Source: Amphirosellinia nigrospora (Eukaryota; Ascomycota; Sordariomycetes; Xylariales; Xylariaceae). Taken from it: DNA of 64,000 nucleotides. Made by a program: the position numbers and the translations under genes. Below the pieces are notes generated by a model. It made no database searches and was not told where the DNA came from. It was given only the letters and a program-made list of their open reading frames with translations. Position 1 is the stretch's first letter. Each line of letters begins with the position of its first letter. This document shows positions 1-64,000 of the stretch, piece after piece. Location: positions 5,057,569-5,121,568 of the forward strand of contig SCHM01000002.1 in assembly GCA_004123355.1 (NCBI GenBank). The letters are read 5' to 3'.

Positions 1-1167
1 GTTAGTAGTTCAGTTTTCGGTTGTTAGTTCCTTGGCCGCTCGAAGGCTAAACTACTTCAAGAACCGCATCGGGTTGGGATGACGAGCGAAAGCATCGCCA
101 ATAGCTTTCCTGATCTAGTGCTGAACCTCAGGTTCTTACTGCAGCTTGGAATAGAATCAGGTGCAAAGCCAAACTCTTTTTTTGCCAGCTTTTACGCAAT
201 GGAATGCTACCTCAAATGGAAAACTTCCAGTGAAAAAGACAATGTCTCACGCCAGTCAGATCTACAACGCTCCCGTCGACGGCGCTATCGTCGTGTACTG
301 TAGATAGTGCTTTTAAGTCTAGGCCCTATCTCGATTAACGGCATTGGCGATTAAACTAGCATCATGCATATCAGATTTCCTAATTATTAGCGCGTGAAGC
401 GTATCGGATACTCGGTAGCATCCGAGAGACCGAAGCTAATAACCAACACCGACGAGTCTCCACGCCGTAAAAGTTCATGAACAAGGGCCGTGAATGTCCA
501 AGATAATAGAATCTAAAAAGAATCTTTAACGTCTTGATCTTCGGTCTTTCGAAGACTGCCAGATTAAGCCGTCAGATATACATACCTTCAAACAGTTGCT
601 TTTAGGTGTCGTTTAACGTTTAGTGACTAAGTGGCAACAACCTAGGTAAGACTTAAGTTCGCTGCTCTAGTCTGGAATGTGCGGCACATGCGTATACCAT
701 AACTAAGAGGAAGATGTTAATAAAGTCTGTAGAAAGTGCAGCAACATCAATTCATAGGTAGATAAAGTTTAGGTCAAGGAATAAAACAATTTTACAAGCA
801 TAGCACCTCTTTCGGAGAGAATAATTTAAAAGTATTAGTTAATAGCTAATCAATTTACTGCAACCCTTTCTTAATTGCAGATATTAGTTCTCTTTAATCC
901 ATCGTTGTTTTTCCTATCCTAGCTTTACCAACGCGCTTCTACGTCGATGCGTACTTCAATTCCGCAACGACAATGCGGGGCATCTCCGACTTACAATCAA
1001 ATTGCGGGGAAAAGGTGGGGCGGGGTAAAAGAAATACATGCAAGTATGATTTATACAGGTCATTCCCACTTAAGTTTTGGACCTTTTGTAAAACATCCAA
1101 TTCAGTCTACAAGCCTCTAAAAGCCTAGATTAGAACTAGGTTAGACGTAGCTACTACTTGGCTTAGA
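1..1167. other. Intergenic, no gene seen
   Basis: I see no reading frame with recognisable protein character here. The one short open frame, at 79-303, has no recognisable motif or splice context. Moderately AT-rich, with scattered A/T runs between 770 and 900. Confidence 0.6.
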
Positions 1168-2338
1168 TTACGCGTTCGTCCTTTTGTTGTGGTACTTCTC
1201 CACCAATCGCTTCATCTCCTCAACTGCTCTTTAATACAAGTTAGCTCATGTGCTATTTGTTGACCTTCGAGACATACAGTTGTCTTGTTTGCCTATTATT
1301 AGACCACGTAATCGAGACCATTGGGTCGTTTCGCCCATGGCCATTTAGTATCATGCATATAATTTCCCTGGGGGAGCGTCTTCAAACCTACGATGCATAC
1401 AATGCATGACGATCATCTTCATCCCCGATGGCTCTGTCACATCTACTATCTTGTAGTATGCTTGCACATGTTCACGGCTTGTGCGGTATCGAGCAGCTCT
1501 CCAAGGCGCGAACTCATCTACTGCCGTCAGGGGATGAGCTTTCATGACCCACATACGCTCACATTCTCTATGACCATAAAATGCGCAAGGGTGATACAAG
1601 ACGGGCTCACCCGTCTTATTATCAACGGCCACATTCCCATGCCATAGGTCGCCATGAATTAGAACGGGCTCCAACTTTCTCCCCTCCGACTCCATTGACC
1701 GTAGTAACCTAGGGATGACATGCTCGAGGATCACAGGACTCAGCTTATCTAATTCTTCGTTCAGAGCATAGATAAGTCTTTCCTTTTCCATCGTATTCTT
1801 CATCAAACGAGTGAAGAACTCCTCCCAAGTGTCACACCAGGACACGTCTACCGGATAATCACCTCCGTATGTGGTAATGTGAAACCCGAATTTACCATTA
1901 GGTGATTGGGTAGTCTGTTGTAACTTGGCAACGACCATTGCGAATTCGCTTGTCCCGGGCATCTCATCAGTCATATCTCGAAACTCGGCCAGATAGAAGT
2001 GTTTCTTGGGATCCTTCTCCAGAAAACCGACTGCTATCGGCCTAGGGATGTTGCTTGGCAATGCCTTATAAAGAGCTTTGCTTCCCTCAAGCTCGCCCAA
2101 GGCCATTTCCTTAGCGCTATCAGCAGTGTATACCTGTTTCACGTCAGGATATAGCCATCGATAGGCTAGAGATACTCGCTTTGAGAAAATAAGACTGATT
2201 AGTTCCATCTGAGAGCTCGGTGTCGATTTTACTGCTTATCGCCCAGCAACTCGCGCCATATGTAGCAACCCATTTTACTGTCGCGCCCTCCGGTAGTACT
2301 GGTAGAATAGTCAACCAGGATGGTCCTCTAAGACCCAA
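1168..2338 (-). CDS. Fructosamine-3-kinase-like protein (APH kinase fold), frame broken near the C-terminus
   Basis: Family role: ATP-dependent phosphorylation of ketosamines on glycated proteins, in the cytosol. Exon 1 (2338-2180) carries LPEGATVKW and TYGAS; it joins the main exon through a 46-nt GC-AG intron (2134-2179), giving an exact SYFLK-VYTADSAKEM junction. The catalytic loop LIHGDLWHGN is present. The following metal-site motif reads LYHPCAFYGH, where family members normally have Asp in place of the His, so activity is doubtful. A 36-nt in-frame intron (1521-1556, GTATGT, CTGAC, CAG) would turn RECE-RMWV into RECELDEFAPWR. At the C-run 1423-1426 one base is missing: the next frame reads GDEDDRHALYAS, as in the family. 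A last exon (1223-1168) reads LEEMKRLVEKYHNKR after a 54-nt intron (1224-1277, GTATGT, CTAAC, CAG). The stretch between about 1390 and 1300 is unresolved. The uninterrupted frame stops earlier, at 1351. Confidence 0.8.
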
Positions 2339-2733
2339 AGTCCCGTAAGTAGAATGAAAGGGGGTGAGAATCGGATAGTTTAATGTTCGATCACCTACTA
2401 GCCTTTACCCCGTCATCTAGTTTCGTGCCCTCGTAAGCCTCATTGTCCGGCACAGCCGGCGCATTGAACCCGGGAGGGATATAGACCATTTCTAGCCTCT
2501 TTTGGAAGAACAGTTGAATTTATTGAAGTCAACGCCTATCGCTTCTATAACCCAACCCCTCTTTGTCTAGATATTGGTAACACGAGTTCTCCCCCGCATA
2601 TGCATGGCCTCTCGGCTTTCATTGTTTGGTTGAACGTTGCCCCCTACACACCAGGTGGTGATTATTTAATATGCTTTCTCTTGACTCTAATTGGATGTAC
2701 CCCTATTTGACTCCCTTAAAGGAGACCTCTCAG
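2339..2733. other. Intergenic between convergently read minus-strand genes
   Basis: Short spacer holding the 3' end of the upstream HET gene and the promoter of the kinase-like gene. I see no coding signal. Confidence 0.5.
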
Positions 2734-5120
2734 CTACTCTAGTATTATCACCTCCCTCGTGGCCTTACTTGTGATATATTTCATCTGCCCTTCCACCACA
2801 GTATCATTAAACACAGCATTCCCTACCCTCTCGTACGTCCCGCCCTCTCGCTGTCGAATGACCAGCAAGCTTAAAGAGTGGTCTTCCGTTTTCCTATCGG
2901 ACGTGAGACCGAGTAACAAAGCTTTCAATTCGCCCGTGGCCAGGCCCCGATCAGGGAAGTCGTACGAAATCCCATCGAAGATTTCGGGCATCATCGCCAT
3001 CGCCCTCTTCCACCAAGGGGAGACGTTCGGACGCTGGCGGATGTGCAGCTCCGACAGGGGTAGCGTGCGCCCTTCCAGGCACAGCACCCCCCTCTTGACC
3101 TTGCCGAACGGCTGGTCCGGGAACTCGAGCTCGATCTCGCACCCCAGGACGTCGACGTCCGTGATGGATATCGGGTTGACGCTGACGGGCGCCGGATGGC
3201 TCAGCCACGACCAGCTCGGTCCCTCGAGTCGTTCCGTCCACGCCCTGCCGCCGAACGTCCCGTTCACGCCCCCCGACCACCCGAGGTGCTCTATCAGGCT
3301 GTTCTTCCAGAATCCGGCGACGTACTCGTCGCTCCAGATCTTTTGCAGATTCTCTGTGATGCCGGCTAACGCGGGGTAGCGATCATCTACGACGGTGATA
3401 TCGCGCCTGCTATACTCGGCCATGCAGCCAGCCCAGGTCAGGGCCTGCGTGTTCAGAAATTCACCAGTATCCAAGTGCCGAAGATCCTGTTCCTTCTGCT
3501 GCTCGCTTTCTAGCGCAGCAAGGTTGAAGCCTTGCATTATTCTATATTTAGGGCCGGTCGCGGCGCCGATCCGCATATTGGAATGAAGATGTGTGTTGGC
3601 GGCCGGCTGGATATTGTCCTGGGCGCACTTGAGCACAACCTGATACGAGTCGAAGATGATGATCCGCTGCGACAGGAGCATTTCTTGCATCGTCCACGCC
3701 CGGTTGAACGCGGGCTCGTCATCCAGGAACGGCAAGTTGTCGGGGCCCCTGACGAATACGGCCCCAAACGAGTTCTCGTCGAGATGCAAGGGAAGCTTCG
3801 CAGCCGGCGCGTCAATCTTCGAGTTACCCAGAAAGCCTTCGTATACGCTGCTGGCGCTCGCTGCCATGACGGTGATCGTCGCGTCCTTGTAGATGTTGCC
3901 CATCTGCGCGATTTCGTGGATTTTATCCTTGGGGTCGTCTTGGATAATACAAAGGGCATCGATCCAAATATATCTCATGCCAATCTCACGACAGACCTCG
4001 AGGGCGTCGGTTATCGTTTTGGGGAAGTCGTCCACCGGGAGCTCTTTGGTATACCTCGCGAGATTTGACACGGTCGTCTTGTAAGGCTGGTCACCACCCC
4101 AACAGTAGCTTAGAGCTACATATTGACATCTAACGTCCTTATCGGGGATGTGTAAGCGGATAGGTGAGTCTTTTCTGTTTCCGATATCGACCAATCTCGT
4201 TGGGAGATTGGGAAAACAACGACGGGGGCAGGACTTGTGTTTGTCCTGGCAGTCGTTCAACCATCGATGCAGTCGTTTCGCAAGGTCCGGAGTGAGTTTC
4301 TTATCAGGTCGTCTGCCCTCAACAACTTTCGAAGCAGGGCTCTCTGTTATTATGTTAGTTTTGAGGTTTATAATAGACTGACGCCGAGGAAAACAATCAA
4401 CTGACCTTGGAAAGCTACTAGCGGTAGATCATGGTGGTGCGGATCTTGGTCCGGACACACCATCGGGTCCATAGGTATTAGCAACCTGAGCGCCTTGAGC
4501 TGTGCGCCCGACTGAAATGGGGATTGATCTGGCGCAATTGATCCTTTCGTGATCGCATGGACTCTAATTGTCCCGTCGCCCAATATGCCGGGCGCTATGC
4601 CCATGAAGTTATCGCCGTTGCAGTTTTGGCACCGGGCCATAGTCTTCGTGATCAAGTCGCAGAAAGCACAACCGCTGATCTCGGATTGTCGCTTAACTCC
4701 GTCGCATGTGTAGTGCTCATAGCCATCGTTGCTCACCAGAGCGCGGAGCCCTTCGATCGTGCCAGTCATCAGCTGGCATCTATCACAACACTCCAACATG
4801 GCCGCGCATTCACCATCAGGACTAAGATCTGATTGAATCTTGTCGCGGGGATCGTCGTAGTAAGAGGTTTTGTGGCGCTTCATAATAATTGGACATATCT
4901 GAGATCTGAAATCTTGAGCGCTTCTGCCGGTGAAAAGCTTCCTTCTCTTCACTCTACTTTCTATCGTCATTTCCGTGGGTATAGTGCGGTTGATTTCATC
5001 ATCATACTCTGATCCTAGGTAGGCTTTCAAACTCCTCTTGACAAGATCAATGCGATCTTTACTAACACCTTGAATTTCTCGCTCAAACCTTTCTTTGAGG
5101 GCTTTCATGTCTATCTCCAT
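2734..5120 (-). CDS. HET-domain (heterokaryon incompatibility) protein
   Basis: Two exons, 5120-4406 and 4343-2734, joined by a 62-nt intron (4344-4405: donor GTCAGT, branch CTAAC, acceptor CAG). They sum to exactly 775 codons (774 aa), with no frame break. The start is the ATG at 5120. The N-terminal third is basic, then has paired-Cys segments such as CDRCQLM and GCAFCDLI, a common prelude in HET proteins. The HET core starts around residue 290: YVALSYCWGG, then PKTITDALEVCREIGMRYIW, then IDALCIIQDD and MGNIYKDATITVMAASA with a GFL ending. RAWTMQEMLLSQRIIIF and WSWLSH follow, both typical. HET proteins act in vegetative incompatibility and programmed cell death after non-self recognition. 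It is the cleanest gene in the left half, which makes the frame breaks in its neighbours stand out. Confidence 0.93.
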
Positions 5121-6321
5121 GTTGGCTGTGGTAAATGAGGTGCTTGGGAAAGTATACCCGATCGGTATGTGGCTGTTGTATATGATGAGTAGGCGCTTAA
5201 AGAGGACAAGATCTTATTCCCAGCGCGACGTTGCAGAATATTTAGCTATATAGAGGCGAAGGCATCCAAGCGGACTGGCTTTGGACTGCGCAGCATGATT
5301 CTCGATCTCCCGTTAGTGGCGCAGCTGACGGTCGCCCTCTCAGAGCAATGCCCCTTGGATTCTACATTCCGAGGCCAGTATCTTTAGGCTGACTTTAGCC
5401 AACTGCGCCTCAAGAAACTCTGATCTTTTAAGAGATCCTAGCGCGATAGTTTGCCATAACTGTTATTATAACTTAATAATTCGTAAATTGAGCACTATAG
5501 TTCTGAATATAAATGTTTCTCCGTAAGATCGGTGAGTGTGGTGGGAGGTAGCCGACGAACAGGGGGTGTTTGATCACCGCACCGTTACGGACTAGATAGA
5601 GGGGATTTATTCTAAATTTAGAACAATAATGGAATGTTAAACTTCCAGGATTGATACGTTTAGATGATTCTGTGGCTAGGACGTTTAAAGGCTGACTGAT
5701 GTCCTAGAAAGCTCTGTTGTCTGCCTCAGAAGCTGCAAGTAGGGTACATGGAGCACATATAGAATGAACTTAAAAAGGGCTTTAGATGATTCTTTGGGCG
5801 ACCTTTAGCCTTTGCTCTACCTCCAATCTAGATTTATTTTAAGACCGGTGTTTCCTTGTCAAGGCTCTAGCTAATGATTCGGGATGACCCATCGTGAGTG
5901 ATCATGATCAGGTTTTGGGATGATAGGTGACTGCTCAGTAAGCATCGCAACATTTAGTGCATATTTATTTTCCAGGTGAAGAAGATGGCTCATATACGCA
6001 TCTCTCGAAGCTATTTCATTAGATACGGGTTGTTGAGCGAAAACATCTTAAACGCCGTCGTGGGTTTGTCTGGCTATATACAGAAACCTCGTCTTTCTAG
6101 TGTGTAATCCCACATGTGTGCTCCGTGTCAAAAGGCAAAAAGAGGCGTAGTTGATAGGTGTCGGTGATATGATGACTGGCCGATATTGTCCTAGTCTTCA
6201 CCTCGTATACCCCATGCAATTATATATATAGAGCGTCTATGTTGGCGAATCTTTCTCTTTATGCCTATATCAAACCCGACTGCCAGCCTGGTGTTCAAGT
6301 AAATCGTATGTGTCGTGGAAT
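5121..6321. other. Intergenic, 1.2 kb
   Basis: Contains the HET gene promoter region and the 3' flank of the desaturase-like gene. No coding signal. A short TATATATA tract lies near 6222. Confidence 0.5.
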
Positions 6322-7589
6322 CTACTTTTCACTCGCGACACCGAACTTTTCGCGAACCTCTTCTTCACTGAACCTCCGCGTGTGGCGCTTTAGCATAGCA
6401 ACCCGTTGTTCCATCGTCATGTCAATCTGATCACCGATGGGCACTAGACACCGCGCGAGATGTTCGTAATCGCGCATCATAAGCCGGACTGTGATCATGA
6501 GATAGTCGATGTTGTGAAAAACGAGTGCATGCTCGCGGCCGTATGTCTCTTTGCTCTCGAGAAAATGTATGGGGTGATCTCGCCAGTGGCGCAGGGGGTT
6601 GAGATGATGCGAAGTGTGGTAGCCGTCATTGTAGCAGTAACGGTTACTCTAAATCGATAGTCAGTCTCTGTAGTGCATTCTAAGGGAATGGGTCGCTTCT
6701 TACTGGTACGTCTATTAGAGTGATGCTGGACCGGTAGTCGGAATCCGGCTCATCAGCATCCACGAATGCGTGCTGGCCCCAGTTACCTATCATGAGCCCA
6801 AGGCGCATGATAAGAAGGGGGATGAGGAGCGTGAAGAGAGCTGGTTTGAAGTTATACCGCAGAAGCAAGATGACGGCGGCATAGTTCGACAGTTCCCAAA
6901 ACGCTGCACGAAGGCCTAACGTCCACCTGCCGGTTCTGATGAAATAAAGCGGTAGATCTAGCCAGATCAAGAAATAAAACCGACCGACGTAGTGCAGGAA
7001 ATGCCAAATGTTGTCTCGTTGATATCGCACGGTCGATGAAAGATCGTTGGGGCCGTTCCCTCGACGTGATGATGCTTCACGTGATGGTAGAAGTAACTAT
7101 TCCACGTATGGCCCATCAAGGGTCCATCACGTAGGGGAAGGTATAGTCAAAGACCTGCATCCATGAACGCTTGGCCAGAACACCTCGCTGATGTATATGC
7201 TGATGTCGCAGGAGTGTGTATACACCTATCGACCACCCCTGCAGAAGTATATGAAGAACTCCGTGCAGGTAGGTGAACCGGTGGAATAGCCACAGTGCAC
7301 TAGGAAGAGACGTAGTGAAATACAATATTAAATGTGTGACCATCACCACATCTGTCTCGACTCTCGCTACCTTCATAGCCCATGACACGTAGGGCATTAA
7401 GAAGTGTTGGTATACTGCAGGGGGTAAACGAGACTTCAACTCCCTCAGATCCCAAGATGAAAAGACTGTGGGCTCGAAGTCTTGGCATTTAGGTTGATTA
7501 AGTGCTTTGAGCGTGGCTATATCGCTCTTGTCCTTGTCTCCCGGAGACGAATTGCGTGCCTTGCCATTCGCATCTGCGTGATATCTAGC
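6322..7589 (-). CDS. Membrane fatty acid desaturase-like protein, two frame breaks
   Basis: Fatty acid desaturase superfamily: a di-iron membrane oxidoreductase of the ER type. All three histidine boxes are visible: RHQHIHQRG (about 7180-7205), YHHVKHHHVEG (about 7065-7090) and YHTSHHLNP (about 6600-6625). Hydrophobic stretches between them (for example LIWLDLPLYFI and ALFTLLIPLLIMRLGLM) are membrane segments. A 55-nt intron (6649-6703; GTAAGA, CTGAC, TAG) joins ITLIDVP to SNRYCYNDGYH. The C-terminus runs to a TAG at 6322. Two single-base losses break the frame: near 7119-7122 (PYVMDP to LMGHTW) and 7055-7061 (HHHVEG to NGPNDLSS); conserved protein continues on both sides of each. The frame stays open upstream to a TAA at 7590-7592 with no Met, so a small 5' exon is missing. 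Substrate unknown. Confidence 0.82.
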
Positions 7590-9447
7590 TTAGCAATATC
7601 CTACAGTTAACGGCGGTACAATAGAACCCGAACTAACCTCCATTGGTGGATTTCGGTTTTAGGGCCGGAGGTGTGCATCTCCCTGAGGATTCACCGGCGT
7701 CGATCAGAACTGTCTCGGAACCCGGCCGGCGGGTTTGGATATCGCGAGCCAAGTTTCGGAGGACGAGCCGATCCGGAGGTGTCAGCTCCGAGCTTACAAT
7801 GATAGAAGCCATGAATTAATCAAGACTGGAGCAGCAATGAAGAGACCCGGGCTAGGGAATGAAGACGTTGATGAGGCTCAACGCCAACGAAAAACCCTAA
7901 ACCTTGAATTCGTTCAGCGCACACCGCTCCACCTAGTTTGATTACGGCGCTCCACTACGCCGAACCCGATGTGGATGTAAACAAGGAGGGGGACTTTGAG
8001 TAAAGTGACCGGGGGAAAAGACGAACGTAGAATGAAGAACAAAGTAATATAAGTTTTGATAACGCCCTTCTCTAAGTAAGATGGGCCTGGCTATGTTGTG
8101 AGAAGGCTGTGTGATATAAGGGGTATTTCAAGAAGCGAAATATTTTATATGGGGCACACCCAGGGCAGCGGTTTGGGTATCGTGCCATTGAGGCCGTGGC
8201 GTCGAACTACCCCACTAGCGTCTGGCATGGTCCACTCAGAAGAGCAGTCAGTCCTGAAAAATGGGTATGATAGCCAATTAATTGAAGGAAATACAGAGTT
8301 ACTTGTTGATATTTCGTGTCGGACCCTTCGACCCGGGACTTGGACCTTTTTAGGAGCAGGTACTCCGTATAAACTTTATTAAAGGTATTCGTGCCCTTTA
8401 AGTTAGTATTATAAACATTAAACCGCTATCTAATAGGTAGGAATTGAATAGTGCTTAGCTAACTTTGGAGTCTCCGAGGTCGTTGTCTACGTGTACATGT
8501 GTGTTTCGTACTTGTATGCACCTCGCGACAATACTATTTGTACTATTTCTGTCATTCCTATTGTCTGCATTGTTTTACTCTACTTGACAAACATCCAGTC
8601 AATTGGTTAACCTACAACGTCCGTCCTACATATTGTTATCTCTTTTGAGTGTTACCTAGTTGAAGACGACGAAGACGGAATATTTGCCCATGTACGGAAC
8701 ATAATTGATTGCCGTCGCCGCAGCGTGATTATTCCCTATCATATCAAAGTCACGGTATTTCTTCACCACCAAACCACTAAGTTCCTCGCAGCGCATGGGC
8801 CTGTCCCTGGGGTGGGTGACTCTTGCCAGTATACTAACTAATTACCGTGCTCCTTTCCGTTGAAAATTGTCGACGAGATCATAGGGAGCAATTAAACGAT
8901 AATATAGGCACCCGCCATGAGGGGGTGCAGCAGGAAGAGTCGCGACAGTAGCCTGATGCTCCATAGGACTTCATCATGGTGAGGAAGATGTCACATGTCA
9001 GGGCCTTCGACCGAAGTGTGAACGCGAGCAATCTCAGCAGCAGCCAGGGGGAAACGCCAAACCTCCGACCTCCATGGGGAGATACACCGTCAGCTCCCGC
9101 TGGATTCTCCCATTTACATATAGCAGAGCAGCTTCGGCACCGAGGTGGATACACCACACACCACCCCGACCAATAATGATTCCGCATTCTCGACCGCCAG
9201 GGCGGACGACGAAGGATATATGTCATCATCATCGAGTCCTCACCAGCGCGGGTGATGCAAGACGGCCAGCGCTCGGCCAGCGCGCGGGGAAGACCTCGAT
9301 GTGCCTGGGTATATATAAGTAATATCTATCGTATCGTAGATAAAACCAGTAAAGCGACATCGACGAGTGAGACTACTTCCATATCCCTATCGTGACCATC
9401 TCCCTCGTGGCAAAAACACCCTTCCCGACACCAGCGTATCCCTTACC
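7590..9447. other. Intergenic, 1.9 kb
   Basis: Open frames at 7735-7941 and 8098-8382 (+) have no recognisable motif or splice structure and I do not support them. The region should hold the missing first exon and promoter of the desaturase-like gene and the promoter of the next gene. Confidence 0.45.
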
Positions 9448-9976
9448 ATGTCCCTCGCGCCCCCGATCCCGATCGTGCTAGTCGGCCTACACGCCGAGAT
9501 AGGCGCCCCGGTAGCGGAGGGTCTGCGTCCGGAGTTCGACGGTACGTCCGTCCCTTTTCCTTTTCTTTTCCGTTCTCGCCCCTCTCAACCAATCCCTTTC
9601 CTCCGCGACTAACCCCACCAGTAATCCGCTTTATCCAAAGCTACACCACAGCACAATCCGACCTCCCACACCTCTTACAAGGCAAAGCCCCTCCCAACCC
9701 AGCCATAAACTGCATCGGCTCCGCAGATTATTCCCACGGCCCGCGCGCGGAGTGCTCTTCGGGCGTGGATTCTCACAATCACAAGTCGAGGAACTCTACG
9801 CCGCGAACAAGACCCCGGGCGTCGTGTGGATCGGTAGCGCGGACGCTACGCGGCCCTCGGGCGCCGGGCCGCCGCCGAACGTCGGGGAGATCATGGTGCC
9901 GATTTTCAGGGGACGGTTGGAGGCGTGGGTGAAGGAGGGGGCAAAGGCGGGTTGGTGCTTTATTGATGTGATGTGA
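9448..9976 (+). CDS. Conserved hypothetical fungal protein (about 149 aa), one frame break
   Basis: Starts at ATG 9448 with a hydrophobic strand, IPIVLVGLHAEIGAPVAEGL, reminiscent of a small Rossmann-like beginning. An 80-nt intron (9542-9621; GTACGT, CTAAC, CAG) joins EFD to VIRFIQS. After SADYSHGPR one base is missing around 9743-9751, and the next frame continues VLFGRGFSQSQVEELY, then GVVWIGSAD, then IMVPIFRGRLEAWVKEG. Counting one restored base, the exons sum to exactly 150 codons, which supports the structure. I recognise it as a short protein widespread in filamentous ascomycetes, but I know no function. Confidence 0.7.
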
Positions 9977-10542
9977 TGTGATGGGGTTTCACTTCGTGGA
10001 GGGAATGAATGGGTTGACAGGTGGGTGAGCTTGAGCTGGTGCGTGGTACTCAGGGCTTAAGGTATATCCTACCAATGACAACAGGTAATTGCGAATACTT
10101 ACTAAACAAGCCTACACGTAGGGTTAGGAATCAGTTGGTCATTATTCTATGTCTAGTATCAATATGGCACATATCATGTGCAATCGAATCCATTCATAGT
10201 AAGGCAACGCATTCTCTTCGTGATTTCTATTAAGAGCTAGCTATCTATCTCAGCAGCCATGAGTCTACCTCAATCAATAGTGTAATTAACAAGCAAATAT
10301 ATCTTTTGTCGCAGAAAATAATGATGCTAAATTCTTTTGTATCAAACAAAATGGGTATGTAGTAGATGCGTGGATAGATGAAAGATATGACGTGAAGTGG
10401 GCTGAAATATGCGTATGATGAGTGTAAGTATAGCGTCAGTGTAGATATGAGTTGGAGGATGGATATGACCAGGACGCGATGGGACATGGAATAGAGGCAC
10501 CAGGCAAAAAAGCGCCTTCTCTCCATCCAAAATATAGCCACC
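9977..10542. other. Intergenic 3' flanks
   Basis: Lies between convergent genes (+ on the left, - on the right). No coding signal seen. The GATGT repeat beginning near 9964 overlaps the stop of the left gene. Confidence 0.5.
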
Positions 10543-13500
10543 TTACTCCCAATCTCCAAATTCGCCGGCCCCATATGGGTTCCATTCCTGTCCAGGATAC
10601 GAGGTAGCAGTCATCATGGGCATACCATCATCATCGTCGTTGACGGCAGCGAGCTCGACCGGCTGATCGACGAGGATCTTCTCCTCGGGCTCCATATTCA
10701 TAATAGCCGTGGCGGGCTGCTGCTGTGGGGAAGAGACAGACGCCGAATCCTTCTCCTCCCCGGTTGTGGCCGTGTTAGTAGTAACGGTGGTAGCCTCATC
10801 AGGTTCCGAGTCAGGTCCCTCGAGGAAACTCGTATTATCTTCCTCAATGACGGCTGCACTGACACCAGCACCAGCACCCGCCGCAACACCAAGCCCAACT
10901 GCGACGGGGCTCGTGAGCCCACGTCCCTTCTCCGAGCCTGCGTATTTCGTATTCCCGGACTCCTGCGCCGCCGTCGTAGTAGCATCGGGGGTAGAGTTGA
11001 GCCGCGGTGTGGCGTCGTAAATATCCTCGCTCGCGTGTCGGACGTGGCTATTAGCGCGTTCAACATCAACTCCGAGGGTCTGCTCTGAAACCTGGTGAAT
11101 CGGCCCATGATGACGTCCCGGCGGCTCCGGGCTGACGGTTAGCGTGCGATCGGCGGGTTTCTCTGGGCTTCCGAAGGGCGCGTCACGCCCGCTGCTCACA
11201 TGTCTTGACATTCTACTCGTCAGACGCGCGGCGTCCGGGGACCGGAGGAGCCCGCTTGCGGCGGCGGTGGGACTTTGTGTAGATGGTTTGCTAGCTTCCT
11301 GGGATGGAACTTGCGTAGAAGGATCAGGGCCTGGTTTACGGGTGAGGTTTGGTGAGTTGAGTTGGAATGCACCGACTGGGGCGGTTGTGGTTGCAACTGG
11401 GTTATGGGAGGGATATGCAAAGACTGAGTGGACGATGTTCCACTGCTAGCGGCACTGTCAGAGATTGAGACGGCTCGGACGCTCGGTGGCAAAACTGAGT
11501 TTGGCATCGGATTGGGCTGTTGGATAGGCACGGGGTTCTGCCCAGTCTGTGCCGTTCCTGTCCAGCTCATATTAGACTGAGCTTGTGAGCCGGGACTTGG
11601 ATTCTGCTGAAACCGTTCCCCGTGTGCTTGGCTCTGCTGCACCTGTGGGGTCTGAACGAGCTGGGTCGGCATTTGGCTCTGTCCTGGCGGAGACATTTGA
11701 CCGGATGGGTACACGGGCTGTGGTTGCTTAAATTGCTGAGGGAGCTGATTATGGGCCACGTTTGATTGGAATTGTTGAGGGGTGGGAGAAGGGGTTTGGC
11801 TTGGCCCCTGAATTGGAGGCTGTTGAGGCGCACCCTGATATGGGATATTATTAGGTATGCCCTGTGGGAAAATCTGAGGAGCGCCGGGGACTGCTCCGGG
11901 AGGTAAACCCTGTGGCTGAGATTGCATCAAACGTGGATCCCATTGCCGCTGTGGAAACCCTGGCTGCACTCCTTGTGGAAACTGCGCGTATTGAACAGAT
12001 GGATGGGTAGGGCGACCAGCATTATAAGACGAGAAAGCCAGCATGCCACCAGAACCATATCCATGTACAGCTTCGTATCCTCGGGGATAGGCACTTGATC
12101 ATACTGAGGCTCGTTCCCCTGTTTCCCAGCCGCTGCCGGGCGTTGCATATGAGGTGGCACAGACCCGGCTCCTGGGATCATGGCTTGGGGGATTTGGCCA
12201 CGCCCACCTTGCATGATCATGCCCGGCGGTATTTGTCCTCGGCCGGCTTGTGCCTGCACCGCCATCGGCATCCCTTGGGGAGGCATTTGGCCGAGCTGGC
12301 CCCTACCGGCTTGCATTTGCTGGGCAGGTATTTGTGCTGGGATCGAACCTCGACCCCGCCCAGATTGTACTGGAGGTATTCGAACTTGTCCCGGCGGAGT
12401 GCCTGAAGACCCCTGCATGCCACTGGGGCCAGGCACTCCTCCCGGGACTGCTGGGCCGGGCGCACCCGGCCGCATGGCCTGTTGTGCTATCTGCGGGCTT
12501 GTTTGGGGGCGTGGGTGGATGTAGGCGCCTCATTTTGTTTAGAACTTCGCTTGAAGGCGCCGAGAAACTTGGAAGCCGCACTTTTCTCTTTGTTGGGTTG
12601 GGGCTGGGCCGCCGGCTTGCCACCATCATAAGCCCCAAAAAATCTGGATAATTTCCCCTGGTCTACTGAAGGCACCGGACTACTAGGAGCACGAGGCGGC
12701 TGCATACGGGCCGCAGCGGATGGAGACGCCAGAGGAGGAACCGACGGTCGAACGCCGTTTGGACCCCATACTAGACCGTTCGGGGCGCCATTGGGTCCGG
12801 AGGCGTTCATTGGTCCGGTTGGGCTAAGACCATTTGGGAAAACGCCGAGACCTTGGCCGGAGTCTCGCGGAGCAGGAGAATCACGAGCGAACTGATCCCC
12901 TTGCAGCCGAGGAGAAGACGAATGGTTCGACTGTGAAGGTACAGGAGACGGTTCTGGAGAGGGGAGTGATGGTTGACGCGCGTCATTTAAGCCCCCGGAT
13001 GACTCTCTGTGGGTGCTCTGTTGGACATACGACAGTTGACTGGGTGCTCGTTCGCCCGGTCTCGGAGACGGTGATCCTGTGCGTTCTGACCGCATCGCAG
13101 CGGCTGGAACAGCTGGTGTCATGAAATGCCCATCTCTAGAGTTGCCAGACCCAACTGGTTTTCTATTCGGGAGGATCGAGGCACTGCTACCGAGTTTCCT
13201 ATAGCCGGTCTTTCAAGGGCGAATCATCAGAAAGTTGCGGCGAAGTCTGCGATGCAATCATACTAGCGTTCTGCAATTCCATTTGACTTGGCCTATGCCC
13301 TAATGGGCTGGGGCCCGCCTGCTGTTTGAAAGGTCCTTGAGATCCTTGGGGCGACGGCATACCAGGTCGTTGGTTAGGAGATTGTTGACTGCCAGGAATA
13401 CTTTGGCTCGAGGAGACAGTGATTCCAGAAGGCCGGCGGATGGTGATCATTTGTGCCTTTTGAAGGGATGGGATGGGTTGGGCCGGATCCTGGAATAACG

Positions 13501-16229
13501 GCGGTGATGGGGACGGACCCGGGGGGCCACGTTGGGCCTGAGGCTGCCCGGCAAACATTGGGTGGGGGCCCAGTGGTTGCCCAGTTTGCCCAGGGCGGAA
13601 CGAAGCATATGCAGGTTGGTTTGAAGGTTGCGGAGGTCGTTGACCGGGTGGCGGTGTCTGCTGAGGGGTTGCGGTTTAATATCCTTGGTTTTGTTTCCTT
13701 GCTTATGGAACAATCCACCTAAGAACCCGCCAGCAGAGCCCTTCTTCCCACTCTCTTCACTCCTTACCTGTTGAATCTGACCTGGATGGGGCCTGCGGTA
13801 CTGGCTCGTCCGACGCCCATGAAAGGAGGCGGGCTTGTCGCCGTAGGCTGTCCCATCTGCGAAGGATGAGGTTGCACCGAACCTTGGGGCCCAGGCGGAT
13901 ATGCTTGCCATGAGAGAGCCGAATGGTCCTGGTTGGGGTGGGCGGTCCAAAGAATGAGACTGGTGGTCTCTGTTGTCCCCTGCACTCCCGGCGGCGCTAT
14001 GATATTTTGAGGTGGACTTTGCATCGAGTGCCTAGCTTCGTAAATGGGCTCTACCCTCACTGGTTGATCATCCTTCACTCCCTCTTTCGCACCTCCACCC
14101 CCTTAATCATGCCCTTCAGCTCAGATAGTCGCTTCTTAGGCGGCATATTGTCCCTCGAAGTTGGGAGCGACACTTGATCAGAGTCGTCAAAAGTCGGGGG
14201 TCTCGTCACACCTCCAGCCGGTTTGGGTTTAGTTTGAGAATGCGCCATATTTGCCACGGATGCGAAGATATTCATCTTCTTCTCTGGGGCTGCATCAGAA
14301 GAACCCTGTTTGCATTGCAGCTACACTGCTTGAGTTACGCCGATGACCTAAATTAAATAGCGGCCTGAGCCTCGTCTTCCTTTGTCGTTCACGTCCTCAC
14401 TCGGAACGCTTGAAACTGAGACTTGGTCAACACGTACTAAAACATAAGGTCAGCCATCCAACACAAAAAGGAGAGAGGAACACTGTGATTGAGGAAAGAA
14501 GTACACACCGCTCATAGTTTCCTTAGACAACGACGCATCATCAAAGCTGGCCCTGGGTCTGGCACCACCATTCGAACCACGTAGGAGGGGATGTTGCCGG
14601 AGTGGCACCTGAGCTTGCCCTTGTTGAAACGCCTGTTGCTGCGCAGGATTAGGAAAAAGTGCAGGGTAGCGCATTGCTGCCGTTGGCGGCACAGGGTTAC
14701 TTGCGTTCCGCGGACGTGTCTGAACCGGCGGTGAGAGAGCACCGCCGGGATTCGACGGCGGCAGGCCTTCCTCGGTCTCCTTATCATACGCCGAGTAGGT
14801 CTGTGGGCCGTTGGCTGAACGGTTCCGGTTGGAAGGGTTCAGGGGCGAGATAAGATGCGACTCTTGCGCGGTCCACTGACGGCCGCCAGGCAGTGAGATG
14901 ACGGTTTGACCACGGCCGTTGACGGTCATGTGGCCGGGTGCACCCTGTTGACCGGTCGGACTACCTCGGCCCATCATCATCTGCTGTGTCTGCATCTGGC
15001 CGATCGGGGCTTGAGGCATGCCGGGTTCGCCGGGCGATCCGACGGCAGGCCCGGGTCCGTTAGGCTGCTGTGACATGGCTGGCTGGTTCAGACCATGAGG
15101 ATTTGGGTTTAGATTCATATTTGGCGGCACAGAGTTGTGCGGGGGAGGGTGAAATGATGCGCCCTGGGCCGCAGGTAATTGGCCATGGTTGGTTTGCTGG
15201 GCCGTCTCTGCGGGCCCCGGAGGCATTGGCGGCAGTGGAGGCACTGGCGGGATGTCGTTCTCAATTGGCGACGGCACTGTGTCGCCGTCCTCATCTGCCA
15301 CACCCTTCTTCCGCGTCAGGTCGAACGTCGATGTACGACGAATGGGCGGCAGCGGCGTAAAAGACGATGCTGTGGCATTCATGAGCTCGTCCGTCTGTTG
15401 CGGCTGCTCCGAGCTGCTTGGCTCGTCAGCCGTCATGACGGCCGCCATCATGTGATGCGACTCGGGATGTGAGTTGTTAGTAAACTTGGAGATAGTTGAT
15501 TCCCGTGCTGTAAATCTAAACCAATCGTCGGATCTCTCATCAGTCAGATGCGCCACATCATGAGCAACAGCGCTCGTTACGGCAGCGAAGACAGAGCGCG
15601 AGGGCGAAGTAGCGGCGGGTGTTCAGAGGTGTCAGCCGCACGTAGGCTGACCTCGAAATCCCTATCGTCTAGTACCGAGGCGCCAGCCGATGAGTGCGAG
15701 GTCGGCTGGCGATTTAGAGCAGTCAAACGAGTCAGTGGCTGAGTAATAGCAGGCAATCGAGCTGTGGCTTCGTCGCCGCGCTCCAAACTACGAAAATTAG
15801 GCGTCGAGGAGCGTGTCTCGGAAATAGGAGAGACTATGTCGTCCGTTTGGACAGGTAAACGAGGGATTGACAGCACAGCATCAGATGTGGCCGGGGTGGG
15901 AGAGGCTGCGGCGGAGAGGGAGTAATTATCCCCGTCGCGCGTAATGAACGAATCGAAGGGCGAGAGAGAGATGGATGAGAGTGACACGGCTAATGGTGGC
16001 AAGCGAGGGGGCTGAGACGGAGATGGGTTACGATAGGGTTGATGGGTTTGGGCTAAGCGAATTTGTGCATATGGATCTGAATACGCATGAGAATGAGGAT
16101 GAGTGTGAGGGTGAGGATGAGCTGGTGATGACACAGCAGCAGCTGGATCTAGATCTGGATTCACGTGTTTTTGGAGAGGCGACGGCGGCGATGGGGCACG
16201 AGCTGCTGGCCCTGATTGTTACTAGTATG

Positions 16230-16266
<37 letters not shown>

Positions 16267-16807
16267 TTGGTGTGGTACTGGCTCTGGCTCTCCTGGTGCT
16301 GCTGCTGCTGAAGGTGATGAGCATGCTGCCTGTGAGATTGGGATGGATCAAGCTGGCGCTGTTGGTGTGCCCCGCTAGATCGGATTGGGCATGGACAGGG
16401 ACCTGGGCCGGGGTCTGGGGCGCCGGCTGGCCTGTAGAAGCCGTAGGGCCTGAGTAGCGCTGCTGGCGTCCCCAGTTTTTATTGCTATATTTGTGCCCAT
16501 GAGAATGAGAATGGGGGTCTTCGTCGTTAGTCCCTGTCCCGGCTGTCCTTTTTCGTTTTTGTAGTTCTACTGGCGTTGCTGCTGGAATGGGATCCCCTAT
16601 GTTGGCGTACCCGGATCCACGAGAAACTAAGCCAAGAGTGTGTTTATTATCCATGGGTTTGGATATTATTTTGTAGTAGCTCCCGCTATCGTGAGCCCGG
16701 CTTCTGCTACTGGACCCCGTTTTGCCGTCTCTTCCTTCGTTCGTGTCGCGCACGGGTCCCGACAGCCTGGCCGCCGCTGTTAATACCCTCGATGCTGAAA
16801 AGTGCAC
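10543..16807 (-). CDS. Very large disordered Pro/Gln-rich protein (about 2,000 aa), many frame breaks
   Basis: One long minus-strand gene assembled from consecutive frames of matching composition. Two introns are visible: 15516-15580 (65 nt; GTAACG, CTGAC, TTTAG) joining ALSSLP to FTAREST, and 14348-14508 (161 nt) joining KETMSG to HRRNSSSVAA. Ten single-base losses, mostly in G/C runs, separate the frames: 16370-16373, 16193-16196, 14080-14082, 13816-13818, 13665-13668, near 13198-13206, 12505-12509, near 12060, 11378-11381 and 11237-11240. One opposite shift lies near 14300. With these, coding length is a whole number of codons. Composition is Pro, Gln, Ser and Gly, with a (Gln-Ser)n tract at 16229-16266. 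Recurrent short basic/aromatic motifs stand out: LSELKGMIKGV, GGFLGGLFHKQ, LSRFFGAY, KFLGAFKRSS and SPLKDRLYRKLGSSAS. It ends with an acidic stretch and EWNPYGAGEFGDWE. Start unresolved: the frame opens without an ATG near 16807. Function unknown; perhaps a cortex or scaffold protein. Confidence 0.65.
16229..16266. repeat. Hexanucleotide GGCTCT tandem repeat
   Basis: About six copies of GGCTCT. On the minus strand it codes an alternating Gln-Ser tract in the frame judged correct. A shorter partial copy follows at about 16280-16290. Confidence 0.85.
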
Positions 16808-18528
16808 CGATGCAATCCCCCTGTACCTGTATCAATTGATATTTGCTGCTTGAGGCCTGTCTTCACCTCTCGTTTTCATCCGTCCTTGGTGATGCGAATC
16901 TTGGCGTGACACAAGCGACGGTGTACCACGTGAATAGCGGCCGAGACCAAACGACAGTCACCAACAAAAAGCCGCCGAAGACGAGTGTTGGCGAGTTTGG
17001 TCTTAAGTAAGTACCACTACTACCCAGACGAATCGCAGCCGATGCCTGGACAACAGTGTCAAAAAATAAAGCTCGCCGTACAATCCCTGTCGGTCATCTA
17101 CGATGGCGGGGTCAGTCGGTCCTCTGGCTCCTAGATAGCGTAAGGGAAGTCTGAAGATGTCGAAGTGAAGCATATATCCATTTTTGCTTCGAGGAACATT
17201 GGCGATATCCCGGAGAGAGGACCGAGCCGCTATTAATACCTGCGCCTCTCATTCTGCAGGGCCTATCAGTCAGGCGTGCAGCAGAGTCGCAGCGAACCGA
17301 CGCTGCTACCTACCACTTCCAAGGCAGTCCAGTAAGGCAAGACAGGGGGACGAGCGCCAGGAACGGCCATGCTGCACAGCTGGATGGCGGGGTGTTCATC
17401 GGACGAAATACCCAGGTAATGGTGAAAATGATAATAATAATACTACTACTGCATCGTACCGCTAACCATCCATTGAAAATCTACCGTGACACAAAGGATT
17501 GCGGCAAAGCTGGGCTGCTAATACAGTGGTTCGCCTCGTATGTGCTATACATATGCCCTCAGATGCCGTGTAATGTCAGTTATTTCGGGGGGTTCTATTA
17601 GCTTTTCATACTGGAGATGATGAACAGTCAGCGAGCCTTTCCAGTTCCAAGTGAAGCCGAGGCAGCCGTGAAAAGAGCGGTCCATCTACAGGCATGGGTA
17701 GCTAAAGGCGTCTGTCTCTCCAAGGCACAACTTGTTTTATTCGATTTGACCATGAGACAATCCACGAGGTTAGGCGATATGAACCTTGATGAACCTTGGT
17801 CGAAGGTGAGTCGCCCGTTTGAGGCGCTTGGTATCAACACATAACCGTCAGTAGCGAGCTTCTGTTGTGAGACAACTTCGGTATACTGCAGGCGACAGCT
17901 GAGGTGTGGAACAGCGGCAAGATAGTGGCGTGGCACGACTGACGTGCTCCTGAGTGGCTGGAAGTGAAGACTGAACACCGTGTGGGGGTTGAAATCAGGT
18001 ATGGAGATCAAGTATACGCTTGCACAGAATCTAATCCAGGTAGTCCGCCGTTGCCTAACATCAACGCGGGAGTACACAGACTGCAGCTCTGCCGGTTCAG
18101 GATGTCCAGCGGAGGTTAGGTACTAATTCCGCATTCACACCCTTGTCAGCAACAAAGGAACGGGCAATTTCCCTAATGCCCAATAGGAAATCATCATCGC
18201 TATAGCCATACACGCATATTAACACGTCCAGCCCATTTCGTCAGCTCAGCCAAGTAACAGGAGCGGCAAGTTCAACAACCGCCAAATCTCGCAATTTTGG
18301 TGGCTCAATGCGATGCAATGCCATCGCATGTGCAACGCGAAGGTTAAAAATAATAGAAATACTCAAATCCATTCCATTCATTCATGATGCTGTCCGAAAA
18401 AAAAAAACCCGAGTACCATTGCAAACAATGCCACCTCACCGCCACCCCAGATTACATCATTACTAACCTTATCGCCTCAAGTTTGGTTTCATATTGCCAA
18501 GATGATAACTCAGCAACGAAGGTCCAAG
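16808..18528. other. Intergenic, 1.7 kb, between the two large disordered-protein genes
   Basis: Expected to hold the promoter and 5' UTR or first exon of the gene to its left and the 3' UTR of the one to its right. Short open frames on both strands have no recognisable motif. Confidence 0.45.
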
Positions 18529-21500
18529 TCAGAAAAACGCCTTGTCGCCGGCAGCTCGCTCGCGGAGTTTGTTCTTGCCCTTGTTGAACAACTTCATCCC
18601 TGACTTCATTCCCTTGTTGCCGAACGCACCTGCGACATGGAGGAGCTCCTTGCTCTTTGTTCCCACTTGGTTGGCCGAGGCACCGAAGCCGCTTGACGAA
18701 CCCGCCATGAGTTGTTGCATATTCCCTATCGACGACCTTCTGGGATGCGATGCTGCCGTGCCAGTTTTGTTGGCAGTCTGAGAAACACCTGGTGCTCCGG
18801 ACACCGGCTGTGCGCCGGGTTTGGAAAGGAACGACGAAGCGTTATACGTCCCAACGGACGTGTTATATGACGCGCCAGTATCGGTGTGCTCAGGCTGGCT
18901 TTGCAAATAATTCAACCAATCCGAGAGACCAGAATCCATGACGTAAAACTGCTCCCGCGTCTCGTTGAACTTCTGGACACGCTGGTCATAAGTTCCAAGG
19001 TTCAGAATCTCGCGAAACGGCGTCGGGGCTGCCTGCCGTTCCGTGGGACCAGCATCCGGCACTACGACTACGGGTGAACCACCTCCAGCCTCCTCTTCCG
19101 GTGCTTGGGCCAGGGCGGGATGCTGCTCGGATACGCTAGATGTCGTGGATTGTGTATCTCCAATGAGCACCTTTTCCTTTTCGTCAGCGAGAGAGAGACG
19201 TGCAATATTTCGTTCTTCGGACGCAGGTTGGAGCGGCCTTGCACCCACGAAAGAAATCGGGGAGGGTGATTCAATTGCAGCCAAAGAAGCATCTTCTGGG
19301 CCGCGGCTGCTGACATCTGAAACCTGGTGAGAAATTGTCACAGTTGGTCCAGTCCCAGCATGCAGAGAATCGGAAACCGGCGAAACCGCGTTTGTCGTGG
19401 CATTGAGTTCCGCGCTCGTGGCGCCTTGGGTATGAGCCAATGACTCAGAGGGAAATATGGACACGGCTGGTTTCGATTCGACAGGGCTTAGACTCACTTC
19501 CTCCGGCCCTTGTTGCCATGAGAATCGCCTTGGCCTTGTTGTGTTTTCTGGCGCAGGGCTTTTTGCCGAACTTAGAGGTGCCGGTTGAGCAACTGACATA
19601 TCTCGGGGTTCAGCTGCGGACCTATGTTCTGCTTCGGCGGATTGATTCAGGGCCATGATGGACTCCTTAGCTGCCTGGCTTACTTCTTGTAATGATTTCT
19701 CCTCGCCAAGTGACAAATAATCATCATAAACCCCAGCTAGATATGTGCTTTCCCGAGCCAAATCGTCTGGGGTCGGCTCCGCGTCGGAATCGCCCCTGCC
19801 TAGCAAGCCACTTGAACTAGGTGAGATAGGTGTAGGGCTCAGTGACTTAATAATTTCTTCCCGTAATTTATCACTCTCTTTTTCTGGCGATGTAGTCTCG
19901 ATTGTGCTGATAGTGGACTGACGTGGCTGAGCTGATGACAGAATGATATCCGGCTGTCCTGGTTGAGCTCGATTGGGATTGAGCGGTGCAGTCGGCGAGA
20001 CCTCTGAACCAATAGCGGGAGCAGTGGTGGGCTGACCGACCGATGAGGTTGGAATCTGCGGACTCCTGTCTTCAACTGAGGTTGCTATTGTCGATGTCGG
20101 GTGTGACGACGGTTGGGCAAGGGAGGTTACCGTTGTCAAAGGTGGGAGAGATTGAGGGGTCGCGTGGTGCCCCCAGAAGCTAGCGCTTTAGGACTCATAG
20201 AATCGCTCTGTTTCCCGGCAGCGCTCCCAGGGTCTCCAACCCCAAGCTGGTTCGCTCCGTTGGTGTTTAAAGTGTAATGGGGAGTGTTAATTGTTGGCGG
20301 CGAACCTAGATTCTCCGTCGCTTGGTGTGTACCAACAGGCTCCGTGAGAGCCTTCGGTTCCTGCTTTTCTAGAGGTGTAGGCTGTTCAGATGGCGTAAAA
20401 ACAGTCAAACTTTCTGAGACCCATCCGCCTGGGATCTGGGGGCGAGTGCTACTAGGCTGCGGCCGAGTCGTTTCAATTTTCCTCTCTTTCGCAACTTCCA
20501 ATTTGTCGTCGGCTACGGAGATTGGGCCAGGCCTGGCTATGGCCTCCTCCAGGGCACGGGGCGCTTGTTTCGTAATATCATCAGTGGTCAGTGTCGTCGC
20601 ATTCATTTCATTCTGGAGCGACCGCGGCTCCTCCGACGGGCTTAGTAGTTTGGGGCTGGTCTGAGACCCGAAGCCGCCGGAACTCGAGAAGAAGTCATCG
20701 CCAAAACCAGATAATCGCGTGACGATAGGGAGCTGCGGACTCGTAGAGAAGCGGCGGCTTTTCATCAGATCAGCCTTTACCTCGTCACTGGGTCCGTTCT
20801 GCGGCTTGGAAAGTTCGGGATTCGACGCAGCCGGCCCCTGTGATACGGACGACTGACCCGTCGGGGCCCTCACGAGAAAGCCGTCCATCCCATATTCGCT
20901 TCTTCGCTCGGCGACGGGCGCTAAAGTCGACTTTGGGGCACGGGCAGACTCCGATCCATCATGGCTCTCGAAGCTTAACCGCCGACGCTGTTCCCCAGAC
21001 GAGCGAAATTGAGTTGGAGACGATGTCCCCTCAGCCCGACCAAGTAGACTATCCAGGCTCGGACGCCCCGATTCCATGGACAAACGCTCTTTCTCTTTTT
21101 CTTCTCCCATTCTCTTATAAATCTCAGATGGTCTAACAAGCGGCAGTGTCTTGGCCGCTGGGGCGGGGCCTCCACCCGGAGATGCTGATCGCTGTGCTAC
21201 CCAGGGTCGATTATTGGAGCTAGAGCCTGGTCGGGAGTCCGGTTTAGGGGCGGTTTTGTTCTCGAGATTGGGGCGGTCTTGCTGGCCCATGCTACTCTTA
21301 CGAGGCGGGAACCGGGATGGTGTGGACGCGGGCCCTGCGCTTTGGGGGCCCGGAGGCACGTTCGCTTGGGAAGAGGTAGCGGTGGGATAGGCCGACTCGA
21401 TGGCGTACGGCGGCGGCGTCGTCGCGGGAGCGGCTGGCAGGGTCTGGACATGCAGGAGCGGGGGCCGGTAGCGTTACGAAGTGCGGATGAGCCAAACACA

Positions 21501-21793
21501 CGAGGGTTGGCGTTGGAGGGAAGAGAGGCTACAGCAGGCTGAGAGAAGGTGCGTGAAGAGGGCAGTTGGTGGCCGGCTGGGCCGAATTGTCGCGGACCAG
21601 TCGGCCGGGCAGCAGGAGGCGGCAGCGGTTCGGGTTCGGCATCGTCGTGGTCATCGCCGTCGTCGTAGTCATCGTAGTCATTCCCCCAGTCATCACCATC
21701 ATAATTCTGGACTTTTGCCTCGACCCATTTCCGCGTCTTCGTCCGGTTGACATTCGCTTTGTAAGAGGCGTTGGTCGCCCTACACGTAATCAT
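18529..21793 (-). CDS. Large disordered Ser/Pro-rich protein (about 1,088 aa), two frame breaks
   Basis: Starts near ATG 21793. The N-terminus has a conserved basic block, SYKANVNRTKTRKWVEAK, followed by YDGDDWG and an Asp-rich patch. Then come long low-complexity regions, with an island at PSEIYKRMGEEKEKERLSME and AERRSEYGMDGFL. The C-terminus is conserved-looking and basic: VAGAFGNKGMKSGMKLFNKG, then KNKLRERAAGDKAFF. Two single-base losses break the frame: the G-run 21460-21464 (C-run in the coding strand) and 20156-20159 (likewise). Restoring one base at each gives exactly 1,089 codons. I recognise the N-terminal block and the KGKNKLR-type tail as a conserved ascomycete protein without assigned function. 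An upstream ATG at 21806 would begin MADRHDY but hits a stop at once, so the first codons are uncertain. Confidence 0.72.
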
Positions 21794-22467
21794 GGCGGTC
21801 AGCCATCACGATACGAAGTTTCGAGCACTCAAGCAGCAGCGCATTCACCGAGGTGGCGGGGGGCTGGTGGCGAATACTAACGCTGAGGCGGGAGGCATTG
21901 CCCCTCTGCGGACATTACTATACGATCCCGAATCCATGGGCGGCTAGCAACAAGCTCATAGCATGTCCTCAAGAAGCCAACCGCTGGTGGTGTTGTGGAC
22001 TCGGACAGGAGGAAATAACTCTTGAAGACGGGATGGCGGCCAACCCCGGGAGATTGAAAAATATACTTAGTCACGAGAAGAGGAACGGGGGGAGGAAGAC
22101 GAGAAACAAGGAACGGCAGTCCGGCGTTTAAGTCGGATGGATATGTGAACATGGGACGAGTACACGGCAGCAAAAAGACCGGCCCGAGACACCAGAGGCC
22201 GAATAAAAAGTACAGAGTACAGACCGAGTATCAGGCTATTATAACGATTAAACTAGGTCAAAGGGCGCAAATACATTGGACCAAATAAACGAAGGCTGGT
22301 CGATAGGGATACATCAATCGACCTCGGCCGAGCAAGAGGAGCAGGATGAGGATGAAGATGAAGGAATAAGATACGTAGCAAGGTACCGACTTGCGTCGAG
22401 TGAACAGATGATGGTGATGAATTAAAAGTGGCCCTCCAGCGGCGTTTCGTTTTGTTTCGTACAATCA

Positions 22468-22500
22468 TGTTTTTAGTCTGTTTTTAGTCTGTTTTTAGTC
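22468..22500. repeat. Three perfect tandem copies of an 11-bp unit
   Basis: TGTTTTTAGTC is repeated three times head to tail, about 0.7 kb upstream of the large disordered-protein gene. Could be a simple slippage tract or a multi-site motif. Confidence 0.9.
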
Positions 22501-23179
22501 GAGGGGACGTGTGACGCTACGCAATGCTAGCCGATCTAAGCCGATCTAGGTATGTGGTCGAAACTGGGGTGGTTCCACTTGCCATAGAATTGCCTAGGTA
22601 GGTTATGTCGATGGGCTAGCGGCATCTGTGTAGAACGGACTTACTAAGTGCCCGTTTGTGTACATTGTCGCTTCTATGCCGGCGCCTCAAGTTGCATTAG
22701 GTTCGTACCTGACAAAGACACGCACAGTTGCCGTAGGTTTCACCGTGCTCCAATGTATCATAATGGGCATTTCACTTGGACTAGTACCTAACCTAGGCCT
22801 AAACTAACCGTAACAAACGGAGTTTGCAATGCCGTCGATAATTGCTTATTATAATCATAACGGATTAAGGTATTCTTCAAAGCCCCTAACAAATAGGTAA
22901 TCCACAACGAGCACTTATGCCAAAAAGTCCATTAGAGAAATTATGTGAGGGCATTACAAAGCAATTAAGATAAATATAGCAAAGTTGAGGAGATCGTGTT
23001 TTCGAAATATTACATACCAATAATCAGGAAGCAGCGAGGCTTCTCCGACCAGGAGTTCAATAGATTATGATATTTTATCCTCGTGGAAAATCTTAGTGGC
23101 AAAAGAAAACAGGTTTCAATTGTCCAAGTTCATAGCAAGAGTACGTCCACTATTGATTTCATAAGGGCTTAGAGAGAGG

Positions 23180-23400
23180 GCTTGGAATAGTTCAATTGAG
23201 TAATGATCAACTAAAGTGCCAAAGGTGCCATGAAGATATAAGTTTATATTCTCCAGGTAGAACGATTCCGTGCTTTTTGCTGCTTGGATTTCGTCCTATA
23301 TTTTCTACGGCTTCCTGGACCTCCGTATATTCGTGTAGCCGGAGTCTGTGTGTCTGGGTGATCTATGTCAGCCATAGGTAAGCACTAAGACTTACGACAA
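23180..23400. repeat. Diverged dispersed repeat, copy 1
   Basis: Aligns along its length, in the same orientation, with 60977-61190. Shared segments include GAGTAATNATC, CCAAAGGT, GTGCC/ATGAAGATAT, GATTCCGTG and CGGAGTNTGTG. The spurious short peptides encoded by both copies also resemble each other. Too diverged for me to name the element. Confidence 0.6.
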
Positions 23401-23808
23401 CTTCGTACGACTGCTTCAGCCTCGTAGGATAACATTTAGCAAGCTCCGTGTGTGTCATAACCTCACTATCAGAGTATGGGGTGTATATTGATATCTGTTG
23501 TTGCGCAGAGAGTCTAGGAGTCTCTGGGGCTACCCCCTGGCTATATACATCTAGGTCCTTTGTTCCTAGGGCCGTAAGTCCCACGGAGTCTATATGAGGC
23601 TTGGGAAGGTGAGTGTTTTGGTGTGCTAGACAAGGTATCGTGAGATCAGGAGATGCCTTGTGACAGTGTGAGATCCGTGTGATAATCTAGCACATGATAA
23701 CTCGAATGACCAAAAAGTGAAAATGAATGTATAAATTTGTTGACTTCCGAGTGTACGTTACTAAGGATGTGGTACTGAGTATATGTAACTTTGTTCATCA
23801 TTATATAT

Positions 23809-23813
23809 GAAGA
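23809..23813. repeat. Left target-site duplication GAAGA
   Basis: Five bases immediately before the left LTR, identical to 41401-41405 immediately after the right LTR. Confidence 0.85.
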
Positions 23814-24162
23814 TGTGACGGAGTAGCCCCACTTTAACCTGAGCACGCTAGCCATGCTGGCCTGCTTAAATAAAACTAGAGCACGCTAGCTTAGCTGGCC
23901 TACTTAGGTAAAAACAGAGCATACGGAACGTATTAGTAAGCTCGGATATACTTAAGCCTATAAACAGGCTTAGTAAGCTTTATTAGCTTTAAGCGGGTTA
24001 ACTATATTCCGTGTACGTATATTATATAAATATAAAACTATAAACTAAATTTTATAGTTAAATTTAATTTATTAAATTTTTTAAAACTATTTTAGTATGT
24101 TTATTTATATACATATTAGTTTAATTTTTTATTAAGCTATAAAAGTACGCTAGTATTTTATA
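23814..24162. repeat. Left LTR of the outer element
   Basis: Starts TGTGACGGAGTAGCCCC and ends GTATTTTATA, the RIP version of the right LTR's ...TTTTACA. Its outer part (to about 23990) keeps near-normal GC; its inner part is AT-converted. Confidence 0.85.
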
Positions 24163-24932
24163 ATTATAAGCTTAGTTTGTTCGTAGAACCGGTGCTTTTA
24201 AAATATAGTAATTTTTTTAAAGCTAGTAGTACGATTTTATTTTTTTTAAATTTTTCTAACTTTAGCTAATTATATAACGTAATATATATAATATTAAACT
24301 AAATATTTTAAACTTATTTTATAAGCTTTTTTTAATTTTTATATGTATATATATACTAATTTTACTAGTAAACTTATTTACTACTATATTAAAAAGTTTA
24401 TTAGCTATTTTAAAAAATATAATTTTTAAAAAATAATAAAACTAGCTAATATAATATACTAAGCTTTAAATATATATAAAAATATAAAGCATTTAAAACG
24501 TAATAAATTTTAACGCTTTTAAAATAAGCTTTATTTTAAAGTAACTACTAAAACTTTTTATAAAAAAAAAAATTATCAAAAATTTAAAATAAAACGTTTG
24601 CTAAATTTATTTATAAAATTTAGCTAAATAAAATAAACTAGTAAATAATATAAACCGACTAAAAAATTATTTATTTATAAGCTAATTAAGCTTATAAAAA
24701 TAAAAATCAAAAAATAATTTATTAATTAATAAATAAAATATTTTAAATATATTTTAATATTCGCTGCTATAATAACTAAATAAACGTTATATTTAACTAG
24801 ATTAATAAAATTATTATTTTTTTTATTTCGAAATAATATCGATAAAAATTAACGTAAAAAAATATTTAACGCTTTAAGATTTAATTAATATATTATGAAC
24901 GATTTTTATTTTTATTAAATTAACTATATACT

Positions 24933-25075
24933 AAAGGCCCTTTGAGTTAGGGGCAAGGAAGCTTGAGTTTTTAGGATTTACGAGTGTACTTTAGCAAGTT
25001 AGGGTTGCCGGTTATGTCGGCGTAGTTTTTCCGAACAGGTTATTTTAACGCGCTTTATTGTTTTGCTTTAATTTA
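24933..25075. other. GC-normal island inside the AT block
   Basis: Roughly 140 bp with ordinary base composition (for example GGCCCTTTGAGTTAGGGGCA and GGGTTGCCGGTTATGTCGGC) between fully AT-converted flanks. I found no second copy in the window. Confidence 0.75.
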
Positions 25076-28000
25076 TAGAAGCTTTTTTTTTGCGTAATTA
25101 TATTAATAATATTTGTTTGTTTTATTAATAATAATAATATATATTAAAGCTATATTATTATTTTATAAATAAACTATAAAATTTGTTTAATTTTTTCGCT
25201 ATAATAATAATATATATTTTAATAAAATAATAATTAATAAATAATATTTAGTTTTTTTTACGGCAATTTTTTTATATATTATTATTATATAATAAAGTTA
25301 TATTTTTATTTATATTTTTTTTAAGCTTTTAATTAAATATAAAAATACTATTTTTTTTTTAAAAAATCGATCTTTTTTTTTATTTTTCGATATTTTAAAT
25401 AAATAATATAATAAAAATTCAATAGTAATAAAATAAGCATATTTTATACGTTTTTAAATATAATATATATTTAATAACTTTTTTTTAAATATAAATAAAA
25501 TAATAATTATTTTTTACTAAAAAATAGCTTAATAAATAATTAATATTTTAAATAGTTTATACTATTTTATTAGCTTATTTTTATATAAAATTAAAAATAA
25601 AATAGCAGCTTTTAAACCTAGTTTATTATTATATTTAATAAGCTAGTATTAAAATCGTTAGATTTAAAGTATATTTATAAACAATAGTTTATATAAAATA
25701 TTAATAAAAAAACTATTTAACGGTTATAAAAATATTATATAATATAGTTTAGCTTTTATATAATTTTATATTATATTTTTTAATAATATTATATAAAGCT
25801 TTTATATAATAATTTTTATTAATATAAACTATATTTTATTCGATTTTAATAGGTTTATTATTAATAGTTTTATTTGTTATATTTTATAATATATAACTAT
25901 AATATTAAACGTTAGTTTTTTAAAAAAAAAAATTCCCGGTTATAAAATATAATTTTATAACTTAAAAAATTATTTATAAATAATTTTTTTTATAGTTTTC
26001 GAAATATTTATATCGTAAAACTAACTATAAAATAATCGATTATAATAAACTATATAATAATAAAATAAACAAAAATAAAATATAATAAATTATTAATTAA
26101 TATAATTATTTAGCTATTATTTAGTTATAATATTTAATATATATAAAAATTAAATTATTATTTAAAAAAATAATATTTAAAATAATAACAATAATAAAAT
26201 AAATAAATATTTATTATATTATAATAAAATAATTAAAACTAAAAATATAGTTAGCGGCTAAAGTTTATAAATAAATAAATAATATTTATAAACGAAGAAA
26301 AATATACGAAAAAAATAACAAGTAAATAAAAAAAAATAAATATTTATTAGTAAATTATATTTAAAAACAAATAAAAGTTATTTATTATCGAAAAAAATAA
26401 ACTTAGCTAAAAATAATATTAATAAGCTTAAATAAGTTTTTAAAAAAGCTTTAAAAAATAAAATAAAATATAAATAAAATAAAATTTTAAAATAAAATAA
26501 ATTAAATAAAGCTTAAATAGCTAATCGGCAATTAATAATTAGTAATAATAAAGTTATAAGTTTTAAATTTATATTATTTTTAATATTAAAATATATAAAT
26601 AGTTATAAATAAATAAATAAATATTTTTTAAAAAGTTGCCTAAATTATTAATATTAAATAAAAAATAAAAAACATAAAATATAAAACTTTAAATATTAAG
26701 TTATATATTAAGCATAAAAAATAAAGAAAAGCTTTAAATAATAAAGTAGTTTTTAATTAAAATAAAAAAATTTCTTATTTAGGATATAAAGCTGGATAAA
26801 AAAATTTTTTTATCGATAAAAAAAAATTTTTTTTATTTAGTTGTACTTTTTTTATAAAACTCAAGTATATTAATTTTTAATAAAATTATAAAGCAATACT
26901 AAAAAAGCCGTAAATAATAATATTAATACTATAAAATAGATTAAAAATTAAAAAATTATATATTAATAAGTAAAAATAATAAAGATTTCCGATATATTTA
27001 GCGTGTTTTTATTAAAAACTTTTTTAACGTAGTTAATATTAAGCTAATATTTTATAAACAATTAATTAATATATTAAGTTTATTAAAGCTAAAACGTTTA
27101 AAACCCCGATTATATTGCTTAAAAACTAAAATAAAATCTTTATTATTATTATTTATAATAATATATTTAAAGCTAAAAAAAAGGCTAGCGTTTATATTAT
27201 TATTTTTAGAAATAAAGTATTAAATAATATTAACTAAAATAATAATTGCTTTTTATTAAGCTAAATATATAAATAAAATATTAAAAAATACTATTACGTT
27301 TATAAAAACTAATAAATAAAATATACTTATAGTTGCTAAATAGCTATAGAATTTTATAATATATTATAATTAATAAAACTAATCGCTAATTATTTAAAAC
27401 TTTTTTACTAAAACGGGTCGAAAGTATTAAAAAACAATAAATATATACCCGGTTTAATAATATATATAAATAAATTGCTAAAAATAATTAAAACGTCTTA
27501 ACAAAACAAAAATAATTTAATTAAAATAAAATAAAATAGCTAAATAATATAATATATATTATTAATTTTATTATATTTAATTAAGCCCTAGGTATTTTTT
27601 TAATATATTTATAAATACTATATGTTTTATTAAATAATATATTTATTAATAACTATAAAGCGATTTTATAGTTAATAATAAAAACTTATTTAAACTTAGG
27701 TTATTTATTAAAATAAAAAATAGCAAAGTAATAAATATAAAAAGCGTTTAATTTTTTATTTTTAAAAAAAAAATAAAAATTATTAAATAAATTCTTTTAA
27801 CTAAAAATAAAAATAAAAAAGCAAATTTAATTTTAAATAATATAACGTTTATAAAAAAGTTTTATATAAATATTATTTTTAAAATATGTTTATAAAAAGC
27901 TAAAATATAATATTTTAGATTTAATTATATATTTAAATATAAAACTATAAAAAAAATAACTTAATTATTTAGTTAGTTTAAAAATATAATTTAGTTTTTA

Positions 28001-31000
28001 TTTAATATAATTTTATTAAATTTTATTTAATTAAAACGTTTATAATTAACTTTTTTTGTTTTTATAAAATATTTTTATAAGTATATATAAATTAATTCTA
28101 TATAAACTATTTATAAAAATATCCGATAAACGTTTATAATAACTATTAAAAAATTTATTAAAACTAAAATAAAATTTTAAATAATTATAATATTTAAAAA
28201 TAAAATATTTAGGCCTAAAATTTTTAAAAGCTTTTATAATTAAAACAAAAAATATAAAAATAAATAAAATTTTATAAAAAAAATATAAATATTATATGCT
28301 TATAATAATATATTAAATTATATTTAAAAAAGTTTTTAAAAAACATATAGTGTGCTTTTTTTATAAGATTTATTAGGATTTTTTTAATTATTTTAAAATA
28401 TATAATAAATTAAATTAGCTATTCGGCTTAAAAAATAAATATAATAAAATAATTTAAATATTTTATTAATAAAAAAAAGTTTATTAAAAATATTTAAAAA
28501 AATTTAAAAGTTCGAAAAATAAATTATAAAAAAATATTAACTATTATTAAATAATATATATAATAATAAAAAAACAATAATTATAATAAATAAAAAACTT
28601 ATTATTAATTTTAAACCGAAAATAAAAAGATCGATTTTAAATTATTTTTACTTTATAATAATAAGCTTTTAAATAAAATAAAAAAAGCTAAAAAAAAAAT
28701 TATTAAAAAAGCTTTTAAAATATTTTTAAATATAAATTTTCTAGCTTTTTTATAATTAAAAATTATTTAAATAATAGTATAGCTATATAATATAAGCTTA
28801 TTAAAAGTTTATAATTTTATATATTTTATAAAATATTTTATATATAGTTTATATAATATTTTAAATAATATTAGCTAAAAAAAATATAAGCGTTAATAAA
28901 TAATTTAAAACTAAATTAAAATAAAACTTATATATATAAATATTAAATATATTTAATAAAAAAATTTAAATTTATTAATAAAAATCGATAAGTTTATAAA
29001 ACTAAAATATAAACTTATATTAAACATTTAATAAACTATAAAGCTAGCAATTTATATTAAATATAAATTTTTTAATTAAAATAAATAATTATTATAAAAT
29101 ATAAAGTTCGATAAAAAACTATTTTATTATAAAAAATATAAAAAGCTTACGATTAAAATTAGCTATTAATAAGCTAATAAAATTAAAATCGTTAAACTTT
29201 TTTTAAAAAATCTAAATAATATTATTAATATATAAAAACAAACGAAAAAAATAGGACGTAAGTTAAATATTAACGCCCCAAATAATAAAAAAAAAACTTT
29301 TAACCTATTTAATAAGCTTTTTATTATTTAATAAAAAAAGCAAAAATTAAAAATAAAAATGTTTAATATATTAAAAAAAATAAAAAATAATATATAAAAG
29401 TTAGCTATATAAACTTATAACTTTTCGAAAAATATTCGAACTTAAAAAATAATAAACTAATATAAAAGTAAACTTTAATAATAATAAAAAAAATAATAAT
29501 AATTTTTAAATTTTTTGCTTAGAAATATATAATAATAAAAATATAAAATTAAATAAAAATATATAAAAAATATATTATTTAAATTAAAATAATCTTAAAC
29601 CGGCTAAATAAAAATATATTATATAATTTATTTTCTAGCTTTATATTTAAACTAGAAAATTAAAAGCGAAAACTTTAAAAAAACCGAAAGCTTATAAAAT
29701 ATAGCAAAAATACTATATTTATAACAATTATATATATAAAAAATAAAATAATTTTTTTATAAATTTAAGCTAGTTAAACTTTTTAAAAACTTTTATATTT
29801 AATTAATAAAAAGCTATTTATTAAAAAAACTAAAAAATAAAATATTATATATAGTTTTTATAGCTATAATAAATTAATAAAAAATAAAACAGATTTTTAT
29901 AAATTTTAAAAAAAAACGTTTTTATAAAACTAATTTTTTTAAACTATTTTTTAAAAACTAAAAAAATTTTATAAAATATTAACTAAAAAAACAATTTAAA
30001 TAAAATATTTATAAAAAATATAAATAACTATAAAAAAAAATATTAAAGCTTATTTTAAAAAATAAAACTATAAATATATTATTATTTTTAAAATAAATAT
30101 TTATATAAATAAAATAAAAAAAATTCTTAAAAATTATAAAGTATAACTAATAATTCGAAAAAATTTATAAAAAAATAATTCTTTTTAGTTAATTTATATA
30201 ATAATATTTATTACTAAAACGTTTTATTTAATAATAATAATAGCTATACGTTTTAATATAAAAATTAAATAGTTTAATATTATTAAAGTATTTTTAAATA
30301 TTATAAAAAAAAAAAATTTTTAATAATAATTAAATTATTAAAAAGTTTTTCTTAAAATAATATAGTAGGTTTATTTAATAAAATATTATATAAACTATAA
30401 AATTTTTTTTATTTTAGTATAAAAAATTCGCAAAAATATTAATAATAAATATATATATATTTTATTAAAAAAATTATATTTATTTTATATAAAAAATAAA
30501 ACAATATTTTTAATGTTTTATATAAATAATTTTTTAATTTTTTAAAAAAATACGTTAAATAAGCTAAAAATATTATAAAAAATATTAAAAAAATATATAA
30601 ACTTAAAAAATAAGGCAATATAGTATAGTTTTTCGGAATATAAATTATTTATAACTAAAAAGCTAAATTTATTATTTTAGTTTATAATTAATATATTAAA
30701 AAATAAATAAAACGTTATAATTTAAATAATAATAGCTAAACGTTTATAACTTTATTACTAATAAAAAAACTTATTAAAAACTTAAGCATAATAATAAAAA
30801 TTAAATTAAAGCGTACTAAAAACGAATTAAATTAATTTTATATATAATTATTATATTATAATTAAATATAATATATATAGCTGCTTAACTATTAAAATAT
30901 TTTATTAACTTAAGCGAAAAATATTTAAAAGTAGTAAATTAAATAATTTAATATTTATATAATATTTAATTTTAAAAATTATATATAAAATATAAAATAA

Positions 31001-31315
31001 TTATACGTAAGCTTTAATAATTGTAAAAATGTTTTATTTACTAATAATATTAAAATAAAAAGATTTTTATATAAATATATTATATTATTATATAATAGTA
31101 TATATTATATAAAATAATAAAACAAACTATTATTTTATATTTATAACTAAAGCTAAATTTAATACGTTTAAAATAATAAAAAAAAAAACTATAGTATTTT
31201 AAAAGCTATTTAAAAATTTAAACTTTGCTTTAAACGAAAAATAAAAAAAATTTTTAAATAATATTTAAGCAATTAAATTTATTATAAATAAAAACAATAA
31301 AATTAATACTATATT

Positions 31316-31600
31316 TGTTATAATTATAGTATTATCTACGTATAAAGTTAATATATTAATATTAATTACGTACGATAATTAATCATTAACTATAGTATTA
31401 ACTATTTGCATAATAAAGTCGGGCTAATATATTTGCCCGATTTGGTTGTATAATATATTACGGCAGAATTTTTTTTGTATAAAAAAAATTTTCCGTATAA
31501 AAGCCTAATTTTTATATAAATAATTAAAAAAATAAATTAATATATATAAATATTTATTTTATTTATTATATATAATATTATATTTTTTAGCTATTTAATA
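31316..31600. repeat. Left LTR of a nested element
   Basis: Begins TGTTATAATTATAGTATTAT and aligns in the same orientation with 38250-38527 over its length, including a shared GTCGGGCTAATATAT / GCCCGATTTGGTT core and GGCAGAATTTTTTT. Differences are mostly C/T and G/A. Confidence 0.75.
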
Positions 31601-34600
31601 TTAATTAGTATTTTTAGCTAAAAAATATAAATTAGCAAAAATAAAAACAAAATTTAAATTTAATTATATAAGCTACGTTTTTTATATCGTATTTTAGTTT
31701 TTTTAATATTATATAATAAAAAAAAATTAATTATTTTAATATACTTTAATTATATTTTTATATAAAAGTTTAATTAATAGCGTAAATTATATTATTTTTT
31801 AATTATTATTATATAAACTATATAAAAGTTTATAATATAACTTAATAATTTTTTATTATAATATTTTCAAATATAATAAAAAATAATAATTAATCGTACG
31901 ATAGCTAATATAAACAAACGTATAAAAACGTTATATTTTCGAAAAAACAATAAAATATTTTTTATTTTTTAGCTAATATTTTATATAATATATTAAAAAA
32001 ATCGCTTAAAAAACTAATATATTTTTAAGTTTTATACAAAAATTATTAATTTTATACGTATAAAAATATTTTATAAAACTTTAAAATAGCTATTTAAAAT
32101 AAATTAATATATAAATAATATATTTATATATAAAATATAATTATATTTTATATAATTTAAAAAACTTTTAAAAAATATTAGTAAAAAACTTTAAAGCAAT
32201 AAAAAAAATATTTAATAAAATTAATATTTAAATTATTAAAAAAATTTATAATATTTTATATATAAAAAACATTTTAAATTAAAAATTTATAAAATAATTA
32301 AAAAAAACTATATTATATAATTTATAAAAATAAATATATTTTACATATAAATTTTAAATTTTTATATAATTATTTTAAATAATATTTATATTTTTTACGC
32401 TAAATTAATAATTTTAAAATTAGTAAAGTTTTTTTATATAATAAGCAACTTTACGATTTTTTTTTTTAAATAAAAAATAAATAAAAAAAAAATAAAAAAT
32501 AAATAAAAAAATAACTATAAAATAACCTATATATATAATAAAACTAGCTTTTTAACTTTAAATAATAAAATATCGTATAAAAATAAAATATTAAAAATAA
32601 ATTTTAAAAACTTTTTATAATTATTAAACATTATTTATTATTTGTTTTAATTAATAATTTACTTTTATATAAAAAAATATATTATATTTTTAATATATAA
32701 TAAAATATTTAGTTTTTTAAAATTTTTTTAAACTTTAAAATAATTTATTATTATAATATTAAATATAAAAATATTTTTATTTAAAATTTAAATTTTTTTT
32801 ACGTATAATATTTAAAATAAAGTATTTTATTTATAAAATATTAAATTTTTTAAAAATTAGCAAAAAAAAAAACTATTTTAAAAAACTATATAATTTATTT
32901 TATAATAAAATATAATAGTTTATTAATTATTATTAAAACTTAAAATTATAAAAAATTAATTTTATATTATATTTTTTAATATTAATTAATTATATAAAAA
33001 TTATTATATATATTATATTAGCTTTAATTATATATAAAATATAATATTATAAACTTATATTTTAATATAATTATAAACTATAATTAATATTAAACTAATT
33101 AAACTAATATTATTTTTATAAATATATAAATAAAAAAAAAACTTTTTTATATAAAATATTAAAAGTTATAATTAATAAACTATTTAAAGCTTAAAAATAT
33201 TTAAACAAAATATTTAAAAAAATTTATTTAAATATAATTATTATATATATATAAAATATTTAGAATTTAAAATAATATTTATTTTTTAAAAACTTACGTA
33301 TAAAAATTTTTTTTAAACTTTTATTTATATTTTTAAGTTAAAAAACCTAATAATTTAATATTTCGTATAAAAAATAAAAAATTTTTATTATATAAATCGA
33401 TAATATAATATAAATTAATTATTATTTTATACATATAAAATATTATATAATATTTTAAAAATTTTAAAAATAATATATTAGCTAAAATTGTATAAATAAT
33501 TATTTTTAAAAAACTTATATATAAATAAAAATATTTTATTTACTAAAAAAAAATATTAATTAACTAATTATATTTTTAAAAAAATTTCGCGCAAAAAAAT
33601 AATATTTAATATATAAAATAATATTTAAAATAAACTAACTTTTAAAAAATTTTTAACTTATTTAATTAAATATAAAAACTATTTAAATATATATAATAAA
33701 AAAAAAAAAAATTTAAATATATAAAATAAAAATATTATATAATATATTATAAATAATATATTTATATATTATATAATAAAAAAAAATATTTAGTTAATAA
33801 TTATAAATTAATTATTTAATTTATTTATATTTAATAATTAATATTATATAAAATATTAAAATATTATTTAAATATAAAAGCTTTAAAATTTTTTATATAA
33901 AAAACTATAAATAAAAGCTTATATATAAAAAAACTTAAAAGCTAAAATTATTTAAACTTTTAAAACATTAAAATAATTTAATAAAATATATAATAATTTT
34001 AATTAATATAATAAAAATTAATAATTAAATTAGCTATAATATTTTATATTTTAAATATTTTTATTTTATTTTTATTTTTTTTAAAAAATATAAACTATTT
34101 AAAAATATATTTTAATAATATAAAAAATTATTATATAAAAAAATAAAATAATATTTTATTATATATAAATAAAGCTATTTATTTTTTAATATTAGCCATA
34201 TAAAATAACTATTATTTATAAAAACTAAACTATACTATTTATATAAACAATTTAAATATTTTTATATAAAAAATTATATAAAATATTATTTCGTATAAAA
34301 TAAAATTAAATAATTTATTTTAAAAAAATCTAAAAATTTATTATTATTATTAAACATATAATAAAACTTTATAGCAATTTAAATTTATAATTAAAAATAA
34401 TATAAATTTAACTATAAATAATTATAAATATTATATAAATAAATAATTAAAACATATTATATATTATTAATATTATATTATTTTAAGCAGTAATTTTTTT
34501 AAAATTAATATTTATATAAAATATATAAAAAATATTATATAAATATTAGATTAATATTTATTAAAAACTTTTTAATAATATTATATATAACTTTAAAATA

Positions 34601-37600
34601 AATTTTTCGTTAAATAAATTTAAAATATATAAAAATAACTAATATAATATTATAAAATATTTATTAAAGCATATTAAATAATAAAAAAATAAAAAAATAT
34701 AAATATTTAAACGTATATATAATATTTTTTAAAAAAAATTAATATATATAAATAATAAATTAATTTTATAAATAATAATAAAAATATTAAATAATACTAC
34801 TAAACTTAATAATTTTATATTAACTTTTTTTATTTTTAAACTTATTTTTATATTAATAAAAAATCTTTTTTATTTTTTTTATTATATAAAAATAATAACT
34901 ATTTAAAAAAAATAAAAATATATAAAAACTATATAAAGTTAAAATTAGTTATATAATTAACAAATAAAATAAACTATTTTTATATAACGTATTTATATTT
35001 TTTTTTCGAAATAAAATTTTAGTATAAAAAAAAAAATAAAATAAAAAAAACCGTATAAAATTAAAACAATCGAAAAATTAAATAAATTATAGCTTCGATT
35101 AATAAACTAATATACTTTTAATATATATAAATTAAACTATATTATATATAAAAATATTTAAGCAAATAATTTAAACTAAAATAATATATAATTTATATAG
35201 CTAATAATTATAAAAAAACATAATTAGCTAAAAAAAAAAACTTAGCTTTATTATTATATAACGTTTAAATATATTTATTATATAATATTTAAATATTATA
35301 AACTTTTTTAATAAAAAAAAAAACAAGCTTTAAATTAATAACTAAACTATATATAAATAAAATTATTATAACTTTTAATAAACCGTTTAAAAAATTAAAT
35401 ATAATAAAAATTAATAAATTTATTATTAAAACGTTTTTAAATTTATTATATATAACAAATATTTATAAAAAAAATATATTTTTAAGTTTTATTTTATATA
35501 AAAATTAAAAAAAAAACTATAAAGCTATATAAAAAATTAAACTTATTATATAAAAATATAATAATATTAAAAAAATATTTTAACTTAATCGTTAACAATT
35601 TAACAAATAAACTAATAGTTAATTTAATATTTAGCCTTATTTTTATATAAAATTTCGGAACTTTATATAAATTTAAAAATATTATTTAAACTTATATTTA
35701 ATTAAAAATAAACTATTACATAATATTTTATTTATTTATTTTTAAAACTAAAAAAAAAATATCTTTTTAAAAATTATTATATATTATATAACTTTTATAT
35801 AATTAGCTAAATTTAAGCTATATTTAGTTTAAATATACTATTAATATTATTAAAAAAACTTAAAATATAAATATTTATATATAATTTATATTTATTAATT
35901 ATATATAATAATTTAAATATTTTTAAAATAATAAAATATAAATAAATAATACGTTAAGCTTTATTATATTAAATTTTTCGTCGTACGAAAAAAAAAAACT
36001 TAAATAAACGAAATTTCGCGCAAAGCTTAAAAAAACTTTATTTTTTAAATATTTATTCGAATTTAATAGCAAAAAATTTTTTATACAAAAAAATTATAAT
36101 AACTTAAAAAAACTAAACTAAAAATTTAGCTAAAATTAACCCTTTATATAAAAATTCGCTTAAGCTTATATTTTTTAATAAGCTAAAAAAAATATATTAA
36201 TAGTATATATTAACAACTATATAAATTTTATTATTATAGCTTAAATTATTAAACTATAATTATATAATATTAAAATATTAAATAAATAAATTAAATAGTA
36301 AAAAAATAACCTATCGAAAAAACTTACGTTTATTTTTTTCGATTTTTATTATAAAACTTTTTATTTTTATAAATAAATTATTTATAAATAATATAAATAT
36401 AATTTTATAGCTTAAATTTATTATTATATTTATAATTAAAGCTTATATAAAAAATAATAAACTTAAACTTTAAAATCGAAAATATTATATATTAAAATTT
36501 AAACAAATATAAAAAAATTATATAAATATTCTAGCTAACAAATTATATAATATAATTAATAGTTTTAATAATATTATTATTTTTATAATATTTTAAAAAA
36601 TTATAAAATTTAATTTATTTTTAATATTTATTATTTTATACTTAAATTTTAAATTATTATATAATATTTAATTAAACTAAAAATAACCTAAAAAAAAATT
36701 AATAATAAATATTATATTTTTTTAAAAATTATATAAAAAAAAAAAAATCTTTAAAATATAATAAATTAATAATAAAAATAACCTAGCTAATATATTTATT
36801 AAACGTATATTAAACTAAATATTAAAAACTTTAGTTTTTATAAATAAACTGTTTATATAAATCGAAAATATTTATTAAAAAACTAAAAAATATATTATAT
36901 AATAAATAGCGGATATATAAAAATATATTATATATAAACATTTAAAAAAACAAATATTATATATAAATAATAAAAAAGTTAGAAAATTATAATAAAAATA
37001 ATAACTAAAATTTATACTTTAAAAAATAATACATATAATTAATTTTTTTCTCTTTTTTTTTTTAAACTTAAACTATATATAATAAAAATAATAAATTATA
37101 TAATCGCTTATTATAAGCGCTATAAACGCTGCTTTAAAAACTTAGCACTATATAATATTAATTAAAAAATTTTAATAATTAATATAACTATTATATAACT
37201 ATTTTAATATAAAATAATAATTAGCTATAATTTAAATAAAAATCGTATAAAAATATTTTTTTTAACGTATAAACTTTATTTATATATTAAAAAAATAATA
37301 ATTAATAATACTTAAAAATAATATTATAAAAAAGTAAAAACAATTATATTTTTTTTATTTATTAATAATAAAACAAATTAACTAAAATATATATTAAAAA
37401 TTATTCGTATAAAAATAAAAAATAAAAATATACGTACGTTTATATATAATACTAATATAAAAGCTTTATAAGCTTAACTTTTAATAAAAAAGCTATAAAC
37501 TTTAGTAGCGCCGCTATTTTTTAAACGTATAAATTTTAAAACTATATAATACTAAAAATAAAAAGCGCAAAGCGCGAACAAAAAACCCAAAAAATTAACA

Positions 37601-37838
37601 AGTTATAACAGCTTATTAATAATAATAGCAATTTTACTTTAATTTTATTAATATAATATTTAAAAAAACTTAGAAAGCTTTATATATATAATAATAATAA
37701 TAATAATAAAATAATATATTACTAATATTACTAGTACTATAGTTAAATGCTATTATTAATATTGCTGCTAATATCGTTATACACAATAATTATTAAACTT
37801 AATATATATAAGTTAAAAATTAGTTAAAAATACGTACG

Positions 37839-37840
<2 letters not shown>

Positions 37841-37883
<43 letters not shown>

Positions 37884-37923
37884 TATAAGTATACGCGCGT
37901 AAAAAAAAAAAAAAAAAAAAAAA
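37841..37923. repeat. (AT)20 microsatellite followed by an A23 run
   Basis: A dinucleotide run at 37841-37880, then a short GC-bearing stretch (TATACGCGCGT), then 23 A residues. Lies inside the nested element. Confidence 0.85.
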
Positions 37924-38249
37924 CAAAAAAGTACAAAAAAACTAACCTATATATAATAGCAACAAATATAAACAATATATATTAATCTTTTAAAATATTT
38001 AAATAAATTAAATAAAAAAATATATAATAGTTATATATAAATTAGCTTTTATCCGTATTTATTAACTTTTTTTACGTATAATTATATAAGCACCGGGCAT
38101 TTAAAAAAACAACAATTTAATATATTATCGGGCGCTTTTTTATTTATATACTTGCTATATAATATATTTAATATTTTTTTTACGTTTAGATTTTTTATAT
38201 TAAAAAAAACAATTATATAAAAGCACGCTATAGCTAAAAAAAAAACTAA

Positions 38250-38527
38250 TATTATAATTATAGTATTATTTACGTATAAAATTAATATATTAGTATTAAC
38301 TACATATAATAGCTAATTATTAACTATAATATTAATTATTCGTACAATAAAATCGGGCTAATATATCCGCCCGATTTAGTTATACGATATATTACAGCAG
38401 AATTTTTTTCGTATAAAAAAATTCTTTATAAAAGCCTAGCTTTTACAAATAGTTAAAAAAAATAATCAATATATACAATATTTATCTCACCATTATTATA
38501 TACATATATACCCTTAGCCACCTAACA
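38250..38527. repeat. Right LTR of the nested element
   Basis: Starts TATTATAATTATAG (RIP form of TGTTATAA) and ends CCTTAGCCACCTAACA; the left copy ends with the AT-converted equivalent. Its final 50 bp are less converted than the rest. No clear target duplication: flanks read ATATT on the left and ATTAA on the right. Confidence 0.72.
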
Positions 38528-39991
38528 ATTAAAATATATAAATATATAAATTATAAATAAATAAATATAATAAAAAACGTTTAAAATAATATATTTATTA
38601 ATAATTAAATATTAATAAATAAACTTATTAAAAACTTTTTATATATTTAGTTTAAATATTTTAAGTATTTATTAACTTATAAAATATAAATTATATATTA
38701 TAAAAAAATAAAATTAATATTAAATAATTATAAAAACTTTTATTAATTTAAATATAAAACCTTTAAATAAAATTATTTATAATAATAAGCTAAGCTTAGC
38801 AAAAAAATATTAACTTTTATTTATTAATTATATTATAATATAATGTTTTAGCATTATAAAAAGGTAAAAAAAAAAAAAAAAAAAATAACAACAGTAGTAA
38901 ATAAAGGCGCAAAAAATATTATAGTTTTTTTTTTTTTTTTTTTTTTTGCTTTTAGCAGCGCTAGTTATTATATAAGCAACGCCGGATACGCGCTAATATA
39001 TTATTATTATTATTATTATTATCGTTATTATTAGTAATAACAATAGTAATAAAAGTAAAGGCAAAAATAAATATAAATTACTTTAAAAAAATATTATTAG
39101 TAAATATATATTTATAAAACTACGCTAAAATAAGCTTTAATATAATTTAAAGTATAATTAAAGCGCAATTAATTTTTTATTATAATTAATATAATTATTT
39201 ATAAAATATAATATATAAAATAATAAAGTACGTTAAAGTTTAACATATTAAATAAATAATAAAAACATATTAAATAGTTTAGTATATTTAAATAATAAGG
39301 ATATTATTTATAAAAATATATTTAATAAACGTAGCGTTATTATAAAGATTAATAATTTTTTTTCGTTTTTTTTTTTTTTTTAATAGTAATAACAAATATA
39401 TTAATAAAAACAATAGCAAAAAAAGTTATATATAAAAAATTATATATATTATAAATTAGCGCTATTTAAATATAAATTATAAGTTTTAATTAATTTATTT
39501 TTTTATATTTATAGTTTTTTTTATAATAATAGCTATAATAAAAAATATAATTACTAAAAAAATATATTTTTTATATAATTTATTATAAAAAGCTAAATAA
39601 ATATAACTTAAACAAAATATAACTTAAAAACTAATTAGTAATAACGGACTAACAAAAGTATTATAAGCGTAAGTTCGGCAAAAACAAAAAAAAACGTTAA
39701 TATAACAATATTTTATAAAAGCTCGAAAAAATTAATATAAGCGCGGCATAAAACGATTAATATTTAAAAGCTGCTTTTTTTTTTTTTTTATTTTTTTTTT
39801 TTTTTTTTTTTTTTTTTCGTTATTGTTAATTTTGCTAGCAAAGCTATTTAAACCGCTAATAAATAGCTTAAACAAATAAACTAGTAAAGCTAAGCCGATA
39901 AATATATTATAATAAAATAAGCGTAACGCGGGATAAAAAGTATTAGTAGCTAATAAGTTTAATAAAAACGAAAAAGTACGGGCGTAAGCGT

Positions 39992-40042
39992 AAAAAATAA
40001 TAAATCGGTTAAATTAACCTAAGCCGATTTTTTATTATTTTT
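39992..40042. repeat. Imperfect inverted repeat
   Basis: Left arm AAAAAATAATAAATCGG and right arm CCGATTTTTTATTATTTTTT could pair with a three-base bulge. The loop contains the palindrome GGTTAAATTAACC. Probably degenerate element sequence. Confidence 0.5.
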
Positions 40043-41052
40043 TAAAAAAAAAATAAAAAATCGCTATAATATAATAATTAGCTAAAGCTTATTAATTAAG
40101 TTTAAAAATATATTTATAATTTAAATAATAACGCTTATAAAATAATAAAAATAAAATTAAAGCTATAATAAATAATTAAATAAAGCTATTATAGTTATAT
40201 TTTTTAAATTATAACTATATATATAAAAAAAAAAAAAAAAAAAAAAAAGCAAGCTTAACGATCGTTAATTAATATATTAATTTTATAGCTAAATAAGCTA
40301 AAAAATTAAACAAGTTTATAGTTCGGCAATAATAATAGCAATAAAAACAGCAATATATAAGCTAAACGTTAAATTAGTTAAATTATTAAAATAATTATTA
40401 ATATATAAAATATAATATATTAACAAAAATAAAAAAATTATATATTGCTATATATAAATTAGCTATTATTATATAATTTTATATATACGTATAACTATAT
40501 AAAAATAAATAATATTAACGTAAAATAATAATTAAATAAACTTTAACTATAATAAAGTAAAAATTAGTTAAAATCTTAAAATAATATAAAAAGTACTAAG
40601 CAATTTTAATTATTAATATATAAAATTATATAAAGCTTAAAAAAAAAAAAAAAAAAAAAAAAAAAGCTTCGCGTATATAAATTAATATATAGCTATTAGC
40701 TATAAACTATTATAATATTTATACGCCTTATTATTATTTATAGCTATATATATGTTATTTTAAATATTATATATATTACGATTGTTTATATACGTAAAAA
40801 ATATATATATATTTTCTACTTTTAATAATAACTATATTATTTAATACGCGCGTTAACCCTATTAAAAATATATAAGCACCTTATTATTATATAATAAAAT
40901 AGCTAACTTTTAAAGCAACTATAATTGCTGTTTTTTTTTTTATATTTTTTATAAAATAAAAAAAAAGGATTATTTTTACCGAGCGCTTTTAATAAGCGTA
41001 GCAAACTTTTATTTTAAACCTCGAAGCTAAAAAAATATTTATCTAAAAAGTA

Positions 41053-41400
41053 TATAATAAAATAGCTTTATTTTAACTTAAATACGCTAGTTATACTAGT
41101 TTACTTAAATAAAATTAAAGCACGCTAGCTTAGCTAGCTTACTTAAATAAAACAAAATATATAAAACGTATTAATAAGCTTAAGTATACTTAAGCCCGTA
41201 AACAAGCTTAATAAGCTTTATTAGCCCTAAGCGGGTTAACTATATTCCGTATACGTATATATATAAACATAAAACTATAAACTAGATTCTATAATTAAAC
41301 TTAATTTATTAAATCTTCTAAAACTACTTTAGTACGCTTACTTATATACGCACTGGTTCAATCCCTCTGTTAAGCTACAAAAGTACGCTAGTATTTTACA
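41053..41400. repeat. Right LTR of the outer element
   Basis: Begins TATAATAAAATAGCTTTA, the AT-converted form of the left LTR start, and ends GTATTTTACA followed by GAAGA (41401-41405). Here the inner part is AT-converted and the outer part (from about 41210) is near normal, the mirror image of the left LTR. Confidence 0.85.
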
Positions 41401-41405
41401 GAAGA
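41401..41405. repeat. Right target-site duplication GAAGA
   Basis: Matches 23809-23813. On the minus strand it follows the TAA of the subtilase-like gene with no gap. Confidence 0.85.
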
Positions 41406-42741
41406 TTATTGTGATCCTGTGGGTGTCGATCGGTTGACGGGACGAATCTTCAAAATTTGTGTCCATCCGTCGACATCAGCCCAGGAATCAAGCTTCGCCT
41501 TAACAGATGCCAAGGTGGGCTCGAGGCTGGCCTGGCCGTTGGCGATCATGCAGGCAATAACGCCTGCCGCGACCGGGCTTGCCGCGTAAAGGTCAGCTTT
41601 GGGCCCTAACTATCGGGTCGTGATAAGGGGAAGCTCATACCGAAGCTGGTGCCGGTCACGTTCTCGAATCCGTTCTCCGTTGTATTTTTCAGCGTCTCCC
41701 CTATCACCCAGTAATCGACGCCTAGAAGTCATCAGTTAGTCGGGGATAGCAGCAGTGGACTTATATTATGATGTTGGCTGTTCCGAAAGAGGGAGATACA
41801 GGAACTGCATATAACTCACAAAATTCGTGCCCTCTTCGGGGGCAACCCACAGCTTTGAGTCGTCATTATTCAGCGCGCCAATGATCAGTACTTTTTCCTT
41901 GGGTATCAGCTCAGGCAGATCCATTGACTCGGTATTTTTGTCAAAATCGTACTTAGAACACGTTAGTACACTCCCGTCGTTCAATAAGTAAAGCTCACCA
42001 ACCTTGTCGTTACCAGCAGCTGCTACAATGATAATACCCCCTCGGCGACTATTTCGAGAGCCTTCCGGCACTCCTTGGTATCTTGAAACCCGCGTAGATG
42101 TTCATAACCTCGCTCAAGCCCGGCCGGACTGCTTGAGTTGTCTGAAAGGCTCCGCGATAGCTAAGAGCTGTTTCTCCTAATTGTATGTGCACTTGGCGTT
42201 TTCTTGTCCTGAGAACGCATCGCCATGGGCGCGCCCTACAGCCTCGCGCGCCACGGTATCGTTTCTGAGCTTTAGGAGATCATTATCATCTCTTTCTTCA
42301 TCTTTTTTACATCGGCTTTCTCCTTGGCAGCTTGCTGAGCATCGGCCTTTTGCTTTGCTGCCTTGTCATAGGATGCCTTCGACGGAAGTTCCTCTTTGAC
42401 AGGCTTCGGTGGCAAACTTAGGTTGACACGATTTCGGTCGTAAGGCTCGGTGAACTTTGAGGACTTATAACAAAACTATACCAATAAATTCGTCGATAAA
42501 CTCACGTCGTCTACTCGCATCGTTCTCTCCATGAAATAGACGATGACCCCTTGCTTCTCTTAGATGGCTGGATGCAGTGCATCTTTGGCTTTTCTGACTT
42601 CTCCAGTGCCATCCCAATTATTTTCTCCTCGGTTATGACAATTTTGTCCTTGTTCGATAAAAAATGGAGCGCCATGTTATCGGTGGAATGGTCGCCATAT
42701 TGGACCCCATCCACAACTACATCAACTGTGTCCGAGTCCAT
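41406..42741 (-). pseudogene. Degenerate subtilase (peptidase S8)-like gene
   Basis: C-terminal S8 features are clear: GGIIIVAAAGND (the region of the oxyanion Asn in the family), LIPKEKVLIIGALN, FENVTGTSF and SPVAAGVIACMIANG around the catalytic Ser, ending ILKIRPVNRSTPTGSQ. An intron after GTSF starts with GTATGA and has a CTGAC branch, but the acceptor position reads CGG rather than CAG, so splicing may be lost. Upstream there is a Lys/Ala coiled-coil-like stretch (YDKAAKQKADAQQAAKEK) and an N-terminus starting MDSDTVDVVVDGVQYGD at 42741. A 42-nt intron is possible at 42464-42505. Single-base losses occur at 42037-42041 and 42547-42550, but in-frame stops between about 42080 and 42290 are not explained by them. 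I cannot see the Asp and His parts of an S8 triad. Probably a true relic, with some assembly error on top. Confidence 0.6.
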
Positions 42742-44922
42742 AATGAAAAAATGCCAATGAAAATTTGTACTCGTTGATTTTATGTTAGATACGATAGTCG
42801 TCTAATCTGAAGTTTGTGTCTCGGTAAAGACACCGTTAAAGGAGAAAATATTGTCCTCTCTTAACGCCAAAGCTCGGCTGTGAGGATTGGAAACATTCGA
42901 TTTTCTAAAAAAAAAAGACGACATTAAACCAGACCCGAAATAATTACAACGACACCTTCCCCAAATATTATCTGGATACATGGCAGGCGTAAATAGATTT
43001 CCCTTCGCGATCTTTCGAAAATCTGGGGCAAAATGGTGACAAGACGCTGTGCTGATGCTGATGGTACAGTAGAAAAGAAACCGTTTTTGCGAACCGTATC
43101 CGTCCGCATGAATTCCAACATAAGAGTACTTAGTATCTACCCAATCACCTGTCTGTTGCAGGCGATGCGCCTGAGTAAAGCAGCGCGGGGTACGCTAACC
43201 TAATTCATCGTTCATCAAAGGCAAGAAGTAAAACAGACTCAACCTGCCACCTCATCATCAAACATTCCCGGACATACATATATTACTTACGCGAGCAGCA
43301 TACCACAACAAGTCGGTAACTAGGTAGCTAGCGAATATTTGTTCGGATAATAGTGGCGACGGCTCGGCCCTCAGCCTTCTCATTTACTTGACGTGGCAGT
43401 TCATTAATCAATTTAGTCGCACCATCGCCGAGGCACAACATAGTATAGGCGTAGTCGAAAGGTAGGACGGTACGGTAGATATTGCATAAATGCTTGCCGG
43501 TCTATGTCGCACATAATTTCCCTACCCATGCTTGCGGACATTGCCCAGGTGGTATCCCGGCTGTAGATCTTGCCAACGGACCGAGAGATCGATCGTGCGC
43601 TGTCACTAGATCTCCCAGACTAATAAATCTCAAACATTAAAACTTCAGCCAGGCCTTTTTAATGTGGCTGGTGTGGCTATGTAGCTAGCTATGGCTGTGT
43701 CCCCTAAGATCTTAGCTCCCAATACGTGTACCTTAAGAGTATTAGAGCGTAGACATTTTCCCTTTGAAGAGGTGTCCGTCATCTCACATATTGACCGATT
43801 GCCCCAGCCAGAGACGGCGTAACACGGCGTCCGAATAAATCTCTTTTCTCGCATCGTATAGTCGTATTAACGCTAACACGCCCTCTGTTCCATCGCGCCT
43901 GACCCGGCCGCCGTTCAGATGACTTCTTCCGTCACGGTTATCGGACTAGGAACATATTGCTATGAGATGACGTCACCCTGATGTCGACAAGACGCCATTG
44001 GTCTTCTCGAGCGGACTGCTTATATTGTGGATTATGTTGAAGTTCTCGTTGGTGAGGGTGTCCGTCAGCCCTTATCAAAAATCTCTTCGTATTCCAATTT
44101 GCCACCGCCTGAGCGAAGCGGCACGATGGGTGTAATCCATGTGATGTTCATATGGGAAACGTCAGAGTGACAGCAGGTGCCGAAGCGGTGGCGCCAATCT
44201 CATCATTGATACTGTTGGTGCTATTAATGCCATTGCAGTTTCCTTCTCCCGTGAGAAAGCATATTCCTGATCGATCGTATCATAGGCTGGTATGGTTAAA
44301 CTCGGCGAGATGAAGGAGATAGCCCAGCCGTAACTGGACAAGCGGCCTGCTGTAGACGACGAGTCTTAGAACAGGCGGGAATATCAACGAGCCAGCTGTG
44401 GTACTTCGGGCCAGTGAGGCAGAGTGGTGGAGAGGCGTTAAGAGGTTCAGTCCCAGAGAAGTAAAGGACACGGTGAAGAGGTTGTTGGGCACATCGGGGT
44501 GCGGTTTTTGGTGGAGCGGTTGAGGCTTGGCAAACAGAACAGAAAATGATCGCTTTTACGGATGTCGTCGACACATGATCCTCCAGGTAATGCCACCGCT
44601 CTGTCGCACCGTCGGATGCTGTACTGATCGATACTTTTGCCAACAGCTCCTCTAATTGGAATAAAAGGGATTGGCTCAGCGTTTCCCGCTTCGAATAGTC
44701 GAATGCGACCGTGACGGGTAGAACCAGACCGTTTAGGCAGTTCCATGCTAACACCATCCGGCGATGCAAATCCCAATATCCCGGCCACCGGTTCTCGGAC
44801 CATGTCCTGCACAATCTCGGTGTGCCTCTTCGGAGCGGTATGGATCAACAACACAATGCGCAGGTCCCAGCGTCGGTAGGTTTATTGCGGGTACTGGTCT
44901 GCCGCGAACAGTAGGCACCCGA
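42742..44922. other. Accessory spacer, 2.2 kb
   Basis: No recognisable gene. Overlapping minus-strand open frames at 44280-44854 are longer than chance in normal-GC DNA (up to 172 codons) but their protein means nothing to me; they may be a remnant of coding sequence. Confidence 0.4.
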
Positions 44923-45145
44923 GAATCATGCCATTTTCAAGGTCGTGCGTCTGGCTCGCCACGATATTAGGCTAGTAGAGCCATCTCCTGTCCTTCTTGT
45001 CTCCGACATAGGCCTGCCGTACCGCCTAATTCAGGCTGGCACGCACGAAGGCGAGGTCGTGATCGACATGAAGCCTAAAGCTCTAGAACCTGTCTAACAA
45101 AAGAAAGAGGTCACGTTCCGCCTGGACCTTCCATCTGACCGTTAG
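44923..45145 (+). pseudogene. Possible relic of a reducing polyketide synthase (ER-KR junction)
   Basis: The plus frame around 44992-45130 reads GLPYRLIQAGTHEGEVVIDM followed by KPKALEPV, a stop, then KKEVTFRLD. This resembles the end of the enoyl reductase and the linker to the ketoreductase in highly reducing PKS (pattern FRxxQxGxHxGKVVxxM ... VPV ... xFRLD). Two in-frame stops (a TAG near 44910 and a TAA near 45095) and the lack of neighbouring PKS sequence mean it is at most a fragment. The match is short, so chance similarity is possible. Confidence 0.3.
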
Positions 45146-45997
45146 CGATCTTTGCGTTATTGGCTGTTCTGTTGTGAGTAGTTAGTCGTACCTTGGGCGT
45201 GAAACATGATCACTAGATCACAAAGGGAGAGCGGCAGCACATAGGAACCCAGCTGGTACTTGCCGACTGAAGGATGGTAATACTCACCTGTGATGTAGCG
45301 ACTGAGTCTCGGGTGGCCCAGCACTATAAGGGCTTGCACGGAATGCTCGAAATGTGGCCGTTCAGTAGCATGATTCGGTGGTGCTCCGGGCTATATAAAT
45401 GTCCCACGAATAATGATTATCCTAAGACACGACTTGCACAAGCGATCGAGACTCTGTCCTCAACCGCTTACTCGGTAAGTAACGGTAAGTAGGTGGTTCG
45501 AAGCACGCGCTGGCGTGGCACCGCGTTGTGCGTAGGTTACCAGCCATACTCGTTGACCAGGCTAGATCAAGCGAGTCGGCTACTTAGCCGAAACGGATAT
45601 GAACTATGGTGGGGGCGACTCTAGTTGAGCTTCAACTTAATGAGCCAGGATCACGTAATAGCGGCGCTCGGCGCGTCTGTACTGTTGCCGCACTCGGCAT
45701 TGCTTGTCGTGGGTCTTATGGAAATGCAACAGACCATTCCAAATGGTCAAGCGAACCGCCAACGCAGTCGACTCCATACCGTCCGACCCAACCCGAAGCG
45801 GACTTCGGTAACATAGACTGTTCGGTGAAGGCCTAGTCGTTCATGCATATGTACTTATATATAAATCTGAACCCCAGGATAGAGATTTAAAACTTTGCTG
45901 CCATCGCACTGTTGTGTTCATATCTGGAGGGAAGAATGTTCAGACAGTCACAATCCTCATTTTAGATCTTTACCCGCGCCGTATTATTTAGTCATCC
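45146..45997. other. Intergenic, promoter side of the MFS gene
   Basis: Short overlapping plus frames at 45606-45836 have no recognisable motif. No other signal seen. Confidence 0.45.
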
Positions 45998-47483
45998 ATG
46001 ATGGGTAGTACCGAGTCGGCAACTTTACCTCGGGCATTCACGACGTCTTCAGATTTCGAGGACTCGGAGTGGGGATCAATACAATCCCGGGATGCCGAGT
46101 GCCAGCCAACGGACGAGAGGGGGCTCGAGCAAGGGCTTGCCCCGTAGATGGAGGAGCCGCTGCTTGGAAGTTGCTCTTCGCTGCCTTTGTATTTGAGGCA
46201 TTGCTATGGGGTAAAACACTCCAGTCCACCGCAAGTGCTAAATGAGGCTGATTCATTTCGAATAACCATAGGCTTCCCCTCTCCTTTGGCGTATTTCAAG
46301 TATACTACTCCACAATTCCGGAATTTGCTGGTAGTCGTTATATATCCGTTGTTGGAACTATAGCATCGGGGTTGGGCTATCTTGGAGCACCCATCATCAT
46401 ACCCTTCATCCAGCGGTATCCACAGTGGCAGCGATATATGATTTGTGTCGGCTGTAAGTTTGAGAACTTACTAACATGGCGAGGTATCAAGTACTAATCT
46501 CTGCTTCAGGGTCAATTTGCATTGCTGGACTCATCTTGGGGTCTTTTGCATCCACTTTAGAAACGCTCATCCTTACACAAGGTGTAGCTTATGGTCTTGG
46601 TTTCCTCATATTCTACTACCCTATCCTCGGCATGGTGAATGAATACTGGATCGCTCGCCGCGGTATGGCTTACGGCCTTATGTGTGGTGCCTCCGGGTTT
46701 TCAGGGTCCGTGATACCGTTCGTGTTACAAGCACTTTTGGAGAAGTACGGATACAGAACGACACTTCGTGCCGTGGCCGTCGGCCTCACTTTGCTTACGG
46801 GGCCTTTCATTCCTCTGTTAAAAGGTCGTCTGCCGATCTCGGAGAACAGAAGTGTCTCTAAGATTAACTGGACATTTCTTCGGAATCCTCTTTTCTGGAT
46901 ATATTCGGTTTCCAATGTCCTGCAAGGATTGGGCTATTTTTTCCCTGCTTTGTACTTACCCTCCTATGCATCCTCCCTCAGGCTTGGCGGCAAAAGTGGT
47001 GCCCTTCTCGTGGCGGTGATGAGCGCCAGTCAAGTCGGCGGACAGTTTACGTTTGGCCTGCTATCTGACCGCAAGGTGCCGCTTAGTATATTGGCCTGCC
47101 TATCGACGATAGTCGCGGCCATCACTAGTCTCACTCTGTGGAGACTAGCGGAGTCGCTCCCGGTCTTGATTGTCTTCGCCATCGTATACGGGTTCTTCGC
47201 CGCCGGGTTCACTGCCATCTGGGCTCGGATGAGCATAGCTATAACCGACGATGTCATCTCAGGACCATTTGTCTTCTGCTTGCTTAATTTCGGTAAAGGT
47301 ATCGGAAACGTGCTTGCTGGGCCGATCGGAGGGTCGCTTGTTTCCATCTCCAAGTCGACCGGAACTCCGTCTTCATCATCTTATCAATGGGTTATCCTAT
47401 TCACCGGAGTGTCCATGTTCGCAAGCGCTTTTACGATCTTCTTGCGATACTCGAAGTATCTCAGGATTCTGGTTTGCCGATAA
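45998..47483 (+). CDS. MFS monocarboxylate-type transporter, two frame breaks
   Basis: Plasma-membrane major facilitator of the fungal monocarboxylate transporter (MCT-like) group. Start ATG at 45998 (a second ATG follows directly). A hydrophilic N-terminus leads to VDGGAAAWKLLFAAFVFEAL, then FGVFQVYYSTIPEF, IASGLGYLGAPIIIPF, MVNEYWIARRGMAYGL and about ten further hydrophobic helices, with a long cytosolic loop at KGRLPISENRSVSKINW before the second half. Introns: 46211-46271 and 46454-46509 (GTAAGT, CTAAC, CAG). Single-base losses in C-runs at 46140-46143 (which creates a premature TAG) and 46276-46279; restoring one base at each gives exactly 457 codons. The ATG at 46476 lies inside the second intron and is not a start. 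Substrate cannot be told from sequence. Confidence 0.85.
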
Positions 47484-48598
47484 TAGCGGGGGAGTTGTCC
47501 TAAATAGCGTAGCATACAGCATGTAGCATATGGCATTGGCTAGATGTTTCAGGGCAAGGGATTGCCGGAAAAGTTGTCAGTATCACGGCTCCGTGTTGCC
47601 CCAACTACTTTAGACATCATTGAATCATATTTCATGGTCAGGGGAGATAGGGATGGGCATATAAAAGTGTGCATAAAAGTACTTGGGAGTTCAATTATGA
47701 TTCAAAGGACAGAAAGACTCGTTAGGTCGTAAATTTTTCAAGATGAGGTGTTGCCCCTGTCGAATGCATCAAGAAGCGCTGGTAGGATACCGACCTAGAC
47801 GGACGAAAGGTGTCTAAACTAGTGTCTTTGGGAGATTGATTTTTGGGCTGATATTAGGGTTGAGATATATTTCAATCCTTACAAATTGCCGAATATGAAA
47901 ATTGTAAGAATACGTGAAGTTGATCATCGAAAAAGAAGGATGATAAATGTGGTAACAGATGTTTGGCGGCTGCTTGGCCGGTAAGTCAGCCACAAAGTCA
48001 CATGGGGTTCCCGTTTGGTAGGCGCGGACGGACCTGCAGGGGCCGCAGGAAGGCGGGCGGAAGGCGGAAGGTGGGAACGTCATCAGATGCGAAACTAAAC
48101 AGGCTGGCCTCAGCACTCAGCGCCAGTGTTTAGGTTAGGTACCTCTGTATCCTCTAGGTACCTCTGTATCCTCCACAACCACGACCTTCCTCACTCAAAC
48201 CTTGCAACGTAATATACCGCGCACCTAAACTTTCGAGAAAAAATATAAAGAGACGACAGATCGGGCGACCGAGCCAGACAGCGCACTTCACTCGAGGTAG
48301 TGTACTAGACCCATTCACACGCTAGGGGACCGAGAAGGATCGACGAGTTCCACCAACGCCAATCTCCTGAAATTGCTTGCGCATCCAGTTGTGCGCCATA
48401 GTTCGCCATCGATATCACGTCGTGTCTCAACTATCTCAACCTTCATTTCTCGCATCCGGGCCGATTGCTCATCTCGTTGTCTGCTGCGCTGTTTCCGCCT
48501 GATTCTATACCCACCCATACCACCCGACCCTCGATCACCGGCCGAGACGCCCCTGGAACGCGTCATCAATTGCTGCTATCCGTCCAACGTGGCCCGCG
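47484..48598. other. Intergenic and promoter/5' UTR of SED5
   Basis: No gene seen. Contains a direct repeat GGTACCTCTGTATCCTC at about 48138-48171 and a pyrimidine-rich stretch before the SED5 start. Confidence 0.5.
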
Positions 48599-49632
48599 AT
48601 GGCCGTCGCATCGATACAAGACCGGACCGCCGAGTTCAAGTCCGTTCTCACCCAAGTCCAGAAGAGGCAGGCACAGTCCAAGGTTGGCGCACAGAGACGC
48701 TCACTTCTTACCGATGCCGAAAAGACGGCTGCCAATGGCGATACCCGGCCCCGCAGATCAGAGTTCGCGAGACGGGCCGCAGAGATCGGTAGAGGCATCG
48801 GCGCTACCATGGGCAAGCTGGAGAAGCTCGCCCAGCTGGCGAAACGCAAGACCCTCTTCGACGACCGGCCCATCGAGATCAACGAGCTCACCTTCATCAT
48901 CAAACAAGATCTATCGTCGCTCAACCAACAGATCTCCTCCCTCCAAACCCTCACCCGCCAACAACATCCAAAGCCGACCAGGAAGGCGAACACAATAAGA
49001 ATGTGGTGCTCATGCTACAAGGGAAGCTCAGCGATGTTGGCGCCAACTTCAAGGATGTGCTGGAGGTGAGGACGAAGAACATCCAGGCATCACGGTCACG
49101 AACCGAAAACTTCATCTCCTCCGTCTCACAACACGCCCAGCCATCACTCCAACAGTCCGCTTCTCCCCTATACGGGACGCCGGCCCGCGGAACACCGTCA
49201 CCAAGCGCCGATCTCCTATCTCTCAATCCCATCGGCGACCAACAAGTCCTGATGATGGAGGAGGCACAACCGCAAAACACATATATACAACAGCGAGGGG
49301 AGGCCATCGAGGCCATCGAGAAGACCATCAGCGAACTCGGCTCGATATTCGGCCAACTGGCGCAGATGGTGTCGGAGCAGAGCGAAATGATCGAGCGGAT
49401 AGACGCCAACACCGAGGATGTCGTCGACAACGTGCAAGGGGCCCAACGAGAATTGTTAAAATATTGGTCTAGAGTATCTAGCAATCGATGGCTCATCGCC
49501 AAGATGTTTGGTGTACTCATGATATTTTTCCTGTAAGTTTCACGCGCTCCTTTTTTCCGATGCTACGCACTTCACCCCGTCTCGGTCTTGCTAATCACTC
49601 CCGGTAGTCTTTGGGTCCTCATCGCCGGTTAG
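48599..49632 (+). CDS. SED5: Syntaxin 5 / Sed5, Golgi Qa-SNARE, one frame break
   Basis: Mediates ER-to-Golgi and intra-Golgi fusion as the Qa-SNARE. The N-terminus MAVASIQDRTAEF is the Sly1-binding N-peptide of this family. An Habc-type helical region follows (KLEKLAQLAKRKTLFDDRPI, IKQDLSSLNQQISSLQ, then HNKNVVLMLQGKLSDVGANF). The SNARE helix is at about 49290-49450 (EAIEKTISELGSIFGQLAQM, with the Qa-typical EQSEMIERID and VVDNVQGAQRELLKYW). A C-terminal membrane anchor is split by a 75-nt intron (49533-49607; GTAAGT, CTAAT, TAG), giving MIFFL-LWVLIAG. One base is missing near 48960-48985 (TRQQH to SKADQEGEH); restoring it makes exactly 320 codons. SED5 is essential in yeast, so this break is unlikely to be real. 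Confidence 0.93.
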
Positions 49633-50852
49633 AGTGAGATGTATACTACAGAGATGCCCCTTCACTGCACCCTTGTTTACGCATTACACACCTCGCCTAT
49701 AGAAGCCGAGGTGTACGGTGGGCTACACATTAGATTTTTTATATACTTTGCATGGCTGGACCTTCATCGACCTTGTCCCTTGTACCCGCCTCGTGTCGCT
49801 TGCGACAACGTTGCGGAGCAGATTTGAGTTACGTTCTTTTGGGGCCCTTTTGAGGCTTGTCGCACAACCGCACAACAGCTTCTGAACTTATATAGCGGTA
49901 TCGCGGGCGAATAATAAATTCAATCAATCTTCGCCTCAGTCGAGAAGCTCACCCCCAATTCACGCCCGCCACCGCAAAGATTTTTCTGAGTTCCATATTA
50001 ATGAGTTTTTGGGGAATGAAACACGGTTGGAATCCCGCATTCGTTGGTTTATGGCGCATATCGTTGCCAAGATATACGACATCCGGCTCGGGATTAATCC
50101 CGCCGAGCTAGAAAATTTTAGAAACGCAAGGCTTTCAAGAGACTCGAATTCCAAGATTTGAACTAAAGGTCTCTCACAATAGAAAACGCGTCTGCTTAGT
50201 GTATACCAACTATATGACCCATCAGAATTTGATGTCAGCTTCGTGGGAAATATCATGAATTATCCTAAGGCGGCTCAAATGATGACTTTCGCTACCAAAA
50301 TCTAACAACGTCCTAGTTAGTGCCAGATTTTGCATTTCTCGCCGATTTTAGTCGCGCAGACAAAGCGGCTACCCAGCTTGCCCAAGTCGGGACCTAGTCC
50401 CCGTTTCTCCACAGCGACTCCCATGTTGAAACCGAGATCCCGCCAATGAGTCTCTTTTTACCCGGATCTGGTACGCAGATATGCAAGAAGGGACCCATCT
50501 GGTGACGTGCAGAAACGTCCCTGTGGATCTGTTAGATAGCCGCCGCCCCCTCTCCCATGCTGCGTGACAGTTACGCGAAAGTGGGATGTGAATGAGGGCA
50601 ATCCCGAACGACGACGGGCCTCATTTTGCCGGATCGCGACGATGCTCCGCGTTATTACTTAAGCCTCCGCGCCCCTATTATTTGAGACTCTGGCCCGTAC
50701 AATTGTCAGGCCCCTCATTATTTCCATTTTATTCTTTGGAGACTTTGTTCCTATCATCTACTAGATTCTCATTTGAACTGGCGTGGACGGCTTAGACCTG
50801 TTGACTAGATTTCGTACTTTTCTCGTTGATTCCCCCTCAAATACCGTTCACG
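49633..50852. other. Intergenic, 1.2 kb
   Basis: 3' flank of SED5 and promoter of the aldo-keto reductase gene. No coding signal that I can support. Confidence 0.5.
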
Positions 50853-52121
50853 ATGGCGCCTTCGACTTTCAAGCTGAACACGGGTCAGGACATGCCGGCC
50901 CTTGGCTTCGGTAGGTATCCCATTTTTTCGTTTTTATCTAGTAACTTTGAATGACTTTGAGTGCTCTCTATCGTGGGTTAAATCATTCGCCCTTCTTGAT
51001 CTGACGAGGAGGACCCTGCGGGCATACCCCCTCCTTATCACGAGGCTCCAATGCGATCCGGCCAACTCGCCCTGGCCCCCGCATACGCCTCGCCTCAACC
51101 CTGCACGCCTCCCTAGACGCTAAAGCTGACGACATCCAGGCACATGGCAATCGGCGCCCGGCGAGGTCGCCGCCGCAGTAACCTACGCCCTGAAGGTGGG
51201 CTACAAACTCATCGACGCTGCCTACTGCTACGGGAATGAGGACGAGGTAGGGCAGGGAATAGCGGCCGCGATAAGCGCGGGCTACGTGACGCGGTCCGAG
51301 ATCTTCGTCGTGACGAAGCTGTGGAACACCTACGCGACGCGGGCCGAGGTGGGGCTGGACAAATCCCTGAAGGCGCTGGGGCTGGACTACGTCGACCAGT
51401 TCCTCGTGCACTGGGCCGTGGGGATGAACCCCGGGGCAACGACGACCGCTTCCCCAAGCTCCCCGACGGCTCGAGGGATATGACCTGGGACCACGATCAC
51501 ACGGCCACCTGGAAGCAGATGGAGGCGCTCCTGGATACCGGCAAGACGAGGAGCATTGGTGTCTGTAATTACTCGGTCCCGTATCTAGAGCAGTTGCTGC
51601 AGAAGGCTGCCGTCGTCCCCGCTGTGAATCAGATCGAGAATCACCCCTCGCTTCCCCAGCAGGAGGTCGTGGATTTTTGTAAGACGAAGGGCATTCACGT
51701 CGTTGCGTACTCGCCGCTTGGAAGTACGGGGGGTCCGCTTATGAAGAGTGAGCCTGTGGTTAAGGTCGCGGAGAGGAAAGGGGTTAGTGCTGGTACGGTG
51801 TTGTTGAGTTATCACGGTACGTTCATCTCCCAGTCTTCCTACCTGCAACTCTTCTCCTGTGAGTAACGCTGATGTTGATTCGGTGTCAGTTGCCCGCGGC
51901 GCCACGGTCCTCGCCAAGTCCGTCACCGAGTCGCGCATCAAGGCGAACCTCGAGATCGTCGACCTCGACGCGGAGGATATGAAGATCCTGAACGATTACT
52001 CTGACGCACTTACCGCAACGGCAAGCTTGAGCGATATGTCTACCCACCCTTTGGGATTAACTTTGGGTTCCCTGATAAGAAGGCGGGCAGGAGTATGCCG
52101 AATGGGTTTTCAGAGGCGTGA
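50853..52121 (+). CDS. Aldo-keto reductase (AKR superfamily), two frame breaks
   Basis: NAD(P)H-dependent reductase of carbonyl substrates, probably cytosolic. Exons 50853-50910, 51140-51816 and 51890-52121; introns of 229 nt (donor GTAGGT, CAG end) and 73 nt (GTACGT, CAG end). Start MAPSTFKLNTGQDMPALGFG is typical. The catalytic tetrad is visible: Asp and Tyr in LIDAAYCYGNE, Lys in VVTKLWN, His in QFLVHWA. Also SIGVCNYSV and VPAVNQIENHPSLPQ (substrate and Asn/Gln motifs) and GATVLAKSVTESRIKANLEI (cofactor phosphate site). Single-base losses at 51433-51436 (MNPG to GNDDRFPKL) and at 52013-52014 (DALT to RNGKLERYVYPPFG). Restoring one base each yields exactly 323 codons, the normal AKR length. 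The true C-terminus is MPNGFSEA at a TGA ending 52121. Confidence 0.92.
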
Positions 52122-53099
52122 GTGTAGAAGTTTGGATGGGGGAGGGATACAAAGGGCTGCATATGGATAGATAGAGGTATTTAGAATATCTTTTTCCCAA
52201 TCAATCTTATGCGATAGTGAAGTTCAGTTGATACCTGGGTACCGTTGATATAATACGGGGACTTCATTCCTTGTATAGGTGCTACTCCGTAGTAGTGAAG
52301 CTATACGCTGAAGACATTTCTAGATGCGGTACAACTCGAGAGATAAACGAAGAAGATAACAGCGGAGAAAAGCATCCGACTTATTAGGTTGCTGCTTTGG
52401 TGGTAGGCGGGTGTGGTATTCCACGTAAACAGCCTACCTTAGCTGATAGAGCAAAACGGGGATGGTATTTGGGCTATGTGATTTTGCTAACCTATGCCTA
52501 TATCTATGCTTTAAGTGGTTTTAGAATAAAACTTTTACTTTAATAGAGATTTCATCGCTCTAGTATGGGCTTCGGAATTCTTTTGCTTCTTTTGATTGTA
52601 TTGTCTAATAGCTTATGTAAGTCTTTATTGCCGGGTGAATATCGCCATCAAGAATTTATGACACTCCTGTTTCCTAGGTGAACCGTCAGATATACAAACC
52701 AATCGATGCTCACGGAATTGGCTGGATATTAATAGAACTGTAAAGCCCGATTTGGAAGGTATATATATGCGAATGCCCCATTTCGAATACCACCCCCCCC
52801 CCCCCCCCCCCCCCCCCCCTTCCCCAAAGGCTTATTGGATAATGACTGATAAAGCATATTCAGCTCACACAAACTAGGACCGCTGCATAGAACCGAATAC
52901 GAATATATAGTAGTGTTATGATTGCACTTCATAGTGAATTAGATGTAGCATAATCCCTCTTACCCCAGAACTAAAATTCAACAGTCTTCCTCCTTCTTTC
53001 TAAAAGGAAAGCAACACTAGTTCCAAGGCATTACGTTCCAATACATAAACAATCCAAGATCTTATCACGCATGGTCATATTCCGGTTTGGGGGGTCTAA
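52122..53099. other. Intergenic, nearly 1 kb
   Basis: No gene seen. Contains the poly-C tract listed separately. Confidence 0.5.
52793..52819. repeat. Poly-C homopolymer, about 27 nt
   Basis: An uninterrupted C run preceded by CA and followed by TTCCCC. Remarkable in a sequence that otherwise seems to lose bases in short G/C runs; its exact length should not be trusted. Confidence 0.85.
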
Positions 53100-55855
53100 A
53101 TGGCGCAATCATCAAAGATGAGATTTGTTTCTGTTCCACATTATCTGTCGACCCATGACCCATTGGAACAGCAATATGGCAGACGTGTCTCTGTATTCGC
53201 ACAGAGAGCCATAAATTTGCAAGAAATGCCACCGACATTATCTCACAACTTCGATAAGGTTGAGGATAAGCAAGCCGAGGACGAAGAAAACAAGATTAGT
53301 AAGTTTATATGTGGGAAAGAGCTAAAATGAAATATGTGCTCTAATATTCGCCACAGTACGCCAGTTACCGGGCTACGAAAGTATTATTCGCACACCCTCA
53401 CCCTTCGAAATATCGCCAGGATCCATTGAATCATGGATCCAAGAATTCGAAAAGTCCAACTTGATCGTTGACATTCATCGACTTGCCCGATGGGCTGTTC
53501 TTTGCTCTAAACTAGATGTTGTTAAGCACCTGGTTGAGAAGAGACAAGCGGATCTTTCAAAGACAGATAAAATAGGGAGATCAGCTATCTTTTATTGTAG
53601 CGACAGAGATGTTTTCGACTACGTTGTGTCTAAGACACGAGAACATTCCGGGATTAAACATCTCAATCTTAAAGATAACTTGGGACGGACTCCCTTGCAT
53701 TATGCGGTCATCCTTGATGACGAGGACGCTGTGGAATACCTCATCGCATCAAATGCTAACATCAATATTAAAGACAAAAGACAGCGGGTGGCTATCGACT
53801 ATTTAACGGAGTCAATATCAATTCATTCGATTAGGTTATTATTTGCATTTCAAAAAATAGTGGATGAGAACCCACGTGGGATATATGCTGAATGTAAAGC
53901 ATTCTTCATACCGAGACTGCAACTAACCCAGTTACAATCCGATTTAATAACCGACCGAGATCAAAGCAAGGATATGGGTCCGCCATTCTGGACTCACTTC
54001 TACTGGACAAATGTACGCCAGCTTCATCAATTTTTAGAGTTGGATATTCTAACTATTACTAGGGAATTCTCGTTCATGTACGTTTTCACCGATGTAAGTT
54101 GAGATGGCAGGCCTAACATGTTTAAGGCCGCTCTTAGAAAGTTAAAGCGATATCTACGAAACGGCGTTAAGCTTGGGTCGGTCTTGCGGAAAGACTTCAG
54201 CTGGGGGACATTAGCGAAAATCTACCGGTTCTAGGTTATCGAGAATGTTCTTATTATTCAAACTTTGATAAGAACAAGGCTGGGACACTACAAGTTACTA
54301 TCGTAGTACGTTACCTATTAAACCAAGTGTATTGTGCTAATTCGCTATCACAGTTTCCCTGTCTCCATCTTCGGGGAAAGAATGGCAGCAAGAAATGCAT
54401 AAAAAGACCTGGGAACTGAAGAAGAGAGTTGCAGATGGTACTTCCGAGCACCACATCCATTATGAACGCACGCTTGACGAAACCTACTACCCAGGTCTCT
54501 CTAGCACGGTTCATGATAAGCGAAACAATGAACAAGTAGTCTTCAAGGAGTACGATCCGACAGGAAAGAGCAAAGAGAACAAAGAATCTCTCATTTTGAC
54601 GATACCACAGCTCTGGATCTGGAGAATTGGCGACCATATTGTTTCAGCTTATCCAACTGAAATCAGAACCACCGATCGTGATAGAAGGGGAATATTTGTA
54701 TAGCGACACTGCAGCCCCGTTATCTAACAAAGGCTCAGCCACTGGACTCATAATGGCCAAGCACGTTTCAAGATTTGGTCTAAAACATACTGAAACTGGG
54801 TTTCCATCGACTCTCGATATTTTTGAAGCGAGTGTAGTTAAAATTCTTGGAGATGTTCAGAACTACACGGAGGGGACAAAATCGTCGCGACCCTCAATGG
54901 AAAAGGATCACGAATACATGACGAGGATTGCTAACGTTCGGGAACAATTGAATATGATTCGGGCGATACTTGGCCAACAGCTCGATATTTTGACCAGATT
55001 CATCGACGACTTTGAGCAAAGGAACCCTGAGTGCCTCCCGTTTCTAGCTAGAAAGGAAAAGACTAAAGTGGACGACCAAAACTCGGCTACGAGGGATCAG
55101 GAATGGATGGAATGGGATTGGAAAATGGTGAAGGATTCTGTACTGGAAATCCACAGATATCTGAGCCGGGTATCGAAAATCGATGGTGATGCAGAAAGGG
55201 TTGAGAAGAGGATCCAGGACCAACTTAATCTAACTCGAACCTACGCTAGCATCCGAGACGCACGTGCTGGGCTGGTTTTGAGCGCAGCCGTCATCGGTTT
55301 TACGGTTACTACCATCATATTTGCGCCACTGGCATTCACGACAGCTTCGTTCGCTCTACCTCTCGATACCCTCCTGAGTAACCAAGTGGAGTTCAATGGA
55401 CGAGTTGGAGATGCAGACGCTGGACAGCAAACGACGACACCTGCTTACACTTCTAGATATGTTGGCACATGGTTTGGTGAGCTATCCACCATGCATTCAC
55501 CCTCCTCAGAACTGCTATCTCTCCTAACGCTCGAATCAGCTAACTTATCACAGCCGTTGCCGAGATAACTACGCTAGTCGTCACACTCTCTTTCATCCTG
55601 CTCTGCTTGTGGTTTATAGACGAGACAGTGGTACGACGGATTCTGCCTATGGAGAAGGCAAAAGAATTCTGGCACAAGATTCAAGAATACTGGGATTCCA
55701 TAAAGAGGGCTCCGAGTACAGGGGCGATAGAATACTTCTGGAACTTGATGTGGAATGCGATAGTTGGGAATTGTGTAAACATAATACGGGCGGGTGCTGG
55801 CCCTGGCGTACCTTCATCCGCTGGAAGGGTCAGGAAATTGAACTCCAAAGTATAG
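53100..55855 (+). CDS. Ankyrin-repeat protein with CorA-like C-terminal membrane domain
   Basis: Start ATG 53100; exon 1 to 53298, intron 53299-53356 (GTAAGT, CAG). Ankyrin repeats lie at about 53500-53820 (for example LGRTPLHYAVILDDEDAVEY and DIHRLARWAVLCSKLDVVKH). The middle (about 54090-54390) is not resolved: a very short intron, GTAAGT with CTAAC, may start at about 54092. The next recognisable segment has YYPGLSSTVHDKRNNEQVVF and ILTIPQLWIWRIGDHIVSAY, typical of fungal ankyrin/CorA-like proteins. A frame change at about 54640-54700 leads to a long helical segment ending QDQLNLTRTYASIRDARAGL and two membrane helices, the second split by a 77-nt intron (55477-55553) giving TWF-AVAEITTLVVTLSFIL. 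The CorA GMN signature is not present, so ion transport is doubtful. Ends at TAG 55855. Confidence 0.75.
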
Positions 55856-56698
55856 CTGTCACGCCAAACGGCGAGAGTCATGGGAGAGAGTTTCGTGAGT
55901 AATAATGGATTAGGGGAACAGAAATAACAATCTACGAACTGGCCATCCGATTATGTTTTTGTCTTTAAGGGACGAACTTTTCATTAACAAGAAAACCTTC
56001 ATTTTGTTTAGTCGCAAACTCTTTCTCTATAAACGGAAGCATTCGTGGCTTAGTTCCCCAGCTCGTATGTAGGACTTGGAGCTTGAAGGTCGCTAAGCAG
56101 ATGATTGGCTAGCAAAAGCAAAGCGGTGCCGTCGCCCTATATGATTGCCTCTATATACTGCCCATTGATTTGCCTGTTTATGCCACCCAATTCATGGTCG
56201 AAGAAGGCTATAGTAGAGGTTGGACCTTTTACCCAAACCCCATTAACTTAGAACCCATGGAAACCTATGTGGGTATAGTAGGGTTTTTATACCTATACTA
56301 CCTATATAGGTTTTTTTCAACTTATGATACGCGAATAGGGGTTAAGGAGACATGCGTGATGCAAGCGTTAAAAACACCACATCTGGTTATACACCTTCTC
56401 TTTCAACGTCTAGTCGCATACATAACTACGAGGCCTAAATCTTTGCTAATAGATATTGTTAAGTCTCGATCATATTCCCTATATCTTTTATATGAACAAA
56501 TTTAGCTTAGATATAAGCAGTGGCTAGACTACTACTTAGTCTGGAAACCCTGAGCATGCGGGCTAATTCAATTTTTGAGGCCTCCATCTAGTTAACATTT
56601 TAGTTACAAGAGACAGCAATGGAGAGTGATATGATAACACCATGAGATATCCAGCGTAAAAACAACTTACCACCCCCTTTGTCTCGATCCGTATATGA
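55856..56698. other. Intergenic between convergent genes
   Basis: AT-richer. The plus frame at 56170-56505 is a low-quality open frame over a TATAGTAGGG/CTATATAGG-type repeat-like stretch; not supported as a gene. Confidence 0.45.
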
Positions 56699-58456
56699 TC
56701 ATCTGCGGTCGAGGATTGTAATTTTTATATTACCGTCAGGGAGCGAAGAAATAATGGCTCGCTGCGTCGGGGCAAAATCACAACTCATGCCCCAATTCAA
56801 GGTTTTCAGTAGTGGCTGGATTCTAAATTCATTATAGTTTGGCTCCAGTAAGGTTGTCCAGATACACCAATCGCGCTGAATCGCCATGGCCATTGTAGCG
56901 TACCTCGTTCTCGTATTTTTCAAAGGCCTTTTGGTTAACTCCAAAGCTGGCACTGCGTCCGGTGGTTTGTTGTTAGTGAGGAGTAGCAGAAGAAACAATG
57001 ATCGCAGTGATAGTAACGGATGAGAATCTGTCCGCCATAATCGTGTGAAGTCATGATTGTCTGGTTCCAATCCCCTCCAGGCTCTACACGTATTGTAGGT
57101 GGGAAATAGTCCGAAACCCGCCAGCCTTCACTTGGGTCTAACTTTATCGTGGTGACTTCAATGGCGAGAATTTCTGTCGAAGGAGCTTCTTCTGAAAGAT
57201 ACATTGGATATCTTTGAGCGTTACTCGAAATCGCAGCCGGGATCATGAAAGGCGCACTACCACGGCACCTTGCCACCCTGAAATGATGTCCGCTCTTAGG
57301 CAGTATAACTAGAGGGATAGCTATGCGTCCCTCTGTTGTTTTATCTTCTGTAGTCGCATCCAAGAGCCCAAGAGCAAGGGTCATATGATTGCATGGTGAT
57401 GAAGAATCTTTCTGGACCGCTTCCTGTGCTTTCCCAAGGAAAATCACCAGTAATTCCATATATAGCCCTAAGTTGTCATATAATAATGCGAGCCACCAAG
57501 TATGGTCTTCAGGGATGTGGCGAAGCGACCAAAGGGTTTGAAATCATCTGGATGCCTAGCAAACAGGCGCCAGTCAGCGTCAAAGCAACAGCGATAGCTG
57601 CCTCCAAGGCCCCACGAGAATATTGAATGATCATATGTAGCTCGGATAATTTCCTCTTGGAATCTTATAAATGCACGATGCCCTTCGCCGTAAAGCAGGG
57701 GCATGTTTACTCCAAAAATACCGAGCAAACTGTAGGCTATGTCTTCTATGCGAGACGTTTCACGCCCAGAAGCCCAAGCCATCTTCTTGGCAGCAATTAC
57801 TGCAGTGGGGTCTCTCTGGTGTCTGATAACTTCGAGTTCAATACCCGTAATATCACAAACCACAGCACCGAGGTCGAGCATTTTCGCAGGTCCTCCTCCG
57901 CGTAGCCCATATTCAGGATGATGACCGTGCGAGTGACAGTCATTTTGAACCGACTTACGAAAGCTTTTCCGCTCCAATTGCATATGCATGGGGTATTATG
58001 AATGGACCTATGACGACCAAGTGCTATCATAGAATACCCTATACTCAGGGCCAAGAGCTCCTGTAATGTCCAACCACGAGTGAACCATCGGCTCTTCCGG
58101 AATGCTAAACTAGGGCGCGAAGAGCGTTTCTTGGATGAGAAATCGGAGAGGTAAATGTAGCATATGTCTGCGTTCTTGACCAGCGGAACATGGAATTGAT
58201 CGCCTCAGAAAGCTCGCAGAGCTGTCCTTGTTTATGCAACACGTGTCAATCCACACCCATTCCAAACCATCTTCCTCGGCCTGTTTGCAACAGTGGTCAA
58301 TCTTGCGTAGCTGATCTTTTGTTGATGGTCAGATCTCTCAAGCTCCTGAAATGTTACTTCCTGTTCTTCCCATGTGTGAGAAAGTATGGCATATGCTGGA
58401 ATATAGGAGTCTAAAAATTCGTAAAGCCTTCTTGACTTGACGTTAAGAAGACGCAT
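56699..58456 (-). CDS. HET-domain protein of the HET-E/NWD-associated type, many frame breaks
   Basis: Start ATG 58456: MRLLNVKSRRLYEFLDSYIP then YAILSHTWEEQEVTFQEL, the classic N-terminus of this HET subfamily. Across successive frames the protein continues IDHCCKQAEEDGLEWVWIDT-CCINKDSSAELSEAIN, RKSRWFTRGWTLQELLAP, YRVFYDSTWSS, then DITGIELEVIRHQRD, KKMAWASGRETSRIEDIAYS, LLGIFGVNMPLLYGEGHRAF and IIRATYDHSIFSWGL. The C-terminal extension carries RIAIPLVILPKSGHHFRVAR and RYATMAMAIQRDWCIWTTL. Base losses are visible near 58303-58308, 58211-58220, 58176-58183, 58046-58053 and 58012-58020, several outside homopolymers. An intron starting GTAAGT near 57960 is possible. Family role: self/non-self recognition and cell death. 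I see no NACHT domain attached. Confidence 0.85.
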
Positions 58457-61400
58457 GATCACCTGCGCGTAGAGTGATTGAGGGTTTGATTGATTTCAAA
58501 ATGGTTGTTTGGACGGTTCTTAATTTATCGCGAATAAAATGATAGACTTAGTGCAATAGACAGTATACGAGCGTACTATTCAGCTACATGACTATGGTAG
58601 AGTAGGTGGGATGACCTGTTCATATATGTCAAAGATAGTGAGACCTATACATGTGTACAGCAGTATATATTTGGATCATGATAATTAGGAATGATACTCC
58701 GAGTCCAGAGGACTCGGGGATATACATGATATACATATAGAGGTGGGAAAAGATTATTAACTGATTACCAAAAGTGTTGTTGGCTCTGTCATTAATCCAT
58801 TTACCCTCGCGACAGGCAACTTCTCAGTCATGCTGAAGTAGTACTAGGTCAAGAGTCACCACAGGTACTGTACAAGCGCACAAGGCATCCATCGTGTATA
58901 TTGTTGAATTAGGTGGGGTAGATGTAGCACACCCTCGACAATGAAATGGAAGGCTACTGTCAGCTTTCTAAGATGCTCTGCTTTAGCTACTTATAGTATA
59001 AGGCAACCTGCAGGCTCTCTCTAAATCGCCTTGAATTTCTCATCTACTAGCTGCCTATGAATTCCCCACGCGGGTTACATCCAATGGTAACCCGTTATTC
59101 TCCCAATAACGTCGTCTACATATACCATTATTTTCTTGCTCAACCATGTCCACTTCCGTTTGAAGAAGAAAAAATGAAGATAATAGAGATTCCATAGCAG
59201 AGTCTATAGCTCGTAAAAACATAAAACTAGATGTTTGATTTTAATAGATAGATCAGTATCAATGTCATTATTCGCAACATCTGGCAAGAAATTGCTGCAC
59301 AATCTTATAATTATTGTTGTAGATACTGAAAGAGCTAAACAGCGCTACGGAGACCGGTTCGTCGAAAGATGGCGTGGGATTACTTCTGTCAACAAAACTG
59401 TGACTTATGCCAAGATGATGAGTCATAGTGAGGGCCAGTCGATTTGCTGATGGGAATATAAGGAATTTGCATTAAAAATTTATTAAACCCAAGGGATGTC
59501 GTGTTTCAAGTTGATAATTGACTACTTCGCCACAACGAGCTGTCTGCCTTTGAACTCAGCAGGCTGAGTCAGCCCTGCTGCTTAATCACCAGATATGGTT
59601 TTCCGCCACGACTTCTTGTCAAGCCACACTCCTTAATGCAACATAATATCTGCTACCCTATATGTACCATCGTCAGCACTATTTCGCCTCGTTTCTTTAG
59701 CTTGAGTATTTGGCAACCAGGTAACAATTGGCTATACGTGAACAGGACAAGATAAATGGACGCAGTTGGATAAGTATAAGTCTTGCGGGGATTGTCCCCA
59801 AACTTGTATTCTCTCCCTTGACTTCGTCGGCGATGTAAAGCAGGTCTATCGACATGGCGCAACAGGCCGCAATGTTGATCTACACACTGCTACAAAGAGT
59901 GTAGAAGATGCGACGACGAGCTTGGTTGTAATCAAGTACTGGCACAAACGACGCGGTACGTTGTTCAACCGTTTTATTTCGTTTGCCGCGGACGGTAGCC
60001 AGTGGCAATTAGTAAACAATGTGTTAGTGACGTGGTAGCAGCAGCTAAAGGGGTCGCGCTAGCGCAGCTGAAAGGCGTGAGCTTGCCTAGAGCTCGGGTG
60101 GCTGCAGATTATACGGAAGAGTTTTTAAGGTTAAAGGATGGGTGTGGAAAGTCGTGAGTGGATTACAAGGGCAAATTAGGGCTAGGCATAAAGGGATAAA
60201 TTAACAGGGGTAAAAATACGTAAAAATACAAGAATTCCTGCCATATTTACTTTTGTACTTAGCAATCAACACAACTGGAGTTTCGAATTCTTCCATTTTA
60301 TTAATATACTGCGTTCTTTTCGATCAACAGATTCCCCTTATTTCTAAGTGACTACGACTTGTATTAGATGATCAACTCCCAGATTACTCTATCTTAATGC
60401 CTAGCACTATGGCAATTCAGATGATGCCGATGAAATAGAAAGATAGAAGCACGTTGACGCCATGAAAGACTAGATTCAGTTCAAAGTTATCGTAGACATA
60501 CAAGATAAAGTTGATCCATACCAACACGGATAACTCGCGCGAGCATAATTCAACGACGAGTATGACGGCGGGAGGACGATCGACAAAACTAATAAACTTG
60601 AAGGCTGATCGCGAATCTCGAGAGAGTGGCGCTAAAAGAGGAATGAACAGACGAACTCAATTAAGGAGTTTTTGCATGAAATTGACTTGAGGACGGGTGA
60701 TTCCATCCTAGCTACAGACGTCGCGGCCGCAGCAGAGCTGAGTGTTACCCTTAAGCTTAAAGACGGCGATCTACATATGTCACCAGCAATAACGACCTCT
60801 AAGATTTCGATACGCTCTAAACCTCCGCCTTTTAGTGTTTCGTATGAAGGAAAATGGGGGAGGTAGGATAAAAAACCCAGGCGAAAGATTTAAATATTCT
60901 CTATGTTGATTAAAGTAATAGCTTCAAAGTCAAAAGTCCGAAAATAGTTATCGATGTCGCAAGAGCCTAAAATAGGGGCTTGGAAGTAAGTTTAAGTTGA
61001 GTAATAATCTATTTTGGTTCCAAAGGTATTGTGAAGATATCACTTTTCTATCTCTCGGTAAGAGGATTCCGTGTCTTTTATGCTCGAATATCCTCTCCAT
61101 CTATCCTAAAGCCTCGCGTGACTCTGTAGATCTGTGTAGTCGGAGTATGTGGGTCTTGGTGAATCACCGAGACTCGCAGTAATCGTGCCACTCCTTCAAA
61201 CTCGTAGGACAAGCCTTCCCATTCTTAAGCCGACCTTTCTAGTATGTAGCAAGATCCGTGCGAGATATTTGTCGCAATCAACGTATTTAACGGTTAAGAA
61301 AACTGTCCTAATTCTGCGGCAAGTTTATAGCTTAGAGCGTTTTTTGTAGAAGCGCATCTAACGTTATAAACAATGGCATAATTAGAACTATGTTCAAGAT

Positions 61401-61811
61401 TATTCTATATAGGTAATTTCTTTTCATAAAAGCTTATCTGGAAACTTAAGTATCGTATCTTCGTTATCCCTCCATCTCCTTGCTATATCGCATTATTCTT
61501 CTCCTTCACGTTATCGCCCATCCTATAACACCAAGTTCAAACTTTAAATTGTACCGAGTTCTAGTTATACGTTTCTTCAACTATCAAGTAAATAAGTTTT
61601 GTGTATAAATATATAGTAGCCAGACTACCCCCTAAGCTAGAAGTGTAGAGCACACTAGTTGACTGATTGGCAATCTTTCGTATTAGGTCGCTAGCTTTTA
61701 TTCTAGCCATCACACAAATTCGACAAAACTAACCCGCCCAGAACGCCGCCCAATGGCTAGCTTTTTACCCCAGATGTCGGAGGCGCTTGCCCGATACTCA
61801 GGGGGGAAGTA
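58457..61811. other. Long spacer, 3.3 kb
   Basis: Mostly AT-leaning DNA without recognisable coding. Small open frames at 59235-59450, 59653-60038 and 60672-60866 show no motif. The dispersed repeat copy 2 is listed separately. A TTATTCTCCCAATAACG hairpin-like stretch lies near 59094. Confidence 0.45.
60977..61190. repeat. Diverged dispersed repeat, copy 2
   Basis: Same orientation as, and colinear with, 23180-23400; similarity may extend with gaps to about 61330. No terminal repeats or coding content that identify the element. The 37.8-kb separation and high divergence argue against a recent duplication. Confidence 0.6.
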
Positions 61812-63410
61812 TTATTTTTTGGTGATTACAAGTGACCACAAGCCGTCATTGTCCAATGAATATAATTCTTGCGATTTATCTTGACTGTTCCACGATGCAG
61901 CTGCAGTACCCAGGTCCCGATGGCAGCTTAGTGTCCGTGGCTCTGTCCTTGTTGTTAGGTCACAGAGAAGTGCTTCGCGATGGCCCAAACAGAGTAGATG
62001 CTGTTCACTGGCAGAGAAGGCTAATTTATAAGTATTGCCGGGTGGCAGCATGGACAAGAATTCCTTGGTAGCGGTATCCCAAACCCCGATTTGCTGTCTG
62101 CGATAAGAATTCACCACTGCGGCCAGTCGACTGCCATATGGAGAGAACGCGAGGTCTTCAAGTGCATAATTATTATAGGGCGTCAATATACACAAAATTC
62201 TCCCAATGGCAACATCCCAGAGCCGTATTTCCCCGTTCTGTGCTCCGGAGGCAAGCCTATTACCACTGGTGAGAATTGCAATAGTTTGACCTTATAGTCA
62301 TGGCCTTTTGCATAGATTTTGCACCCGATGTGTAGTCCCAAAGCTTAATTTTGTTATTACTGTCGATCAGCCAACGGCTACATGACGGGCATCTAGTGAT
62401 AATGCTAGGCATGAGAATGAGGATGAGGATTGCGGAGTGGCTGCTATATTAGGATAGCTAAGCGCTTTTCGTACCACCCCTGTCTTGGAGTCCCAGACGC
62501 AGACGGAGCCGTTGGTTGAGACGAAGACTAGATGTTCGCAATTTGGCGAGAAGGCTATAATATGACATTTAGAGTCAGCCGTCATGCTACACAGTTCAGC
62601 CCCCGTAGTCGGGTCCCAGACCTGGATTGTTCCATTGTCTGATAGGGAAGCTAGTTGGTTACCATTAGATGAGAAGACAACTTTGATAACTATTCCCGGA
62701 TTCGCTTTTTTTCCTGCTGGTGATGCTTTTATGGTGGGATCCCAGAGCCGAATTGTTCCATCTCCAGATGCGGAAGCTTATTGTGTGCCATCTGGTAAGA
62801 CGGCTACCGCCCAAATGCTGCTATTATGTCCCTCTAATGTATCAACCACCAGTCCTACACAGGATCGTATAGTAGGGGCGTGGTACCAGAGGAAGTACAC
62901 ACTAGCTGGCTGCTATCTGGGGAAAACTTTAGGGGTTTCAGGGTCCTATGTAGATACTTTTTAGGGTGTTCATATCGTAGCGTATGCAGTGAAATCCCAA
63001 TAGTAGAGTCCCAAAGTTGGAGTGTTGCAATTTCGTCTTCAGATCTCAGCGACTGGGAGGCTAACATGCTGCCGTCCGGAGAAAACATCAATGCGATAAC
63101 AGTGCCATCTGTCATGATACAGAATTGCACACTATACCACAACACTACAAAAGGTAGAACGTTGTCAAGTCGAGCACTTGACTGTCTGCAGTTGACTATA
63201 CGTGTACTGGACTTGTGACACCATCACTAAGAAGTAGCTAACGTGTGCAGTAATTTCCCTCCAACAAGCTCCCGTAGTTCGATAGCCCCATTTTTCGACC
63301 CAGAGGCTAGCTGTTCGCCGCTGGGCGAGAATGCTACAGCGGTAATATAGTCCGCATGGCCATCCATCGAATGCAGCCATACGTCGGTACCGAGATAGCG
63401 GTGCAAGCCT
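61812..63410 (-). pseudogene. WD40 beta-propeller remnant (STAND/NWD-type C-terminus)
   Basis: At least five blades are readable: MDGHADYITAVAFSPSGEQL with ASGSKNGAIELREL; TDGTVIALMFSPDGSMLAS with LQLWDS; LEGHNSSIWAVAVLPDGTQ then a TAA, then ASASGDGTIRLWDP; VVFSSNGNQLASLSDNGTI with QVWDPTTG; IIAFSPNCEHLVFVSTNGSV with CVWDSKTG; and a last LAFSPYGSRLAAVVNSYRRQ with IGVWDTATKEF. It ends SLDNDGLWSLVITKK at 61812. The frame opens at 63410 directly after a TAA and without a Met, and upstream DNA shows no NACHT or P-loop, so the propeller has lost its effector end. Several breaks could be assembly errors, but the TAA in blade 3 is a substitution-type change. Confidence 0.75.
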
Positions 63411-63776
63411 TATTGAATAAGGTGTGTGTAATAGCTAAGACGAAGATAACTAAGATATGCGAATATCAATAAATGAAGTTAAAGTTATCAAATATCTTAT
63501 ATTTATTGACATGTCTTGGGCTAAATTTCCCACTCCATGTCATCGCACAAGTTGTTTAAACATTGCCACTAACTCATGCAGCATAGTAGGTATAACACAC
63601 TAGGTAATTCAAGCGGCGATTTGTATATATCCGTAGAACGTCCACAGAGGTAGTTTCAGAGACAATCACGCGCGACGCCAAGTATAGATGACCTACCCCT
63701 ACGTCGCAGGGTTCTTGACAAGCACAACGCAAAATGTGCGTCGTGAGGTGAACTGTGGATATAGCTACGCGCACGC
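63411..63776. other. Short spacer
   Basis: Separates the propeller remnant from the dehydrogenase 3' end. No coding signal. Confidence 0.5.
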
Positions 63777-64000
63777 CTACTCGCTACTCATGTCGACCAC
63801 GACCTTCAAGACCAGGTTGCCCTGCTCATCCTTGACCTTACCCGCCATATCAAAAGCGGCGGGGATGTTATTCAACCCTCTAAATCTCTGTGTCACGAGC
63901 TTCCTGACATCTGGCAAGCGTTTATCGTTGCTCCCCAGTAGCTCGATGGCCGCGGAGTAGGTATTGGCGTATCGAAAGACACCCACGAGGTCTACCTCTT
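63777..64000 (-). CDS. Polyol (sorbitol/xylitol-type) dehydrogenase, C-terminal part only
   Basis: Runs off the right edge of the window. The visible C-terminus has VGVFRYANTYSAAIELL, then LPDVRKLVTQRFRGLNNIPA, then AFDMAGKVKDEQGNLVLKVV and VDMSSE at a TAG. This matches the end of zinc-dependent medium-chain polyol dehydrogenases, where GVFRYANTYxxAIELL and LVTxRFxGLxNIxxAFxxA are typical. The zinc and Rossmann parts lie beyond 64000, so the exact substrate cannot be judged. Confidence 0.85.
   Translation of the reverse strand, partial: EVDLVGVFRYANTYSAAIELLGSNDKRLPDVRKLVTQRFRGLNNIPAAFDMAGKVKDEQGNLVLKVVVDMSSE

Follow-up and report, generated by a model that had tools for sequence, protein, structure and literature searches.

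Frame-broken genes across a fungal genome assembly are best explained by residual consensus errors

The errors of long-read sequencing are described, in the part of a previous study available to us, as chiefly short insertions and deletions tied to homopolymers (PMC12007338). In one MinION assembly treated in that part, the majority of the indels were false deletions, which were commonest after runs of four to five bases. We analyzed a 64-kb stretch of DNA, hereafter the window, which spans positions 5,057,569 to 5,121,568 of contig C4 in an assembly of 48.1 Mb and 11 contigs. The largest contigs measure 13.8, 11.8, 8.4, and 8.2 Mb, and the assembly into 11 contigs of chromosome size suggests that long reads were used. 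The content of the window, with a HET domain, syntaxin 5, short introns, and RIP-like repeats, points to a fungus. Several genes of the window change reading frame along their length (Table 1). These frame breaks are almost certainly residual consensus errors of the assembly and not biology.

Table 1. Coding features of the window, with positions counted from its first base
Feature	Position	Strand	Basis
Fructosamine-kinase-like gene	1354..2235	-	Pfam PF03881, E 4.6e-25
HET-domain gene, unbroken	2737..5213	-	Pfam PF06985; predicted intron 4344-4405
Long low-complexity coding stretch	10546..16831	-	Successive overlapping open frames (three-frame translation)
Second long low-complexity gene	18532..21805	-	Frames 20139-21473 and 18532-20187 differ and overlap
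Weakly subtilase-like coding stretch, several frames	41433..42801	-	PF00082, E 0.01, under the curated cut-off
MFS transporter gene, several frames	46009..47480	+	PF07690, E 2.8e-14; translations
SED5 / syntaxin-5 gene, two overlapping frames	48503..49533	+	PF11416, PF05739
Aldo-keto reductase (AKR) gene, split near the 51433-51436 run	51003..52038	+	PF00248, PDB alignments, codon score

Frame switches in two genes of the window were secured by homology. In the AKR gene, the piece at 51130-51480 aligned with residues 19 to 120 of the aldose-reductase chain in the PDB, and this alignment stopped at about 51438. The same family resumed in another frame, in the piece at 51240-51863, at chain residue 118 to 120, which corresponds to about 51435-51441. 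Since the two pieces overlap and continue the same family at the run starting at 51433, an intron cannot fit between them. In SED5, the frame spanning 48503-49066 carried the Syntaxin-5_N domain, and a different, overlapping frame at 48793-49533 carried the SNARE domain, confirming that this gene is affected, as had been noted in the first-pass annotation of the window. The SNARE region matched PDB entries, and the N-terminal syntaxin piece gave no PDB match at an E value of 0.001. A genome search with the C-terminal piece found no second close match, the other matches being just 30 to 34% identical.

The first-pass annotation had also named ten short G or C runs as sites of base loss. A codon-score test with 120-base flanks, in which stops were penalised, found a loss-type switch at seven of them. 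These lay at 11237 (with a margin of just 0.8 on one side) and 16193 in the long low-complexity stretch, at 20156 and 21460 in the second low-complexity gene, at 42037 in the subtilase-like stretch, at 46276 in the MFS gene, and at 51433 in the AKR gene. The test detected no switch at the other three, namely 13665 in the long low-complexity stretch, 46140 in the MFS gene, and 1423. Codon score decided the calls at 51433, 42037, and 21460, whereas those at 16193, 20156, and 46276 went to the open frame because stops in another frame outweighed its better score. The PF03881 match in the fructosamine-kinase-like gene lay in a single frame and covered positions 51 to 223 of the 288-position profile, and the PF07690 match in the MFS frame 46464-47480 started at profile position 64. 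Nine pieces of the long low-complexity stretch gave no Pfam match at an E value of 0.001.

The coding segments were further scanned with a codon-usage Viterbi model, the signal of which was weak (mean of 0.11 log units per codon). The initial penalties returned zero frame changes, since ending a gene and restarting it cost less; the penalties were reset, and the absolute counts hinge on those chosen. With this conservative scan, 12 changes (9 loss-type and 3 gain-type) were called in the retained segments of the window, or 0.82 per kb in 14,650 bases. The frame switches inside conserved genes are thus real, whereas the count of about 25 sites given earlier for the window was not reproduced. 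This total is nonetheless plausible, as the scan is insensitive and its 12 calls do not disprove it, and introns may account for some of the sites that had been counted without being listed. The accompanying argument that one added base per site gives whole codon counts is circular, because one base counted per frame change necessarily restores the frame. The HET-domain gene had been described as clean, and the scan agreed, with one 62-base intron and zero frame changes. At 0.44 to 0.82 breaks per kb, a 2.4-kb gene would escape with a chance of about 0.35 to 0.14 if the events are independent, so the intact state of this gene requires no special cause.

The same scan was applied to 15 loci sampled outside the window, 11 of which had coding segments, and 10 of these 11 were affected. 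The rate was again 0.82 per kb (36 changes in 44,076 bases). Simulated unbroken genes gave 0.03 changes per kb (5 in 163,738 bases), a false-call rate gauged solely on genes drawn from the scan's own codon table. The share of gain-type changes was 14 of 48 in the codon scan, compared with 2 of 20 net +1 breaks by the strict homology described below; the larger share counts against the reading as consensus error. Gain-type changes made up three of the four called in one coding segment (755-4979, minus strand, of L014, C9:1000001-1010000), unlike at most sampled loci; this segment may be a transposon.

We searched the whole assembly for conserved protein families and scored every candidate for five of them (HSP70, Cpn60_TCP1, Actin, Proteasome, and RNA_pol_Rpb2_6), with matches within 800 bases grouped into one locus. 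A break was called strict when the net offset was -2 to +2 and the two pieces abutted or overlapped in both genome and profile, so that an intron cannot fit. Matches to the five families totalled 43,196 bases at 48 loci and contained 19 strict breaks; these fell in 15 of the loci, and the remaining 33 had none. The net offset was -1 in 16 of these breaks, -2 in 2, and +1 in 1. The candidates of Aldedh, Sugar_tr, and DEAD were scored in part, and these families were excluded from the rate; with their pairs added, there were 20 strict breaks (16 net -1, 2 net -2, and 2 net +1). The list of pairs drew on 12 of the 40 DEAD rows, those in pairs, and on the complete set of rows for each of the seven further families. 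By frame alone, it held 33 abutting pairs, 26 loss-type and 7 gain-type, 13 of which are omitted from the strict count on account of larger net offsets. The 15 broken loci of the five fully scored families were located on contigs C1, C4, C5, C6, C7, and C8. Frame breaks therefore extend beyond the window and are assembly-wide.

Among the Rpb2-type loci, one was in six pieces, one was in three, and the third was a single match containing one TAG. The Rpb2 search returned a single unbroken match in each of nine bacterial genomes (9/9), indicating that the search method itself does not split genes, although a polished fungal genome would be a better control than this bacterial set. Introns misread as frame changes would be another source of apparent breaks, and several pairs of pieces were indeed separated by intron-sized gaps of about 50 to 75 bases. 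For the 20 strict breaks and the AKR gene, however, this reading is ruled out by the abutting or overlapping pieces, and as an account of the breaks in general we regard it as highly improbable.

RNA polymerase, CCT, SED5, and the other fully scored families are essential. The essential genes across the assembly share the bias toward loss, and the break rate in the loci sampled outside the window equals that within it, indicating that the bases are missing from the consensus sequence and were not lost by the organism itself. Breaks of this kind would hardly be compatible with life in a haploid fungus, and the molecules that were sequenced presumably lacked these losses. These observations, together with the bias toward G/C runs shown below, support the proposal of the first-pass annotation that uncorrected long-read or homopolymer error is responsible.

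Real gene decay would be an alternative if the window, lying beside AT-rich blocks that resemble the products of RIP, were a pseudogene zone. A block of 5 to 15% GC does lie at about 24 to 40 kb of the window, and most of the differences between the repeats at its two ends are transitions. However, the sampled loci outside the window had an equal break rate, conserved genes on other contigs were broken too, and the broken pieces retained strong protein similarity (for example, an HSP70 piece with an E value of 4.9e-138). Furthermore, RIP introduces C-to-T transitions, according to the part of PMC7882544 available to us, and not one-base losses. Decay of the genes is thus very unlikely, and consensus error remains the preferred explanation.

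The AT-rich block itself, at 23824-41362, spans 17 kb, mainly of 5 to 15% GC, and is flanked by same-strand repeats of about 300 bases at 23824-24125 and 41063-41362. In the aligned core of the pair, 42 of 64 differences were G-to-A or C-to-T from the first copy to the second, and 15 were the reverse. The repeat had 42 matches in the genome, including several same-strand pairs about 8 kb or 15 to 17 kb apart. Judged by sequence, these repeats are as would be expected of retroelement long terminal repeats degraded by RIP. Two of the sampled 10-kb stretches were also very poor in GC, namely L006 (C4:5030001-5040000, 12% GC) and L009 (C5:2500001-2510000, 8% GC), and may be centromere or degraded repeats. 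About 17.5 kb separates the former from the left end of the window; very AT-rich DNA thus lies on either side of the gene island at 1 to 22 kb, at that distance on the left.

The bases around the 20 strict breaks were compared with a matched control of 14,766 bases in 16 single-frame conserved-domain matches, two of which contain one stop each. Within 4 bases, a G/C run of at least 3 occurred at 10 breaks (5.8 expected; reached in 3.4% of 2000 resamplings), one of at least 4 at 6 breaks (1.1 expected; 0.05% of resamplings), and one of at least 5 at 3 breaks (0.1 expected). With an 8-base margin, the corresponding numbers were 12 (7.7 expected), 7 (1.6 expected), and 3 (0.2 expected). A/T runs were not enriched at the strict breaks, those of at least 3 being found at 3 of 20 with 5.2 expected. 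This test supersedes one in which 20 breaks (18 strict and 2 not) were set against random GC-normal windows and in which a G/C run of at least 4 occurred at 6 of 20, with 13% expected; the matched control is the better one. The bias toward G/C runs claimed for the window was therefore reproduced in independent genes, but the other 10 strict breaks had no G/C run of at least 3 within 4 bases. This speaks against homopolymer error as a full account, as the runs cannot explain every break.

Run lengths were also tallied in GC-normal sequence. G/C runs of 7 to 15 bases were seen four times, in addition to one of 27, whereas Markov models predicted 9 to 10 runs of at least 7; A/T runs of at least 7 were seen 21 times, with 21 expected. 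The histograms thus indicate at most a mild scarcity of G/C runs of at least 7. Homopolymers of 23 A, 27 T, and 27 C remain in the sequence, which counts against an error that collapsed every such run. The 27-C run, at 52793-52819, is followed by TTCCCC and was the sole G/C run of at least 12 in the set of loci examined with it; it is odd in an assembly whose breaks concentrate at G/C runs of 4 to 6.

Two biological explanations would predict part of this pattern. If the strain were a mutator prone to slippage at G/C runs, its breaks would show the observed bias toward such runs. However, the losses in RNA polymerase, CCT, and SED5, given the essential roles of these genes, would be inviable in a haploid, and we consider a mutator extremely improbable. 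Under pervasive programmed -1 ribosomal frameshifting, the sequence as printed would be correct and ribosomes would slip back one base, and the predominance of one-base losses has the sign that such slipping would offset. The classic slippery heptamer for -1 frameshifting is X XXY YYZ, and an in-frame copy near the overlap was found at just 1 of 22 breaks. As many as five frame changes occurred within one Rpb2-type domain, and loci of the same family differed, some being broken and some not. It is scarcely conceivable that such frameshifting is pervasive here, and next to no credence can be given to a fungus that translates much of its genome, including RNA polymerase subunits and chaperonins, through frequent -1 slipping in the absence of the classic heptamer.

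In the explanation by consensus error, a long-read assembly left unpolished or polished too little would have lost scattered single bases, most easily at repeated G or C. Many genes longer than about 1 to 2 kb would then look broken, while the organism's own genes would be intact. The result is a warning on data quality, since gene models, pseudogene counts, family losses, and claims of inactivation based on this assembly would be wrong for a large proportion of its genes until it is polished.

Compared with the long-read assemblies in the available part of PMC12007338, the present assembly shares a predominance of one-base losses, their association with runs, their occurrence throughout the assembly, and the fragmentation of conserved genes. 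It differs from those assemblies, as far as that part describes them, in that G/C runs and not A/T runs are enriched at the breaks, and in that a G/C run of at least 3 accompanies just half of the strict breaks.
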